Positions 1 to 64,000 of a stretch of 64,000 nt of DNA are shown here, piece by piece. The notes beneath the pieces were generated by a model. That model saw only the letters and a list, made by a program, of their open reading frames with translations. It was not told the DNA's origin and did not search any database. The first letter of the stretch is position 1, and the number at the start of each line of letters is the position of its first letter. A program made the translations under genes and the position numbers. The DNA is from Vicia villosa (Eukaryota; Streptophyta; Magnoliopsida; Fabales; Fabaceae): the NCBI RefSeq assembly GCF_029867415.1, contig NW_026705488.1, positions 124,001-188,000 on the forward strand, in the 5' to 3' direction.

Positions 1-403
1 AATTTCTAGAACCTAGGGTTTCGGAAGAGAATTCATCGATCCGGCCAAATGAAGGATTTTCTGTGCAATCTATGGACGTAATCTATCTCGGGGCGTAATT
101 TTAGGCTAGGTTTATGTTCAGGTTTAGTTGATCGGGGGAGATTAGAGACGGCGAGGACGGCAGAGGACTCGCCGGAAATCGTATGTAAAACGAGAGAAGT
201 GAGTTCGTAGAAGCTGAGGAGTCACACCGTTTAACAAAACCAAAACGCACCGTTTGCTTATCTCTTTTCTTTTAATTTTTCTTTTTTTCTTTTATTAAAA
301 AGTGATAATAAATTTTGAATAAAAATCATGTTAAAAAACTGTAACAAAAAAAGATATCCCTTGGGCCTATGTGCTTTACTAGTGCACCCCCCTGAAGCCC
401 ATG
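1..403 (+). repeat. Ogre-like 5' LTR, first visible part
   Basis: Matches 32524-32931 of the 3' LTR with scattered substitutions. It stops at CCATG (399-403), where the minus-strand solo LTR begins. The same CCATG reappears at 18122-18126, and the LTR resumes there. Confidence 0.85.
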
Positions 404-1464
404 TGTAATACGGTGAACTGACTTTATATCGAAATGTCACGGTTAAGCATGAGTCGCCACCGACTTTTATTTAATCCAATTGGAAAGGCAAAAAGAACAG
501 GAAAGACCTTTGAAAGATTTTGAGTTCGGGGGTAGGTTATACAAAGGGAAGGTGTAAGGCACCCTTTGCATCCATGGTTATCCATGGGCTCTTAACTGCT
601 TAGCTCACTTGTTTGTTTGAATTGTTTGAAAAGTGTCGTGTGTGAATAGTAAAAATATTTCGTTAAGGACTTTAGCTTGTAAATAAGCGTAGCCTTATTT
701 TGAAAGTATTTGAAAGGAGGTGGGAAAAGCATTTGATTTTTGAATTGATTGTGAGCAAGCAATTAAGAACTACCTACCCTAAGTTCGTCTTTCTTGTTCT
801 TTAAGTCTTTCGGGCGAAAGGATCTATCCATACCATGAGAGGGCAGGAAGTCTTTCAATTGGATGTGTAAGGGTCATCGAGAATAATCGTTCGCCATAAG
901 ACTGTCTCATGCCATAAAGAGGGCAGCTAGTCTAAGGGAAGGATAGAATAGTCATTCAAGGCATCATGCGAGGATACCTTAGCAATTTGGGACAATCATT
1001 TTATAAGGCAACATTGAGGGAGTTTCAATAACTTTGAAAGCGACAGGCAGCATTGCTTTAGGTATCCTCGGAATCGAGGGACTTGACTATTTAGTACACT
1101 TAGAGGCAACAAGCAACAATTAAGGCAACAGGCAACGAGAAGGGTTACCCTAAAGGTGTGTGGGTGCAACAATCACGTGATTCAATTCGATTATATTTAT
1201 CTTGTATTGTTAGTGATCTAGGTTCAGTTAATAATCTTGCACTCCCTATTTTACTAACCACGCAGTTTAAATTTGCAGAAATTAAAGGCAGAAAATAAAT
1301 TCCTACGCTATTACAATAAACACCTGCGGGGATGGGGGAAATTAAAAAGGGGGAAGAATAAGAGGAAATCAATAATTAGTTTTATCATCTTAAGCCTTGA
1401 TCTTCCTGAACCTTGATCTTCTCAAACCCTTGATTGACTCTGATCATAAGAGGAAAATAATGGG

Positions 1465-2896
1465 TGTTAGACGCTGGCCTTAGGATCTAGAGGGGGGTGA
1501 ATAGATCGTTCACAGTTTCGCGGAGTTAAATGACTTTTCAGCGGAAGTGATTCTGAATCGACTCGCGTCTATTCCGAACCACTATCGAAACGATTATATA
1601 TGTGTTTAAAAAACCAGTCAAAGACTTGAGGTAAGTGATAAGAGTATACGTTGCAGAATCAAAGCGTTTCTCTTATTGAAAATCAGATTAACTTTTTGTA
1701 TGATGGACAACGTTTGCAATGCAGTAAGAGTGATAGAAACAAATATACAAACACTTGGTGATAATGATCAAATTGAAGGTAATTCAATGTGTGGTGGATT
1801 GTGATGTTTATGTAAGTTCTTAATTCACAATCTTAACACTCGAATCGTTGATCAATTTGCTATTATAACCAAATATGAACAGAATGTAAATGAAAAAGTA
1901 AAAGCGACAAGAACACGATATTTGTTTAGGCAGTTCGTCGATCGTCCTCGCTACGACTACGTCTGCCCCCAATTCCAAATTGAAATTGGGTAATCTTTCA
2001 TTAATGTTGAAAGTAGTATATACAAAGAAGATAACAAAGCGATAAACGATAAACCAATTATGTCGATCCTTTGAATCTTCTTCCCCCTTAATCTTGAGCA
2101 ACATCAAGGTTATCCAAGAGCTTCACTTTGATTCCCTTCTGCAGTGTCTTGATTCCTTGAACTCCCCGTTCCTCAATCGTTACACTCAGCCGAATCCTCA
2201 ATGAACGCCTCTTGATAAAAACCCCCAAGAACCACCCGTCGTGGAGGACAAAACCCGCAGATTTTATTCACCAACAAACCCCACAAACCTTCACCCACTA
2301 GGAATCTTCAATTCCGTTCCATGGACGTTATCGAACTCATCACTAACCCGCAACGCAAGAATGATTATGTGTAATTATGTTGGAGATGATGAAGAACGAA
2401 GATGAGAAGCGTTTATGTATCTTTCAGTCGTTGGTGTTGTTATGAATAATGAACCTTTGATAATATATATGATTGCATAACAGTTGGAACCAAGACTAAC
2501 TGAATTTTGGACTTTCTTGATCAGTTAGGTCGACCTCTTGTAGAGGTTAGGTCGACCTAGCAGTGCTTGCTGAAGTTTGCTCCCAGTTAGGTCGACCTGT
2601 TGAAGGAGTAGGTCGACCAGAATCCTCTTCTGATGCGTTCTGGGAACATTTTCTTAGATTAGGTCGACCTAGTTGTTATGTAGGTCGACCTAGCAGCAGT
2701 ATATGTATTTTTCTTCATTTTAGGTCGACCTGGGTTGACAGTAGGTCGACCTAACTGCTGATTTTCTGTATTTTCCTTGTTCAGCTTGTGTTGAGTCGAC
2801 CTATATGCATAGTAGATCATCCTGTGCTTTGTTTGGATGCTCATTTGAGTTTGCCATAAATCAAAAAACATCTTTGAGTGTAATCTTGTATTCACA
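1465..2896 (-). repeat. 3' LTR of the SIRE-like element
   Basis: 1432 bp, nearly identical to 11988-13420. On the minus strand the order is U3 start (2896), a palindrome array (2823-2527), a TATA box (about 2470-2460, CATATATATTA), then the transcribed part. Confidence 0.92.
2527..2823. promoter_or_regulatory. Array of paired AGGTCGACCT palindromes in the copia LTR (left copy)
   Basis: Eight palindromes (seven perfect, one with an end mismatch) are centred at 2531, 2553, 2593, 2614, 2665, 2686, 2726 and 2747. Decayed copies are centred at 2797 and 2818. Successive distances are 22, 40, 21, 51, 21, 40, 21, 50 and 21 bp. The array lies immediately upstream of the TATA box on the minus strand, which suggests a promoter-proximal binding platform. 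The function is inferred. Confidence 0.8.
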
Positions 2897-3065
2897 TACT
2901 CCCCCTTTTTGATGATGGCAAACCAATAGTCAAAAGCTTTGGTAGTAAGTGATGAAGACTCAACAAGGCTCCCCCGTACATCCAGCATCTATCTCTCAAC
3001 CAAGCAATCTCTTTACAAAGCTCCCCCGTACACTCAGCATCTATTGCATCTATCTCCCCCTTTGA
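2897..3065 (-). other. Polypurine tract and three further purine tracts
   Basis: Read on the minus strand, AAAAAGGGGGAGTA directly precedes the 3' LTR and is the expected plus-strand primer. Similar tracts with GGGGGAG cores occur at about 2968-2977, 3021-3030 and 3051-3063. Only the one touching the LTR is needed. The others look like duplicates of this region. Confidence 0.7.
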
Positions 3066-3323
3066 CAACATCAAAAAGAGAAACAAGGAAACAGAGTAGG
3101 AGAGTAACAAGAGAAATAAAGAATACCGGTAGTCATAGAGATAGATAACATGTAAATGGTGAAATCATAAGAACTAAACATGTTTTAAAGAAAACCAACA
3201 ACATACATAGTAGTCCAAGAGATTAATAAAAGAAAACAAAGAGTACTACATCATATAACGTTTTTAACAAAAGGCTTAATGATATGAAATACAATGAAAT
3301 GATGATATGATAAACAATGCGTC

Positions 3324-4751
3324 CTAACGCCTGCCCCTTCTTCCTCTTCCTCTTTGAAATGTATGAGGTCGATCTTCTTCAACCTGTTCCAACAGATCCA
3401 GCACAGACATGTTGAGAGTGTTGAAGCTTTGGCTTATATTAGCATGGCGATGCAATGCCGTTTCCTCAAACTGATTTTGTCTTAGAGTGGAGTTGGAGGC
3501 AAACGTCTCAAAATCGCTTTTGTGATCTTGAACTAAGTTGTACAACGATTGATATTGTTGTTGTTGTTCGTCATAGCGATCTTGTTGGAGCTGTTGCATT
3601 GTTTGAAATTGAAGCTGTTGAGTTTCAAAGTTCTGCTGTTGTTGAAGTTGCATAGCCTCAAGCATAGATATTATGTTGGATTGATCAGGAGGAGGTGGAG
3701 CTGTGTATCCCCAAGGGATATCCTCTTGTTGTGGCGGAACATATCTCCAATTTGCATCCGTGTCATGAGCTGCATCTTCCATGGTATGATCCTCATCATT
3801 TGCTATTTCTTGATCATTTCCTTCTTCTTCATTTTCTGCAGTGTGACCAAATTCTGTAGGATCATCATAGTTGTAGATGATTTTTCCGGTCCCCTTTTGA
3901 ATGAGATAATAGGTTCTCCTATTTGGATCCCAATGATATTCCATGAGGGTTAAGGTTGTTTGGGAAAAGTCCTGGTTCTGTTTCATTGTGATGTATGATA
4001 ATCCATCGAGCTTCATGCTGAAATGGTTCACAATAGTTTGTATGATCAAGCCATAGCAAAGAGCAGTAGTCTTCTGCTTTACTTCCTCAAACTTGGCAGT
4101 TAGAAAGTGTGGCCAGTGCACGCGTGTTCTGTTTTGGATCAAGTACATCAAGACAATCTCATTCCTTTCAATTCTGGAAAATCCGCCTGCTCGTGGTCGA
4201 ATGACTCTTGAGATGACCCAATTTAGAAGCCTAGGATCTCTCTTCAGGTGACCGGCTGTTATTGTTTCATTTGGTTTGTCAAAGACGGAAGGATCTTTGA
4301 GGATAGACTTCATGTAGGCCACATGATCATAGATTCCCGATACGCCCCCGTCTTCTATACGTAATTCATCGCCTACAATGTTGAGACCAAAGATACTAAT
4401 CCAAGCACGTTTGTCAACGATATGAGATCTTGACCCCATCTTAAACCTAAAATTACAGCCTGCCTCTCTTGTGAACCCTGCATAGAATGCTCTAACAGTG
4501 TTTTCACAGTATGGTGTGGCACATTCCAAAAGGGGATGAACATTTTGATGCTCAATAAGACTCACAACTTCAGGAATATGCATATTTTTAGCAACATGTT
4601 GATTGAAAATATACTGCTTCACTACCTTCCTTTTCATTTGCCATTTTTCAAAATTATCTCTACAATCAGGGTGAACAAGGGCTACAGCACTTACCGGTTG
4701 TGAGGATGATCCAGATGCAACTTCCTTTCCCTTTCTTGATTTTGGAGGCAT
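3324..4751 (-). CDS. Accessory ORF of the SIRE-like element (475 residues, function unknown)
   Basis: An intact ORF lies between the position where pol should be and the 3' LTR, in the element's sense strand. The first 20 residues are basic and low-complexity (MPPKSRKGKE...). Residues about 25-270 form a globular, Trp/Arg/Phe-containing domain. It resembles proteins often annotated in legume genomes as putative plant transposon proteins (recognition by memory, unsearched). An acidic stretch follows (about 300-330), then a Gln-rich probable coiled coil (about 365-440), and the protein ends in RGRGRRGRR. I see no signal peptide or membrane segment, which argues against an envelope protein. Basic ends and a coiled coil would suit an oligomeric nucleic-acid-binding protein. 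A palindrome array ends 141 bp upstream of the start codon. The frame is unbroken, unlike gag and pol. Confidence 0.7.
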   Translation of the reverse strand: MPPKSRKGKEVASGSSSQPVSAVALVHPDCRDNFEKWQMKRKVVKQYIFNQHVAKNMHIPEVVSLIEHQNVHPLLECATPYCENTVRAFYAGFTREAGCNFRFKMGSRSHIVDKRAWISIFGLNIVGDELRIEDGGVSGIYDHVAYMKSILKDPSVFDKPNETITAGHLKRDPRLLNWVISRVIRPRAGGFSRIERNEIVLMYLIQNRTRVHWPHFLTAKFEEVKQKTTALCYGLIIQTIVNHFSMKLDGLSYITMKQNQDFSQTTLTLMEYHWDPNRRTYYLIQKGTGKIIYNYDDPTEFGHTAENEEEGNDQEIANDEDHTMEDAAHDTDANWRYVPPQQEDIPWGYTAPPPPDQSNIISMLEAMQLQQQQNFETQQLQFQTMQQLQQDRYDEQQQQYQSLYNLVQDHKSDFETFASNSTLRQNQFEETALHRHANISQSFNTLNMSVLDLLEQVEEDRPHTFQRGRGRRGRR

Positions 4752-4886
4752 AGTTGTTGATGATTTTGTGTGAGAAGGATGATTTTGAACAGTTTTGAGT
4801 TTGAGGAGTTAGGGTTAGCCGTACCAAATGTGATGAGAATGAGAGGGGATGAAAAGATGGAATGTTTAGAATGAATGAGAGTGGGT

Positions 4887-5092
4887 CGGGTCGACCTAAC
4901 AGACCCAAATTTGGAAAACTTAACGCAGTAGGTCGACCTAAAGTGAGGCTGGGTCGACCTAACAGAAGTAACAAAAAAAATGACCAATTTAGGTCGACCT
5001 AAATTGTGAGTAGGTCGACGCAACTGGACCTTTTTAGTTTCTGTAAAGAAACTTCTTCTGTAGGTCGACTCAAATACAGAGTAGGTCGACCT
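4887..5092. promoter_or_regulatory. Second array of paired AGGTCGACCT palindromes, upstream of the accessory ORF
   Basis: Palindromes or one- to two-base variants are centred at 4892, 4934, 4955, 4995, 5016, 5066 and 5087. Distances are 42, 21, 40, 21, 50 and 21 bp, the same geometry as in the LTR. The array lies 141 bp or more upstream of the accessory ORF start (4751, minus). I see no clear TATA box between them. Confidence 0.8.
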
Positions 5093-5724
5093 AAGTTTCC
5101 TTAAATGATAAAAATGCCTTAGAAATGTTTCTATATGATGTATTTTTGTTTTGTCATTTGCTTGAACGCCCAAACATTGTATGTTATGAATGAAAATAAT
5201 GAACACATATACATATGTATTTGAGAAGAGTAAATAAGAACACATGAAGTCACTATAAGCATGTTAATTGATAGCATATTATAGCATCAATAAAATTTTT
5301 GGAAGTGAACAATAAACATGTTACTGCTTTCTCAATATGTAGGTGTTTTGTCATCATTGTGTGGAGTCTTCTTGTTAGTGTGCCATACTCCTAGATTTGA
5401 TGATGAATTGTTTTGATGGAATGTTTCACAGGTTGATTTGCTTGATTTTTGCGAAAAACTCATCTAGTATCGATTACTTGATGTTCTCCCGGATGCGGGA
5501 CATAGTCCCAAACAATATTCTGCTAAGAATAGGTTTAAAATCTCTTTGCAATGCAACTTGCCAATTTGCACATCAAGTAATGCGTCCTATGTGTTTTTCG
5601 GGTTAACTGTATTTGTAATGTATCTTATACATTTGTGATGGCCAGGTCACCTACATTCCTCTGCCAAGTATGGTTCTTCAATCTGTCTTTATAGATGACA
5701 CACCAAGAGAGGTATGTCTTTCTT
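5093..5724. other. Non-coding interval of the SIRE-like element where pol is missing
   Basis: I find no reverse transcriptase, RNase H or integrase motif on the minus strand between the protease remnant and the accessory ORF. An intact copia element would have several kilobases of pol here, so it is deleted. Confidence 0.6.
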
Positions 5725-5784
5725 TATGTGTCTTGAGCACCAGCTGTCAAGGAACCACCACCTTTCGGCGATGTCAAGACACTT
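5725..5784 (-). pseudogene. Protease remnant of the SIRE-like element
   Basis: The minus strand reads ERWWFLDSWCSRH, matching the copia protease start (WxLDSGCSRHM type). The catalytic DSG is DSW here, and the similarity ends after about 20 residues. It is in a different frame from gag, past the gag stop codon at 5796. Confidence 0.7.
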
Positions 5785-7451
5785 TTCCTGCAAAATTAAA
5801 TTAGAGTGGAAGGTCCCCAATCTTCATTGGGTCCTGGATGGTGAGTACACAATTTGTTGCACTTAGGCAACCATTGAAATACTCCTTTAGGAACTAAAAT
5901 TCTCCTAAATTTGCATTTTTCAATGGTATGTCCCTTTTTGCAACAATAATGACAGGTAATATGATGAGAATATGGAGTTTTGCTAGTTGATACTTTTGGT
6001 ACAAAAGTGTATTTACTATATAAAGGAGTATACGATCTTTTGAACTTATTTGGATCAACCGCAAAAGTCACTTTTGGTTGTAGAGCCTTGTCTAACTTGG
6101 CTTTTAGATCTCTTACTTCTTTTTGCCAAATGTGACATGTCTCACAACCAAACCATGATGTAGGATCTATTTCAACTTTGTCCTTTTGAATGTCTAGCAT
6201 AGATTGTTTTAAAGCTTCCATATCCTTTTCGGTTTTCTCAACTTTTGATTCAAGATATGAAAATATTTTCTTATTTGAGGCCAAAAGTTTGAAAGCTTTA
6301 ATTGCATCTCTATGTAATTCTTCAAAAGCAAGTTTTAGTTGAGAATGAGATACCTTATCTACGAGTTCAGGTTTAAGATGACTTACAGCTTTCTTTTTCT
6401 TGTTTTGATGAGCCATGAAACATAGGTTTGCTGATTCTTCTTCATCGCTTGATGAGCTTTCACTAGATGAATCACTTTCCCATGCTATGTAAGCTCTTTT
6501 AGATTTGTTATGACCTTTGCTTTGGTTCTTCTCCTTTTCTTTCTTAAGGTATGGACAATCCGGTTTGTAGTGACCGGCTTTCCCACAATTGAAGCAAAGA
6601 CCTTTGATCTTTCCTTTGTTGTCGTCATCTTGTTTGAACATGTTTGATTGCTTTCTATAGTTGATCAAGCCTTTGTCGGAATGTTTTGCTCCATTTTTCT
6701 TTAGATATTTGTTGTATCTTCGCACAAACAGTCTCATTTCCTCATCATCGGAGTCTTCGTCATCACTTGTGTCACTATCCTTTGGCTCTCGTTTTGAGGT
6801 CTTGGAGCTCGAAGCTTTTAGAGCTATTGACTTCTTCTCTACCTCTTTCTCCATGTTCTTTTCTTTCTTTGTCCTTTTCTCATGCATGTCAAGGCATTTA
6901 AGGTGTTGTTCATGTTCCTCTAGTTTACCAAATAGAGTTGTGATGTCTAAAGTGTTTAGATCATTTGCTTCCTTTATTGCTGTAACTTTGGGTTGCCATT
7001 CCCTGTTCAAGCATCTTAAGATTTTGTTAGTAGCAACTGCATTGGAAACAGGTCTATCAAGTGAATTTAACCGATTTTTCAGATGAACGAATCTCTTCTG
7101 CATGTTTTCGATGGATTCACCATCTTCCATGTGGAAGAGTTCGAACTCTTGAGTTAACGTATTGATCCTAGCTAGTTTGACATCATCCGTTCCCTCGTGG
7201 GCAACTTGCAATGTGTCCCACATAGCTTTAGCTGATCTACAATGGGAAACGCGATAGTATTCATCAACTCCTAGAGCTGAGATTAGAATGTTTCTCGCTT
7301 TCCAATCGTATGCATATCTCTTTTCATCTTCAGCATCCCAAGTATTTTCTGGTTTTGGAACAACTGCACCAGCTGCATTTGTCATGGTGATCTGAAAGGG
7401 ACCATTGACAATAGCTGTCCAGATGTTCCTATCAATTGCATTGATGTGGAC

Positions 7452-8736
7452 TGTTGGAGCGGTAGAGCGGCAAGCAACAAAAGTTTTTGGAAATATTCAT
7501 CCGGGATTTATCGTGTCCACAGAGATCGGTGAGAAGAACTGCCGTTCGACTATCTCGTGTTCTAAGTTTCATGAATTGGGTGCGGAAAGTAAATGCGGGA
7601 AAAGTAAATAAAAGCAGATAAACAATCTCAATAGTCTAAGAGAAATAGTTATGGAATTGCATTTCGTTCTACCCGTCGAATACTTAAATCTGAAGATCTA
7701 TCGCTTGACACTCACAATACGCATCAACATCACCGGGCATCACTCGAGATGCCACATCGGTGCCCATGTCTGCAACACCGACGAAAGCTCAACCGTACTA
7801 TTCACATCAGCGATTTCTCCACCGACACAAACAACACGGAGGCATTAAACTCGATACCCACTACGATTGTTAGTCCTAAATCCATGTCTGCAACCCAGAA
7901 ACTAACAGCTATCATTCCTAATCAAGATCTATGGTGTCCATGTCTGCAACAACACAAATCCAGAGCATTTAAGCAAAAAGATCAAGAACAACAACAATGA
8001 TGATTTGTAAGTGAATATATAAACGATCCCAAGATCCACAAATATACATACAATAAGAGTAGAAACATACATACAACACCCACCATTGGAATGAAACAAA
8101 GGGGAGAGAGAAGATGAACCGGAAAGATCTCACCGGTACAATGAAATCGAGTCAGATCCATGATCAATCCACATGACGTCGCACCCAATGGTGTTTCCTA
8201 AGCTTCTAAACTACCAAAAAAGGATCAGAGCTCAACTTGTCAAGAAGAGGTGATAAAAAACCTAAAAAATCTGTTATTAACTATTTATACAAAACTGAGT
8301 TTCGCAGTGGGCGCGACGCGCCCTATTTCGGCGCGATGCGCCCTTTATAAATTTACTAAACCGCCCTAGAGCGCGACGCGCCCAAATCCGGCGCGACGCG
8401 CCCTAACTTCTGCCAGACTAAGCTCTTCAAACTCAAAGAGGGCGCGACGCGCCCTACAGCGCGCGAAGCGCCCTGCACCAGAACAGCAGAATTATTTCCT
8501 CAAGGCTCTCGCAGCCGTGTCTTCGACACTTTATTCCTCAAGGCTCCGAAAACGCAAGAATACCTACAAAAATACAACAAAACTATCAAACGGTATAAAA
8601 GTGTATGAAAATACATCTATTCACAAAGTATACGTATTTACACAAAAACGGGTAATTATTAAAACGGTATTAACAAAAAGCATTGATAAGTGCCACTATT
8701 TACATACACAAAATAACTACAATCTGGCACTTAACA
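7452..8736 (-). repeat. 3' LTR of the Athila-like element
   Basis: 1285 bp. On the minus strand, a GC-rich palindrome array (8472-8309) precedes a good TATA box (GTATAAATAG, around 8282-8290). Confidence 0.93.
8309..8472. promoter_or_regulatory. Array of paired GGCGCGACGCGCC palindromes in the Athila-like LTR
   Basis: Six palindromes (odd centre, A/T) are centred at 8316, 8336, 8376, 8396, 8447 and 8466. Distances are 20, 40, 20, 51 and 19 bp. The nearest centre is about 27 bp upstream of the TATA box on the minus strand. The block is strongly CG-rich in AT-rich surroundings. The same array is at 11417-11580 in the other LTR. Confidence 0.85.
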
Positions 8737-10559
8737 ACTCTCCCCAACTAGAATCTGTTTGTCCTCAAACAGGGCCAAACATTCAAAGAATCAAAAGTAA
8801 AAATCCAAAGAATCAAGAATCAACAAGATTTGGAAAAACGAAACAATTGTACGGTTCAAACAAAAACGCACAAACAAAGTAAACACTTACCACAATCCTA
8901 CAACGAACATGAAAATGAAACGAATCCTAAGTACAAAAATCATATAAAACATTCTAAAACAAAACAAGCTCAATCACGAATCACGCCTAGCAAAAACTCA
9001 TCGGTAGATGAAAAACACCGAAAGGTGAGGACTTTGAACACTCATCCAACAATCTTGCAAACAAAAGACAAAATTATGCGTTCATCTAAAAATAGTATTG
9101 AAAATGCAACGGCACGAATCACAAGGGCTTTCAAGGTTGTAATGTGGCTCGGTTAACAAACAAGTGATAAGTCCTAAAGCTAATCGAAACAAAAACTTGC
9201 CTAAACCTAAGGGAGTAATTACTTCCACAAAGTTTCAAACAATGAAATTTCAATCAAACTTCTTCTTCATCACATGTTTCACACCAAACACAATACTTAT
9301 TACCACACTCTTATTCATACTCTTTTTGTTATTTTCTTTTTCAAACTTTTTCTCTTTTTTCTTTCTTTTTCTTTTCTTTCTTTTTCACATTTTTTTTCTT
9401 TATCTTTTCTATCCACAACCGCATAACAATCACAACATAAGTAGATAAACATCCTCTCCCCAACTTGAATTCAACCACAACATAAAGTGAATACTCCCTA
9501 CTTTCTAAGGCAAGGTAAAAATCCATCTAAACATCATAATTATAGGTCAAGAAAACAAAGATAATCAAAATCCATCAAAAAGGGTGAACTATGTCTCAAG
9601 TTCAAAAACAAAATGGACAATGACAAAAAGGCTCAAAGGGGGTACGAATGGTCACACACTCACAAGGTAAAATGACATTTGGCTTATGGTAGTTGTGCTC
9701 AAAATCAAACAAGTGCCTTGATCACTTTCGTGCATTCACAAAATCGATACAAACGAAAGATTAAACATAATAATATCCAGTTAAAACAAGAATTGTCGGT
9801 CTCTCGCATATATATACAATGGAAAGCCACCTCACATTTATGGTAAAAAGGAAAAACTAATTGTGATTCAAGTCATGAGCAAGTTATGCAAAAAGAATGA
9901 GTAATATGAAATTTGTACAAATGAAAAGTCTCCTAATCATGCTATGCTATAGAAAGCGATAAACGAGTACCTTGCGGCGTACAAATTTGAACAATCATTA
10001 CCGCACAACCGGCGTGTTGAATCTATCACAATTGGAGAATTACCAAATGCTACTTCAAGCGATCGGGCCAAAATTTGAATCTAAACACAAACAAGAGAAT
10101 TAAAAAATAAAACTATAAAATACTATACTATAAAGCCTTGGTGTAAGTGGGAAAAAGGCGAGCCGAGTGACCCGTTAAAAAGAGGTCACTGGTCAAAAGC
10201 AACCCAGCGCGCGACGCACCCATGAGCGCGCGACGCGCGCTACACCAGAAAAACCAGACCAGTCTAAAAAGACAGATTTTCCAGTGAGCCACCACTTAAC
10301 ACCTACACAACTCAATTACAGAAAAACAGAAAAATAAAACCGTTGGGGTGCCTCCCAACAAGCGCTCGTTTAACGTCGTTAGCTCGACGCCTTTATTGTT
10401 TCGCGAATGGTAAGAAACTTCCTCGCGGTACGCCAATGCTTTCGCCTCAAACGCAACCTAAAGAAAACGTCATGCCCAAACACTTAACAAACGAAACTTA
10501 AAACATAAAACCATCGCAATGCGATTAATCTCAACCAATCCCCGGCAACGGCGCCATTT
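8737..10559 (-). other. Non-coding internal region of the Athila-like element
   Basis: A- and C-rich on the plus strand, with only short low-complexity ORFs. Near the primer binding site a further pair of GCGCGCGACGCGC-type palindromes is centred at 10214 and 10233, 19 bp apart. Confidence 0.7.
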
Positions 10560-11844
10560 TGTTGGAGCGGTAGAGCGGCAAGCAACAAAAGTTTTTGGAA
10601 ATATTCATCCGGGATTTATCGTGTCCACAGAGATCGGTGAGAAGAACTGCCGTTCGACTATCTCGTGTTCTAAGTTTCATGAATTGGGTGCGGAAAGTAA
10701 ATGCGGGAAAAGTAAATAAAAGCAGATAAACAATCTCAATAGTCTAAGAGAAATAGTTATGGAATTGCATTTCGTTCTACCCGTCGAATACTTAAATCTG
10801 AAGATCTATCGCTTGACACTCACAATACGCATCAACATCACCGGGCATCACTCGAGATGCCACATCGGTGCCCATGTCTGCAACACCGACGAAAGCTCAA
10901 CCGTACTATTCACATCAGCGATTTCTCCACCGACACAAACAACACGGAGGCATTAAACTCGATACCCACTACGATTGTTAGTCCTAAATCCATGTCTGCA
11001 ACCCAGAAACTAACAGCTATCATTCCTAATCAAGATCTATGGTGTCCATGTCTGCAACAACACAAATCCAGAGCATTTAAGCAAAAAGATCAAGAACAAC
11101 AACAATGATGATTTGTAAGTGAATATATAAACGATCCCAAGATCCACAAATATACATACAATAAGAGTAGAAACATACATACAACACCCACCATTGGAAT
11201 GAAACAAAGGGGAGAGAGAAGATGAACCGGAAAGATCTCACCGGTACAATGAAATCGAGTCAGATCCATGATCAATCCACATGACGTCGCACCCAATGGT
11301 GTTTCCTAAGCTTCTAAACTACCAAAAAAGGATCAGAGCTCAACTTGTCAAGAAGAGGTGATAAAAAACCTAAAAAATCTGTTATTAACTATTTATACAA
11401 AACTGAGTTTCGCAGTGGGCGCGACGCGCCCTATTTCGGCGCGATGCGCCCTTTATAAATTTACTAAACCGCCCTAGAGCGCGACGCGCCCAAATCCGGC
11501 GCGACGCGCCCTAACTTCTGCCAGACTAAGCTCTTCAAACTCAAAGAGGGCGCGACGCGCCCTACAGCGCGCGAAGCGCCCTGCACCAGAACAGCAGAAT
11601 TATTTCCTCAAGGCTCTCGCAGCCGTGTCTTCGACACTTTATTCCTCAAGGCTCCGAAAACGCAAGAATACCTACAAAAATACAACAAAACTATCAAACG
11701 GTATAAAAGTGTATGAAAATACATCTATTCACAAAGTATACGTATTTACACAAAAACGGGTAATTATTAAAACGGTATTAACAAAAAGCATTGATAAGTG
11801 CCACTATTTACATACACAAAATAACTACAATCTGGCACTTAACA
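10560..11844 (-). repeat. 5' LTR of the Athila-like element
   Basis: 1285 bp, apparently identical to 7452-8736, shifted by 3108 bp. It carries the palindrome array at 11417-11580 and the TATA box at about 11390-11398. Confidence 0.93.
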
Positions 11845-11966
11845 TGGACACACATACAATCCTTCCAATAGCCATAGTTTTCACCGTTGAAAACTGGAGC
11901 TCTATTATGAGCCCCTTAGGTCCGGAAGCCATCTTTCCAATAAGTGTTTCACGTAGCACGGAATAA

Positions 11967-11987
11967 ACCAGAGCTCTTGATGCCACT
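11967..11987 (-). other. Primer binding site of the SIRE-like element
   Basis: Just inside the right LTR the minus strand reads AGTGGCATCAAGAGCTCTGG, a variant of the initiator tRNA-Met binding site used by copia elements. It marks the right LTR as the 5' LTR. Confidence 0.7.
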
Positions 11988-13420
11988 TGTTAGACGCTGG
12001 CCTTAGGATCTAGAGGGGGGGTGAATAGATCGTTCACAGTTTCGCGGAGTTAAATGACTTTTCAGCGGAAGTGATTCTGAATCGACTCGCGTCTATTCCG
12101 AACCACTATCGAAACGATTATATATGTGTTTAAAAAACCAGTCAAAGACTTGAGGTAAGTGATAAGAGTATACGTTGCAGAATCAAAGCGTTTCTCTTAT
12201 TGAAAATCAGATTAACTTTTTGTATGATGGACAACGTTTGCAATGCAGTAAGAGTGATAGAAACAAATATACAAACACTTGGTGATAATGATCAAATTGA
12301 AGGTAATTCAATGTGTGGTGGATTGTGATGTTTATGTAAGTTCTTAATTCACAATCTTAACACTCGAATCGTTGATCAATTTGCTATTATAACCAAATAT
12401 GAACAGAATGTAAATGAAAAAGTAAAAGCGACAAGAACACGATATTTGTTTAGAAAGTTCGTCGATCGTCCTCGCTACGACTACGTCTGCCCCCAATTCC
12501 AAATTGAAATTGGGTAATCTTTCATTAATGTTGAAAGTAGTATATACAAAGAAGATAACAAAGCGATAAACGATAAACCAATTATGTCGATCCTTTGAAT
12601 CTTCTTCCCCCTTAATCTTGAGCAAGATCAAGGTTATCCAAGAGCTTCACTTTGATTCCCTTCTGCAGTGTCTTGATTCCTTGAACTCCCCGTTCCTCAA
12701 TCGTTACACTCAGCCGAATCCTCAATGAACGCCTCTTGATAAAAAACCCCAAGAACCACCCGTCGTGGAGGACAAAACCCGCAGATTTTATTCACCAACA
12801 AACCCCACAAACCTTCACCCACTAGGAATCTTCAATTCCGTTCCATGGACGTTATCGAACTCATCACTAACCCGCAACGCAAGAATGATTATGTGTAATT
12901 GTGTTGGAGATGATGAAGAACGAAGATGAGAAGCGTTTATGTATCTTTCAGTCGTTGGTGTTGTTATGAATAATGAACCTTTGATAATATATATGATTGC
13001 ATAACAGTTGGAACCAAGACTAACTGAATTTTGGACTTTCTTGATCAGTTAGGTCGACCTCTTGTAGAGGTTAGGTCGACCTAGCAGTGCTTGCTGAAGT
13101 TTGCTCCCAGTTAGGTCGACCTGTTGAAGGAGTAGGTCGACCAGAATCCTCTTCTAATGCGTTCTGGGAACATTTTCTTAGATTAGGTCGACCTAGTTGT
13201 TATGTAGGTCGACCTAGCAGCAGTATATGTATTTTTCTTCATTTTAGGTCGACCTGGGTTGACAGTAGGTCGACCTAACTGCTGATTTTCTGTATTTTCC
13301 TTGTTCAGCTTGTGTTGAGTCGACCTATATGCATAGTAGATCATCCTGTGCTTTGTTTGGATGCTCATTTGAGTTTGCCATAAATCAAAAAACATCTTTG
13401 AGTGTAATCTTGTATTCACA
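11988..13420 (-). repeat. 5' LTR of the SIRE-like element
   Basis: 1433 bp, about seven differences from the left LTR, including one G in a G run and a GG/AA change near 12455. The palindrome array is repeated at 13051-13347 and the TATA box at about 12984-12994, both in minus orientation. Confidence 0.92.
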
Positions 13421-14019
13421 ATGGGGTGGGTGTTGGAGGAATTCATTGACTATCCGAGGCAAACCCTGTTTTGGGCGAAGGGAAAAATAAAAAAAATTAA
13501 AATGATAATTAAACAAAGAGAGAGTTAAAAACTTAGCTTTTTGGTCGGGTGAAGCGCATTGTCGGAGGATTTTGATTAAACCTGGAAATTGGGGACAAAG
13601 AAGAGAAACAGGTTTTTAGTGCATGAATGATCTATAAACCCTAAAAAGAAAACTTATTGTGGCCTACAAGGCTTGTAAGGCTAAAATATGGTTAGTGGAT
13701 AACACCTACCAACCACAGTGATTACTTGTCATGCTAAAAGGTTTTAAGGCATAAAAGAAAATTAGCCTAACATTAAATTACTAGGCTAAAATAATTAGGG
13801 ATAAATAACATTCACCCCCCTGCCATATGGGCGAGTTTTGAGTTTGCCCCCTATTAAATTTTTTTGTTAGATTCCCCCCTTATAAAACACAGATTCCATT
13901 TCTGGAACCCCCTATCCCTTGTTTGGCTGACTGGGCGGCTGACTAGGCGTGAGAATCTCTTGTTTGTTTGGCTGAATCTCTTGTTTGGCTGGGAATCTCT
14001 TGTTTGTTTGACTGAATCT

Positions 14020-14157
14020 CTTGTTTGGCTGGATATCTTTATAGAATATTAATTCTTAAAAATGGTCTCCATAGGAATTGAACCCGAATCTCTTGTTTGG
14101 CTGGATATCTTTATAGAATATTAATTCTTAAAAATGGTCTCCATAGGAATTGAACCC
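14020..14157 (+). repeat. 71-bp tandem duplication in the left arm of the MULE
   Basis: Two near-perfect copies, each running from GGATATCTTTATAG to TTGAACCC. The upstream stretch 13953-14090 also repeats GAATCTCTTGTTTGGCTG several times. Confidence 0.8.
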
Positions 14158-14202
14158 AAGACCCTTAGTACAAGCAACAAATACCCAACCACTACACCAA
14201 CA
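14136..14202 (-). other. tRNA-like stretch in the left arm of the MULE
   Basis: On the minus strand TGGTGTAGTGG resembles a Pol III A box. GGTTCAATTCC, about 50 bases on, resembles a B box able to form a short T arm. It is not a complete tRNA. Confidence 0.4.
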
Positions 14203-14306
14203 CATTTCATTTGTTTTATATGTAATTATAACATTTTTTTGTTTTATATATATTAACGTTTTTTTTGTTTTTTTGTTTTTTTAAATTGTTTTTTTGTTTT
14301 AAAACG

Positions 14307-14308
<2 letters not shown>

Positions 14309-14401
<93 letters not shown>
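14309..14401. repeat. (TA)n microsatellite
   Basis: About 45 uninterrupted TA units inside the MULE. A second, interrupted run lies at about 14826-14890. Confidence 0.95.
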
Positions 14402-14405
<4 letters not shown>

Positions 14406-14821
14406 GTTAGAAAAAATGTTGCTTATTAACGTTTTTTTATAACGTTTTTTATAATGTTTTTTTATAACAATTTTTTATAACGTTTTTTTATAACATTTTT
14501 TGTAATATTTTTTTATAATGTTTTTTTTATAAAGTTTTATTTTACTCAGTATATAACGTTTTTTTATATAACATTTTTTTATATAACATTTTTTTTATAT
14601 TGTATTTTTTAAACATTTATATTGTTTTTTTATAAATGTTTATTAGTTTATAAAAAATGTTAGTTTATAAATAAAATGTTTGTTAGTTTTTAAACACATT
14701 AGTATACAATTAGGATAATATTTAATTAACTGTATATATTATATAAACTAATATTTGTTATATACTATTTAATTAACTGTATTTAATTATATATATAACA
14801 TTTTATTTTTTTCATATATTG

Positions 14822-14891
<70 letters not shown>

Positions 14892-15342
14892 ACATTTTAT
14901 ATATATAACATATATATATATATATATATATTATTTTATTTTTTTTACTTTTAATAAATAACATTTTATATATATAACATTTTATTTTTTTAATATACTG
15001 TTAATATATATAACATTTTATAAAATTAATATAATTAAATATTAAAAAACCGTTAATAATTATAATTAATAAGATTAAAACTTTAATAATATAATTAATA
15101 AGAAAAATGTTAATTTTAAAATTATTGAGCAATATTAATTTATAAATTCCTAACAAATATTAACGTTTTATATTTTTTATATAAATATTAACGTTTTAAA
15201 TTTATAATATATATTAAAATTATATATATTAGCTATAATATATATTAACGTTTTATATATATTAGCTATAATATATATCTTAATATAATACTAAATATAC
15301 AGTATATACCTTTAAGTTTCATAAAATAACACAATTGACATA

Positions 15343-15413
15343 ATGGCCTTGTGGTTGTGGTAAGCTGGTGTTATTTGACTTGGGGAGACTGGGTTCGAGC
15401 CCTATGTTGGCCA
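15343..15413 (+). other. tRNA-like stretch in the right arm of the MULE
   Basis: About 70 bases with short complementary ends (TGGCC and GGCCA), an A-box-like TGGTAAGCTGG and a B box GGTTCGAGCCC. It lies opposite in strand to the left-arm stretch and differs from it in sequence, so the two are not simply part of the inverted repeat. Confidence 0.4.
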
Positions 15414-18121
15414 AATTTTAGAAATCTGCATTTTCTAATTTTTCCAAACGTGCCAAGTCGCCAGCCACATGGATGCCAAGTCACCGGATTCTCTATGCCC
15501 AGTCAGCCAAACAAGGGATAGGGGGTTCCAGAAATGGAATCTGTGTTTTATAAGGGGGGAATCTAACAAAAAAATTTAATAGGGGGCAAACTCAAAACTC
15601 GCCCATATGGCAGGGGGGTGAATGTTATTTATCCCAAATAATTATTAGCTAAAAAAACCCTTTTTCTTATAAAACAATTATTTTTAATGCTATGAAAGAA
15701 AAATCGAATCTTCGATTAAATAATATGAAAACATTTTTTGTAATTATAAAAGAATTTTATTATTATTAAAAGGAATATGGAGTAAATAATAAACTAATTA
15801 ATTAAAAAAATAAATAAATAACCAAAAGAATTATGAATAGAATAAATAAATAAATAAAATTTAGAAAAAAGAAACTTAGCTGGAATATGGTGTGGCGATG
15901 GCTTGAGGGTCCATGGTGTGCACTCGTTTTTCGGGCATTGGATCTTGTTGATTCAGATCTTGTGGAGGAGTGATGAGAGTGCATCCTGGGTGTTTGAAGG
16001 CTGAACATACTGGATCGGTGAGCAAATTGAGTGATTAAAATACTTGTCACTGGCAAGAGATTCGAACCTGGATCATGTAGCTTGCCAAAGTGTCTCCTGC
16101 CGATTGAACCATGTTAATCATCTCTTAATAAAACGCCTTCAAATTAATAAGTATAAAAAGTAATAAAAATATAATATTCAAAAGAGAAGTCAAGCTGGGC
16201 CCCCCCTTATCCTTCACGCGCCAATGAGATTTGGAGAGAGGAATTGGAAAGTAGCATCGGCGAATCAAAGCGCGCAGCATGGCAGTCAAAGAGTCATTGT
16301 CACTATTCATTGTCTTCTTCAAACAAAAACTCAGATTCGCTACGATTTTGCGTGAGAATCGCTACGGTTTCTGCTGCTATTTTCGTAGCTAATCATAACA
16401 AGATTAAAATCTGCAAAACAAAGGTGATAACGACAATAAAAAGGACTCAGCCCCCCTAAACGAACCCCTGCGATTCCCATGGTGGAGATAGTTATGCGTG
16501 AAACGGCTTGTAGCCATGGATTCCGAACTTCACAACCTTGGTGCCCTAACAATGGTGCACGATCGTTCCTGCGCTATAATTCGAAAGAGAAGGGTCAAAC
16601 TGACTCTAAACAATATTCTGAGCATGTATGTATGCATGAAACAAGTTTAAACGCGATATATTGAGAACTTGATATTCAAAAACATTGCAAAACCTGTGAG
16701 AGTTTAAAGGAGGTGATCCGGGAAGCTTCAATCTCGTGTAAGGGTTGGAGACGATCCAGGGCAGCCTCAGGAAGAGTTTTCAATGGCTGGGACCGATTAA
16801 GATTGGTTGTAATCCGTTTTTGTGCTTGCCCTAACTTTGGGAGAGTTTGGATTGGAAGCTTTGAACCTTGCCTTCTCTCTCCTTATTCCGTCCTCTCAAT
16901 GGTTACCATACTTGAGAATATATATGTGAGGATATTAGGTTAACAAAACTTGGATAAATCTTTTGTGATCAAAGATTGGAAATTATGATTTAAAACTTGA
17001 TTTTTTTCCTTTCCAAATTTGCCAAATTTCAATATTTTTTCAATCAATCATATTTTGCACGAAATTACATTGATCGTGAGGTTTTATTGATGATTGGAAT
17101 TGATTAGAATCAAAGCCAAATCATATCTTCCATTTAATTTACTATTTTATATAATTAAATTATGATTTAAATGAATAAAAACCATAAAATAATCAATAAA
17201 AATAATATAAAATAGAAAGATATATTTTTGGGACGTGCATGGGCTTAAGATAAAGATTGGATGAAAATAATATCGGCCCATTTGGAAATATTTGGAATTT
17301 TGAACATTTTCTCTTCACATATGCTCTTGAAAATAATCCAACTTTGACAAGGTCTATCTCCCTCAATTTTTGAGGTATGGAAGATTTATAGGACTTTTTA
17401 GAAACCTTAGAGAGTCCTCTAACCAATGTCTTTGGTCTCACATCAAAATTATTTTCCATGCTCCTTGTGTGTCCTTTTTGAAAAAAATGACTTTTGGTCG
17501 ACTTTTGAAAAGGACCTATAATGTTTTGGTCCATATCTCTTGAATGAAGCATTTTTAGACTTGGCATGTGAGAGACAAAATTGTAGAGAATTCAATTTCC
17601 TTCAAAATGAGCTTTGGATGGAAAATTTCTGACGTTCCATGTAGGAGTTATGGCTGGTCAAAGTTCAGTTGACTTTTCCTATGAAAACCCTAATTTAGAA
17701 ACATTTTGAGTTGTTGATTTCTGTTCTTTTCTTGATGAATCATGATCAATATTTGATCAAATGATGAATGATACTTCAAAATAAGGACGTTGACAAAAAA
17801 TCAGGAGTTTTGACTGTACTTTGACCACAGTTGACTTTTAGATCAACCAGTCGATTATCAGTCATTTGGGCCATTGAGTGAGCAATCTTTTGAATCGGGA
17901 CTTGAAACTTGGCATGAGGAAACTTTGACTCATATGAGAGGCCATGTAGTCCGCTTGAGGTGTCAGAAGTTTAGATTCCTTGATTAAATTAGAAACCCTA
18001 ATTCAGAGGCTGTTGTTTAGGAGAGAGACTGCATGCTTCTTTCTTGTGCGTTTTTTAGCATTTGAAAGTCAGATGGATTGAAATATGAATGAATACGTTG
18101 GGCAAATTTTGGCGTATGACA

Positions 18122-19441
18122 CCATGTCATCGTTTTTGGTAAACAAAATCTGCAATGAAACAATGCTGGGCCACTTCTTTTGGGCCTGTGCGCCCTTGAT
18201 TCTTCCTGCACCACCAATTTCAACTTAACACCCCCTGGTCACATATTTTCTATATTTTTTTAACATAGTTTTTTCTTATTTTTTTTGTGATAAAGAATAA
18301 ACAATAATCATACATTTTGGTTAGATTTTTAGGTAATAAAATTGTAATAAAAATCATCCTTTCTGTTAGATTTTAGGTAATTGTTGACATTAAAAAAGCT
18401 TATAAAAATAGTAGTATTTTTTAGGTTATTTTTTTTTTTTGCACTTACTTTTGACTTGTTTCTTATATGCTTGAATTGATTCTTTTATTTCTTTCGTACC
18501 ATTTCTATGTTATTTTTGTATAATTTTTGTGTGATTTTGTTACTTGTTTTTTGCCATATTTTTGGCCTACTTGTTAATACCATTTTAATGCTCCTTTTAG
18601 AATTTAGTCACCATATTAACATTAGGATTTAGACTTGTAAACAACAATAATTCTAGGCTTAGAAATTAGGCTAGTCCCCCTCTTTTCATTTCTTTTTCTT
18701 TTACAACCCTAAAACATCTAATAACTATCAAAATAAAATCCCTTTAAAAAATACAAAGAAAACACTTAAAAAACATTAATGAAAAAGTGAAAATCATTAA
18801 ATAGGGAATGGAAGCTTGAATCTCCCTTGCTTAAGGGAATCATTCGAGTGCTTGGATCTCCCTTGCTTAAGGGAACCATTCGAGCGTAAGTTCCCAATTT
18901 CTAAAAAACACCAACCAAAGAGTAACTCGAGTTTCCCTTGCTTAAGGGATTTCCTCGAAACACTCAAAATCTCTCTCTCATCTCTTTTTCTTAAGGGCAA
19001 TGTTATTTCCGCTCGTACGCATCGTAGGTCGTCCCTTATGCAAGAGCGCGAACGTTAACTCCGCCCAACTAAAAAACACAAAAACAAACAGAAAATCTTT
19101 TGCCGAGCTACGGTAACTCTGATTCCTAAAAAGGATACGTAGGCAGCGGGGTAGGGCCCGTGCGAGTATAATTCTTTTTTTCCCTACATTTTGCATTCAT
19201 TCGCATGTAGACATAGACATAGTACACACCCTTTAGATAGAAACAAACATAGGTGGATACCATCGAGTACGATGGGCGCGAGGGGTGCTAGTACCTTCCC
19301 CTTGCGTAACCGACTCCCGTACCTAGATTCTCTGGTCGCAAGACCTTGTTCTTATTCTGAGTTAGGTTTTCTGATATTCCTTTTCCTTATGGGATAAATA
19401 TATTAGTGGCGACTATGTTCATTTTTCGCGAGCGTGCGACA
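18122..19441 (+). repeat. Ogre-like 5' LTR, second part
   Basis: It starts with the duplicated CCATG and ends GCGTGCGACA, directly followed by the primer binding site. It is collinear with 32940-34253. It carries three copies of a hairpin-forming motif, TCCCTTGCTTAAGGGA or close variants, centred at about 18830, 18866 and 18941. Confidence 0.85.
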
Positions 19442-19443
19442 GC

Positions 19444-19461
19444 TGGCGACTCTGCTGGGGA
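19444..19461 (+). other. Primer binding site of the Ogre-like element
   Basis: TGGCGACTCTGCTGGGGA lies two bases after the LTR end. This sequence is the tRNA-Arg-type binding site known from Ogre elements, so it fixes the LTR end and the plus orientation. Confidence 0.75.
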
Positions 19462-20464
19462 CGTTAGACCTATTGCGGGTCCGTACTTAGCGAGTCGATC
19501 CTAGCCTTTGTTTGTTTCTTTTATTGGGTGTTTCTTTGTTCTGTTTATATGTTTACATCTTGTATATATGTTTGCATATCATGTCTACTTCCTGCTTGCA
19601 TATCATGTTTACTTTCCGCATGCATCTGGACTATATTATGGGTCCCCGTGGGGGCCACATATTTTTCTGCTTTGTTTTGCAGGTGGGGGATTTGTGTGAG
19701 GTAAAAGGCCCACTACCCAAGCTAGTGACACATAGGATTAGCGTGGATGCTCATGTTGACTCCCGTAGCGCTTGCTATGATCGAGCTTGACATCGGGTAC
19801 CACAACTGGGCGAGGTTCTTTCATGGAACACTGTGTCTGGCACGCTTGTTGCCTTAAACACTTTGTACCCCGTGGGAACTGTAGACCCTAGTGACCATTA
19901 GGGACCATTTGTCCGTGTCTAGACTACATACCTGTGAGATTGGGGTGGGACAGGAAACTTTGGCTCCTACATACCTTTGGCTCTTCATATTTGAGGTTAG
20001 ACCTTTATTTGGTATATTCTCATGGCGCTTGATATTCTGGTATTCAAAAAAGGCGCCGAACCTTTGATCCTGTGACATTTGACCTATACAGAGGCGTTTC
20101 ATCAGTTATCCAGAGATTGTACAGATGCTACTAAGATTATATGGACCTTGATCCCATGCTTTTGCATTGCATAACACCATTGCTTTATCCACTTCATTTA
20201 TGGGGGATCCTAAAGTCTATTTCCAAAAAAAAAGGGAAAAAAAGAAAAGATACTCCATATAAAACAAAGCCTTGATTTTAAAAAAGAGATAAAAAAAGAA
20301 ATGGAAGTGTGTGAAAAGACTTTAGTATCTCTCATAAATGAAACATACATTCATACCATCATGCATTTCATGGCTCTTTCAAAGACTTATGGGACCCTTT
20401 CTATCCAGATTTCAAGATCAACAACAGATTTGACTTCTCACCGCCACGAGCTCCGAGATCAACT
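19462..20464 (+). other. Untranslated leader of the Ogre-like element
   Basis: Between the primer binding site and the gag-like ORF I see no convincing coding region. Short ORFs here are Leu/Phe/Cys-rich and look like chance frames. Confidence 0.5.
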
Positions 20465-21574
20465 ATGGAACAACTCCGTGGGGAAATGGATGAGATGAGG
20501 GAACAAATGGGTTATCTTATGATGAAGGTGCAAGTTTTGACCTATGATCAGTGTGTGTTAAGGGAGGAAAACAGTCAGTTGAAAACTCAGGTAAGTCTGG
20601 TCATGGAAACTCTGGAAAAGGTACTAAGAAAGGAAGATGATGTTGCCCATGCTGCTGCAACAGAAATTGTTGATCTCTCCTCTCCAATAGGACCTATTTC
20701 CATTCATGGGATGCCTCAAGGAGTTTTTCTTCAGCCTCAAGCACCAAAACCTCCCTATCAACCAGTTCATGTTCCTATAATGAATCAGGAGGACCAAACA
20801 AATGAACAAATACCTGAGATGCCCGAGAAAGTTTTCGATTCGATTCCGATACCCTATGCTCAGTTACTCCCTCGCTTGCTGGAACTTCAATTGGTTAAGA
20901 TGTGCAATTTGCCCGCGCCTAAAAATCTCCCCCTTGACTATGATGCCAATGCTTGCTGCAAGTTCCATTTTGGGGCACACGGTCATGATATTGAGAATTG
21001 TAGGGCACTGAAGTATCAAGTTCAAAATCTCATTGACTCAAAAGTGATTTTGTTCACCCCTGAGGGTATGAAGGTGCAAGGAAACAGGGTTCCAACTGTG
21101 GTGGAAGAAAGGGTTGATTCATACTTCTATGCCGGATCTACTTTAGATCAGAAGCACAATACACCGTCTTGGATTCCCGACCCTCCACTTTACCAGTCTT
21201 CGGTCGTTTCTCAGCCAAATCAAAAAAGGAAGACACATGAACAGATCGGGTATTCTAACCGTCACCAACTGCAGAATTTCTCTCAGAAGAGGCAACAGAG
21301 ACCCAAGAAACCTGAAAGGAAGATTAACCCAATACCCATGCTTTATGGTCAATTGCTACCTCAGTTGCTCAACCACTGTGTGATTGGATTGAGAGAACGG
21401 ATCCCCCCTCCAGCCGAATTTCCACCAGGATATGATATGGATGCGAGATGCGAGTTCCATTCAGGAACGCCTAGCCACTCAGTTGAAAATTGCAGGGCAT
21501 TAAAGAACCAGGTGCAAGATCTGATTGAGTTAGGGCTCATTACATTCACTCCAGATGGTCTATACATAAATTGA
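20465..21574 (+). CDS. Truncated Gag-like protein of the Ogre-like element with a duplicated zinc-finger module
   Basis: The 369-residue ORF starts with a Met/Glu/Gln-rich coiled-coil-like stretch (about residues 1-60), as in Ogre/Tat Gag. It then carries two related modules of about 80 residues each. Each has a PxPYAQLLPxLL-like segment followed by a non-canonical zinc knuckle of form CX2HX5HX4C: CKFHFGAHGHDIENC in the first and CEFHSGTPSHSVENC in the second. Each module ends in an ALKxQVQxLI helix and an FTPxG turn. The capsid domain of several hundred residues that normally separates coiled coil and finger in this lineage is absent, so this is probably an internally deleted Gag. No pol follows. 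The start Met was chosen because the coiled coil begins there. Whether it is translated is unknown. Confidence 0.65.
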   Translation: MEQLRGEMDEMREQMGYLMMKVQVLTYDQCVLREENSQLKTQVSLVMETLEKVLRKEDDVAHAAATEIVDLSSPIGPISIHGMPQGVFLQPQAPKPPYQPVHVPIMNQEDQTNEQIPEMPEKVFDSIPIPYAQLLPRLLELQLVKMCNLPAPKNLPLDYDANACCKFHFGAHGHDIENCRALKYQVQNLIDSKVILFTPEGMKVQGNRVPTVVEERVDSYFYAGSTLDQKHNTPSWIPDPPLYQSSVVSQPNQKRKTHEQIGYSNRHQLQNFSQKRQQRPKKPERKINPIPMLYGQLLPQLLNHCVIGLRERIPPPAEFPPGYDMDARCEFHSGTPSHSVENCRALKNQVQDLIELGLITFTPDGLYIN

Positions 21575-24378
21575 AGAGTTCATGCCCAAATAAATGTTCG
21601 TATTCCATAAAGCATCACCAAAGAACAATAAGCCCAGACGGAGTCGGACCTCCTCAACAATGGCAATCATCATTTCATTTCTGTAGTCTCATTTGCAATA
21701 TTCCTTGTTTTGTCGAAAGTCACTTCCATAATTGAACTTGTTGGTATGATAATAATGAAAGCACCACAAATCCTTGTGCAACTTCGTCGGAATCTTTTTC
21801 AAGTGGTAATCAAGAGTGTTATATAGAAGCATCTCTCATTCTTAAGGTTCTTATGCTCAGTTGCGTCTCTGAGGGTTGGTGTTTCAGTTGGTGTTTTGAG
21901 CTTTTCTTACAATAGTTAGCTTTCCTAAGTTTGGTGACCATGCAAGGTTCTTCCATTTATGATGGCCATTACTACTCTAGCAACTATGCTTGGGGCTCCC
22001 GATTGAGGGATAAGCAAGACGTACTCTTATCTTGTGCATTGCATCACTCGCATTGCTCGAATCCCTAAAGTAAGACAAAAATTTACAACTCTTGGGTGAC
22101 TTCGTTGGAGTTTTCTTTTGAAGTAATCTGAAGTGTTTGGAAGGAACTGCAGAAGGTATCCGAGATCAATAAGTCCAGACGGAGTCAAGCCTCCTCAACT
22201 ATGGCAATCATCAATTATTTCTGCATTTTCATTTGTAATTTTCCTTGTTTTGTTAAATGTTTCTTCCATGTAAAACTTGTTTGTTTTGAATAAAAATAAA
22301 AATGCATTGCATATGCTAGTTTCAAATCAATCCATTCGTGTTCACTCATATCTTTCTGTCTATCGATGTCAAACTCTTGACTAAAGCAAAAAAAAACATC
22401 AAAAGGAGAATGATGAAAAATAATAAAAACGCAAAATCTCTAATTGTGTGCTTTTGAATAAAACCCCGCTGAGGATGTACAGGCATTGTTTCAAATCCCC
22501 AAACACCAGAGATATAAGGGAGATAGACCCTCTCTAACCCCTTTTAGCCTTGAAGTAGGAGTTTCTTTTCTATACAAAAAAAACCCTCACATTTAACCTA
22601 GGGGCAGGGTAGCGTTCAATTAACCTGATCGAGCAATCAAAATTCATCAGGAGTGTACATCTGAGGATACAACAATGGTTATCTTTCAAAAGGTTGAGGA
22701 AAGTCAATATCACAATGGTAATCCCTCATCAACCAAAGAATGGGGCAGTCACAATCACCTCCCGCAAATCAAAGACTCAGGATCACACGACTTGTTCAAA
22801 AAAAGTGAATCAAAAAAAAGAAAGAAAGAAAAGCCCGCTAAGTCAACAACTTGAAAACAAGTGACTTAGGCAAAAATTAGGGCATCTCGCTGGACTCCAA
22901 AATAAAATTCAAAAGAATTTGTCCAGGCAAAAGTTAGGGAAATAAAAAAGGCAGAAGCAAAAAACGAGGATTACAAAACAAAGATCCTCATCAAAAGAAC
23001 AAAGTCGTGTGATCAGACGCCAAAATCGAAAGGTAAAGTGACCGCCACGTCTAGAAGGCCTCATTGGTTCCTCAATCATCTCAAACTCCTCTTGAAGGAT
23101 GAACACTCGTATCGGGTTAAGTTGAACTTAGGACTGGAGAACATCACGAAGAATGGGTGGGTTAGGTTAGACTTTGAGCCTTAAATCCTTTTTTCTAAAA
23201 CCGTGAACCAGGCCGCGTTTTAACCCTTAAAAGACCTAATTGAATCTGGGTTTATTTCAAGAGCATACTATACCAAGTTGCGTAAAACTGACTCCTAGAT
23301 GTTTTGCTTACCATTTATGTTGATATCGATATGACAAATAATTCAAACACTGAATGTCACAACTTTGTTTCAATAACATTCGATCTTGAAGCTAGGATAA
23401 GCATTACATTAAGATTATCATCTTCAAAATAAATATCTTTTACTTGTGAATAAACACTTGGCATCAAGGAAGAACAATCAATGAATAACTGCAGAAAAAT
23501 TTGAACGATTCCATGAGCCATTCACTTCAAAGGCTGATTACTCCAAGGGGCAAGATATGGGAAGACTCTATCAGCTGGGAAATCCATTTAAGCTCCCATC
23601 AACCTGGGGCAATCGTATCGATAAATCTCTTCAAGTTTTGATCAATTTGGGGCAATCAAGTCGAGGAATCTCTCCTGAGTTCAACCAATCTGGGGCAGTT
23701 ACGTCGAGATTCGACAAATCTCTCCAAGGATCCCTTGGGGCAAATTCCTTCGTAGTTCACGAAGCTAGGGGCACAATCTTCTGAGTTTTATTGTCTCTCC
23801 ACGATCATAGGAGTTTATCTCTCCTGGAACTTTGGCCTCTCCCCAAGCACATGATTTTATTTCTCATGAGAGTTGTTCCACTTCCCCAACCTGGTCTCTT
23901 TATCTGGATTTCTCATCCCCAACATGGTGATCGAGGGAATCTCCTCAAGCTCACCATCCCTAAGTAATTCAAGATGCAGGGAAAGTCAGATGAAGTCACT
24001 TCCCCCCAACAAAGCAACATTTAAACCCTCAGTGCAGTTGCCAATGATCTTTGGTACTGCAGGTTTTCCAACACCGATTCATATTGGCATCTCAAGATAA
24101 CAAGCAACGGACCCCAATGATCCTGCTCCTCTATCTCACCAAGGCCTTTATTTGGAGCTTTGCATATAGAATCCATTGCATATAGCATTGCATCCTCAAA
24201 AGCGTAGCATATCCGTCAAAGCGGAACAATACGCCATAGAAAATTCAAACAAGCATACGAAGCATAAGCCAGATAATCTGAATAATACTCAGCCATACAA
24301 AAATACATCCCCATAGAGAATGTTGTCCTCCCAAGTTCCCCAACTACTATCCTTGACAAAACCCTCATAAAGCCGTCC
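21575..24378 (+). other. Non-coding 3' internal region of the Ogre-like element
   Basis: No credible gene. A direct repeat of about 125 bp (around 21620-21745 and 22160-22285, both containing AGACGGAGTC) is visible, together with A-rich stretches. Position and content fit the long 3' untranslated region of Ogre/Tat elements. Confidence 0.5.
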
Positions 24379-24597
24379 TTCCAAATCCAGTTCCCGTCCT
24401 GGTAATCATTTTCCGAAACCCGGTTCCCGTCCTGGTAATCATTTTCCAAATCCAGTTCTCTTCTTGGTAACCTTTTTCAAAGCCCAATTCCCGCCTTGGC
24501 AAACCTTTTTTTCAAAGCCCAATTCCCGCCTTGGCAAACCTTTTCTCAAAGCCCAATTCCCGTCTTGGCAAACCCTTTCAAAACCAATTCCCAATCC
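24379..24597 (+). repeat. Degenerate tandem repeat, units of about 32-37 bp
   Basis: About six units with the core AATTCCCGCCTTGGCAAACC or variants (earlier units read CCCGTCCTGGTAATC) occur head to tail in the 3' untranslated region of the Ogre-like element. Confidence 0.75.
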
Positions 24598-24658
24598 CCA
24601 ACCTCAATGTTATTGATAATCTTCTCCTTCTCCAGCCTCATCGTCGATGTTTTCCTTT

Positions 24659-24832
24659 CTTGTGGGTCGTAGGTCCGTTGATCTTACCCTGGTTTCAAGT
24701 CATGGATCGTAGGTATGTCGACCTTATCCTCATCTTTTTCAATTTCTTGTGGGTCGTAGGTCCGTTGATCTTACCATGGTTTTGAGTCATGGATCGTAGG
24801 TCTGTCGACCTTATCCTCGTCTTTTTCAACCC
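24659..24832 (+). repeat. Tandem repeat, two units of 87 bp
   Basis: Two units start CTTGTGGGTCGTAGG at 24659 and 24746 and differ by a few substitutions. They adjoin the 33-bp array downstream and share GAGTC/GTAGGT words with it, so the arrays probably evolved from each other. Confidence 0.75.
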
Positions 24833-24833
24833 T

Positions 24834-25045
24834 GGATTTGAGTCGTGAGTTCGTTATGCTCACCCTGGATTCGAGTCGTGAGTTCTTTATGCTCACCCTG
24901 GATTTGAGTCGTGAGTCCGTTATGCTCACCCCGGATTTGAGTCGTGAGTTCGTTATTCTCACCCTGGATTTGAGTCGTGAGTCCGTTATGCTCACCCTGG
25001 ATTTGAGTCGTGGATTTGTTGATCCCACCCCGGTTTCGAGTCATT
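24834..25045 (+). repeat. Tandem repeat, 33-bp unit, six copies plus a partial one
   Basis: Units begin GGATTTGAGTCGTGAGTTCG and end CTCACCCT. The unit is 11 codons long, so it leaves open frames on both strands that are artefacts of the period. Tandem arrays in the 3' untranslated region of Ogre/Tat elements are known sources of satellite DNA. Confidence 0.9.
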
Positions 25046-25410
25046 TATCTTTGTTTTCAAATTTTTTGGGTCAGTAGATCCTATCTTTCCATCAAACCCA
25101 TACTTTCCAATCACAGTTTCATACAACAATCATTTCGATTGAGAACCTTGTATTGGCACCTTGGCCACGTTACAAGCTATCTCCATTCAACCATTACTCA
25201 CTACAAACTTTTCCATCATAAAAACAAAACAAAACAAAAAAATTTCTTTCCCCAGCAGATATCAAAATGAAAATTAAGGATAACATTTACACCATCTTCT
25301 CTTTAGGACAAATTTCCAGTACTTTGATATTTAATCTTCATCTACCTCGAATATTCGAAAGGCTAGCGCCAATCTCACCTTCAGGCTTAAGACGATTAAA
25401 TAGGGGCAGC

Positions 25411-28028
25411 TTTCATACCCCAAATTTGTCCTACCCTTTAAATTTTAACTGGCTTAGACTTCTCATCTCATGTACATATCTCCACTAGGTCACTAAACGT
25501 AACTCATGCATCATTAATCAATAAATTTGGCAAATTTGGCATGGGATCAAGGACTTTAGAAAAGGTTGGGATTCTATCTTTATGCTTGAGGATATTGCAA
25601 TTGGGGCTGACTTTTATTATTGATTGGATTCTCCCCAACCGGTTGTATCTCCTTATGGTTATGCTTGCTAAGTGGCCAAGACTTGACACATGGAATTTTC
25701 ATCAATTCAAGATACTGCATTTGATCAACCGGTTTATTTTTGGGTCTCGGTCATTCATCTGATCATGGATCCCCAAATCCTCAAAGCGCAAGTCATTGTT
25801 TGAAGTAGGGTAGAATTGAAGAATGATTATCTCTCTTATCCTATGACTCGTGGTCGAATGATCCACCAAATTTATCAAAGATTGGCTATGTTCGTATTCT
25901 TTCTTGATGCACATTGGTTTGTAATCCGTTCATTAGTTTGTTGGTGTTACAAGTGTTGGCACAAATTGAACAGGTTTGAAGAAAAGATATTCAAATAGTC
26001 TAAACATAAAGTCAAGCATTTAACTGCAAGTTCATTACAATAGAAGTGTGCTACACAAGAGGAAACATTGTTATATTCAAGAAGAATGTGAAGTTCATCA
26101 AGGCCCAGATTGATTTGAAAGGGAGGATCATTTAATACTTTCAAGGGTCATGTGCCCTCACATGTTCAAGAGTTCAAATATGTTACAAAATATAAATCTA
26201 GCTAAGATTACACAGTGAGAAAATTATACAGAGGACAAGTTTGAACTACATATGACCAAAGTCAAAAGGATTCCTAAGAACATTTTGTCTTCATGGATAC
26301 CGAGATTCTTTAGGACCTTAAGGTGTCTCTCCTGTCAAGCTCAGTGGAAATAACTCTAAGCTTTGCCAAAAGTGATCTTATGCTTCATGGTCCAAAACAT
26401 TGCAGCCCTGCATAAAATGGACATAACCCACCTTGAATTCATGCATAAGTTTCAGTTAGCACACAAAAAGATTAGTTCAGAAATCGAACAAGAGGAGTAA
26501 TACTAAACCAGCACAAAAATCAACAAAAAAAACAGTCCCTAACAGCTTTCATAATTCTAACCTATACTCTAACTTCAATCAACCTAACCATTCAAACAAA
26601 CACATCCTGCATACACACAAGACTCAAACCAAAAGCCAGCATATTCAAGTCAAAGAAACAGCACTCACCGAAGCCAGCATACACTTCCAACCTGCCTTAA
26701 GTTCTGTCCTAACTGTTCATTAGCTTTAAGACCTACCAAATCAAACACAACCAATTCGACTCATCACTAAACCTGCATAACCCGAAACTATACAATCCGA
26801 CAGCAGATAAAAAAGAGCTGAACCGAACTGGTTCACACAGCCATGGTTATCATCTCATTCCGCCCACAAATGGATGTCGCGCCGATCTTCACATAGTTTC
26901 CTACATAAGAACAACCCTGCCACATTTGATTCATCAATTCCCAAAGTGTCCCTGTTGTGATCCTATAGTCCAAATAAAAGAAAAACATCAGTTCACAGTA
27001 CATTCCATACCTCCATTCAAGTCCACCATCGAGATCGGTTCATATATACGCAAGGCATACCATACATCCAATCATCATCCTGGGTCCGTATTCGTATAAC
27101 TATCCATAAGATCCCAACTGTCAAAAACCAAGTAATGAGTTCAGCAGCCTATGGTATTAAATCAGCCCTGCAATATCAAATCATCATCACCAGTACAGGG
27201 CAGCAAGAGCAAAACAAATCAAGTCATCAGCATGCCAAGCTCCTACAATTCGGGACACTGAGATCATAAAAAGGAATCTTGCAAAATTCAGGAAAGAAGT
27301 ATTAAGTCAATAACGGATTTCTAACAACCTATAACAGAAATTCAACTAACCTAAACTAACCCAGCTTATGACAGTTCACACTAACATATAACTACCCTAA
27401 CTCTGCATAACAAAATTTGTAACTAACTCAAACAACCTCACAACTGAATTTAACTAACTTCACTCACTGAGTTGGGCTGAGTCAACAAACTGAGTCAAAC
27501 CTAACCGAATCCGAGCCTGTCAATAACTAACTCCGACCCTGACTCCAGACCAAGCTCTATCCGAACCTCACTTTCTCTGCAACTTATATAATCAATCTCC
27601 CTCCACAATTCCAAATTTACACGCTCATTTCTACCCTTCACTATCACCTTCTCCATTCTCTCATCACCTCTCATTCATCTCCATTCATCTTCCACACTCT
27701 TCTCTCATCTAGACGCCATTTTCACAGATTCACTCTCACTCACCATAATCTTCACCTTCCCACAATTCTCTCTGCAACTCCCTCTCTCTCATCTCCCTAA
27801 CCCTCACAAGAGCTCCTTCGACATACCTCTTGAAGTCTCACATCGAAGCTTCATTGAGGTAGAGCTAAACCTCAACCTTCTGTAATCTTCGTCTCACTCT
27901 CACGTCAACAACAGCAACAACCAATCACACAGAGCTCTCAACGGAAATTCGTAGAGAAAATTCAAAAGAAAAATGAATAGAAGAAGAAGAAAAAGAAGAG
28001 TAGAGGAAGAAGAACAACAAGTGAAGTG
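25411..28028 (+). repeat. Ogre-like 3' LTR, first part
   Basis: It follows the purine-rich TAGGGGCAGC and starts TTTCATACCCC, aligned to TGTCATAACCC at the start of the solo LTR at 28029-32303, so the first TG is mutated to TT. A TATA box (CTTATATAAT, 27583-27592) precedes a pyrimidine-rich probable transcript start. It is cut at 28028 by the second solo LTR and resumes at 32304. Confidence 0.8.
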
Positions 28029-31000
28029 TGTCGCACGCTCACGAAAAATGAACAGAGTCGCCACTAATATATTTATCCCAAAAGGGAAAGGAATACCAGG
28101 AAACCTAACAAAGGAAGGAACAAGGTCTTGCGACCAGAGAATCTAGGTACATGAGTCGGTTACGTAAGGGGAAGGTATTAGCACCCCTCGCGCCCATCGT
28201 ACTCGATGGTATCCACCTATGTTTGTTTCTATCTAAAAGGTGTATATCTATGTCTAAAACCTAAATGCGAATGCATGCAAAATGTAGGGAAAAGAAAGAA
28301 TTGTACTCGCACGGGCCCTACCCCGCTGCCTACGTATCCTTTTCAGGAATCAGAGTTACTTTAGCTCGGCTCACGATTTTTTGTTTGTTTTTGTGTTTTT
28401 TAGTTGGGCGGAGTTAACGTTCGCGCTCTTGCCTAAGGGATCGACCTACGATGCGTTCGAGCGGAAATAACAATGCCCTTAGGAAAAAAAGGAGAAGAAA
28501 GATTGGTTTGTGTCTTTTAGGGTAGATAAGTGATGAACAGTTCCCAATACCGGGCCACTCACCACCTTCTCTACTTTGTTTTGAATTTGAACCGTTGTTA
28601 GGTGTTTTAAGTGTTTTTGGTTAGGTATTTTTTAAGGGGAATTTGTTTGCGAGTTGAATCACATAAAAGTGTATAACAGTAGAGAAACAGATTAGGGAAT
28701 GGATCCCACTCATCTCTCTTCCATTATATAGTGTTCGAGAAACAGATTAGGGAATGAATCCCACTCATTTCTCTCCCACTAAGTGATTAAGAAACAGATT
28801 AGGGAATAAATCTCACTCATTTCTCTTTCACTATTAGTATTGTGTGATTCGCTCCTTATATTTATTAAGTATTTTAGAAGTTGAAAGAAAAAGGAATGAA
28901 AGAAGAGGAGACTAGCCTAAGTATTATTCTAACCTAATAGTTATTGTTTATGAATTGGGGAATACTAGCCTAAAGTTAACATGGTAACTAAATTTTAAAA
29001 GGAGCATTAAATTGGTATTAACAAAGTAGGCCAAAAATATGGCCAAAAACAAGTAACAAAATCACACAACAATTATACTAAAAATTACATGGAAATGATA
29101 CAAAAGGATAGAGGAAACTATTCATGCATTAGTACAAAAATAACCTAAAAATACTACTTTTATGAGCTTTTTATGAAAGAATTTAAATGTCAAAATTAAA
29201 CCTAAAAATCTACTATTTTTATGTGTTTTTTATGTGTTAAGGGAATTCTAATTCAAGCCTAAATTGTACTAAAAACTAAATCCTAATAAGCCTAAACTAG
29301 TATTTTTTTATGAGCATTTTTTTATGTCAAAATTGTGTATTAAAATCTAAAAATGATGGTAGAAAAATTAGTATTTTATCAACTAAAAATCTAACAAAAT
29401 GTTAAGGTTTTATTGATTTTAGAAACTAAAAAAATAATGGAAAACTATGTAAAAAAGGGACCTAAATCTAATGTGAATCTAAAGGGGTCAGGGAGTGCAA
29501 GCTTAAAAAATTGGTGGTGTAGCCCAAGTAGGGCGCAGGGCCCAGCCAGAACTGACCCAATGGTTATTTTTGTTGTTCAATTTTTATTCATGCCAAAAAG
29601 TGTGGAATGGGCCATGGTGGAGGTGTATTCAGCAGTACTCGTGTGAGGCCCATGGGAGTTTGTGTTCAGTCCTAATCTATACCAAAAAAAGGGAGAATGT
29701 TGCGTGGACCCTAGGGGGTGTGATATCTAGAATCGTGGCCCAAGGTGTTTTTTGATGCAATGAATTATTCAGACTCTATCTCAATTATCCAATTCAAAAA
29801 CAAAACAAAAATAAATAAATAAATAAAAAGAAATTAAATTAAATTAAACAAAAGAAAAGGGAATTAGGTTTAGAATGTGACCCTTGAGCTTTCTACGTTC
29901 AATCTCCTTCCTTGAAACGAACGTGAAGCAACGACGGTGCCGAAGATTCTTTGGCCCGATCGACTCTCGGAGAGCCACCGTAAACTCAATCTCTCGCTCA
30001 TCTCTTCTTCAATCGTGAGTGACGATGCCTCTCCTCCGATTTGTTCTCGTCTTCCCTCGCTCAGCTCTCTTTGTTCTCGATTCTCTGTATGTCTTCAGAT
30101 TCGTCGTGGTTGAAGAGTGATGATATTGTTGCTTGACGAAGCCGCAGTGATGCCGAAGCTATACGAAAGTGAGATTGTTGCGTTCTTATCTTCTGCAGAT
30201 TGGTGGAATTGGAGAAGCTTGCAACGAAGGTTGGTGACTGTCTCTTTGCGTCAAATTGAAGATAATGGAATTCGTGGATTATCGATGGAGAGTGGTGATT
30301 GAAGATTGGTTATGCTGGATCGAGTATTGTTGGAAGATTGAAGAGAGTTTGTTCCATGGTGAGTTTTCCGATTCTGTTCTGAACTTCTTATCAATTCTGT
30401 TACTACCTTTCTTCTCTGAGCTTTTTCTTCTTGTTTTCTGTTGCGTGTCCTTGAGTTGAGAGTTTTTCTGAGAATTTGAAGATTGAAGAGTTCTTGGAGA
30501 AGGTTCAAGAGTGTTATAGTTTTTGTGAGATTGAGAGAGAAATCGATGATGAAGATGAGTGAAGTTGCAGAAAGTGAGAAGATCTAGAGGGTTGATGAAA
30601 ATGGTGGAGGGAGAAGATGAAGTGGAGATTGAAGGGTGAATGTGAAGGAGGGGGAGAGATGAATGATGAATGAATAGAGGGAGAGTGAAGAAATTGGCGT
30701 GGAGAGAAAGTGTTATATAGAGATTGAGGTGATGAGAGATCAGTCAAGGATGAGAGATCCTCAACCATAGGATTAGATTGATTCAGTTATAAGGATGAAG
30801 GGCTGAGATTGGGCAGTTATAGAAGTTAGTTACGTTCTGTTTTTGTGGTTATGTGACAGGTGTTAGTTTTTGGTTATGATCTGTTAGAATTCTGTTAGGT
30901 AATTCTGTTATTGGTAGTTTAGGAGAGGTTAGAAGTTGGTTTAGTTGGTTACATGGTGGTTATGAGACTATTAGAAGGTTAAGGGTAGTTAGTTATAAGA

Positions 31001-32303
31001 GGTTATCTTCTGTGAATTTATATGTATTATGTGCAGGTCTGCTGGCTGGATTTGAATGGTAGGCTGAGACTTTTGCTTGTCTTTTTGCAGGATTCATGAA
31101 GAATAAGTGGAGAGATTGAAGCTGGATTTCGGTACTGAGTTTGAAGCTGTTTGGGATTCGGGGCTGCACGGTTGATGAGTTGTTGGCTGAGACATAGGTT
31201 TTCTTTTATGACAGAATTTTCCCCTTGATTGCAGGCCTGGCATTGGTGTGGTTTCGACATATGGTGAGTATTAATCTTTTGAACTTGTGTAATTTTGAAA
31301 GGATTTTGAACTGACAGTGGTTTATTTGATGTGTGAATGCATTGATGCGAACCGAACATGCTACGCTTAGATAGTGTTGGAACTGTTTTGAAATTTATGA
31401 ATATGAATGATGGCTTAATGCATTATGGTTGGATAGGTGTGATTTCTAGGGTGGGTTTGATGCACATGGTTATTTTGGTTTTACAGGATGATGGAAAGAA
31501 GTTTAGACTGATGTGTGCTTGGTTTTATGCAGGTTAGCATCAATTTTGGAACAAGGTCTATCAAAGTGAAAAGCATCATTGCTTGAACAACAAGAAATGC
31601 CTATCCACATGGCACAAATAAAACGGTTATGAAGAAATGGAGAAAGAAAAGGATATGTTTTAGGAAGTGCTGTATTTCTCCCGTGTAATTTTCTTTGTAC
31701 TTGCAATGAATCAGACATGTGTTTCAAATGCATTGGATTTGAGTGTAACTTGTAATACTTTAGCTTGTAATGACTTATTCCCAGTGAAGAACTTTTTTCT
31801 CCATTTTCAAATTTGCATCTTGATTGAATGAACTACAAGATATGATGAGAAATAATCGAAAACATCTAGAAGTTTAGTCAAAAGTCAACTTTCTATGTTT
31901 GACTTTGACTAAAAGTCAAAGTTTAAATTATTTCCTTTCAATTTGAAATGATTCTCAAGACACTTTATCTCACCTCAAACTTTTGCGCAAAATCCAAACC
32001 CATATAATGATCATAACAAAATCCTGAAGTCCACTGGTAAACCCAAACACACAGGCCCAAGAAACATAATCCTTTGATTAGACACCATACATCGTTTTGC
32101 CCTTGATGGGAAGATAAATAAGCCTTTGTGCCAAGTCTCGTTCGTGCGAGACCCCATTTTACTCCATGATTCTTGATCCCCTACTTTTAGGTGCCTTATC
32201 GAATGAATGAATGCAAAATTATGCAAATGACCTAATGGAGGTATGCAGACGATTCAAAAGCTATAAGCCAGATAAAAGGGTAGGACAAATTTGGGTTATG
32301 ACA
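28029..32303 (-). mobile_element. Solo LTR of an Ogre-type element, minus strand
   Basis: Ends are TGTCATAACCC (minus strand, from 32303) and GCGTGCGACA (to 28029). The flanks are AAGTG (28024-28028) and AAGCG (32304-32308), a 5-bp TSD with one transition. There is one LTR and no internal region, so this is a solo LTR left by recombination. Its last ~1 kb (28029-29100) is similar, in inverse orientation, to the end of the surrounding LTR. It has a TATA box at 30711-30720 (minus). Three units of about 54 bp at 28684-28830 contain the imperfect palindrome GGGAATGAATCCC. Short ORFs inside look spurious. Confidence 0.88.
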
Positions 32304-34253
32304 AAGCGAGGGGAATAAACAGTAATGGAATTCGAAGCCGTTACCTCTGGTATTTTCTTCTCCATTTAAGCGTCTTCAAGAATCGTCATCACCGGTAAGT
32401 TTTCTGATCGATCACTCTCGCGTATTACCTGCTTGATTCTTAGCACCATTGCGTAGAGTAAGCCTCCACAGTTATTTTCCCCATGGTCTTGATGTCTTCT
32501 CGTTCGCCGTCGCCATTTAATTTGAATTTCTAGAACCTAGGGTTTCGGAAGGGAATTCATCGATCCGGCCAAATGAAGGGTTTTCTGTGCAATCTATGGA
32601 CGTAATCTATATCGGGCGTAATTTTAGGCTAGGTTTATGTTCAGGTTTAGTTGATCGGGGGAGATTAGAGACGGCGAGGACGGCGGAGGACTCGCCAAAA
32701 ATCGTATGTAAAACGAGAGAAGTGAGTTCGTAGAAGCTGAGGAGTCACACCGTTTAACAAAACCAAAACGCACCGTTTTCTTATCTCTTTTCTTTTAGTT
32801 TTTCTTTTTTTCTTTTATTAAAAAGTGATAATAAATTTTGAATAAAAATCATGTTAAAAAACTGTAACAAAAAAAGATATCCCTTGGGCCTATGTGCTTT
32901 ACTAGTGCACCCCCCCCCCCCCCCCCCCCCCGAAGCCCATGTCATCGTTTTTGGTAAACAAAATCTGCAATGAAACAATGCTGGGCACTTCTTTTGGGCC
33001 TGTGCGCCCTTGATTCTTCCTGCACCACCAATTTCAACTTAACACCCCATGGTCACATATTTTCTATAGTTTTTTAACATAGTTTTTTCTTATTTTTTTT
33101 GTGATAAAGAATAAACAATAATCATACATTTTGGTTAGATTTTTAGGTAATAAAATTGTAATAAAAATCATCCTTTTGTTTGATTTTAGGTCATTGTTGA
33201 CATTAAAAAAGCTTATAAAAATAGTAGTATTTTTTAGGTTATTTTTTTTTGCACTTACTTTTGACTTGTTTCTTATATGCTTGAATTGATTCTTTTATTT
33301 CTTTCGTACCATTTGTATGTTATTTTTGTATAATTCTTGCGTGATTTTGTTACTTGTTTTTTGCCATATTTTTTGCCTACTTTGTTAATTCCATTTTAAT
33401 GCTCCTTTTAGAATTTAGTCACCATATTAACATTAGGATTTAGACTTGTAAACAACAATAATTCTAGGCTTAGAAATTAGGCTAGTCCCCCTCTTTTCAT
33501 TTCTTTTTCTTTTACAACACTAAAACATCTGATAACTATCAAAATAAAATCCCTTTAAAAAATACAAAGAAAACACTTAAAAAACATTAATGAAAAAGTG
33601 AAAATCATTAAATAGGGAATGGAAGCTTGAATCTCCCTTGCTTAAGGGAATCATTCGAGTGCTTGGATCTCCCTTGCTTAAGGGAACCATTCGAGCGTAA
33701 GTTCCCAATTTCTAAAAAACACCAACCAAAGAGTAACTCGAGTTTCCCTTGCTTAAGGGATTTCCTCGAAACACTCAAAATCTCTCTCTCATCTCTTTTT
33801 CTTAAGGGCAATGTTATTTACGCTCGTACGCATCGTAGGTCGTCCCTTATGCAAGAGCACGAACGTTAACTCCGCCCAACTAAAAAACACAGAAACAAAC
33901 AGAAAATCTTTTGCCGAGCTACGGTAACTCTGATTCCTAAAAAGGATACGTAGGCAGCGGGGTAGGGCCCGTGCGAGTACAACTCTTTCTTTTCCCTACA
34001 TTTTGCATTCATTCGCATGTAGACATAGACATAGTACACACCCTTTAGATAGAAACAAACATAGGTGGATACCATCGAGTATGATGGGCGCGAGGGGTGC
34101 TAGTACCTTCCCCTTGCGTAACCGACCCCCGTACCTAGATTCTCTGGTCGCAAGACCTTGTTCTTATTCTGAGTTAGGTTGTCTGATATTCCTTTCCCTT
34201 ATGGGATAAATATATTAGTGGCGACTCTGTTCATTTTTCGCGAGCGTGCGACA
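32304..34253 (+). repeat. Ogre-like 3' LTR, second part
   Basis: It resumes after the solo LTR and ends GCGTGCGACA at 34253. It is collinear with 1-403 plus 18127-19441, with a run of 22 C at 32910-32931 where the 5' copy has 6. The hairpin motif TCCCTTGCTTAAGGGA recurs at about 33634-33760. Confidence 0.85.
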
Positions 34254-34369
34254 CTTATCAACCTAGGAAAAATTCAAAAATATCTCTAGAACATTCTTAG
34301 TTAAATAATTAGTCTTTACACTACATTGCAGATTTTTGGTGGTTCTAATAAGATATCAACTCCTACTTT

Positions 34370-34790
34370 TATTTCTTGACACCCTCCCCCGGAGAATATG
34401 ATAAAGATCAATGTAGATGGTATTTTCATTGGTAATCCAGGGCCATACGACTTTGGTGGTCTTTTGAGAAACTCTCCTAGAGATTGGATCACAGGTTTTG
34501 CATGAAGTTTTGTTTTCACCTCTAATAACAATGTTTAACTTCAAATCATTTCTCATGGCCTTTATATTGCTTTGAATCATGGTTTCAGAAATGTGGTTTA
34601 TGAGTTTGACTCTCAAATGGCTCACAAGTTTATTTGAGTGTGTTTTCTACTCACTTGTATGCGCCTACAGTGGATCATATCCAATCTCTTATTCATAAAG
34701 AGCATAAGCTTGTCCTTGTTCGCACTTTATGTGCATGGAATGCTAGTGTTGTTCCGTTCTGGAACCAGATATGAGAAGTTGAACGAAGGG
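34370..34790 (+). pseudogene. RNase H-like domain pseudogene
   Basis: The plus strand reads PPPENMIKINVDG, then NPGPYDFGGLLRNSPRDW, then ISHGLYIALNHGF and YEFDSQMA. This is the pattern of the plant RNase H-like domain found in LINE elements and stand-alone copies. At least three in-frame stops interrupt it, one at the position of the catalytic AELxA-type glutamate. A downstream piece (HLYAPTVDHIQSLIHKEHKL) continues in another frame. No reverse transcriptase is beside it. Confidence 0.75.
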
Positions 34791-34926
34791 GACGATTGAT
34801 CGTAGCCTCTGATGCGGTGGAGTGAAGGACCTGCAAAGTTAGCACTCCAATGCTCAAGTCAGAATATGAAGAAGAGTGAAATAAAATTGTATTTGAAACT
34901 TGTTACTTCGATTTTGGTGCATAATA

Positions 34927-34976
34927 TGTGTGTGTGTGTGTGTGTGCGTGTGTGTGTGTGTGCGCGCGTGTGTGTG
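34927..34976. repeat. (TG)n microsatellite
   Basis: About 25 TG units with CG interruptions. Confidence 0.95.
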
Positions 34977-34977
34977 T

Positions 34978-35230
34978 TTTATGAATGTCTATTTTAGCAA
35001 GATTTAACTAAAAATGGTTAAATGCACCCTAAGGTGTATGTTGCTAAAGCACACCTTCATAAAAACAAGTGGATCTATGTTAGCAAACCCCATGGGGATT
35101 TGCTAAAATAAACCCACTAATTTTTATGAAGGTGTATTTTTGCAAGTTTTAACTAAAAAATAGTTAAATGTGCCTTAAGGTGATTGTTGTTATAATAGAC
35201 CTTTGTAAAAACAAGTGACTCTACATTAGC
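34978..35230. repeat. Imperfect direct repeat of about 115 bp, MITE-like
   Basis: Two copies (about 34978-35093 and 35129-35230) share AACTAAAAATGGTTAAATG, a palindromic CCTTAAGG/CCCTAAGG core and AAAACAAGTG. No coding. A (TA)n run follows at about 35240-35276. I see nothing else up to the copia remnant at 35575. Confidence 0.6.
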
Positions 35231-35236
35231 AAACTC

Positions 35237-35280
<44 letters not shown>

Positions 35281-35574
35281 AACTAACTATTTACTCGTTG
35301 TTCTTTATGAATGTGTGTTGGATGTGTTTTACGGTTAAGATCTCTTGGGATCATAAAAGTAACTACTTCCAGTGATTAGGAAGATTCTAGAAAGAGTGGA
35401 ACCTAGATTGCAGGTTGAGTCGGTATGGTCGACTTAGGTCGTTTGGAGTCTTTTTGATCGGCCCAAAATAGATGTCAATGCATTGATTATCCTCGGAGTA
35501 GTGTGTTGTGCAATTGGAGCGTCAAAGTAGTGAAGGCCTTCAATTTGGTTATAAAATTTTGCAATTAATCTTGC

Positions 35575-36330
35575 TTAATTTTTTATACCTTTCAATAGAT
35601 CCATCAACAAAATGTTTGATTTTTTATACCCATCTACGGCCAATTGGATAAACATTTAGAGGTAAATATACAAATTTTCATGTTCCTTTTTTCTCAAGTG
35701 CAATAAATTCAACTTGCATTGCTTGATTCCAACAGTCAAACTTACTATCCTTAGCATAGGATTTGGGTTCAATTTGTGAAAAAAATGAGAGAGAATAATG
35801 GGAATGAAAATTAGAAAGATTGAAATAAGACAGGAAATTAGGAACATGGTGAATTAATTAATATGGAAGTATATATTCATGGAAGGATACATGATTATAG
35901 TGACAGTTTTTTTTAGCTCTGATCATAAAGGACATTGCCTTTCATATAAAATGTGTATCTGGAAAATATGGACTTTTTGGGTTTGGGATCAAGTTTTATT
36001 CTGAGTGTGAAGTATGGATGCATAGCATAGCGATTCAAACACCTTGAATGAATTTGTGTCAGGTAATGTGTCATATGACAAATAAAGTTTAGACAGTTTA
36101 AAACTGGTATAGTAATGATCTATCAACATTAAGTAGATGTTGATACTTTCTTTCAACTCTACTATTTTGTTGGGAATTTCAACAAATGATTTTTTTTTAG
36201 GATGTCATTAGATGCATAAAACTGATTAAATCAAAATTCAGGATCATTGTCTGTTTTGATGGTCTTATGGGTAACATTGAATTGTTTACCAATCATGGTT
36301 ATAAATTTGACAATTTCTTTATAAACCCAC
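35575..36330 (-). pseudogene. Old Ty1/copia pol remnant (integrase and reverse transcriptase pieces)
   Basis: The minus strand of 36241-36316 reads KFITMIGKQFNVTHKTIKT followed by DNDPEF, the copia integrase pattern around the second catalytic aspartate. At 35575-35660 PIGRRWVYKIK and DGSIERYKIK match the start of copia reverse transcriptase. Between them are stops, frameshifts and probably deletions. It belongs with the gag/protease remnant at 57411-58345; the gypsy element 36495-57410 lies between them. Confidence 0.75.
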
Positions 36331-36369
36331 CTGGGATGAGGACCCCGGCTCAAAATCCCAAAATACACT

Positions 36370-36441
36370 TTTGTTTTGGAGATGCATCTCCGAAAACACT
36401 TTTTTCACATTTAGAACATATTTCGAAGATACATCTCCGAA
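36370..36441. repeat. Two CGGAGATGCATCTCCG-type palindromes
   Basis: GGAGATGCATCTCC is centred at 36384, and a one-armed variant (GAAGATACATCTCC) at about 36431, 47 bp apart. They lie between the copia remnant and the gypsy LTR, and may come from a further LTR family. Confidence 0.5.
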
Positions 36442-36494
36442 AACTTCATATTTGATTTTGAATAAAATAATCCATAAAAATTATGTGTGATTAT

Positions 36495-36772
36495 TGATAA
36501 AGATGGTTCTACAACTAGTACCAAACTAGGGTTTTCACCCTTGAATAAACACAAAACAATTAAAATAAGACTTTTTGAATAATTTTCTACCTTCTTCAAA
36601 GAAGAAAGGGAACTTAAATACAAAGAGGAACCTGCTGGTTCACAAATGGGCCTAACCCAACTTTAGGGAAAAAAGACAATAAAACAGACTTAATAAAATA
36701 AAATTAAATTAATTGGGCACAAAGTCTTTCATCCATTTGGGCTGTTTCTTTTCACGAATGGGCCTGTTATCA
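36495..36772 (-). repeat. 3' LTR of the short-LTR gypsy element
   Basis: 278 bp, also encoding the C-terminal residues and stop of the upstream pol frame. The next bases inward (minus strand GGGCCCCGTAATAG) are the likely polypurine tract. Confidence 0.85.
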
Positions 36773-37600
36773 CTATTACGGGGCCCAAAAACATCCTTGT
36801 CCTCAAGGATGGGCTTGACAACTTTGTTTGTGGTAAAAGCAGCGGCCCAGTTTGGGAATCCAGACTGAAGATGAACATTGGGGACAGCTGGGGGGCATGA
36901 GGAAACATGTGGGGAAGAGTGAACAGGCTGGAAAGGTTGGGAAAAGTCTGCATGGGGAACAGGTGGAATTAAAGAAGTGTGGTGGGGCAGAGTTTGCTTT
37001 GGAATTGTGTCCTTTGAGACATTGGAACACGGCAAGGCACGTGAAGTGGCAGAGAAATCCAATAGTGGAGATTTGTGGTCAAAGTTAGGTGGGCTAACGA
37101 ACGGTTGTGATGGAAAAGGGATAGATTCGTTGGAGATTTGTTTATTGCACTTAGAGATTAAAGTGCTCTTTGTATTCTCATTCACAGACTTAGAGCCTTC
37201 AAGTAAAATTTCCTTCCCCTTATCAAGAGCGTGTCCTCTCTCTTTCTCAGTTTGTTTTCGCTCTTCTTCTCCCAAATGTTCTTCATCTGGTTCACTATTT
37301 GCGATACCTGTATTCTCTTCTAAGTCATCCAATTTCTCGCTCTCTGGTGGAGATGGCGGTTCAAAGTCCGACGGAATCACCGAAGAAGGATTAGTGATGG
37401 AGCGGTCATGAAAAGCTCGCAGTTGTGAGAAATGGAACACCGGATGAATCTTAGACGATGGTGGTAGAGAGATCTTGTACGCCACAAGCCCGATGCGTTG
37501 TTCGACTTTGAAAGGCCCAAAGAAGCGTTTTGAAAGCTTCTGAGATACGCGTTTGGTGACCTAAGTTTGTCGGTAACGTTGAAGTTTAATTCAAACAAGA
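36709..37600 (-). pseudogene. C-terminal pol tail of the gypsy element
   Basis: The minus strand reads [20 protein letters not shown] then [16 protein letters not shown], the conserved integrase C-terminal segment that precedes the chromodomain in chromoviruses. No chromodomain follows. Instead there is a tail of about 220 residues rich in Ser, Pro and Glu that ends [13 protein letters not shown], with its stop inside the 3' LTR. Two in-frame stops lie near 37560-37590, just before this segment. Confidence 0.7.
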
Positions 37601-39430
37601 TCTCCTTTTGTGAAGTTACAATCGGTACGATTCTTATTACTTTGCGTTTCCATTTGTTTCTTGCTTTTGAGTAAGTTTCGTTGCAAAGTGCTTAATATCT
37701 CCTCTCTGTTTTGCAAGGATTCGTCCAACGATGGAACTGGTGCAGATCCGGCTGTATAATGGGGAAAGGAAGGTGGCGGAAGTCCGTAGAGGACTTCAAA
37801 TGGGTCATCTTGATGGCGGAGTGATAATTTGTGTTGTGCCAGAGTTCTGCCAAGTGTAAGTAACGAAACCATCTCTTAGGATTGTCACTTGTGAAACAAC
37901 GTAGGTAGGTTTCCATGCATCTATTGACTACTTTTGCTTGGCCGTCAGTTTCAGGATGGTAAGTCGAGCTGTATTTCAGTGTGGTCCCTTGTGCGCGAAA
38001 GAGCTCTTTCCAGAAAGAACTAAGAAAAATGGGATCGCGATCTGACACGATTGATTTAGCTACTCCATGTAGGCGACACACTTCGACTGAGAAACGAAGA
38101 TCCAAATCCTTTGCTGAGAACTTAGTGGGAAGGCCAATGAAGTGGGAGAATTTCGTAAGCCTGTTGCATATCACCCAAATGACAGTATGACCGAAAGAAT
38201 TTGGTAAGTGAGTCACAAAGTCCATGCTTAGATCCTCCCATACCTGTTTAGGAATCGGCAATGGTTGTAAAAGCCCTTGCTTTTTGCTAGTCATGTATTT
38301 GTTTTGTTGACAAATGGTACATGTTTTCACAAACTCTTTGATATCTTTGTAGATTCCTGGCCACACAAAAGATGAAGACAGGCGGTTGAGAGTAGGCTGC
38401 AAACCTGAGTGTCCTCCTTCTGGTGTGCTGTGAAATTCAGTGATGATCTTCTCTCGTAGATCTGATGTTGCAGGTATAAATATTCTGTCCTTATAGTATA
38501 GCAAACCTTCCTTAACTTGAAAACTGTGACGTAAAGAGGTATCTGTAGTAACCTTCTTTATGAAAGCGTTTCCATCTGGATCTGATATGTAGTACTGCTT
38601 CAACTCATGTAGGAACAGCGGTACTGGGGATGAAAAGGATAGCAACATCATGGTGTCTTCACTTGGGATTCGACTCAGTGCGTCAGCAACTTGGTTAGCC
38701 TTGCCAGGTTTGTAATGAATGTCAAACTGAAACCCTTGTAGTTTAGCAGCCCATTTCTGCTGTTCTGGAGTTTGGATGGTTTGGACTAGGAGGTTCTTTA
38801 AGCTTTTCTGATCCGTATAAATATGAAAATGCCTTCCTATTAAATATTGTCGCCATTTCTTTACAGCTTCGGTGATGGCGTACATCTCCCTGATGTAAAT
38901 AGAGGAAGCCTGAAGGCGATTGCATAATTTCTTACTGAAGAAGGCTATTGGGTGACCTTGCTGTGACAATACTGCACCAATTACAACCGCAGAAGCATCA
39001 GTCTCAAGGGTGAAAGGAAGGTTGAAGTCTGGAAGACATAGAATAGGGGTTTCTGTCATTTTTCTTTTCAAGGTTGTAAATGTTGTCTCAGCCTCTGTAT
39101 GCCAATGTAATCTAGTGGAATGTAATAAATCGGTGAGAGGAGCGGCGAGAGTGGCGTAGTGACGAACAAATCGTCGATAAAAGCCGGTGATGCCTAAAAA
39201 ACCCCTAAGTGTCGTGAGTGAACGTGGTCTCGGCCAATCTAGGATTGCTTGAATCTTCGCAGGATCTAGGGTTACACCGTCACTTGAGATAATATGACCT
39301 AAATAATCAACCTTAGGAACGGCAAAAACACACTTTGATAACTTTGCAAAAAATTTGTTAGATAAAAGCAAGTCTAAAATCAACTGTAAGTGTTGTGCAT
39401 GATCAGAAATAGATGAACTATAGATCAGAA
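37601..39430 (-). pseudogene. Reverse transcriptase end, RNase H and integrase of the gypsy element
   Basis: The segment begins in the reverse transcriptase just after the YxDD-equivalent (FFDD) motif. It includes the thumb (KCVFAVPKVDYLGHIIS), RNase H (TLETDASAVVIGAVLSQ, IYTDQKSLKNLL, KANQVADALSRIP) and integrase. The zinc finger (HSGLQPTLNRL...CTICQQNK) and the first two catalytic aspartates (LSMDFVTHLP, VSDRDPIF) are visible. At the third catalytic position the usual Glu is Lys (DGQAKVVNRC), so the integrase would be inactive even without the frameshift near 37800. The open frame is 563 residues (37692-39383). Confidence 0.9.
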
Positions 39431-40603
39431 TATCATCAAAAAAACTAAAACAAACCGTCTAAGATAAGGTCTAAGTAAATCATTCATAGCTGATTGAAAT
39501 GAGCTAGGAGCATTAGTTAACCCGAAGGGCATAACCAAAAACTCATAGTGGCCATCGAAAGTCCTAAATGTTGTTTTGTGTGTATCCTCCGGTGAGACCC
39601 TTATTTGGTGATAACCAGGTTGAAGATCGATCTTAGTAAAAATAGTTGCAGAACCAAGTTCATCAAATAGCTCATCTATAGTTGGGATGGGGAAACGGTC
39701 GCGGACAGTGACTGCATTGAGTGCTCTGTAATCAACGCAAAATCTCCAAGTGCCGTCTTTTTTTCTTACTAAGAGGACAGGGGACGAGTATGGGCTATTG
39801 TTGGGTTTGATGATGCCCTCATGAAGCATTTCCTGTATAATTGTAGTCATGGCGTCTTTTTGTGAGTGGGGGTAGCGGTAAGGCTTGACGTTGACAGGTG
39901 CGGTGTTTGGTAATAGAGGAATATGGTGGTCGTGTTGGCATGGTGGGGGCAGGCCTTGGGGGGTTTGAAAAACAGTGCTGAAGGATTTTATTATGTTGGA
40001 AATTTGCTTTGGAATGGATGGTGGAAGTGAGGTAAGGCTAGTGGTAGTGAGGTTGGTATCTTTTTCTGGTTCGGAGATTTGGTGGTATATGAGTAGATGG
40101 ATGGATGCAACTGATTGAGTGTGGATAAGATGGCAGAGGTTATTGTATGATGAAGGGGTGGGAATGAATTTTGACTCACCGGTGATAGTGATGTCATTTT
40201 TGTTATAAGAAAAGGAGATTTTTGGAATGGAAAAGTCAGCTACAAGAGGTCCAAGAGTGCGCAACCACTCCATGCCGAGGACCACATCTGCCCCCTCAAT
40301 TGGGAGTAAGTGAGATGGGATTGTGAACAAGTTATTTTGTAAGGTGATTGGCACTTGAGGGCAAAGGACGGAGCAGGGTAATTTGGATCTGTTGCCTACC
40401 ATTACTGAAAAGTTAGGGATTGGGGTAGTAGGCAGTTTGAGATGTTGGGCGATTCGAGGTTGCAAATTATTATGAGTACTTCCCGTGTCGATAAGAACAG
40501 CAACTGTTAAGCCCTGAATTAATCCATGGAATTTCAAAAAATTTGGAGAGATGGCCAATAGCAGCGTGTGGGGATAGCTGAAAGTAAGTCTCATTTGTAT
40601 CAA
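39425..40603 (-). pseudogene. Protease and reverse transcriptase of the gypsy element
   Basis: A 392-residue open frame holds the aspartic protease motif [11 protein letters not shown] (about residue 35) and reverse transcriptase motifs [35 protein letters not shown] and [15 protein letters not shown]. It ends in ...VLVFLMIF, where a run of seven T (one fewer than required) shifts the frame exactly at the catalytic FFDD motif. A second frameshift near 40565 separates it from gag. These enzymes would cleave the polyprotein and copy the element RNA. Confidence 0.9.
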
Positions 40604-41567
40604 TTGGCAAAATGGGCTCTGTGTTAGGAACAGAATCCTCTTGGAAGTTTATTTCCTCATCATCCACCAATAATAATATAAACTTGCCAGTTGAACACTT
40701 ATGTCCCGGAATGAACTTTTCGTCACAGTTGAAACACAACCCTTGAGCGCGACGTTCTTGGAGTTGAGCGTTGGAGAGGCGTCGAATGGGTAGTTTAGTA
40801 GATTGGGTTTGATTTTGTGGTTTTTGGTTAATGGTTGCTGCTGCTGTGGGTTGAGGGGTCGTATTGGGCCGAGGGAAAGGGGTAGAAAAGGGCTTTTGGA
40901 ACTTTGGTTTGGCATCACGAATTTTTTATTCTATAAGCTTAGCTAGCCCAATTGCTTGTGAAATGGAAGTAGGTTTGTGGATGGAAATCTCATTCTGGAT
41001 TTCAGGTGTAAGGCCAGAAATGAAGCAATTCAGAATGGCATCGGGGGACAGACCAACAACCTGATTGCCTATTTTTTCAAAAGCAGCTTGGTATTCCACA
41101 ACAGAAGCTGTTTGCTTCAACTTGAACAGTTCTGCTTGGTGATTTGCGTAGGTGGATGGAACAAAACGCAGTTCTAATGCCCTTCTAAACGAAAACCAGT
41201 CCAATAATTCATTACTTTGGTGCATCCATTTAAACCAGCATAGTGCATCTCCTTTCATATAGAAAGACATCATTGCAAGTCGGTTTTCAGAAGGAAGGTT
41301 ATAAAATTCAAAAAACTGTTCTGCTTGGAATAACCATTCCAAGGGATTTGTGCCATCAAACATTGCTAATTCGAGCTTAGGTGTACGAAACGGGGGTAAT
41401 GGGGTCATTTGTGGGTAAGGGATTTGTTGTGGGAATGGAATAGAGGTTTGGGAATGAGGAGAGAAACCAGCGGTGACAAATGGGATTGTGTAAGGTGGGG
41501 ATGTAGAGAAAGGCTGGAAGGGTAGGCTGTAAGGAATAAAAGGTGGGTTAAGTTGTTGGGCTGTTGT

Positions 41568-42386
41568 TGTAACACCCGAGGCCGAAGAAGGCGAGGGGTG
41601 GTTACACTGCATGTAACACTTGAGGCCAATGAGGGCTAGGGTGGTCGCCACATCGGAATGAGAGGGATCTTGAGATCGTGTAGGTATGGGACTGCATGGT
41701 TGAAGAAAAGCTTATAAGGATTGATGGGTACTACCTATACCAACAAGATGCATCTTCTTTTCGGTAGCTCATTCCATAAGAACTCCACAGTTAAGCGTGC
41801 TTGACTTGGAGTAGTATTGGGATGGGTGACCTTCTGGGAAGTTTCCCAGAAAGCGTGCGAGTGAGGTCAAAGCATGCTGAAAAGACCCGTGTTGGTTTGT
41901 GGGGTCAGTAGATCATCCCGAAAGCAGTCTGGGGCGTTACAAATGGTATCAGAGCCAGACCTCTCCCAGTACGATGTGGTTCGAGGACGAACCATGCGGA
42001 AGCTGGTGGGCATGTAACACCCGAGGCCGAAGAAGGCGAGGGGTGGTTACACCGCATGTAACACTTGAGGCCAATGAGGGCTAGGGTGGTCGCCACATCG
42101 GAATGAGAGGGATCTTGAGATCGTGCAGGTACGGGACTGCATGGTTGAAGAAAAGCTTATAAGGATTGATGGGTACTACCTATACCAACAAGATGCATCT
42201 TCTTTTCGGTAGCTCATTCCATAAGAACTCCACAGTTAAGCGTGCTTGACTTGGAGTAGTATTGGGATGGGTGACCTTCTGGGAAGTTTCCCGGAAAGCG
42301 TGCGAGTGAGGTCAAAGCATGCTGAAAAGACCCGTGTTGGTTTGTGGGGTCAGTCGATCATCCCGAAAGCAGACTGGGGCGTTACA
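41568..42386 (+). mobile_element. Cassandra element (TRIM with 5S-rRNA-like LTRs)
   Basis: Two 374-bp LTRs (41568-41941 and 42013-42386) start TGTAACACCCGAGG and end GGGGCGTTACA. Perfect TSD GTTGT lies at 41563-41567 and 42387-42391. The 71-bp interior has the initiator-Met primer site TGGTATCAGAGCC and a purine-rich GGAAGCTGGTGGGCA. Each LTR contains 5S-like sequence with the Pol III internal control elements. About six differences separate the LTRs. The element has no coding capacity. Confidence 0.93.
41790..41850 (+). promoter_or_regulatory. 5S-rRNA-like Pol III internal promoter in Cassandra LTR 1
   Basis: AGTTAAGCGTGCTTGACTTG (A-box region) is followed by GAGTAGTATTGGGATGGGTG and ACCTTCTGGGAAGT (C-box region). 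This matches the second half of plant 5S rRNA with a few changes. It recurs in LTR 2 around 42235-42295. Confidence 0.85.
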
Positions 42387-42868
42387 GTTGTCATGTGTAG
42401 TGAGGAGGGAATTGTTGGTTGGGGGTAGGATGGGAGAAAATAGTGGAATGTCTAGTGGGTGTATAGGTAGGGGTAACCGTGTGAGGCATAGTCAAGTTCA
42501 TAGGTGAAGAGGCTAGGGTTTTAGAGATACCTGACGAAGAAGAGGTGGTTGTGTTTGCAGCAGCGGCATACTGCCCTTCACGTAGCGCAACCAGCTTGGT
42601 CAGAATGGACATCATGGAATCATAACGATTGTCCCCAACATGTTTTTCCTTGTCCATCCTTGCATTCAGCTGACCAACCTGCTGGTGCAGATCTGATGAA
42701 ACCAGCCCAAGTCTTTCATCTAACTGCTGGTTTTGGTCTTGTAGAGCATTATTAAGATGAAGTTGTGTTGTTTGAACAGCTGTTTGGACAGCTTCTTCCA
42801 CTAGTTCTTTAGAAGAGGGATTATGGAGTTTTGGGGGAGCCATGAGAGCATAGAATGAAAGCACCAAA

Positions 42869-43027
42869 TGATAAAGATGATTCGACAACTAGTACCAAAC
42901 TAGGGTTTTCACCCTTGAATAAACACAAAACAATTAAAATAAGACTTTCTGAATAATTTTCTACCTTCTTCAAAGAAGAAAGGGAACTTAAATACAAAGA
43001 GGAACCTGCTGGTTCACAAATGGGCCT
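42869..43027 (-). repeat. 5' LTR of the gypsy element, first part
   Basis: The piece runs to GGCCT (43023-43027), where the Tekay-like tandem begins. The remainder is 57293-57410. The minus strand TTTGGTGCTTTCAT just inside is the likely primer binding site. Confidence 0.85.
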
Positions 43028-45431
43028 TGTAACACCCCATAATTTCAGTTTATTAATTTAATTTGGATTTAAATTAAATAATTGGAATTTTAGTAATTTT
43101 ATTTGGAATTATTTGGAAAATGGTGAAATATTGGCATTTGGGCCTAGAGTGGTGGTTAGCAGAAGAGGGGGTGTTGACTAAGCAAACCCATTATAATATT
43201 TTATTTTATTTTTCATAAAATAAAGGAATTGGAAAAAAAAAAGAAGAAGAAGCAGTAGAAGCAGATTTTGGAAAAGGAGAACACGTGAAAGTGAGAAGAG
43301 CCAAAGGGGGAGAAGAACTTCGAAGATTCGACTCTGAGGTAAGGGGGGATTCTTCGGGTTAGTATTCCTTATGCGATTGTAGGTGGTATGATTGATTAGG
43401 ATTGTGGTCTAGTTCAATCGTATGTGTCGGGTTTGGGAATTTTGTTAGGTTTTGATAATCTAGTATGAATTGACATGATTCTGTTGATACTTGTGATATA
43501 TGATGTTAATACATGTCAATAACTTGTTTGAAATGTGTAATTGTGTGAAAATCAATGATAATTGTGTGTATGTTCGTATGTACCTGAAATTGGGGAAATG
43601 GGATATGGTAAATGCTGTCAAAACGGTGATTTTTGCTGTGCAGGTACGTAGGAACCGGTTCCCATGTGGGACGAACCGGTTCCCCCTTGTAAAAACAGAG
43701 AAATATGGATTCTGGGTAGCTGGGAACCGGTTCCCATGTAGGGACAACCCGGTTCCCCATAGTAAAAACCAGAGACGAGACTTTGAAGCTGCCAGGAACC
43801 GGTTCCCACGTAGGGACAACCCCGTTCCTGCAGCATTTTTCTAAAAATGTTTTATCTTTGAAAACTCATAACTTTTGATCTGAGTATCCGATTTATGTGC
43901 CGTTTTGGGCGTTGCGAAGCTAATGAGATGCTTTATCTGATGAATTGATAAAATGGGCAATAGCCAAATTTACTTTTAAACTCGATTTAATTATTAATGA
44001 ATTGAAAGATAGTATATGTATATGTGCTTATATATATGACTATTGATGCATGTATTTGTGTTGGTGATGAGATTGTGATATCCATTGAGTGATGTTAGTA
44101 TATAACATGTCGTAGATGATATATGTTTTGTGATTATGTTGTTGGGTTGCTTTGACAATTTGTTACATTGTGTGCAATGATGATGGATATAACGATGTTT
44201 GATCGTGGTGATGATTGGTGATTGTGAATATTAATATATTGTTAATATTAATATGTTGGTTATGGTGGCAATTAACATTAATATGATGTGTATGTTAATG
44301 TGAGGATGTAGTGTACATATGTGAATGATTGTATATGTATGATGATGATGATTGATGATTGTGAATATTAATATGTTGTTAATATTAATATGTTGGCTAT
44401 GGTGGCAATTAACATTAATATGATGTGTATGTTAATTGTGATGATGTGATGTATGAATGTGAATGATTGAATGATGCTTATACATGTACATACTTGTTGT
44501 GACCTTATTGGTAAGAGGTGTTAAGCGATGTTAAGCATCGGAATGATGATGATGTATGAAGATGTAAGTATGTGTCATGTGTGCATTATTCATAAATCAT
44601 TTGCATTGGAAGGCTAATTCCCATTGTGTGGAGATTAGCGGGAAGTCATCGTGTGCCCATGTGGGGTGTGAGCGATGAGGCAGTAGTCGTGTGCCCATGT
44701 GGGGTGTGAGCGACTAGAGGGCAGTATCAAAGAGAGAAGTCTTGTGATATGATTCACGAATTTTGGTACCACATGCATAGTGTCAGTTGCATCATATGCA
44801 TTGGTGATAACATGATTGGATGAGATCCAGTGTTATGCCTTGGTGTGTTTACATGATTGATGTGTTGAGAAGATGTTGTTAATATGACTTGATCCTTGAT
44901 GAAATTGATGAGTTGTGGGCCGATGGTCAATATTGTTGGATGATGCTTGCTTGTTGTAATAATTCCGATTATATGTATGATTGAGTGGATGATAATTACT
45001 ATGAGATTTTATTGCTTATGATTGCATAATGCTTATTAATTCGAATGAAACTCACCCTTACTTTGATGATTTCAGATTAAGGATGTAGCGGCGTCTTGAT
45101 TGGGTGAAGATAGCTTGTAAGCTAGCCCGTAGTTCGTGTCGAGTCATGCTCTGATTGTAACACTGGGGAACGATAGTTTAGAGACGAATTATTATGTCAG
45201 TCTTGTTGTTTTATGATCGTTTTAGAATAACTTGCATGGATAATGAATATGCAATGTTATGGATTATTGTCCGCTGTGTTGAACATGAATTGTAATTATG
45301 TTAAGTGGTTCCTCGTGTAGCATGACAAATGACTATGGTATTTTTATGTTAAAGAAGTTGTGACATCCTTGTATTTCATGTTTACTCTGAATATTATTCT
45401 ATTTTCCGCGGGGGTTTAGAAGGGTGTTACA
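43028..45431 (+). repeat. Tekay-like LTR 1
   Basis: 2404 bp, one A shorter in the A run near 43234 than LTR 2 and LTR 3. Contains a palindrome array (43651-43829) and simple repeats of GATGATGTG and TTAATATTAATATG type around 44160-44470. Confidence 0.93.
43651..43829. promoter_or_regulatory. Array of paired GGAACCGGTTCC palindromes in the Tekay-like LTR
   Basis: Palindromes centre on CpG at 43656, 43677, 43728, 43750, 43800 and 43823 (the fourth and last with one extra or changed base). Distances are 21, 51, 22, 50 and 23 bp. The arrays recur at 49579-49757 and 55507-55685. Unlike the other two families, no clear TATA box follows directly. A possible TATA box lies about 200 bp downstream (44027-44038). 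Confidence 0.85.
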
Positions 45432-48400
45432 ATAGTGGTATCAGAGCATAGTCGGTCGTTGTGACCAGAGTCTTGTTGTTAATTTTTCCTTTCGGTATGC
45501 GACATGTGTGTGAAACACTGTCGGTACTCAGTGTGTTCTAACTGTTTGCCTGCAAAAGTGGGATTGAAACTAGTGGGGGAGAAGTCATGCTTCTCGGAGA
45601 TGTCTCAGATACAAGATGTTAGAGTGATGCGTAGGGCAGCAGTACAAGAGTGTGGAGTTATTGTTTTCTGAAGTGAAGGTGACATGGGCTGAAGACTGTG
45701 GTTGTTATTCAGTCGGAGTGTCTCGGAGTAGATAATGGTTATTTCTTAGAAATGGAATTTCGAAGTTGTGATGCTTCAAGTGCTACTGATGGACTGCGAT
45801 GTTGTTGTGTGAGTAGCCCTATGTGAAAGGTCGCTGTTGAAGCAGTGATTAAAGGAAGTATTGTTGTAGACCTTGTCGTAGGATTACTAGTAAGTAATTG
45901 AGATGATAGTAGAGGTTATCGATGTTGTTGAGAAAGTTTCGAAGTGCGAGTAATGCGAAGAGACGAGTAGGGTCTCAAGGATAAGAAGGTTGATGATGGC
46001 GTACATGAATTTGGTTTCAGTATGTTGCGGAAATCGAATTTCAGCGAGGAAATGTGTTGTTTAAGTTATAAGAAGTTTGGAAGCGAAGAGATGTGATAAG
46101 ATGATGTTAATAATGAGATTAATTTGAAAAGAATGAGTTTTGGAGCGGAATTTCCGTAAGCAAATCGCAGGAAGATTACTGAATCGTTATGAAATTTCGA
46201 AAATTCATAACTGGAGTTCTGGACATCCGATTTGAGTTCCGTTTGAAGCGTCGGAAAGCTAAAGAGATGGTGTTTGTTATAAAAATGGTTGCAGCAGCTG
46301 TAACATATTTAATTGTGACCGGGTGTTGTTGGAAGGAGGTGAAGTTACGGTTACACTTGTCCTTAGAACTAGATTGTTCGTTGGTGCGGCATGGGATGTC
46401 AGTGTCAGAGTTAAACAGAATAAAGGAATAATGAGGAGGCTTGTTGAGAGGCAACCTTAGAGATTAAATGTGCCAATTGGGAAGTTTTGGAGATGTCGTA
46501 TAGAGTTTCGTTGCATGGTATCGGTATTGTATCTTGGGTAACGGTTGGAAACATTCATATCTTGAACTCTGAGTATCGGATTAGGGTGTCGTTTGAGACT
46601 ACGAAGAGGTGAGATTATGTTATAACTTGTGGAAGAGTTATAAATACAGTAGAGTGGTCCTATGAGGAGATATTATGATGTTGGATAAAGAGGCCTAGAC
46701 CAGTGTTGAAATAGGAATGCTTATTACCGCGATTGTTCGGAACGAAGTCGAGTAGAATATGTCGTTGATGAATAAGATGATAAAGATGATTTAAGTATTA
46801 ATGGAATTGAGTGATGAGGGAATCAGTAGAAAAAGTGAAATAGACTTTGGAACCATTTGTGGTATATTGTGATGCGTCGTTGATGGGTTTGGATGGTGTA
46901 TTGATGTAAAATCAGTAAGTAGTAACTTATGCGTCGGGATGATTGAAAGCGCCGGAAAGGAATTATCTGACTCATGATTTAGAATTGGCAGCCATGGTTT
47001 GTTTGAAGTTGCGGTGACGTTATTTGTATGGTTCGAGGTTCGAAGTGTTTAGTGATCATAAGAGTCTGGAGTACCCTTTTGATCAGCAAGGACTTAATGT
47101 GAAGCAATAGAAATGGTTAGAGTTTTTGGATTATCATCTTGGTGAAGAAAATGTTGTGCCGATGCCCTGAGTAGGGAATCTCTGTAATGTCGATGCTGAT
47201 GGTGAAAGAGTTGGATTTAATTGAACAATTCAGAGAATTAAGTTTGGTATGTGAAGGTGTTTCTACTAATGTTGGATTGGGTATGCTGAGACTGACTAAT
47301 GGTATTCCTGACGAGATTAGAGGAAATCAGAAAGTTGATGTTGAGTTGATCGATAAGTCTACTTTGGATTACCAAAGTAAAGATGACGGGTTCACAATCG
47401 GAGAGGATGGTATAATGAGGTTGGGGGTCGCTGTTGTGTTCCGCGTGTTACCGAGTTGAGAAAGAATATTCTAGAAGAAGGACACCATAGAGAATTATTA
47501 GACTATGGCAATGTTAATGAGTTTGGGTGCAAACTCGGAAAAAACGCTATTATGTAGTAACAACGGTTTATGCTTAAATATGATTGTCGGCTATCTATTG
47601 ACAAATTGAGGACTTGATCACCCTTAATCTCTTGTCGATAATAGGCGGAATTATATAGGTGGTATAAGATTGCTTGTTACCTTAATGGTATAAGATGTGA
47701 TGAATGCTGAGATGTGAGAACAACCACTCACCATATTGTGGGAACTTATGAAGAAGTGAATATGAAGGAGTGCAAAGCATTGGACGGTGACTTAAGACGA
47801 GTAGCGTAGTCGTACAGCGAAAGTATGATGTAAAGTGGTGTTATGAGTGCTACTCGTGAGTAGTGAGAATTAATATGTCGGGGTTCTACATGGAGAATAT
47901 GTGTTTATCTATATGTGGGGTTTAGAATCTCGTGGACGTAAGGATGTCGTGCCAAAGGATTATGACCTTTTGAATAATTGCCGAGGTGATGGATATCCTA
48001 TTACGGTTGTACGTAGTTAACGAGTAGGCATTCGGAGAAGTTAAGAAGAAGAATTGATATTACGTGATGCTATAATAATCTTATGATGTTGTAAGGTATT
48101 GTGTGGATTTCTAATTGAAGTGAAGGATTATACTCTACGAAGGACGAAGTTGACTTCATTCTTAGTGAAGAGTGGGACTCTGTTGAGCTATCTTGTAAGA
48201 AATGGTATTTTGAAGATGATGAGCTATGTAATTATAACTACTGATGTGCACTCATTTCCATAGTTGGAATGTTTAATAGATGAAGTAAATCAGGAATTTG
48301 TTTTTGAGTGCGAGTAAGTATTGACGAGTGGTAAGTTAGAACCATGGATGGTAAAGAATGATTCTTGAACGAATGAGTAAAGAGGGCCAGAGTTGGGTAT

Positions 48401-48954
48401 AACCTAGAAGTCTAATTGATAATGATGGTTGCAATGACAGAATGTAGCGTGTTGAGTAATTCTGGTGTGACCTAAGAGGAGCCAGACAATTGGAATTCAA
48501 TGGTATAGAAATATGAGTATTGGGTTCTTGAAGGAAGCAGTTGGTAAAGAATGTAAGTATTACTTTATCGCTCAATTGGAAGAGTGTGCCTAAGGTTAGT
48601 ACATGGGTAAATGGAATCCATTACTAAAGTGTTGATCAGTTGTGAACATACCATGGATTGTGTAATTGTATTATTCAGTTATTGAGTGTATTGTATGGAT
48701 CACACCTCGAAGTTTAATTGTTGTTAACCGTTGGAGCTATAGCGAGTGGTATACCTTGGGAATGGTCAAATGCGACGTAAGAGCTGAGATTGAATGCATG
48801 AGGCATGCTTATGTTGGTTATGTCAGATGAACTTGGAGGTTCGACTAAGAAGGTGTTAACGGAGAATGGGAGAGTCAAATGAAGTACTCCTATCCCGAGA
48901 CTTTTCGTCTAAGGTATGTTTTCGAGGACGAAAACTCTTTTAGTGGGGGAGAGT
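45432..48954 (+). other. Internal region 1 of the Tekay-like tandem (decayed gag-pol)
   Basis: A primer site lies at 45436-45447 and a polypurine tract at 48941-48954. Apart from the RNase H piece at 46855-47459, stops occur throughout. Two copies of a conserved ~70-bp non-coding module (46186-46268, 46543-46613) resemble 43852-43933 in the LTR. Confidence 0.8.
46855..47459 (+). pseudogene. RNase H and linker remnant of Tekay-like pol (copy 1)
   Basis: The plus strand reads VVYCDASLMGLDGVLM, then APERNYLTHDLELAAMV and YLYGSRFEVFSDHKSLEY, the gypsy RNase H signature including its catalytic Asp and Glu positions, with several stops. The open stretch 47187-47459 (MLMVKELDLIEQFRELSLVC) continues as the connection to integrase. 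After it only broken traces (NILEEGHHRELL) remain. Confidence 0.85.
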
Positions 48955-51359
48955 TGTAACACCCCATAATTTCAGTTTATTAATTTAATTTGGATTTAAA
49001 TTAAATAATTGGAATTTTAGTAATTTTATTTGGAATTATTTGGAAAATGGTGAAATATTGGCATTTGGGCCTAGAGTGGTGGTTAGCAGAAGAGGGGGTG
49101 TTGACTAAGCAAACCCATTATAATATTTTATTTTATTTTTCATAAAATAAAGGAATTGGAAAAAAAAAAAGAAGAAGAAGCAGTAGAAGCAGATTTTGGA
49201 AAAGGAGAACACGTGAAAGTGAGAAGAGCCAAAGGGGGAGAAGAACTTCGAAGATTCGACTCTGAGGTAAGGGGGGATTCTTCGGGTTAGTATTCCTTAT
49301 GCGATTGTAGGTGGTATGATTGATTAGGATTGTGGTCTAGTTCAATCGTATGTGTCGGGTTTGGGAATTTTGTTAGGTTTTGATAATCTAGTATGAATTG
49401 ACATGATTCTGTTGATACTTGTGATATATGATGTTAATACATGTCAATAACTTGTTTGAAATGTGTAATTGTGTGAAAATCAATGATAATTGTGTGTATG
49501 TTCGTATGTACCTGAAATTGGGGAAATGGGATATGGTAAATGCTGTCAAAACGGTGATTTTTGCTGTGCAGGTACGTAGGAACCGGTTCCCATGTGGGAC
49601 GAACCGGTTCCCCCTTGTAAAAACAGAGAAATATGGATTCTGGGTAGCTGGGAACCGGTTCCCATGTAGGGACAACCCGGTTCCCCATAGTAAAAACCAG
49701 AGACGAGACTTTGAAGCTGCCAGGAACCGGTTCCCACGTAGGGACAACCCCGTTCCTGCAGCATTTTTCTAAAAATGTTTTATCTTTGAAAACTCATAAC
49801 TTTTGATCTGAGTATCCGATTTATGTGCCGTTTTGGGCGTTGCGAAGCTAATGAGATGCTTTATCTGATGAATTGATAAAATGGGCAATAGCCAAATTTA
49901 CTTTTAAACTCGATTTAATTATTAATGAATTGAAAGATAGTATATGTATATGTGCTTATATATATGACTATTGATGCATGTATTTGTGTTGGTGATGAGA
50001 TTGTGATATCCATTGAGTGATGTTAGTATATAACATGTCGTAGATGATATATGTTTTGTGATTATGTTGTTGGGTTGCTTTGACAATTTGTTACATTGTG
50101 TGCAATGATGATGGATATAACGATGTTTGATCGTGGTGATGATTGGTGATTGTGAATATTAATATATTGTTAATATTAATATGTTGGTTATGGTGGCAAT
50201 TAACATTAATATGATGTGTATGTTAATGTGAGGATGTAGTGTACATATGTGAATGATTGTATATGTATGATGATGATGATTGATGATTGTGAATATTAAT
50301 ATGTTGTTAATATTAATATGTTGGCTATGGTGGCAATTAACATTAATATGATGTGTATGTTAATTGTGATGATGTGATGTATGAATGTGAATGATTGAAT
50401 GATGCTTATACATGTACATACTTGTTGTGACCTTATTGGTAAGAGGTGTTAAGCGATGTTAAGCATCGGAATGATGATGATGTATGAAGATGTAAGTATG
50501 TGTCATGTGTGCATTATTCATAAATCATTTGCATTGGAAGGCTAATTCCCATTGTGTGGAGATTAGCGGGAAGTCATCGTGTGCCCATGTGGGGTGTGAG
50601 CGATGAGGCAGTAGTCGTGTGCCCATGTGGGGTGTGAGCGACTAGAGGGCAGTATCAAAGAGAGAAGTCTTGTGATATGATTCACGAATTTTGGTACCAC
50701 ATGCATAGTGTCAGTTGCATCATATGCATTGGTGATAACATGATTGGATGAGATCCAGTGTTATGCCTTGGTGTGTTTACATGATTGATGTGTTGAGAAG
50801 ATGTTGTTAATATGACTTGATCCTTGATGAAATTGATGAGTTGTGGGCCGATGGTCAATATTGTTGGATGATGCTTGCTTGTTGTAATAATTCCGATTAT
50901 ATGTATGATTGAGTGGATGATAATTACTATGAGATTTTATTGCTTATGATTGCATAATGCTTATTAATTCGAATGAAACTCACCCTTACTTTGATGATTT
51001 CAGATTAAGGATGTAGCGGCGTCTTGATTGGGTGAAGATAGCTTGTAAGCTAGCCCGTAGTTCGTGTCGAGTCATGCTCTGATTGTAACACTGGGGAACG
51101 ATAGTTTAGAGACGAATTATTATGTCAGTCTTGTTGTTTTATGATCGTTTTAGAATAACTTGCATGGATAATGAATATGCAATGTTATGGATTATTGTCC
51201 GCTGTGTTGAACATGAATTGTAATTATGTTAAGTGGTTCCTCGTGTAGCATGACAAATGACTATGGTATTTTTATGTTAAAGAAGTTGTGACATCCTTGT
51301 ATTTCATGTTTACTCTGAATATTATTCTATTTTCCGCGGGGGTTTAGAAGGGTGTTACA
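48955..51359 (+). repeat. Tekay-like LTR 2 (shared, central)
   Basis: 2405 bp. It serves as 3' LTR of the first unit and 5' LTR of the second, as expected after unequal recombination. Confidence 0.93.
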
Positions 51360-54300
51360 ATAGTGGTATCAGAGCATAGTCGGTCGTTGTGACCAGAGTC
51401 TTGTTGTTAATTTTTCCTTTCGGTATGCGACATGTGTGTGAAACACTGTCGGTACTCAGTGTGTTCTAACTGTTTGCCTGCAAAAGTGGGATTGAAACTA
51501 GTGGGGGAGAAGTCATGCTTCTCGGAGATGTCTCAGATACAAGATGTTAGAGTGATGCGTAGGGCAGCAGTACAAGAGTGTGGAGTTATTGTTTTCTGAA
51601 GTGAAGGTGACATGGGCTGAAGACTGTGGTTGTTATTCAGTCGGAGTGTCTCGGAGTAGATAATGGTTATTTCTTAGAAATGGAATTTCGAAGTTGTGAT
51701 GCTTCAAGTGCTACTGATGGACTGCGATGTTGTTGTGTGAGTAGCCCTATGTGAAAGGTCGCTGTTGAAGCAGTGATTAAAGGAAGTATTGTTGTAGACC
51801 TTGTCGTAGGATTACTAGTAAGTAATTGAGATGATAGTAGAGGTTATCGATGTTGTTGAGAAAGTTTCGAAGTGCGAGTAATGCGAAGAGACGAGTAGGG
51901 TCTCAAGGATAAGAAGGTTGATGATGGCGTACATGAATTTGGTTTCAGTATGTTGCGGAAATCGAATTTCAGCGAGGAAATGTGTTGTTTAAGTTATAAG
52001 AAGTTTGGAAGCGAAGAGATGTGATAAGATGATGTTAATAATGAGATTAATTTGAAAAGAATGAGTTTTGGAGCGGAATTTCCGTAAGCAAATCGCAGGA
52101 AGATTACTGAATCGTTATGAAATTTCGAAAATTCATAACTGGAGTTCTGGACATCCGATTTGAGTTCCGTTTGAAGCGTCGGAAAGCTAAAGAGATGGTG
52201 TTTGTTATAAAAATGGTTGCAGCAGCTGTAACATATTTAATTGTGACCGGGTGTTGTTGGAAGGAGGTGAAGTTACGGTTACACTTGTCCTTAGAACTAG
52301 ATTGTTCGTTGGTGCGGCATGGGATGTCAGTGTCAGAGTTAAACAGAATAAAGGAATAATGAGGAGGCTTGTTGAGAGGCAACCTTAGAGATTAAATGTG
52401 CCAATTGGGAAGTTTTGGAGATGTCGTATAGAGTTTCGTTGCATGGTATCGGTATTGTATCTTGGGTAACGGTTGGAAACATTCATATCTTGAACTCTGA
52501 GTATCGGATTAGGGTGTCGTTTGAGACTACGAAGAGGTGAGATTATGTTATAACTTGTGGAAGAGTTATAAATACAGTAGAGTGGTCCTATGAGGAGATA
52601 TTATGATGTTGGATAAAGAGGCCTAGACCAGTGTTGAAATAGGAATGCTTATTACCGCGATTGTTCGGAACGAAGTCGAGTAGAATATGTCGTTGATGAA
52701 TAAGATGATAAAGATGATTTAAGTATTAATGGAATTGAGTGATGAGGGAATCAGTAGAAAAAGTGAAATAGACTTTGGAACCATTTGTGGTATATTGTGA
52801 TGCGTCGTTGATGGGTTTGGATGGTGTATTGATGTAAAATCAGTAAGTAGTAACTTATGCGTCGGGATGATTGAAAGCGCCGGAAAGGAATTATCTGACT
52901 CATGATTTAGAATTGGCAGCCATGGTTTGTTTGAAGTTGCGGTGACGTTATTTGTATGGTTCGAGGTTCGAAGTGTTTAGTGATCATAAGAGTCTGGAGT
53001 ACCCTTTTGATCAGCAAGGACTTAATGTGAAGCAATAGAAATGGTTAGAGTTTTTGGATTATCATCTTGGTGAAGAAAATGTTGTGCCGATGCCCTGAGT
53101 AGGGAATCTCTGTAATGTCGATGCTGATGGTGAAAGAGTTGGATTTAATTGAACAATTCAGAGAATTAAGTTTGGTATGTGAAGGTGTTTCTACTAATGT
53201 TGGATTGGGTATGCTGAGACTGACTAATGGTATTCCTGACGAGATTAGAGGAAATCAGAAAGTTGATGTTGAGTTGATCGATAAGTCTACTTTGGATTAC
53301 CAAAGTAAAGATGACGGGTTCACAATCGGAGAGGATGGTATAATGAGGTTGGGGGTCGCTGTTGTGTTCCGCGTGTTACCGAGTTGAGAAAGAATATTCT
53401 AGAAGAAGGACACCATAGAGAATTATTAGACTATGGCAATGTTAATGAGTTTGGGTGCAAACTCGGAAAAAACGCTATTATGTAGTAACAACGGTTTATG
53501 CTTAAATATGATTGTCGGCTATCTATTGACAAATTGAGGACTTGATCACCCTTAATCTCTTGTCGATAATAGGCGGAATTATATAGGTGGTATAAGATTG
53601 CTTGTTACCTTAATGGTATAAGATGTGATGAATGCTGAGATGTGAGAACAACCACTCACCATATTGTGGGAACTTATGAAGAAGTGAATATGAAGGAGTG
53701 CAAAGCATTGGACGGTGACTTAAGACGAGTAGCGTAGTCGTACAGCGAAAGTATGATGTAAAGTGGTGTTATGAGTGCTACTCGTGAGTAGTGAGAATTA
53801 ATATGTCGGGGTTCTACATGGAGAATATGTGTTTATCTATATGTGGGGTTTAGAATCTCGTGGACGTAAGGATGTCGTGCCAAAGGATTATGACCTTTTG
53901 AATAATTGCCGAGGTGATGGATATCCTATTACGGTTGTACGTAGTTAACGAGTAGGCATTCGGAGAAGTTAAGAAGAAGAATTGATATTACGTGATGCTA
54001 TAATAATCTTATGATGTTGTAAGGTATTGTGTGGATTTCTAATTGAAGTGAAGGATTATACTCTACGAAGGACGAAGTTGACTTCATTCTTAGTGAAGAG
54101 TGGGACTCTGTTGAGCTATCTTGTAAGAAATGGTATTTTGAAGATGATGAGCTATGTAATTATAACTACTGATGTGCACTCATTTCCATAGTTGGAATGT
54201 TTAATAGATGAAGTAAATCAGGAATTTGTTTTTGAGTGCGAGTAAGTATTGACGAGTGGTAAGTTAGAACCATGGATGGTAAAGAATGATTCTTGAACGA

Positions 54301-54882
54301 ATGAGTAAAGAGGGCCAGAGTTGGGTATAACCTAGAAGTCTAATTGATAATGATGGTTGCAATGACAGAATGTAGCGTGTTGAGTAATTCTGGTGTGACC
54401 TAAGAGGAGCCAGACAATTGGAATTCAATGGTATAGAAATATGAGTATTGGGTTCTTGAAGGAAGCAGTTGGTAAAGAATGTAAGTATTACTTTATCGCT
54501 CAATTGGAAGAGTGTGCCTAAGGTTAGTACATGGGTAAATGGAATCCATTACTAAAGTGTTGATCAGTTGTGAACATACCATGGATTGTGTAATTGTATT
54601 ATTCAGTTATTGAGTGTATTGTATGGATCACACCTCGAAGTTTAATTGTTGTTAACCGTTGGAGCTATAGCGAGTGGTATACCTTGGGAATGGTCAAATG
54701 CGACGTAAGAGCTGAGATTGAATGCATGAGGCATGCTTATGTTGGTTATGTCAGATGAACTTGGAGGTTCGACTAAGAAGGTGTTAACGGAGAATGGGAG
54801 AGTCAAATGAAGTACTCCTATCCCGAGACTTTTCGTCTAAGGTATGTTTTCGAGGACGAAAACTCTTTTAGTGGGGGAGAGT
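51360..54882 (+). other. Internal region 2 of the Tekay-like tandem
   Basis: It appears identical to 45432-48954 at an offset of 5928 bp, with a primer site at about 51364-51375 and a polypurine tract at 54869-54882. Confidence 0.85.
52783..53387 (+). pseudogene. RNase H and linker remnant of Tekay-like pol (copy 2)
   Basis: Second copy of the remnant at 46855-47459, with the same stops in the same places. The decay therefore predates the tandem duplication. Confidence 0.85.
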
Positions 54883-57287
54883 TGTAACACCCCATAATTT
54901 CAGTTTATTAATTTAATTTGGATTTAAATTAAATAATTGGAATTTTAGTAATTTTATTTGGAATTATTTGGAAAATGGTGAAATATTGGCATTTGGGCCT
55001 AGAGTGGTGGTTAGCAGAAGAGGGGGTGTTGACTAAGCAAACCCATTATAATATTTTATTTTATTTTTCATAAAATAAAGGAATTGGAAAAAAAAAAAGA
55101 AGAAGAAGCAGTAGAAGCAGATTTTGGAAAAGGAGAACACGTGAAAGTGAGAAGAGCCAAAGGGGGAGAAGAACTTCGAAGATTCGACTCTGAGGTAAGG
55201 GGGGATTCTTCGGGTTAGTATTCCTTATGCGATTGTAGGTGGTATGATTGATTAGGATTGTGGTCTAGTTCAATCGTATGTGTCGGGTTTGGGAATTTTG
55301 TTAGGTTTTGATAATCTAGTATGAATTGACATGATTCTGTTGATACTTGTGATATATGATGTTAATACATGTCAATAACTTGTTTGAAATGTGTAATTGT
55401 GTGAAAATCAATGATAATTGTGTGTATGTTCGTATGTACCTGAAATTGGGGAAATGGGATATGGTAAATGCTGTCAAAACGGTGATTTTTGCTGTGCAGG
55501 TACGTAGGAACCGGTTCCCATGTGGGACGAACCGGTTCCCCCTTGTAAAAACAGAGAAATATGGATTCTGGGTAGCTGGGAACCGGTTCCCATGTAGGGA
55601 CAACCCGGTTCCCCATAGTAAAAACCAGAGACGAGACTTTGAAGCTGCCAGGAACCGGTTCCCACGTAGGGACAACCCCGTTCCTGCAGCATTTTTCTAA
55701 AAATGTTTTATCTTTGAAAACTCATAACTTTTGATCTGAGTATCCGATTTATGTGCCGTTTTGGGCGTTGCGAAGCTAATGAGATGCTTTATCTGATGAA
55801 TTGATAAAATGGGCAATAGCCAAATTTACTTTTAAACTCGATTTAATTATTAATGAATTGAAAGATAGTATATGTATATGTGCTTATATATATGACTATT
55901 GATGCATGTATTTGTGTTGGTGATGAGATTGTGATATCCATTGAGTGATGTTAGTATATAACATGTCGTAGATGATATATGTTTTGTGATTATGTTGTTG
56001 GGTTGCTTTGACAATTTGTTACATTGTGTGCAATGATGATGGATATAACGATGTTTGATCGTGGTGATGATTGGTGATTGTGAATATTAATATATTGTTA
56101 ATATTAATATGTTGGTTATGGTGGCAATTAACATTAATATGATGTGTATGTTAATGTGAGGATGTAGTGTACATATGTGAATGATTGTATATGTATGATG
56201 ATGATGATTGATGATTGTGAATATTAATATGTTGTTAATATTAATATGTTGGCTATGGTGGCAATTAACATTAATATGATGTGTATGTTAATTGTGATGA
56301 TGTGATGTATGAATGTGAATGATTGAATGATGCTTATACATGTACATACTTGTTGTGACCTTATTGGTAAGAGGTGTTAAGCGATGTTAAGCATCGGAAT
56401 GATGATGATGTATGAAGATGTAAGTATGTGTCATGTGTGCATTATTCATAAATCATTTGCATTGGAAGGCTAATTCCCATTGTGTGGAGATTAGCGGGAA
56501 GTCATCGTGTGCCCATGTGGGGTGTGAGCGATGAGGCAGTAGTCGTGTGCCCATGTGGGGTGTGAGCGACTAGAGGGCAGTATCAAAGAGAGAAGTCCTG
56601 TGATATGATTCACGAATTTTGGTACCACATGCATAGTGTCAGTTGCATCATATGCATTGGTGATAACATGATTGGATGAGATCCAGTGTTATGCCTTGGT
56701 GTGTTTACATGATTGATGTGTTGAGAAGATGTTGTTAATATGACTTGATCCTTGATGAAATTGATGAGTTGTGGGCCGATGGTCAATATTGTTGGATGAT
56801 GCTTGCTTGTTGTAATAATTCCGATTATATGTATGATTGAGTGGATGATAATTACTATGAGATTTTATTGCTTATGATTGCATAATGCTTATTAATTCGA
56901 ATGAAACTCACCCTTACTTTGATGATTTCAGATTAAGGATGTAGCGGCGTCTTGATTGGGTGAAGATAGCTTGTAAGCTAGCCCGTAGTTCGTGTCGAGT
57001 CATGCTCTGATTGTAACACTGGGGAACGATAGTTTAGAGACGAATTATTATGTCAGTCTTGTTGTTTTATGATCGTTTTAGAATAACTTGCATGGATAAT
57101 GAATATGCAATGTTATGGATTATTGTCCGCTGTGTTGAACATGAATTGTAATTATGTTAAGTGGTTCCTCGTGTAGCATGACAAATGACTATGGTATTTT
57201 TATGTTAAAGAAGTTGTGACATCCTTGTATTTCATGTTTACTCTGAATATTATTCTATTTTCCGCGGGGGTTTAGAAGGGTGTTACA
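54883..57287 (+). repeat. Tekay-like LTR 3
   Basis: 2405 bp, followed directly by the TSD GGCCT rather than by a primer site. Confidence 0.93.
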
Positions 57288-57292
57288 GGCCT

Positions 57293-57410
57293 AACCCAAC
57301 TTTAGGGAAAAAGACAATAAAACAGACTTAATAAAATAAAACTAAATTAATTGGGCACAAAGTCTTTCATCCATTTGGACTGTTTCTTTTCACGAATGGG
57401 CCTGTTATCA
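57293..57410 (-). repeat. 5' LTR of the gypsy element, second part
   Basis: It continues 42869-43027 after removal of the tandem and ends CTGTTATCA. Confidence 0.85.
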
Positions 57411-58345
57411 ATTAGCAAGTATGGTAAGGAACACACGTGATCATTAACACCACAGTCCAAGATCCAAAAATCATTTTTGTTAGGTAAAGTAACAGAAATA
57501 TTGCATATTATACTTGAGGATGACTCAATGGTTGAATGACCATGACTCATAGATGAAACAGAAATTTAATTAGTGGTAGATGTATGAGATAAAGGCATTA
57601 AGTTCGCTTGTTAGAACAAGGAAACAAATTGATCATATTGTACTTAAAAAAATATAAGCATTATTGTTACTTGTAAATGAAGCAATTTGATCCGAAATAG
57701 AATTAATGAGCAAATTGAACAAAATCATTACCATCATTACTGATCACATTCGCAGAAGATTTCCCTTAATTAAATCTTGGACGGTCACGCTTTTGATACC
57801 AAAATTCCACACTTTGGATGAGCAAGTTGCATAACAGGACATCTACGTGGCTAAATGTTGATGCATGTATGTAGCTCTTTGTGAATTGAGTTTTTCTCAT
57901 AAGTCGTTTAATTCCATGAAGTCATCAAGAAGAGAATCGGATGCTTGTTTAAGATTATTGATCGAAGAACGAAGTGTAGCTAGCGAATTTTATTAACTTT
58001 TGAGAACCTCCCATACAATCATTCTACACATCATCAATGGCATTCTCATGAAACACCTTTGTGGAAGCAATTTGATCCGAAATAGAATTAATGAGCCAAG
58101 AGTGAAAACGATGTTTACATTTTTGTCATTGATTTTGGTTTAAGTCAAGGATGGTTGGAATGTTGATCAAGCCATCAATAAATTTGAGCTTATTCTTGAC
58201 ACTCAAACCTCGCTTCATTGATCTGCTACAAGCTAGTAAGTTGAATGCAGATTTTGTGTCAATCAGTTGGGGAGTTTGTGGTGTGGTGCCCGGAGACATG
58301 TATGGATGAATCAATGATGAACACAGTGAATTCAAAATCAATAGG
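57411..58345 (-). pseudogene. Old Ty1/copia gag and protease remnant
   Basis: On the minus strand about 58340-58126 reads PYMSPGTTPQTPQLIDTKS then ACSRSMKRGLSVKNKLKFID, the copia Gag start. Further down come HRFHSWLINSISDQIAS and NAIDDV (Gag core). At about 57500-57411 FWILDCGVNDHVCSLPYLLI is the protease start, with the catalytic DSG changed to DCG. Stops and frameshifts are frequent. The gypsy element 36495-57410 inserted just after this motif. Confidence 0.75.
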
Positions 58346-59282
58346 AAAAGAACACATGGGAAAATCTAAGCGATGAATGAAATGTAAGAGTGTGATTTCA
58401 AAATCAATAGCAATGAAAAAGGTGAATTGAAGCAAAATTAGTGCAGAATAAACGACAAATGGAAGAAGAAAAAAAGTGGTAATTAACAAAAGTCCGATTG
58501 TATTATCCTCTTCAATAGCATGTTCATTAGGCTGTAATATTAAGTGAACACACAATTAATACCAATATAATTTTTTTTTTCTTATTTTTAAGTAGTTCTT
58601 TTTCATTTGTAATGGTGTTGAGTAAAATGAGTATTATTCTGGGATTAAACTTCTATATTCCTCATCTTAATCACCCCAGTAATGAATTTGTCTAGTCATA
58701 CTTTCATAGAAAATGATTTTTTCAGTCATTCAGATACACTCCATTGTTTCTTTTTAAGAGATACACTCCATTGTTTTTTTAAAGAGATACACTCCATTGT
58801 TAAGTAGCCAACGATGACATTCTAAGAAAAGAAGAAAAAAAAAAGCAAATAAATATTACACAACCTACACTCTAACTATTATAACCAGCGTTGTCAATCA
58901 CAAAGCCCTTTGACAACACCTTGAACTCGATAGCATATATTGTGAAATAGTGATTTGTGCATAGCTGCTATAACAACACTGGCTATAATTCAGGGAAAAA
59001 GATGTGTTACAGCTATTGAAAGATGCATTTAATGTAGCATCGCAGCATTGCGTATCCACAGCAGTCGAGGAGACAAATCGATTTGATGACCATTGCTGAC
59101 ACTTCTTTCCCAAAAAAATTGGCATTTTATGAAAAGCTTTCATCTTGTGAGGCTGTGATTGATGCAAGCCTCTTCCATTAGTAACCACAATATACATACC
59201 AGCTTAATAATCCACCAATAGTAATACAGTTCAACACCCTTGAACCACTCACTAAATTCAACTTGAACCCACCACTCCCTGC
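58346..59282. other. Spacer downstream of SPY, including its 3' untranslated region
   Basis: No coding region was recognised. Three copies of a ~30-bp unit containing GAGATACACTCCATTGTT lie at 58732-58801. I could not identify a clear polyadenylation signal. Confidence 0.5.
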
Positions 59283-59734
59283 CTACTTCCTGTTTTTCAA
59301 GGACCCGCCATTTTCTTCGCAACCATTAGTACTAAGCTTTGGTGGCTGTGCTGAATTGAATCCATTCGCCTTGACAGATCCAGTGCTGCCCTCAATTCCG
59401 TTAACGACCCTTGTTGGCTCAGAGTTCTTATCGGTAGAAACAGGTGGTTCTAACAATTCCAGGCGTTTCAAAGATGGAACATCTCCGTCACAATATCTGC
59501 GCCATATGTTCCTATATGTAGACTCTAGACCACGGATGAAGTTTGCTCCATCACAAACAGGGGACTTGGACATGAGCTCTCGTAAACTCATTCTTAAGTT
59601 TTGTAATGCTGGAATGTCGGAGGCTAACGTCATGGCCAATTTAACATATTCGTCTTCATTTTTGGCAATCAAATTCTCCAGCCCTGAATTGTTAAAAGTT
59701 AGATATTCATGTTAAATGAGGAAGCCAAATAATG

Positions 59735-59769
<35 letters not shown>

Positions 59770-62700
59770 TCTACAAACTATTGTATACTGAAGGCTAAGG
59801 AAAACAATTAGAGGTAGAGAGAAACTAAGGTATTGGTAAACACCACATGACTTTATAACATTGATTTTAAGAAAAATTGTTTTATTTATAGAAAAGACTA
59901 GCTTTTAAACTCTTTTTTGGATAACAAAAACTGTTCATTTCAATAAAGCCGTGAGAAATCAAATAAAAACTACTACTGATTCAATGACTTTAGCCAGGCG
60001 CTGCTTTGGCTAGCAGGAAGGCATTCCACAAAATCACAAGGTAAAACATGCAACAGCTATTGGGAAGTAATAGTAATAATGATTACTGAATATACTCAAC
60101 ATCATACAAATATTAAAGTGGATCCCATACCAACATTGCTAAGAAGACTAACACCAACATTGTGTGCATGTACTGAACCAGCCATTGTAACACATGGAAC
60201 TCCCATGTATAAAGATTCACATGTCGTAGTTGTCCCAGCATATGGAAATGTGTCCAAACTACAAAAAGAATGGTAGGTATAAAACAAGTTATTTAACATA
60301 CACACATAGTGTTCTTATAATTGTAATCAAAAAACCATATCCAAAGTTTGATTTGTCATTTTCAACATATATTTGTAGCAATGACTTTCATTTCACTAGA
60401 CATACAAACAATCAACAAAATATTAGTATGACCTCAATCATGATTGACAACAAGATTAAAATCGACATATGTAAATAGAAAGCACATAAAGATAAGAACA
60501 ATATGGCAAGTAGCTGTTTCGTAATATGTTTCACACTCAACGAAATAACCAGGAAATAACTTGTAATCGAGTATATTTGTACATAGTCTCCAATTGCCCT
60601 ATTCTATAGGATATTCATATACTACTCCATTACACGGTACTTTTCAAGGAAGGCACCATTATATAGATAGACTGACTCTGACAATCAAATGTAGGTAAGG
60701 CTATGCCAGCAAATGGTAAGTTTGAGATTTTGGCCACCCAACTAACCATTCCAATGTAAGTAAATTTTATATTTTAAGTTTCCATGCTATTTAATAATTA
60801 GAATCAGACACAACCATCCTTAGTATACATGTAAGTTGCTGAGTTTTTGGATGCAAAAATAATTTAAAAGAGTAAGAATAAGAACATGTCTGATTTTGAT
60901 GAAATTTTCCACAGAAAGGCCTTTTGAGTAATGCTCTCTTGATTATGCTATGTTCCAAATGCTTAGTTTTTCATTCAAATTATTAATTGTGCTATGTTCC
61001 AAGTTGAGTCAATCTTTCAGGTGTCCGAGAACTTTTTATATAATGCACCACAACTGTATCTAATTTGCACCAAGGATATGAAAAGGGTTAAGAATTAATT
61101 AGATGAACAGATCAAACAGAGGTGCTGCACATAATAACGGAACATGGCCAACAGTAAACCAATATCTGTGTTGTAAAACAAAATGAGTTCAGGAAGGACC
61201 ATAAAAACATCAAAGAACAGAAAAATAGATATTACCTGATGTCCATCAGAGAATATGCTTGCATATGGTCGTGGTTAAGTAGAATAAGGGGCAGAAGATC
61301 AACTCGTAATGGTTCCAATCCCAACTGTTCTAGTGTTGAAAGAAACCTCTGTCGCACACTATCACAGCAAAATGGTTTACATTTTACCACGAGGCGAGAA
61401 TTTGGAATTGCACACAGTATCCTTGCCCAAACCTTCAATACTGTAGGAGTAATCTGATGAAACAAAATAACACAAGTTAGATACAAGACCTATCTTTAAA
61501 AACAAACATGTACACAAATATTTTACATAAGCACTACCTTGGCAAGATTGTTAAAACTACCAAATGTAATAAAACCATTGGAAAGAGCAGGAGTCGGACA
61601 CACAGGACCGGCCTCAGGGGAAGGAGTGTAACAAAGGAAGCAATTTGGTAATCGGACTAACTCTTCAACATGCCTGTAACAAAGAAAACATGACATGAGA
61701 AAATAAAATGCAACAAGACTGATAGAGAAAAACATAGATCAATGACAAGAATGTACGGAAATTCAAGAAGATAACTACTTCTGCTTTGTTTCAGGAGGGT
61801 CTGCCAATGAATCAGATATTCTGTAATCAATTGCAGGCAATCCTGTAGTATTGGGATATCCAATCCAAGTCACCTGCTCGTCAAACAACATAAGTTAAAA
61901 TTTGCAGAGATCAAATTATGTACTTTTACCACATTAATGGAAGTATATCGCCTGTTGTCATAAAATGATGCAAGCCACTACAGATCACAAGCTTGATGAG
62001 TAGATTTAGCACATACATGGAGAAGGCTATGTATAAGATTGAAATAAAAGCATAGATAAAGACATATATCTAAGATAGTTGTTTCAAATGTATTTAGTCG
62101 TGTAAGTTTCTTTCAAATATTAGATACATATATGGCCCCTCGCTTTTGGATTCTTGCCTGATATTGCCCATCAACAAATTAATCATATTTTAGGAGTAAA
62201 TACTGACTAAGACGCTGTCAAACAATTCTTCAAGTTTCTATTACTCAGAAAATCACATAAATCAGAAATGTTATGCCAACATATGCAGTAAAATACTAAT
62301 TTGCATTTTCACAGAACACATCTGATACAACTCAATAGAGATTTGAGTATAAAAAAGAAAACCAAGTCTACAACATGTAGCAGGCAAGGGTAGGAAAAGC
62401 TGTAAGCTGAAAAACAAAGGAAAAAGTATGCATACAGATTTGAAAGAAAAAAAATACCTGAACTGGAGCAGGTCGACATGCCATCATTCCCAGCTTGTTA
62501 TTTGCAGTATGACCAGTAAGTTCTACCAATATATCAACTTGATCTTCTTTAATAATATCAGCGACCTTTTTTTCATCAGTCCCGTAAATTTCTTTCCAGA
62601 TCCCACCCTTCTTTAAAACTTTCTCTCTAAACCGAATGGTTTTTGAATCTGCCTGCAACATCACGATAAAATTAATTTTAAAATGGAAAAAACGGATATT

Positions 62701-64000
62701 AATAACTTAATTATGGAACCTCAGTTAGAATGTTAACAATAATTAGAATTATGACAAGACAAATTAATTTGAACTCTCCATGCAGGTTATACTTGATTCT
62801 CTCCTACTAAGCCTGAGGATCAATAAACAACCCTGGTGCTATGGCTAGATCCAGGGAACAGTCAGACCTATTGTGATTCTATTGTAGACATGATATCTTG
62901 CATTTACATGAGGCAGGCCTGATAATTTGTAAGCAATAAACTATTGATAGAAATATAACTAACTTTTAATACTTAATCCAAAATATCACATGAGCACCAA
63001 TTTGAATAGATGTGCAAAGAAAAAAGTAAATTTCCAATATCCAAAAGAATACCACTAACAACTTCATTCATGGCCTATGACAACTAAAGGTTAGTTTTCC
63101 AATGTTATCAAGATCTCCAACAAGTAAGCAGTATATCAATATTTCCAACATTCCAAACAAATCAATTCAGCAAATGATACCTTGACAACTGCTGAATAAA
63201 CAATCACTTTATATTTGGCGTAATTGTGATAGATAAGGGGAGCTTCTATGAAATATGACACAGAGTGTGTAAAATAATCAGGAGATACATATCCTATCAC
63301 AAGAGGCCGTTCGGGATCTTTTGAGTTGTTCCATGATGGGAATGGTTGATATAGTCTCATAAATCGCCTACCCCAGTCCCTGAAAGGAAACACTGTTTTG
63401 ATAAGTCTTAAATCTAAATGCCATTCTACTTTCTCATATTAAGTAAACTGCAGCAGATAAAAATATTATGGAAGACAAATTTTGTCAATAGAAACTACAA
63501 TCAGTCATAACCCATGCACATAATTGATGATTTGATACCATAAGGCTCTGTTTTTTGAGTTTGAAGAGGAGGGAAAGGGAGGGCTTTGGGGGAAGGGAAT
63601 TAGAGGGGGGAAATAGAGAAATCTTTCCCTTTTCTTTTTTTTAGTAGTGTTTCTCAAGAGAAAGATAAATGAATATACTCCTAAATATCAAGCAGAAAAT
63701 AGCTTATGTTCACATAATACAGCATTGTGATTCAAAAAGAAGTGTGGTTAATCACAAGCAAAATTGTGGTTAATTCAGTTGAGTATATTATTAACTTAGA
63801 TCATGTAAAAAATTGTAAAATTGTGGTTAATCGTATGGTTGAACTAATCACAGTTTTTGACTGTGAACTAAATAAACCACCTACTCCATTGGATTAACCA
63901 CATTTTTTAATGTGATTATGTGTTATAGATGTAGGAAAATATGGGTGTCTTAATATCTTCACTCTTTTCTTTTAAGCATTTTTTACTATTCTTCTTCTTA
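59283..64000 (-). CDS. SPY: SPINDLY-like protein O-fucosyltransferase, last seven exons (partial)
   Basis: Exons (minus): 63379-63181, 62652-62458, 61873-61779, 61673-61538, 61453-61236, 60258-60131, 59683-59283 (stop). All visible introns are GT-AG and the phases join into 456 C-terminal residues without a stop. The N-terminal tetratricopeptide part is off-window. SPY is a GT41-family enzyme that transfers fucose from GDP-fucose to Ser/Thr of DELLA and clock proteins in nucleus and cytoplasm, restraining gibberellin signalling. Visible catalytic-domain motifs are [70 protein letters not shown] and [12 protein letters not shown]. These are followed by [36 protein letters not shown] and [19 protein letters not shown]. 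The last 60 residues are a variable Ser/Asn-rich tail. The gene looks intact where visible. Confidence 0.93.
59740..59767. repeat. (TA)n microsatellite in the last SPY intron
   Basis: About 14 TA units within the 447-bp intron 59684-60130. Confidence 0.9.
63380..64000 (-). other. SPY intron or upstream sequence without recognised exon
   Basis: The acceptor TTTCAG is at 63385-63380 (minus). No further SPY exon was recognised to the window end. A purine-rich tract lies at 63559-63620. A possible small inverted-repeat element has TGTGGTTAATC near 63744 and GATTAACCACA near 63892. Confidence 0.5.

What the first reader, a model, noticed from the sequence alone, without database searches (positions are those of the whole stretch)
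2527..43829. Three unrelated LTR families share one geometry of paired palindromes
Seen directly: the SIRE-like copia LTR uses AGGTCGACCT, the Athila-like LTR GGCGCGACGCGCC and the Tekay-like LTR GGAACCGGTTCC. Centre-to-centre distances are 22, 40, 21, 51, 21, 40, 21, 50 (copia); 20, 40, 20, 51, 19 (Athila-like); 21, 51, 22, 50, 23 (Tekay-like). All are near 2, 4 or 5 turns of about 10.2 bp, so every site would face the same side of the helix, and sites always come in pairs two turns apart. The sequences differ while the spacing is conserved. That argues against common descent of the arrays and for a shared mechanism. Candidates are a dimeric or multimeric protein with family-specific recognition, nucleosome-surface phasing, or hairpin formation within pairs. 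I do not know of a named feature that matches this.
Basis: partly seen in the sequence, partly recalled or inferred. Interest (0 to 1): 0.92.

Follow-up and report, generated by a model that had tools for sequence, protein, structure and literature searches.

The report
Helically spaced paired palindromes in LTRs
Unrelated jumping genes in one plant genome carry clusters of short mirror-image DNA words whose spacing, about two, four or five turns of the double helix, stays the same while the words change, which suggests control switches read by paired proteins.

Summary
The three arrays lie where stated, with the stated spacing, in LTRs of a Sirevirus, an Athila-like and a Tekay-like element. 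A second Sirevirus array lies upstream of an ENV-position ORF.

The window's own 2.03-Gb assembly could be searched in part. Listed Sirevirus pair distances were 20-22 or 39-42 bp in 53 of 53, Athila ones 19-21 or 40-41 in 99 of 100. A random piece gave a further palindrome with gaps 19, 53, 20, 52.

Two parts of the reading change. Palindromes are not family-specific: Tekay-type LTRs with one promoter-side flank carry three palindrome classes, one shared with the copia element. And five other dyad clusters miss the geometry.

The copia array is the known Sirevirus 'repeated motif' (PMC2829016); its spacing, and such arrays in gypsy LTRs, turned up in none of my searches.

Best reading: promoter-upstream arrays for dimeric DNA-binding proteins, selected on helical spacing. 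A/T steps fall opposite the palindromes; RNA hairpins get no covariation support. The protein is unknown.

The parts
1465..2896 (-). Sirevirus 3' LTR (1432 bp, TG...CA)
   Evidence: self-BLAST 99.5% to 11988-13420; LTR ends, PPT beside it and ATGGG flank on both sides of the element
2527..2823 (-). palindrome array of the 3' LTR: 9 AGGTCGACCT-type sites plus a degenerate tenth; sense gaps 21,50,21,40,21,51,21,40,22
11988..13420 (-). Sirevirus 5' LTR
13051..13347 (-). same array in the 5' LTR
4888..5092 (-). second Sirevirus array upstream of the ENV-position ORF; sense gaps 21,50,21,40,21,42
   Evidence: five gaps equal the LTR array while spacers share 38 of 93 bases
3324..4808 (-). 494-aa ORF in the ENV position; no Pfam match, no PDB sequence match
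5796..7496 (-). copia gag (Retrotran_gag_2, zinc knuckle)
7452..8736 (-). Athila-like 3' LTR
   Evidence: 100% identical to 10560-11844
8310..8472 (-). Athila-like array, GGCGCGACGCGCC type; sense gaps 19,51,20,40,20; TATAAAT 27 bp beyond the last centre
10560..11844 (-). Athila-like 5' LTR with its array at 11418-11580; PBS TGGCGCCGTTGCC at 10544
10208..10239 (-). extra palindrome pair, 19 bp apart, in the 5' internal part of the Athila-like element
43027..45431 (+). Tekay-like LTR 1
   Evidence: PBS TGGTATCAGAGC at 45436
43651..43828 (+). Tekay-like array, GGAACCGGTTCC type; gaps 21,51,22,50,22; 72-bp tandem unit
48954..51359 (+). Tekay-like LTR 2, array 49579-49756
54882..57287 (+). Tekay-like LTR 3, array 55507-55684

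Best explanation
The arrays are cis-regulatory (enhancer-type) DNA elements upstream of the LTR promoter. Each palindrome is the site of a dimeric host DNA-binding protein. Two sites two turns apart form a cooperative pair; pairs are held four or five turns apart so that all bound dimers face one side of the DNA, and the spacers are phased (A/T steps opposite the palindromes) so that the DNA can bend round a protein core or nucleosome. The geometry is what selection keeps; the palindrome can be exchanged across an array, presumably when the element comes to use another member of the protein family. Shown here: geometry, its recurrence with five kinds of palindrome, one-turn gap differences between related arrays, A/T antiphase, and position upstream of a TATA-like box in the window's three families. 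Inferred: protein binding, dimers, cooperativity, host origin, wrapping, enhancer activity.
For: Phase concentration in the window arrays, 0 of 5000 in each of two nulls. Genome-wide pairs: GGTCGACCT-N4..34-GGTCGACC 27161 forward places against 2 for the reversed control; the 100 rows listed are 53 places, all at 20-22 or 39-42 in a searched range of 13-43. Athila pairs: 206 forward and 187 reverse places against 0; 99 of 100 listed at 19-21 or 40-41, one at 44, range 15-45. Related Sirevirus LTR L137: same pairs, but two gaps are 50 instead of 40, one turn; other copies have 51 where the window has 40. Two Sirevirus arrays share five gaps exactly while spacers are 41% identical. Tekay-type LTRs: three palindrome classes at pair spacing 21-23 and gaps mostly 50-53. 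New palindrome in a random piece, L168: 19,53,20,52. 90 of 95 gaps in 17 chosen arrays fall in 19-23, 39-42 or 50-53. A/T steps in antiphase at 10.2 bp: rotation null P 0.0003 for four window arrays together; 12 of 13 further arrays negative, 0 of 1000 rotations reach their sum. TATA-like boxes lie downstream of the three LTR arrays.
Against: No binding, expression or chromatin data. One genome only; copies within a family are not independent, and listed places come from the first chromosomes. Exceptions: gaps 29, 33, 46, 59, 73; a 44; an apparent 38 in L149 read by eye; 63 and 123 among GGAACCGGTTCC distances. Dyad clusters L133, L140, L155, L163 and an Ogre-like LTR are off the lattice. Best period ranges from 10.05 to 10.5. 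Several Tekay-type arrays show poor phase at 10.2 (R 0.07-0.48), fitting better at 10.4. Athila shows no A/T antiphase (P 0.52), and no single array of the further 13 reaches P 0.05 at 10.2. Spacers of the two Sirevirus arrays look related only in register (P 0.0014), not by gapped local alignment (P 0.32), so their common origin is likely, not certain. The Tekay TATA-like box is about 200 bp away.
Confidence: 0.6

Rival explanations
1. RNA hairpins: paired palindromes fold into stem-loops in the LTR transcript, serving the element's RNA or feeding small-RNA silencing, as proposed for maize Sireviruses.
For: Array RNAs fold far better than dinucleotide shuffles (z -8.6, -5.4, -5.7); nine of ten single-pair pieces too (z -2.8 to -5.9; the tenth, cut short, -0.7). 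Palindromic LTR regions of maize Sireviruses draw small RNAs (passages of PMC10760457, citing Bousios 2016, which is not held and was not read).
Against: Any repeated palindrome folds. In 12 arrays that I chose (the window Tekay array not among them) partner sites are no more complementary than swapped ones (mean difference -0.03, 0 of 12 positive). Hairpins do not explain gaps of about 40 or 51 but hardly any between, nor A/T antiphase.
Confidence: 0.13
2. By-product of tandem duplication: a pair-containing unit of about 61, 72 or 133 bp multiplied and only palindromes stayed recognisable.
For: The Tekay array is a 72-bp tandem repeat; L144 shows a duplicated block; some Sirevirus arrays seem to differ by a whole unit.
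Against: Explains regularity within an array, not the same distances in arrays that do not align and have different palindromes, nor the one-turn gap differences.
Confidence: 0.12
3. Nucleosome rotational positioning alone: GC-rich palindromes and A/T-rich spacers set a wrapped phase, with no factor at the palindromes.
For: A/T antiphase near 10.2-10.5 bp; 10.2-bp lattice in Sirevirus arrays.
Against: Does not need near-exact palindromes of 10-16 bp, nor the same palindrome at every site of an array, nor sharing of GTCGACC between copia and gypsy.
Confidence: 0.1
4. Element-encoded binding protein specific to each family.
For: Some plant transposons encode such anti-silencing proteins (recalled, VANC of VANDAL elements).
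Against: Eight of the 21 ORFs of 60 aa or more in the Tekay-like and Athila-like internal parts were scanned, and none has a Pfam match better than E 0.08; GTCGACC occurs in copia and gypsy. Autonomous relatives could still supply a protein.
Confidence: 0.05

Closest known systems
Sirevirus repeated motif (RM) boxes, Bousios et al. 2010, PMC2829016 (read: sections 9 and 10 and search passages)
   Same: palindromic motif, at least 8 copies, in the upper half of the LTR upstream of a TATA box, with a second cluster upstream of ENV; Vitis motif CGGTCGACCG is close to AGGTCGACCT
   Different: the paper calls RMs Sirevirus-specific against classic Ty1/copia elements, and the parts read give no spacing between motifs; here Tekay- and Athila-type gypsy LTRs have such arrays too, on a common helical spacing; the CGG-CCG core is absent
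Palindrome clusters of maize Sirevirus LTRs as small-RNA hotspots (Bousios 2016, not read; cited in passages of PMC10760457 and PMC5311732)
   Same: same place in the LTR, same kind of array
   Different: there read as RNA structure; here spacing and lack of pair covariation point to DNA
EBNA1 sites of the EBV dyad symmetry element (passages of PMC3798644)
   Same: works-alike: two sets of tandem sites for a dimeric protein, 21 bp apart centre to centre
   Different: viral origin, known protein; no relation by descent
Tnt1 LTR cis-repeats (named in passages of PMC2829016)
   Same: symmetrical repeated regulatory boxes in a plant LTR
   Different: few copies; no such spacing known to me (recalled)

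Membership tests
Sirevirus RM boxes | palindromic motif in high copy number (at least 8 per element) | tested here: met
   9-10 sites in each LTR and 7 in the linker
Sirevirus RM boxes | CGG-CCG core (12 of 13 published motifs) | tested here: not met
   core is AGG-CCT; nearest published is Vitis CGGTCGACCG
Sirevirus RM boxes | upper half of the LTR, upstream of a TATA box | tested here: met
   LTR positions about 78-365 of 1432, TATATAT at 428; starts nearer the LTR edge than the published 200-400
Sirevirus RM boxes | extra cluster upstream of the ENV gene | tested here: met
   4888-5092, upstream of ORF 3324-4808; that the ORF is ENV rests on position only
Sirevirus RM boxes | clusters form CpG islands | tested here: not met
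   LTR array GC 0.45, CpG observed/expected 0.71, below the rest of the LTR (1.02); ENV-side array GC 0.43, 0.96 against 0.44 around it
Sirevirus genus | several AGGGGGAG PPTs near the 3' LTR | tested here: met
   2899 and 3054 on the minus strand
Sirevirus genus | PBS TATCAGAGC at the 5' LTR junction | tested here: not met
   absent on the minus strand; a related but changed stretch sits there
Athila lineage | tRNA-Asp-type PBS (recalled) | tested here: met
   TGGCGCCGTTGCC at 10544, minus strand
Athila lineage | Athila reverse transcriptase | tested here: inconclusive
   1.8-kb internal part; two of nine listed ORFs scanned, no coding match
Tekay lineage | chromodomain and Tekay reverse transcriptase | tested here: inconclusive
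   3.5-kb internal part; six of twelve listed ORFs scanned, no coding match; name rests on LTR and PBS form (recalled)

The most novel reading that the evidence does not exclude
A spacing code: plant LTR retrotransposons of both superfamilies have converged on one architecture (palindromic dimer sites paired two helical turns apart, pairs four or five turns apart, A/T steps opposite), in which helical spacing is the conserved signal and the palindrome is exchanged through a whole array at once. A family of paralogous host dimeric proteins, or one complex with variable dimers, reads it on bent or nucleosomal DNA.
Probability: 0.4. Interest if true: 0.9.

Novelty: new variant of a known kind. 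Interest (0 to 1): 0.76.

Why it matters
LTR retrotransposons make up much of many plant genomes, yet how their promoters are read and silenced is mostly unknown. A geometry shared by copia and gypsy elements, kept while the sequence turns over, gives a concrete handle: one probe design, with paired sites at 21 bp and a control shifted by half a turn, could catch the unknown protein. It would also explain why motif comparison by sequence found no common factor (as PMC2829016 reports for the Sirevirus motifs), and would add a case in which spacing rather than sequence carries the regulatory information.

Tried and rejected
So no cross-species test was possible. PMC searches for the palindromes as strings (20 of 62 papers listed, titles on other subjects) and for prior art (listings and abstract beginnings, with passages of seven papers) gave the Sirevirus papers but nothing that I saw on the spacing or on like arrays in gypsy LTRs; preprints and most subscription papers are not held.

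Rejected: common descent of whole arrays between families (spacer alignments at shuffle level; likewise three Tekay-type palindrome classes, P 0.12-0.77, and Sirevirus against Tekay-GTCGAC, P 0.043 in one of two orientations). Rejected as main cause: RNA hairpins within pairs. Kept as a limit: L133, L140, L155, L163 and the Ogre-like LTR show that not every dyad cluster follows the geometry. A stricter array detector found only the Sirevirus LTR and Athila arrays and nothing in the other pieces; a first dyad search had a letter filter that hid Athila and Ogre, mended.

Planned but not done: distance lists for the 44-74 range and for CCGCTTAGCGG and GTAACCGGTTAC pairs, because the genome search did not complete.

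Rows dropped: the tally uses 17 arrays that I chose to avoid near-duplicates; left out were L126, L129, L141-L143, L146, L148, L151, L152 and the other 24 of L169-L196 (all printed).
Full report
What is there. The window belongs to a 2.03-Gb assembly in which contigs C1-C7 are 138-252 Mb long; with its retroelements this means a plant (inference); the species was not established. Self-comparison and motif searches show a Sirevirus-type copia element on the minus strand (LTRs 1465-2896 and 11988-13420), an Athila-like element inside it (LTRs 7452-8736 and 10560-11844, minus strand) and a Tekay-like element on the plus strand with three LTRs and two internal parts (43027-57287). Lineage names for the two gypsy-type elements rest on LTR and PBS form, partly recalled; 8 of the 21 ORFs of 60 aa or more listed for their internal parts were scanned, without a coding match.

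Check of the observation. Exact and near matches give, in the sense of each element: Sirevirus LTR 21,50,21,40,21,51,21,40,22 (the first gap uses a degenerate site); Sirevirus linker 21,50,21,40,21,42; Athila 19,51,20,40,20; Tekay 21,51,22,50,22. Among perfect palindromes of 10-13 bp, two-letter words left out, only these three occur at least 4 times in 64 kb; dyad clusters number 20 (several per array) against 0 in each of 20 block shuffles. Phase concentration at a common period, best 10.2 bp, was never reached in 5000 draws with random gaps, nor in 5000 draws that keep the pairs and vary only the gaps. The Athila gap series is as close to the Sirevirus series as observed in 1 of 100000 random series, 833 of 100000 if pairs are kept, and 1092 of 200000 if pairs are kept and the promoter end is anchored. 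So pairing is firm, and the 40/51 pattern in Athila alone is good but not overwhelming.

Is it descent? Between families the spacers do not align above shuffle level (one of 12 comparisons at P 0.047). Within families there is descent: Tekay is a 72-bp tandem unit. The two Sirevirus arrays share 38 of 93 spacer bases in register against 25.9 expected (P 0.0014), though gapped local alignment of the same spacers is at shuffle level (P 0.32), and the two halves of the LTR array are not clearly alike (P 0.18). If they are related, as I think, spacers have diverged to 41% identity while all five gaps stayed identical.

Other members in the same genome. GGAACCGGTTCC occurs 13494 times against 49 for its reversed control; the 30 adjacent distances under 400 bp among the 50 listed sites were 73 (19), 72 (8), 63, 123 and 144. 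GGTCGACC pairs: 27161 forward places against 2; the 53 listed places were all at 20-22 or 39-42, none at 13-19, 23-38 or 43. Athila pairs: 206 and 187 places on the two strands against 0; listed distances 19 (1), 20 (59), 21 (23), 40 (4), 41 (12), 44 (1). Listed places are the first on C1 (and C2 for Athila), and copies are related, so these are not independent trials. A related Sirevirus LTR from a random piece, L137, has ten sites with 22,50,21,51,22,50,21,50,21: against the window's array two gaps are 50 instead of 40, one helical turn, and the rest are equal within 1 bp. Other copies have 51 where the window has 40.

Palindromes differ, spacing is kept. Tekay-type LTRs were found by a promoter-side flank (TCATAACTTTTGATC.G....TCCGATT; 241 forward and 283 reverse places). 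Of 28 such LTRs read (8 as returned, 20 chosen by me from the 100 listed places to cover flank variants; not a random sample, and several are LTR pairs of one element), 7 carry GGAACCGGTTCC, 4 TGTAACCGGTTACA and 17 GTCGAC-type palindromes, the last also the palindrome of the copia element. Pair spacing is 21-23; between-pair gaps are mostly 50-53, with 33 and 42 in L193 and 75 in L187; 13 of the 28 begin with three called sites instead of two. L136, from a random piece, adds ATGTAACCGGTTACAT with gaps 46,21,51,21.

Search without regard to spacing. In 132.5 kb of pieces taken by coordinate (11 of 10 kb, 15 of 1.5 kb), pairs of similar palindromes within 80 bp were sought. Hits came from L136, L137, L155, L163 and L168; shuffles gave none. 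L136, L137 and L168 (CCGCTTAGCGG, gaps 19,53,20,52) follow the geometry; L155 (69,41,47) and L163 (22 sites in a tandem-like stretch, gaps 26-58) do not. An earlier dyad search on the 110 kb also gave L133 (45-bp tandem repeat) and L140 (155,106), both off the lattice. So 3 of 7 clusters follow it. In the window the Ogre-like LTR (36, 75) does not. Over 17 chosen arrays 90 of 95 gaps lie in 19-23, 39-42 or 50-53; the exceptions are 29, 33, 46, 59 and 73. In L149 a degenerate site read by eye would turn the 59 into 21 and 38, still off.

Bending signal. A/T dinucleotide steps in the spacers, palindromes excluded, fall opposite the palindromes at 10.2 bp: in four window arrays P 0.0003 against rotation of each spacer (single arrays 0.002, 0.027, 0.52 for Athila, 0.038). 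A first version of this test with a permutation null also showed an excess at 9 bp, which is why I changed to rotation. In 13 further arrays 12 are negative and the sum is below all 1000 rotations at 10.2; P 0.001 at 10.4, 0.002 at 10.5, 0.93 at 9.5, 0.51 at 11; several of these arrays are related. Best common period of these 13 is 10.5, against 10.05-10.35 in the window, so I do not read 10.2 as proof of nucleosomal DNA.

RNA or DNA? The array RNAs fold strongly, as any repeated palindromes must. If pairing within pairs were selected, partner sites should match each other better than sites swapped between pairs; in the 12 arrays tested they do not (the window Tekay and the TGTAACC arrays were not among them).

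Position. Sirevirus and Athila arrays end 63 and 27 bp upstream of a TATA-like box, the Tekay array about 200 bp. Together with the second Sirevirus array upstream of the ENV-position ORF, this is the layout of the Sirevirus repeated motif of PMC2829016, whose authors suggested regulation and asked for experiments. Two of its features are not met here: the CGG-CCG core and the CpG island.

Mechanism and its limits. The simplest account is a dimeric DNA-binding protein at each palindrome, cooperating in pairs two turns apart on one face of bent DNA. EBNA1 sites at 21 bp are a works-alike (PMC3798644), not a relative. Because GTCGACC serves both copia and gypsy elements, the protein is probably the host's. 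Binding, identity of the protein and effect on transcription are untested.

Noticed in passing
window 43027-57287: Three Tekay-like LTRs and two internal parts in a row at a period of about 5,928 bp, over 99.9% identical, inside a small gypsy LTR (36495-36772 matches 42869-43027 plus 57288-57410).
   Followed up: partly
G000:C1:114604803-114620411: Six Athila-type array pairs spaced about 3.1 kb, which looks like a similar LTR train.
   Followed up: no
window 41568-42386: Two 374-bp repeats (98.4%) with 71 bp between and a Met-type PBS at 41944, like a TRIM element, overlapping the gag ORF of a gypsy element.
   Followed up: no
window 18122-19441 and 32937-34253: Ogre-like LTR pair (name recalled from its form) with three CCCTTGCTTAAGGG dyads at 36 and 75 bp, off the lattice.
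   Followed up: partly
window 2900-7496: The Sirevirus copy has gag and an ENV-position ORF but no long ORF with a pol domain between them; probably non-autonomous.
   Followed up: partly
L163:677-1480: 22 copies of TCAACTCTGGGTTGA (up to 3 mismatches) at irregular 26-58 bp spacing.
   Followed up: partly
L155:1181-1338: GGAGATGCATCTCC-type palindromes at 69, 41, 47 bp, with other GGAA...TTCC dyads nearby.
   Followed up: no
L168:283-427: CCGCTTAGCGG palindromes at 19, 53, 20, 52 bp, family unknown.
   Followed up: partly
L133:4095-4322: 45-bp tandem repeat carrying an ATCTT/AAGAT dyad, six sites.
   Followed up: no
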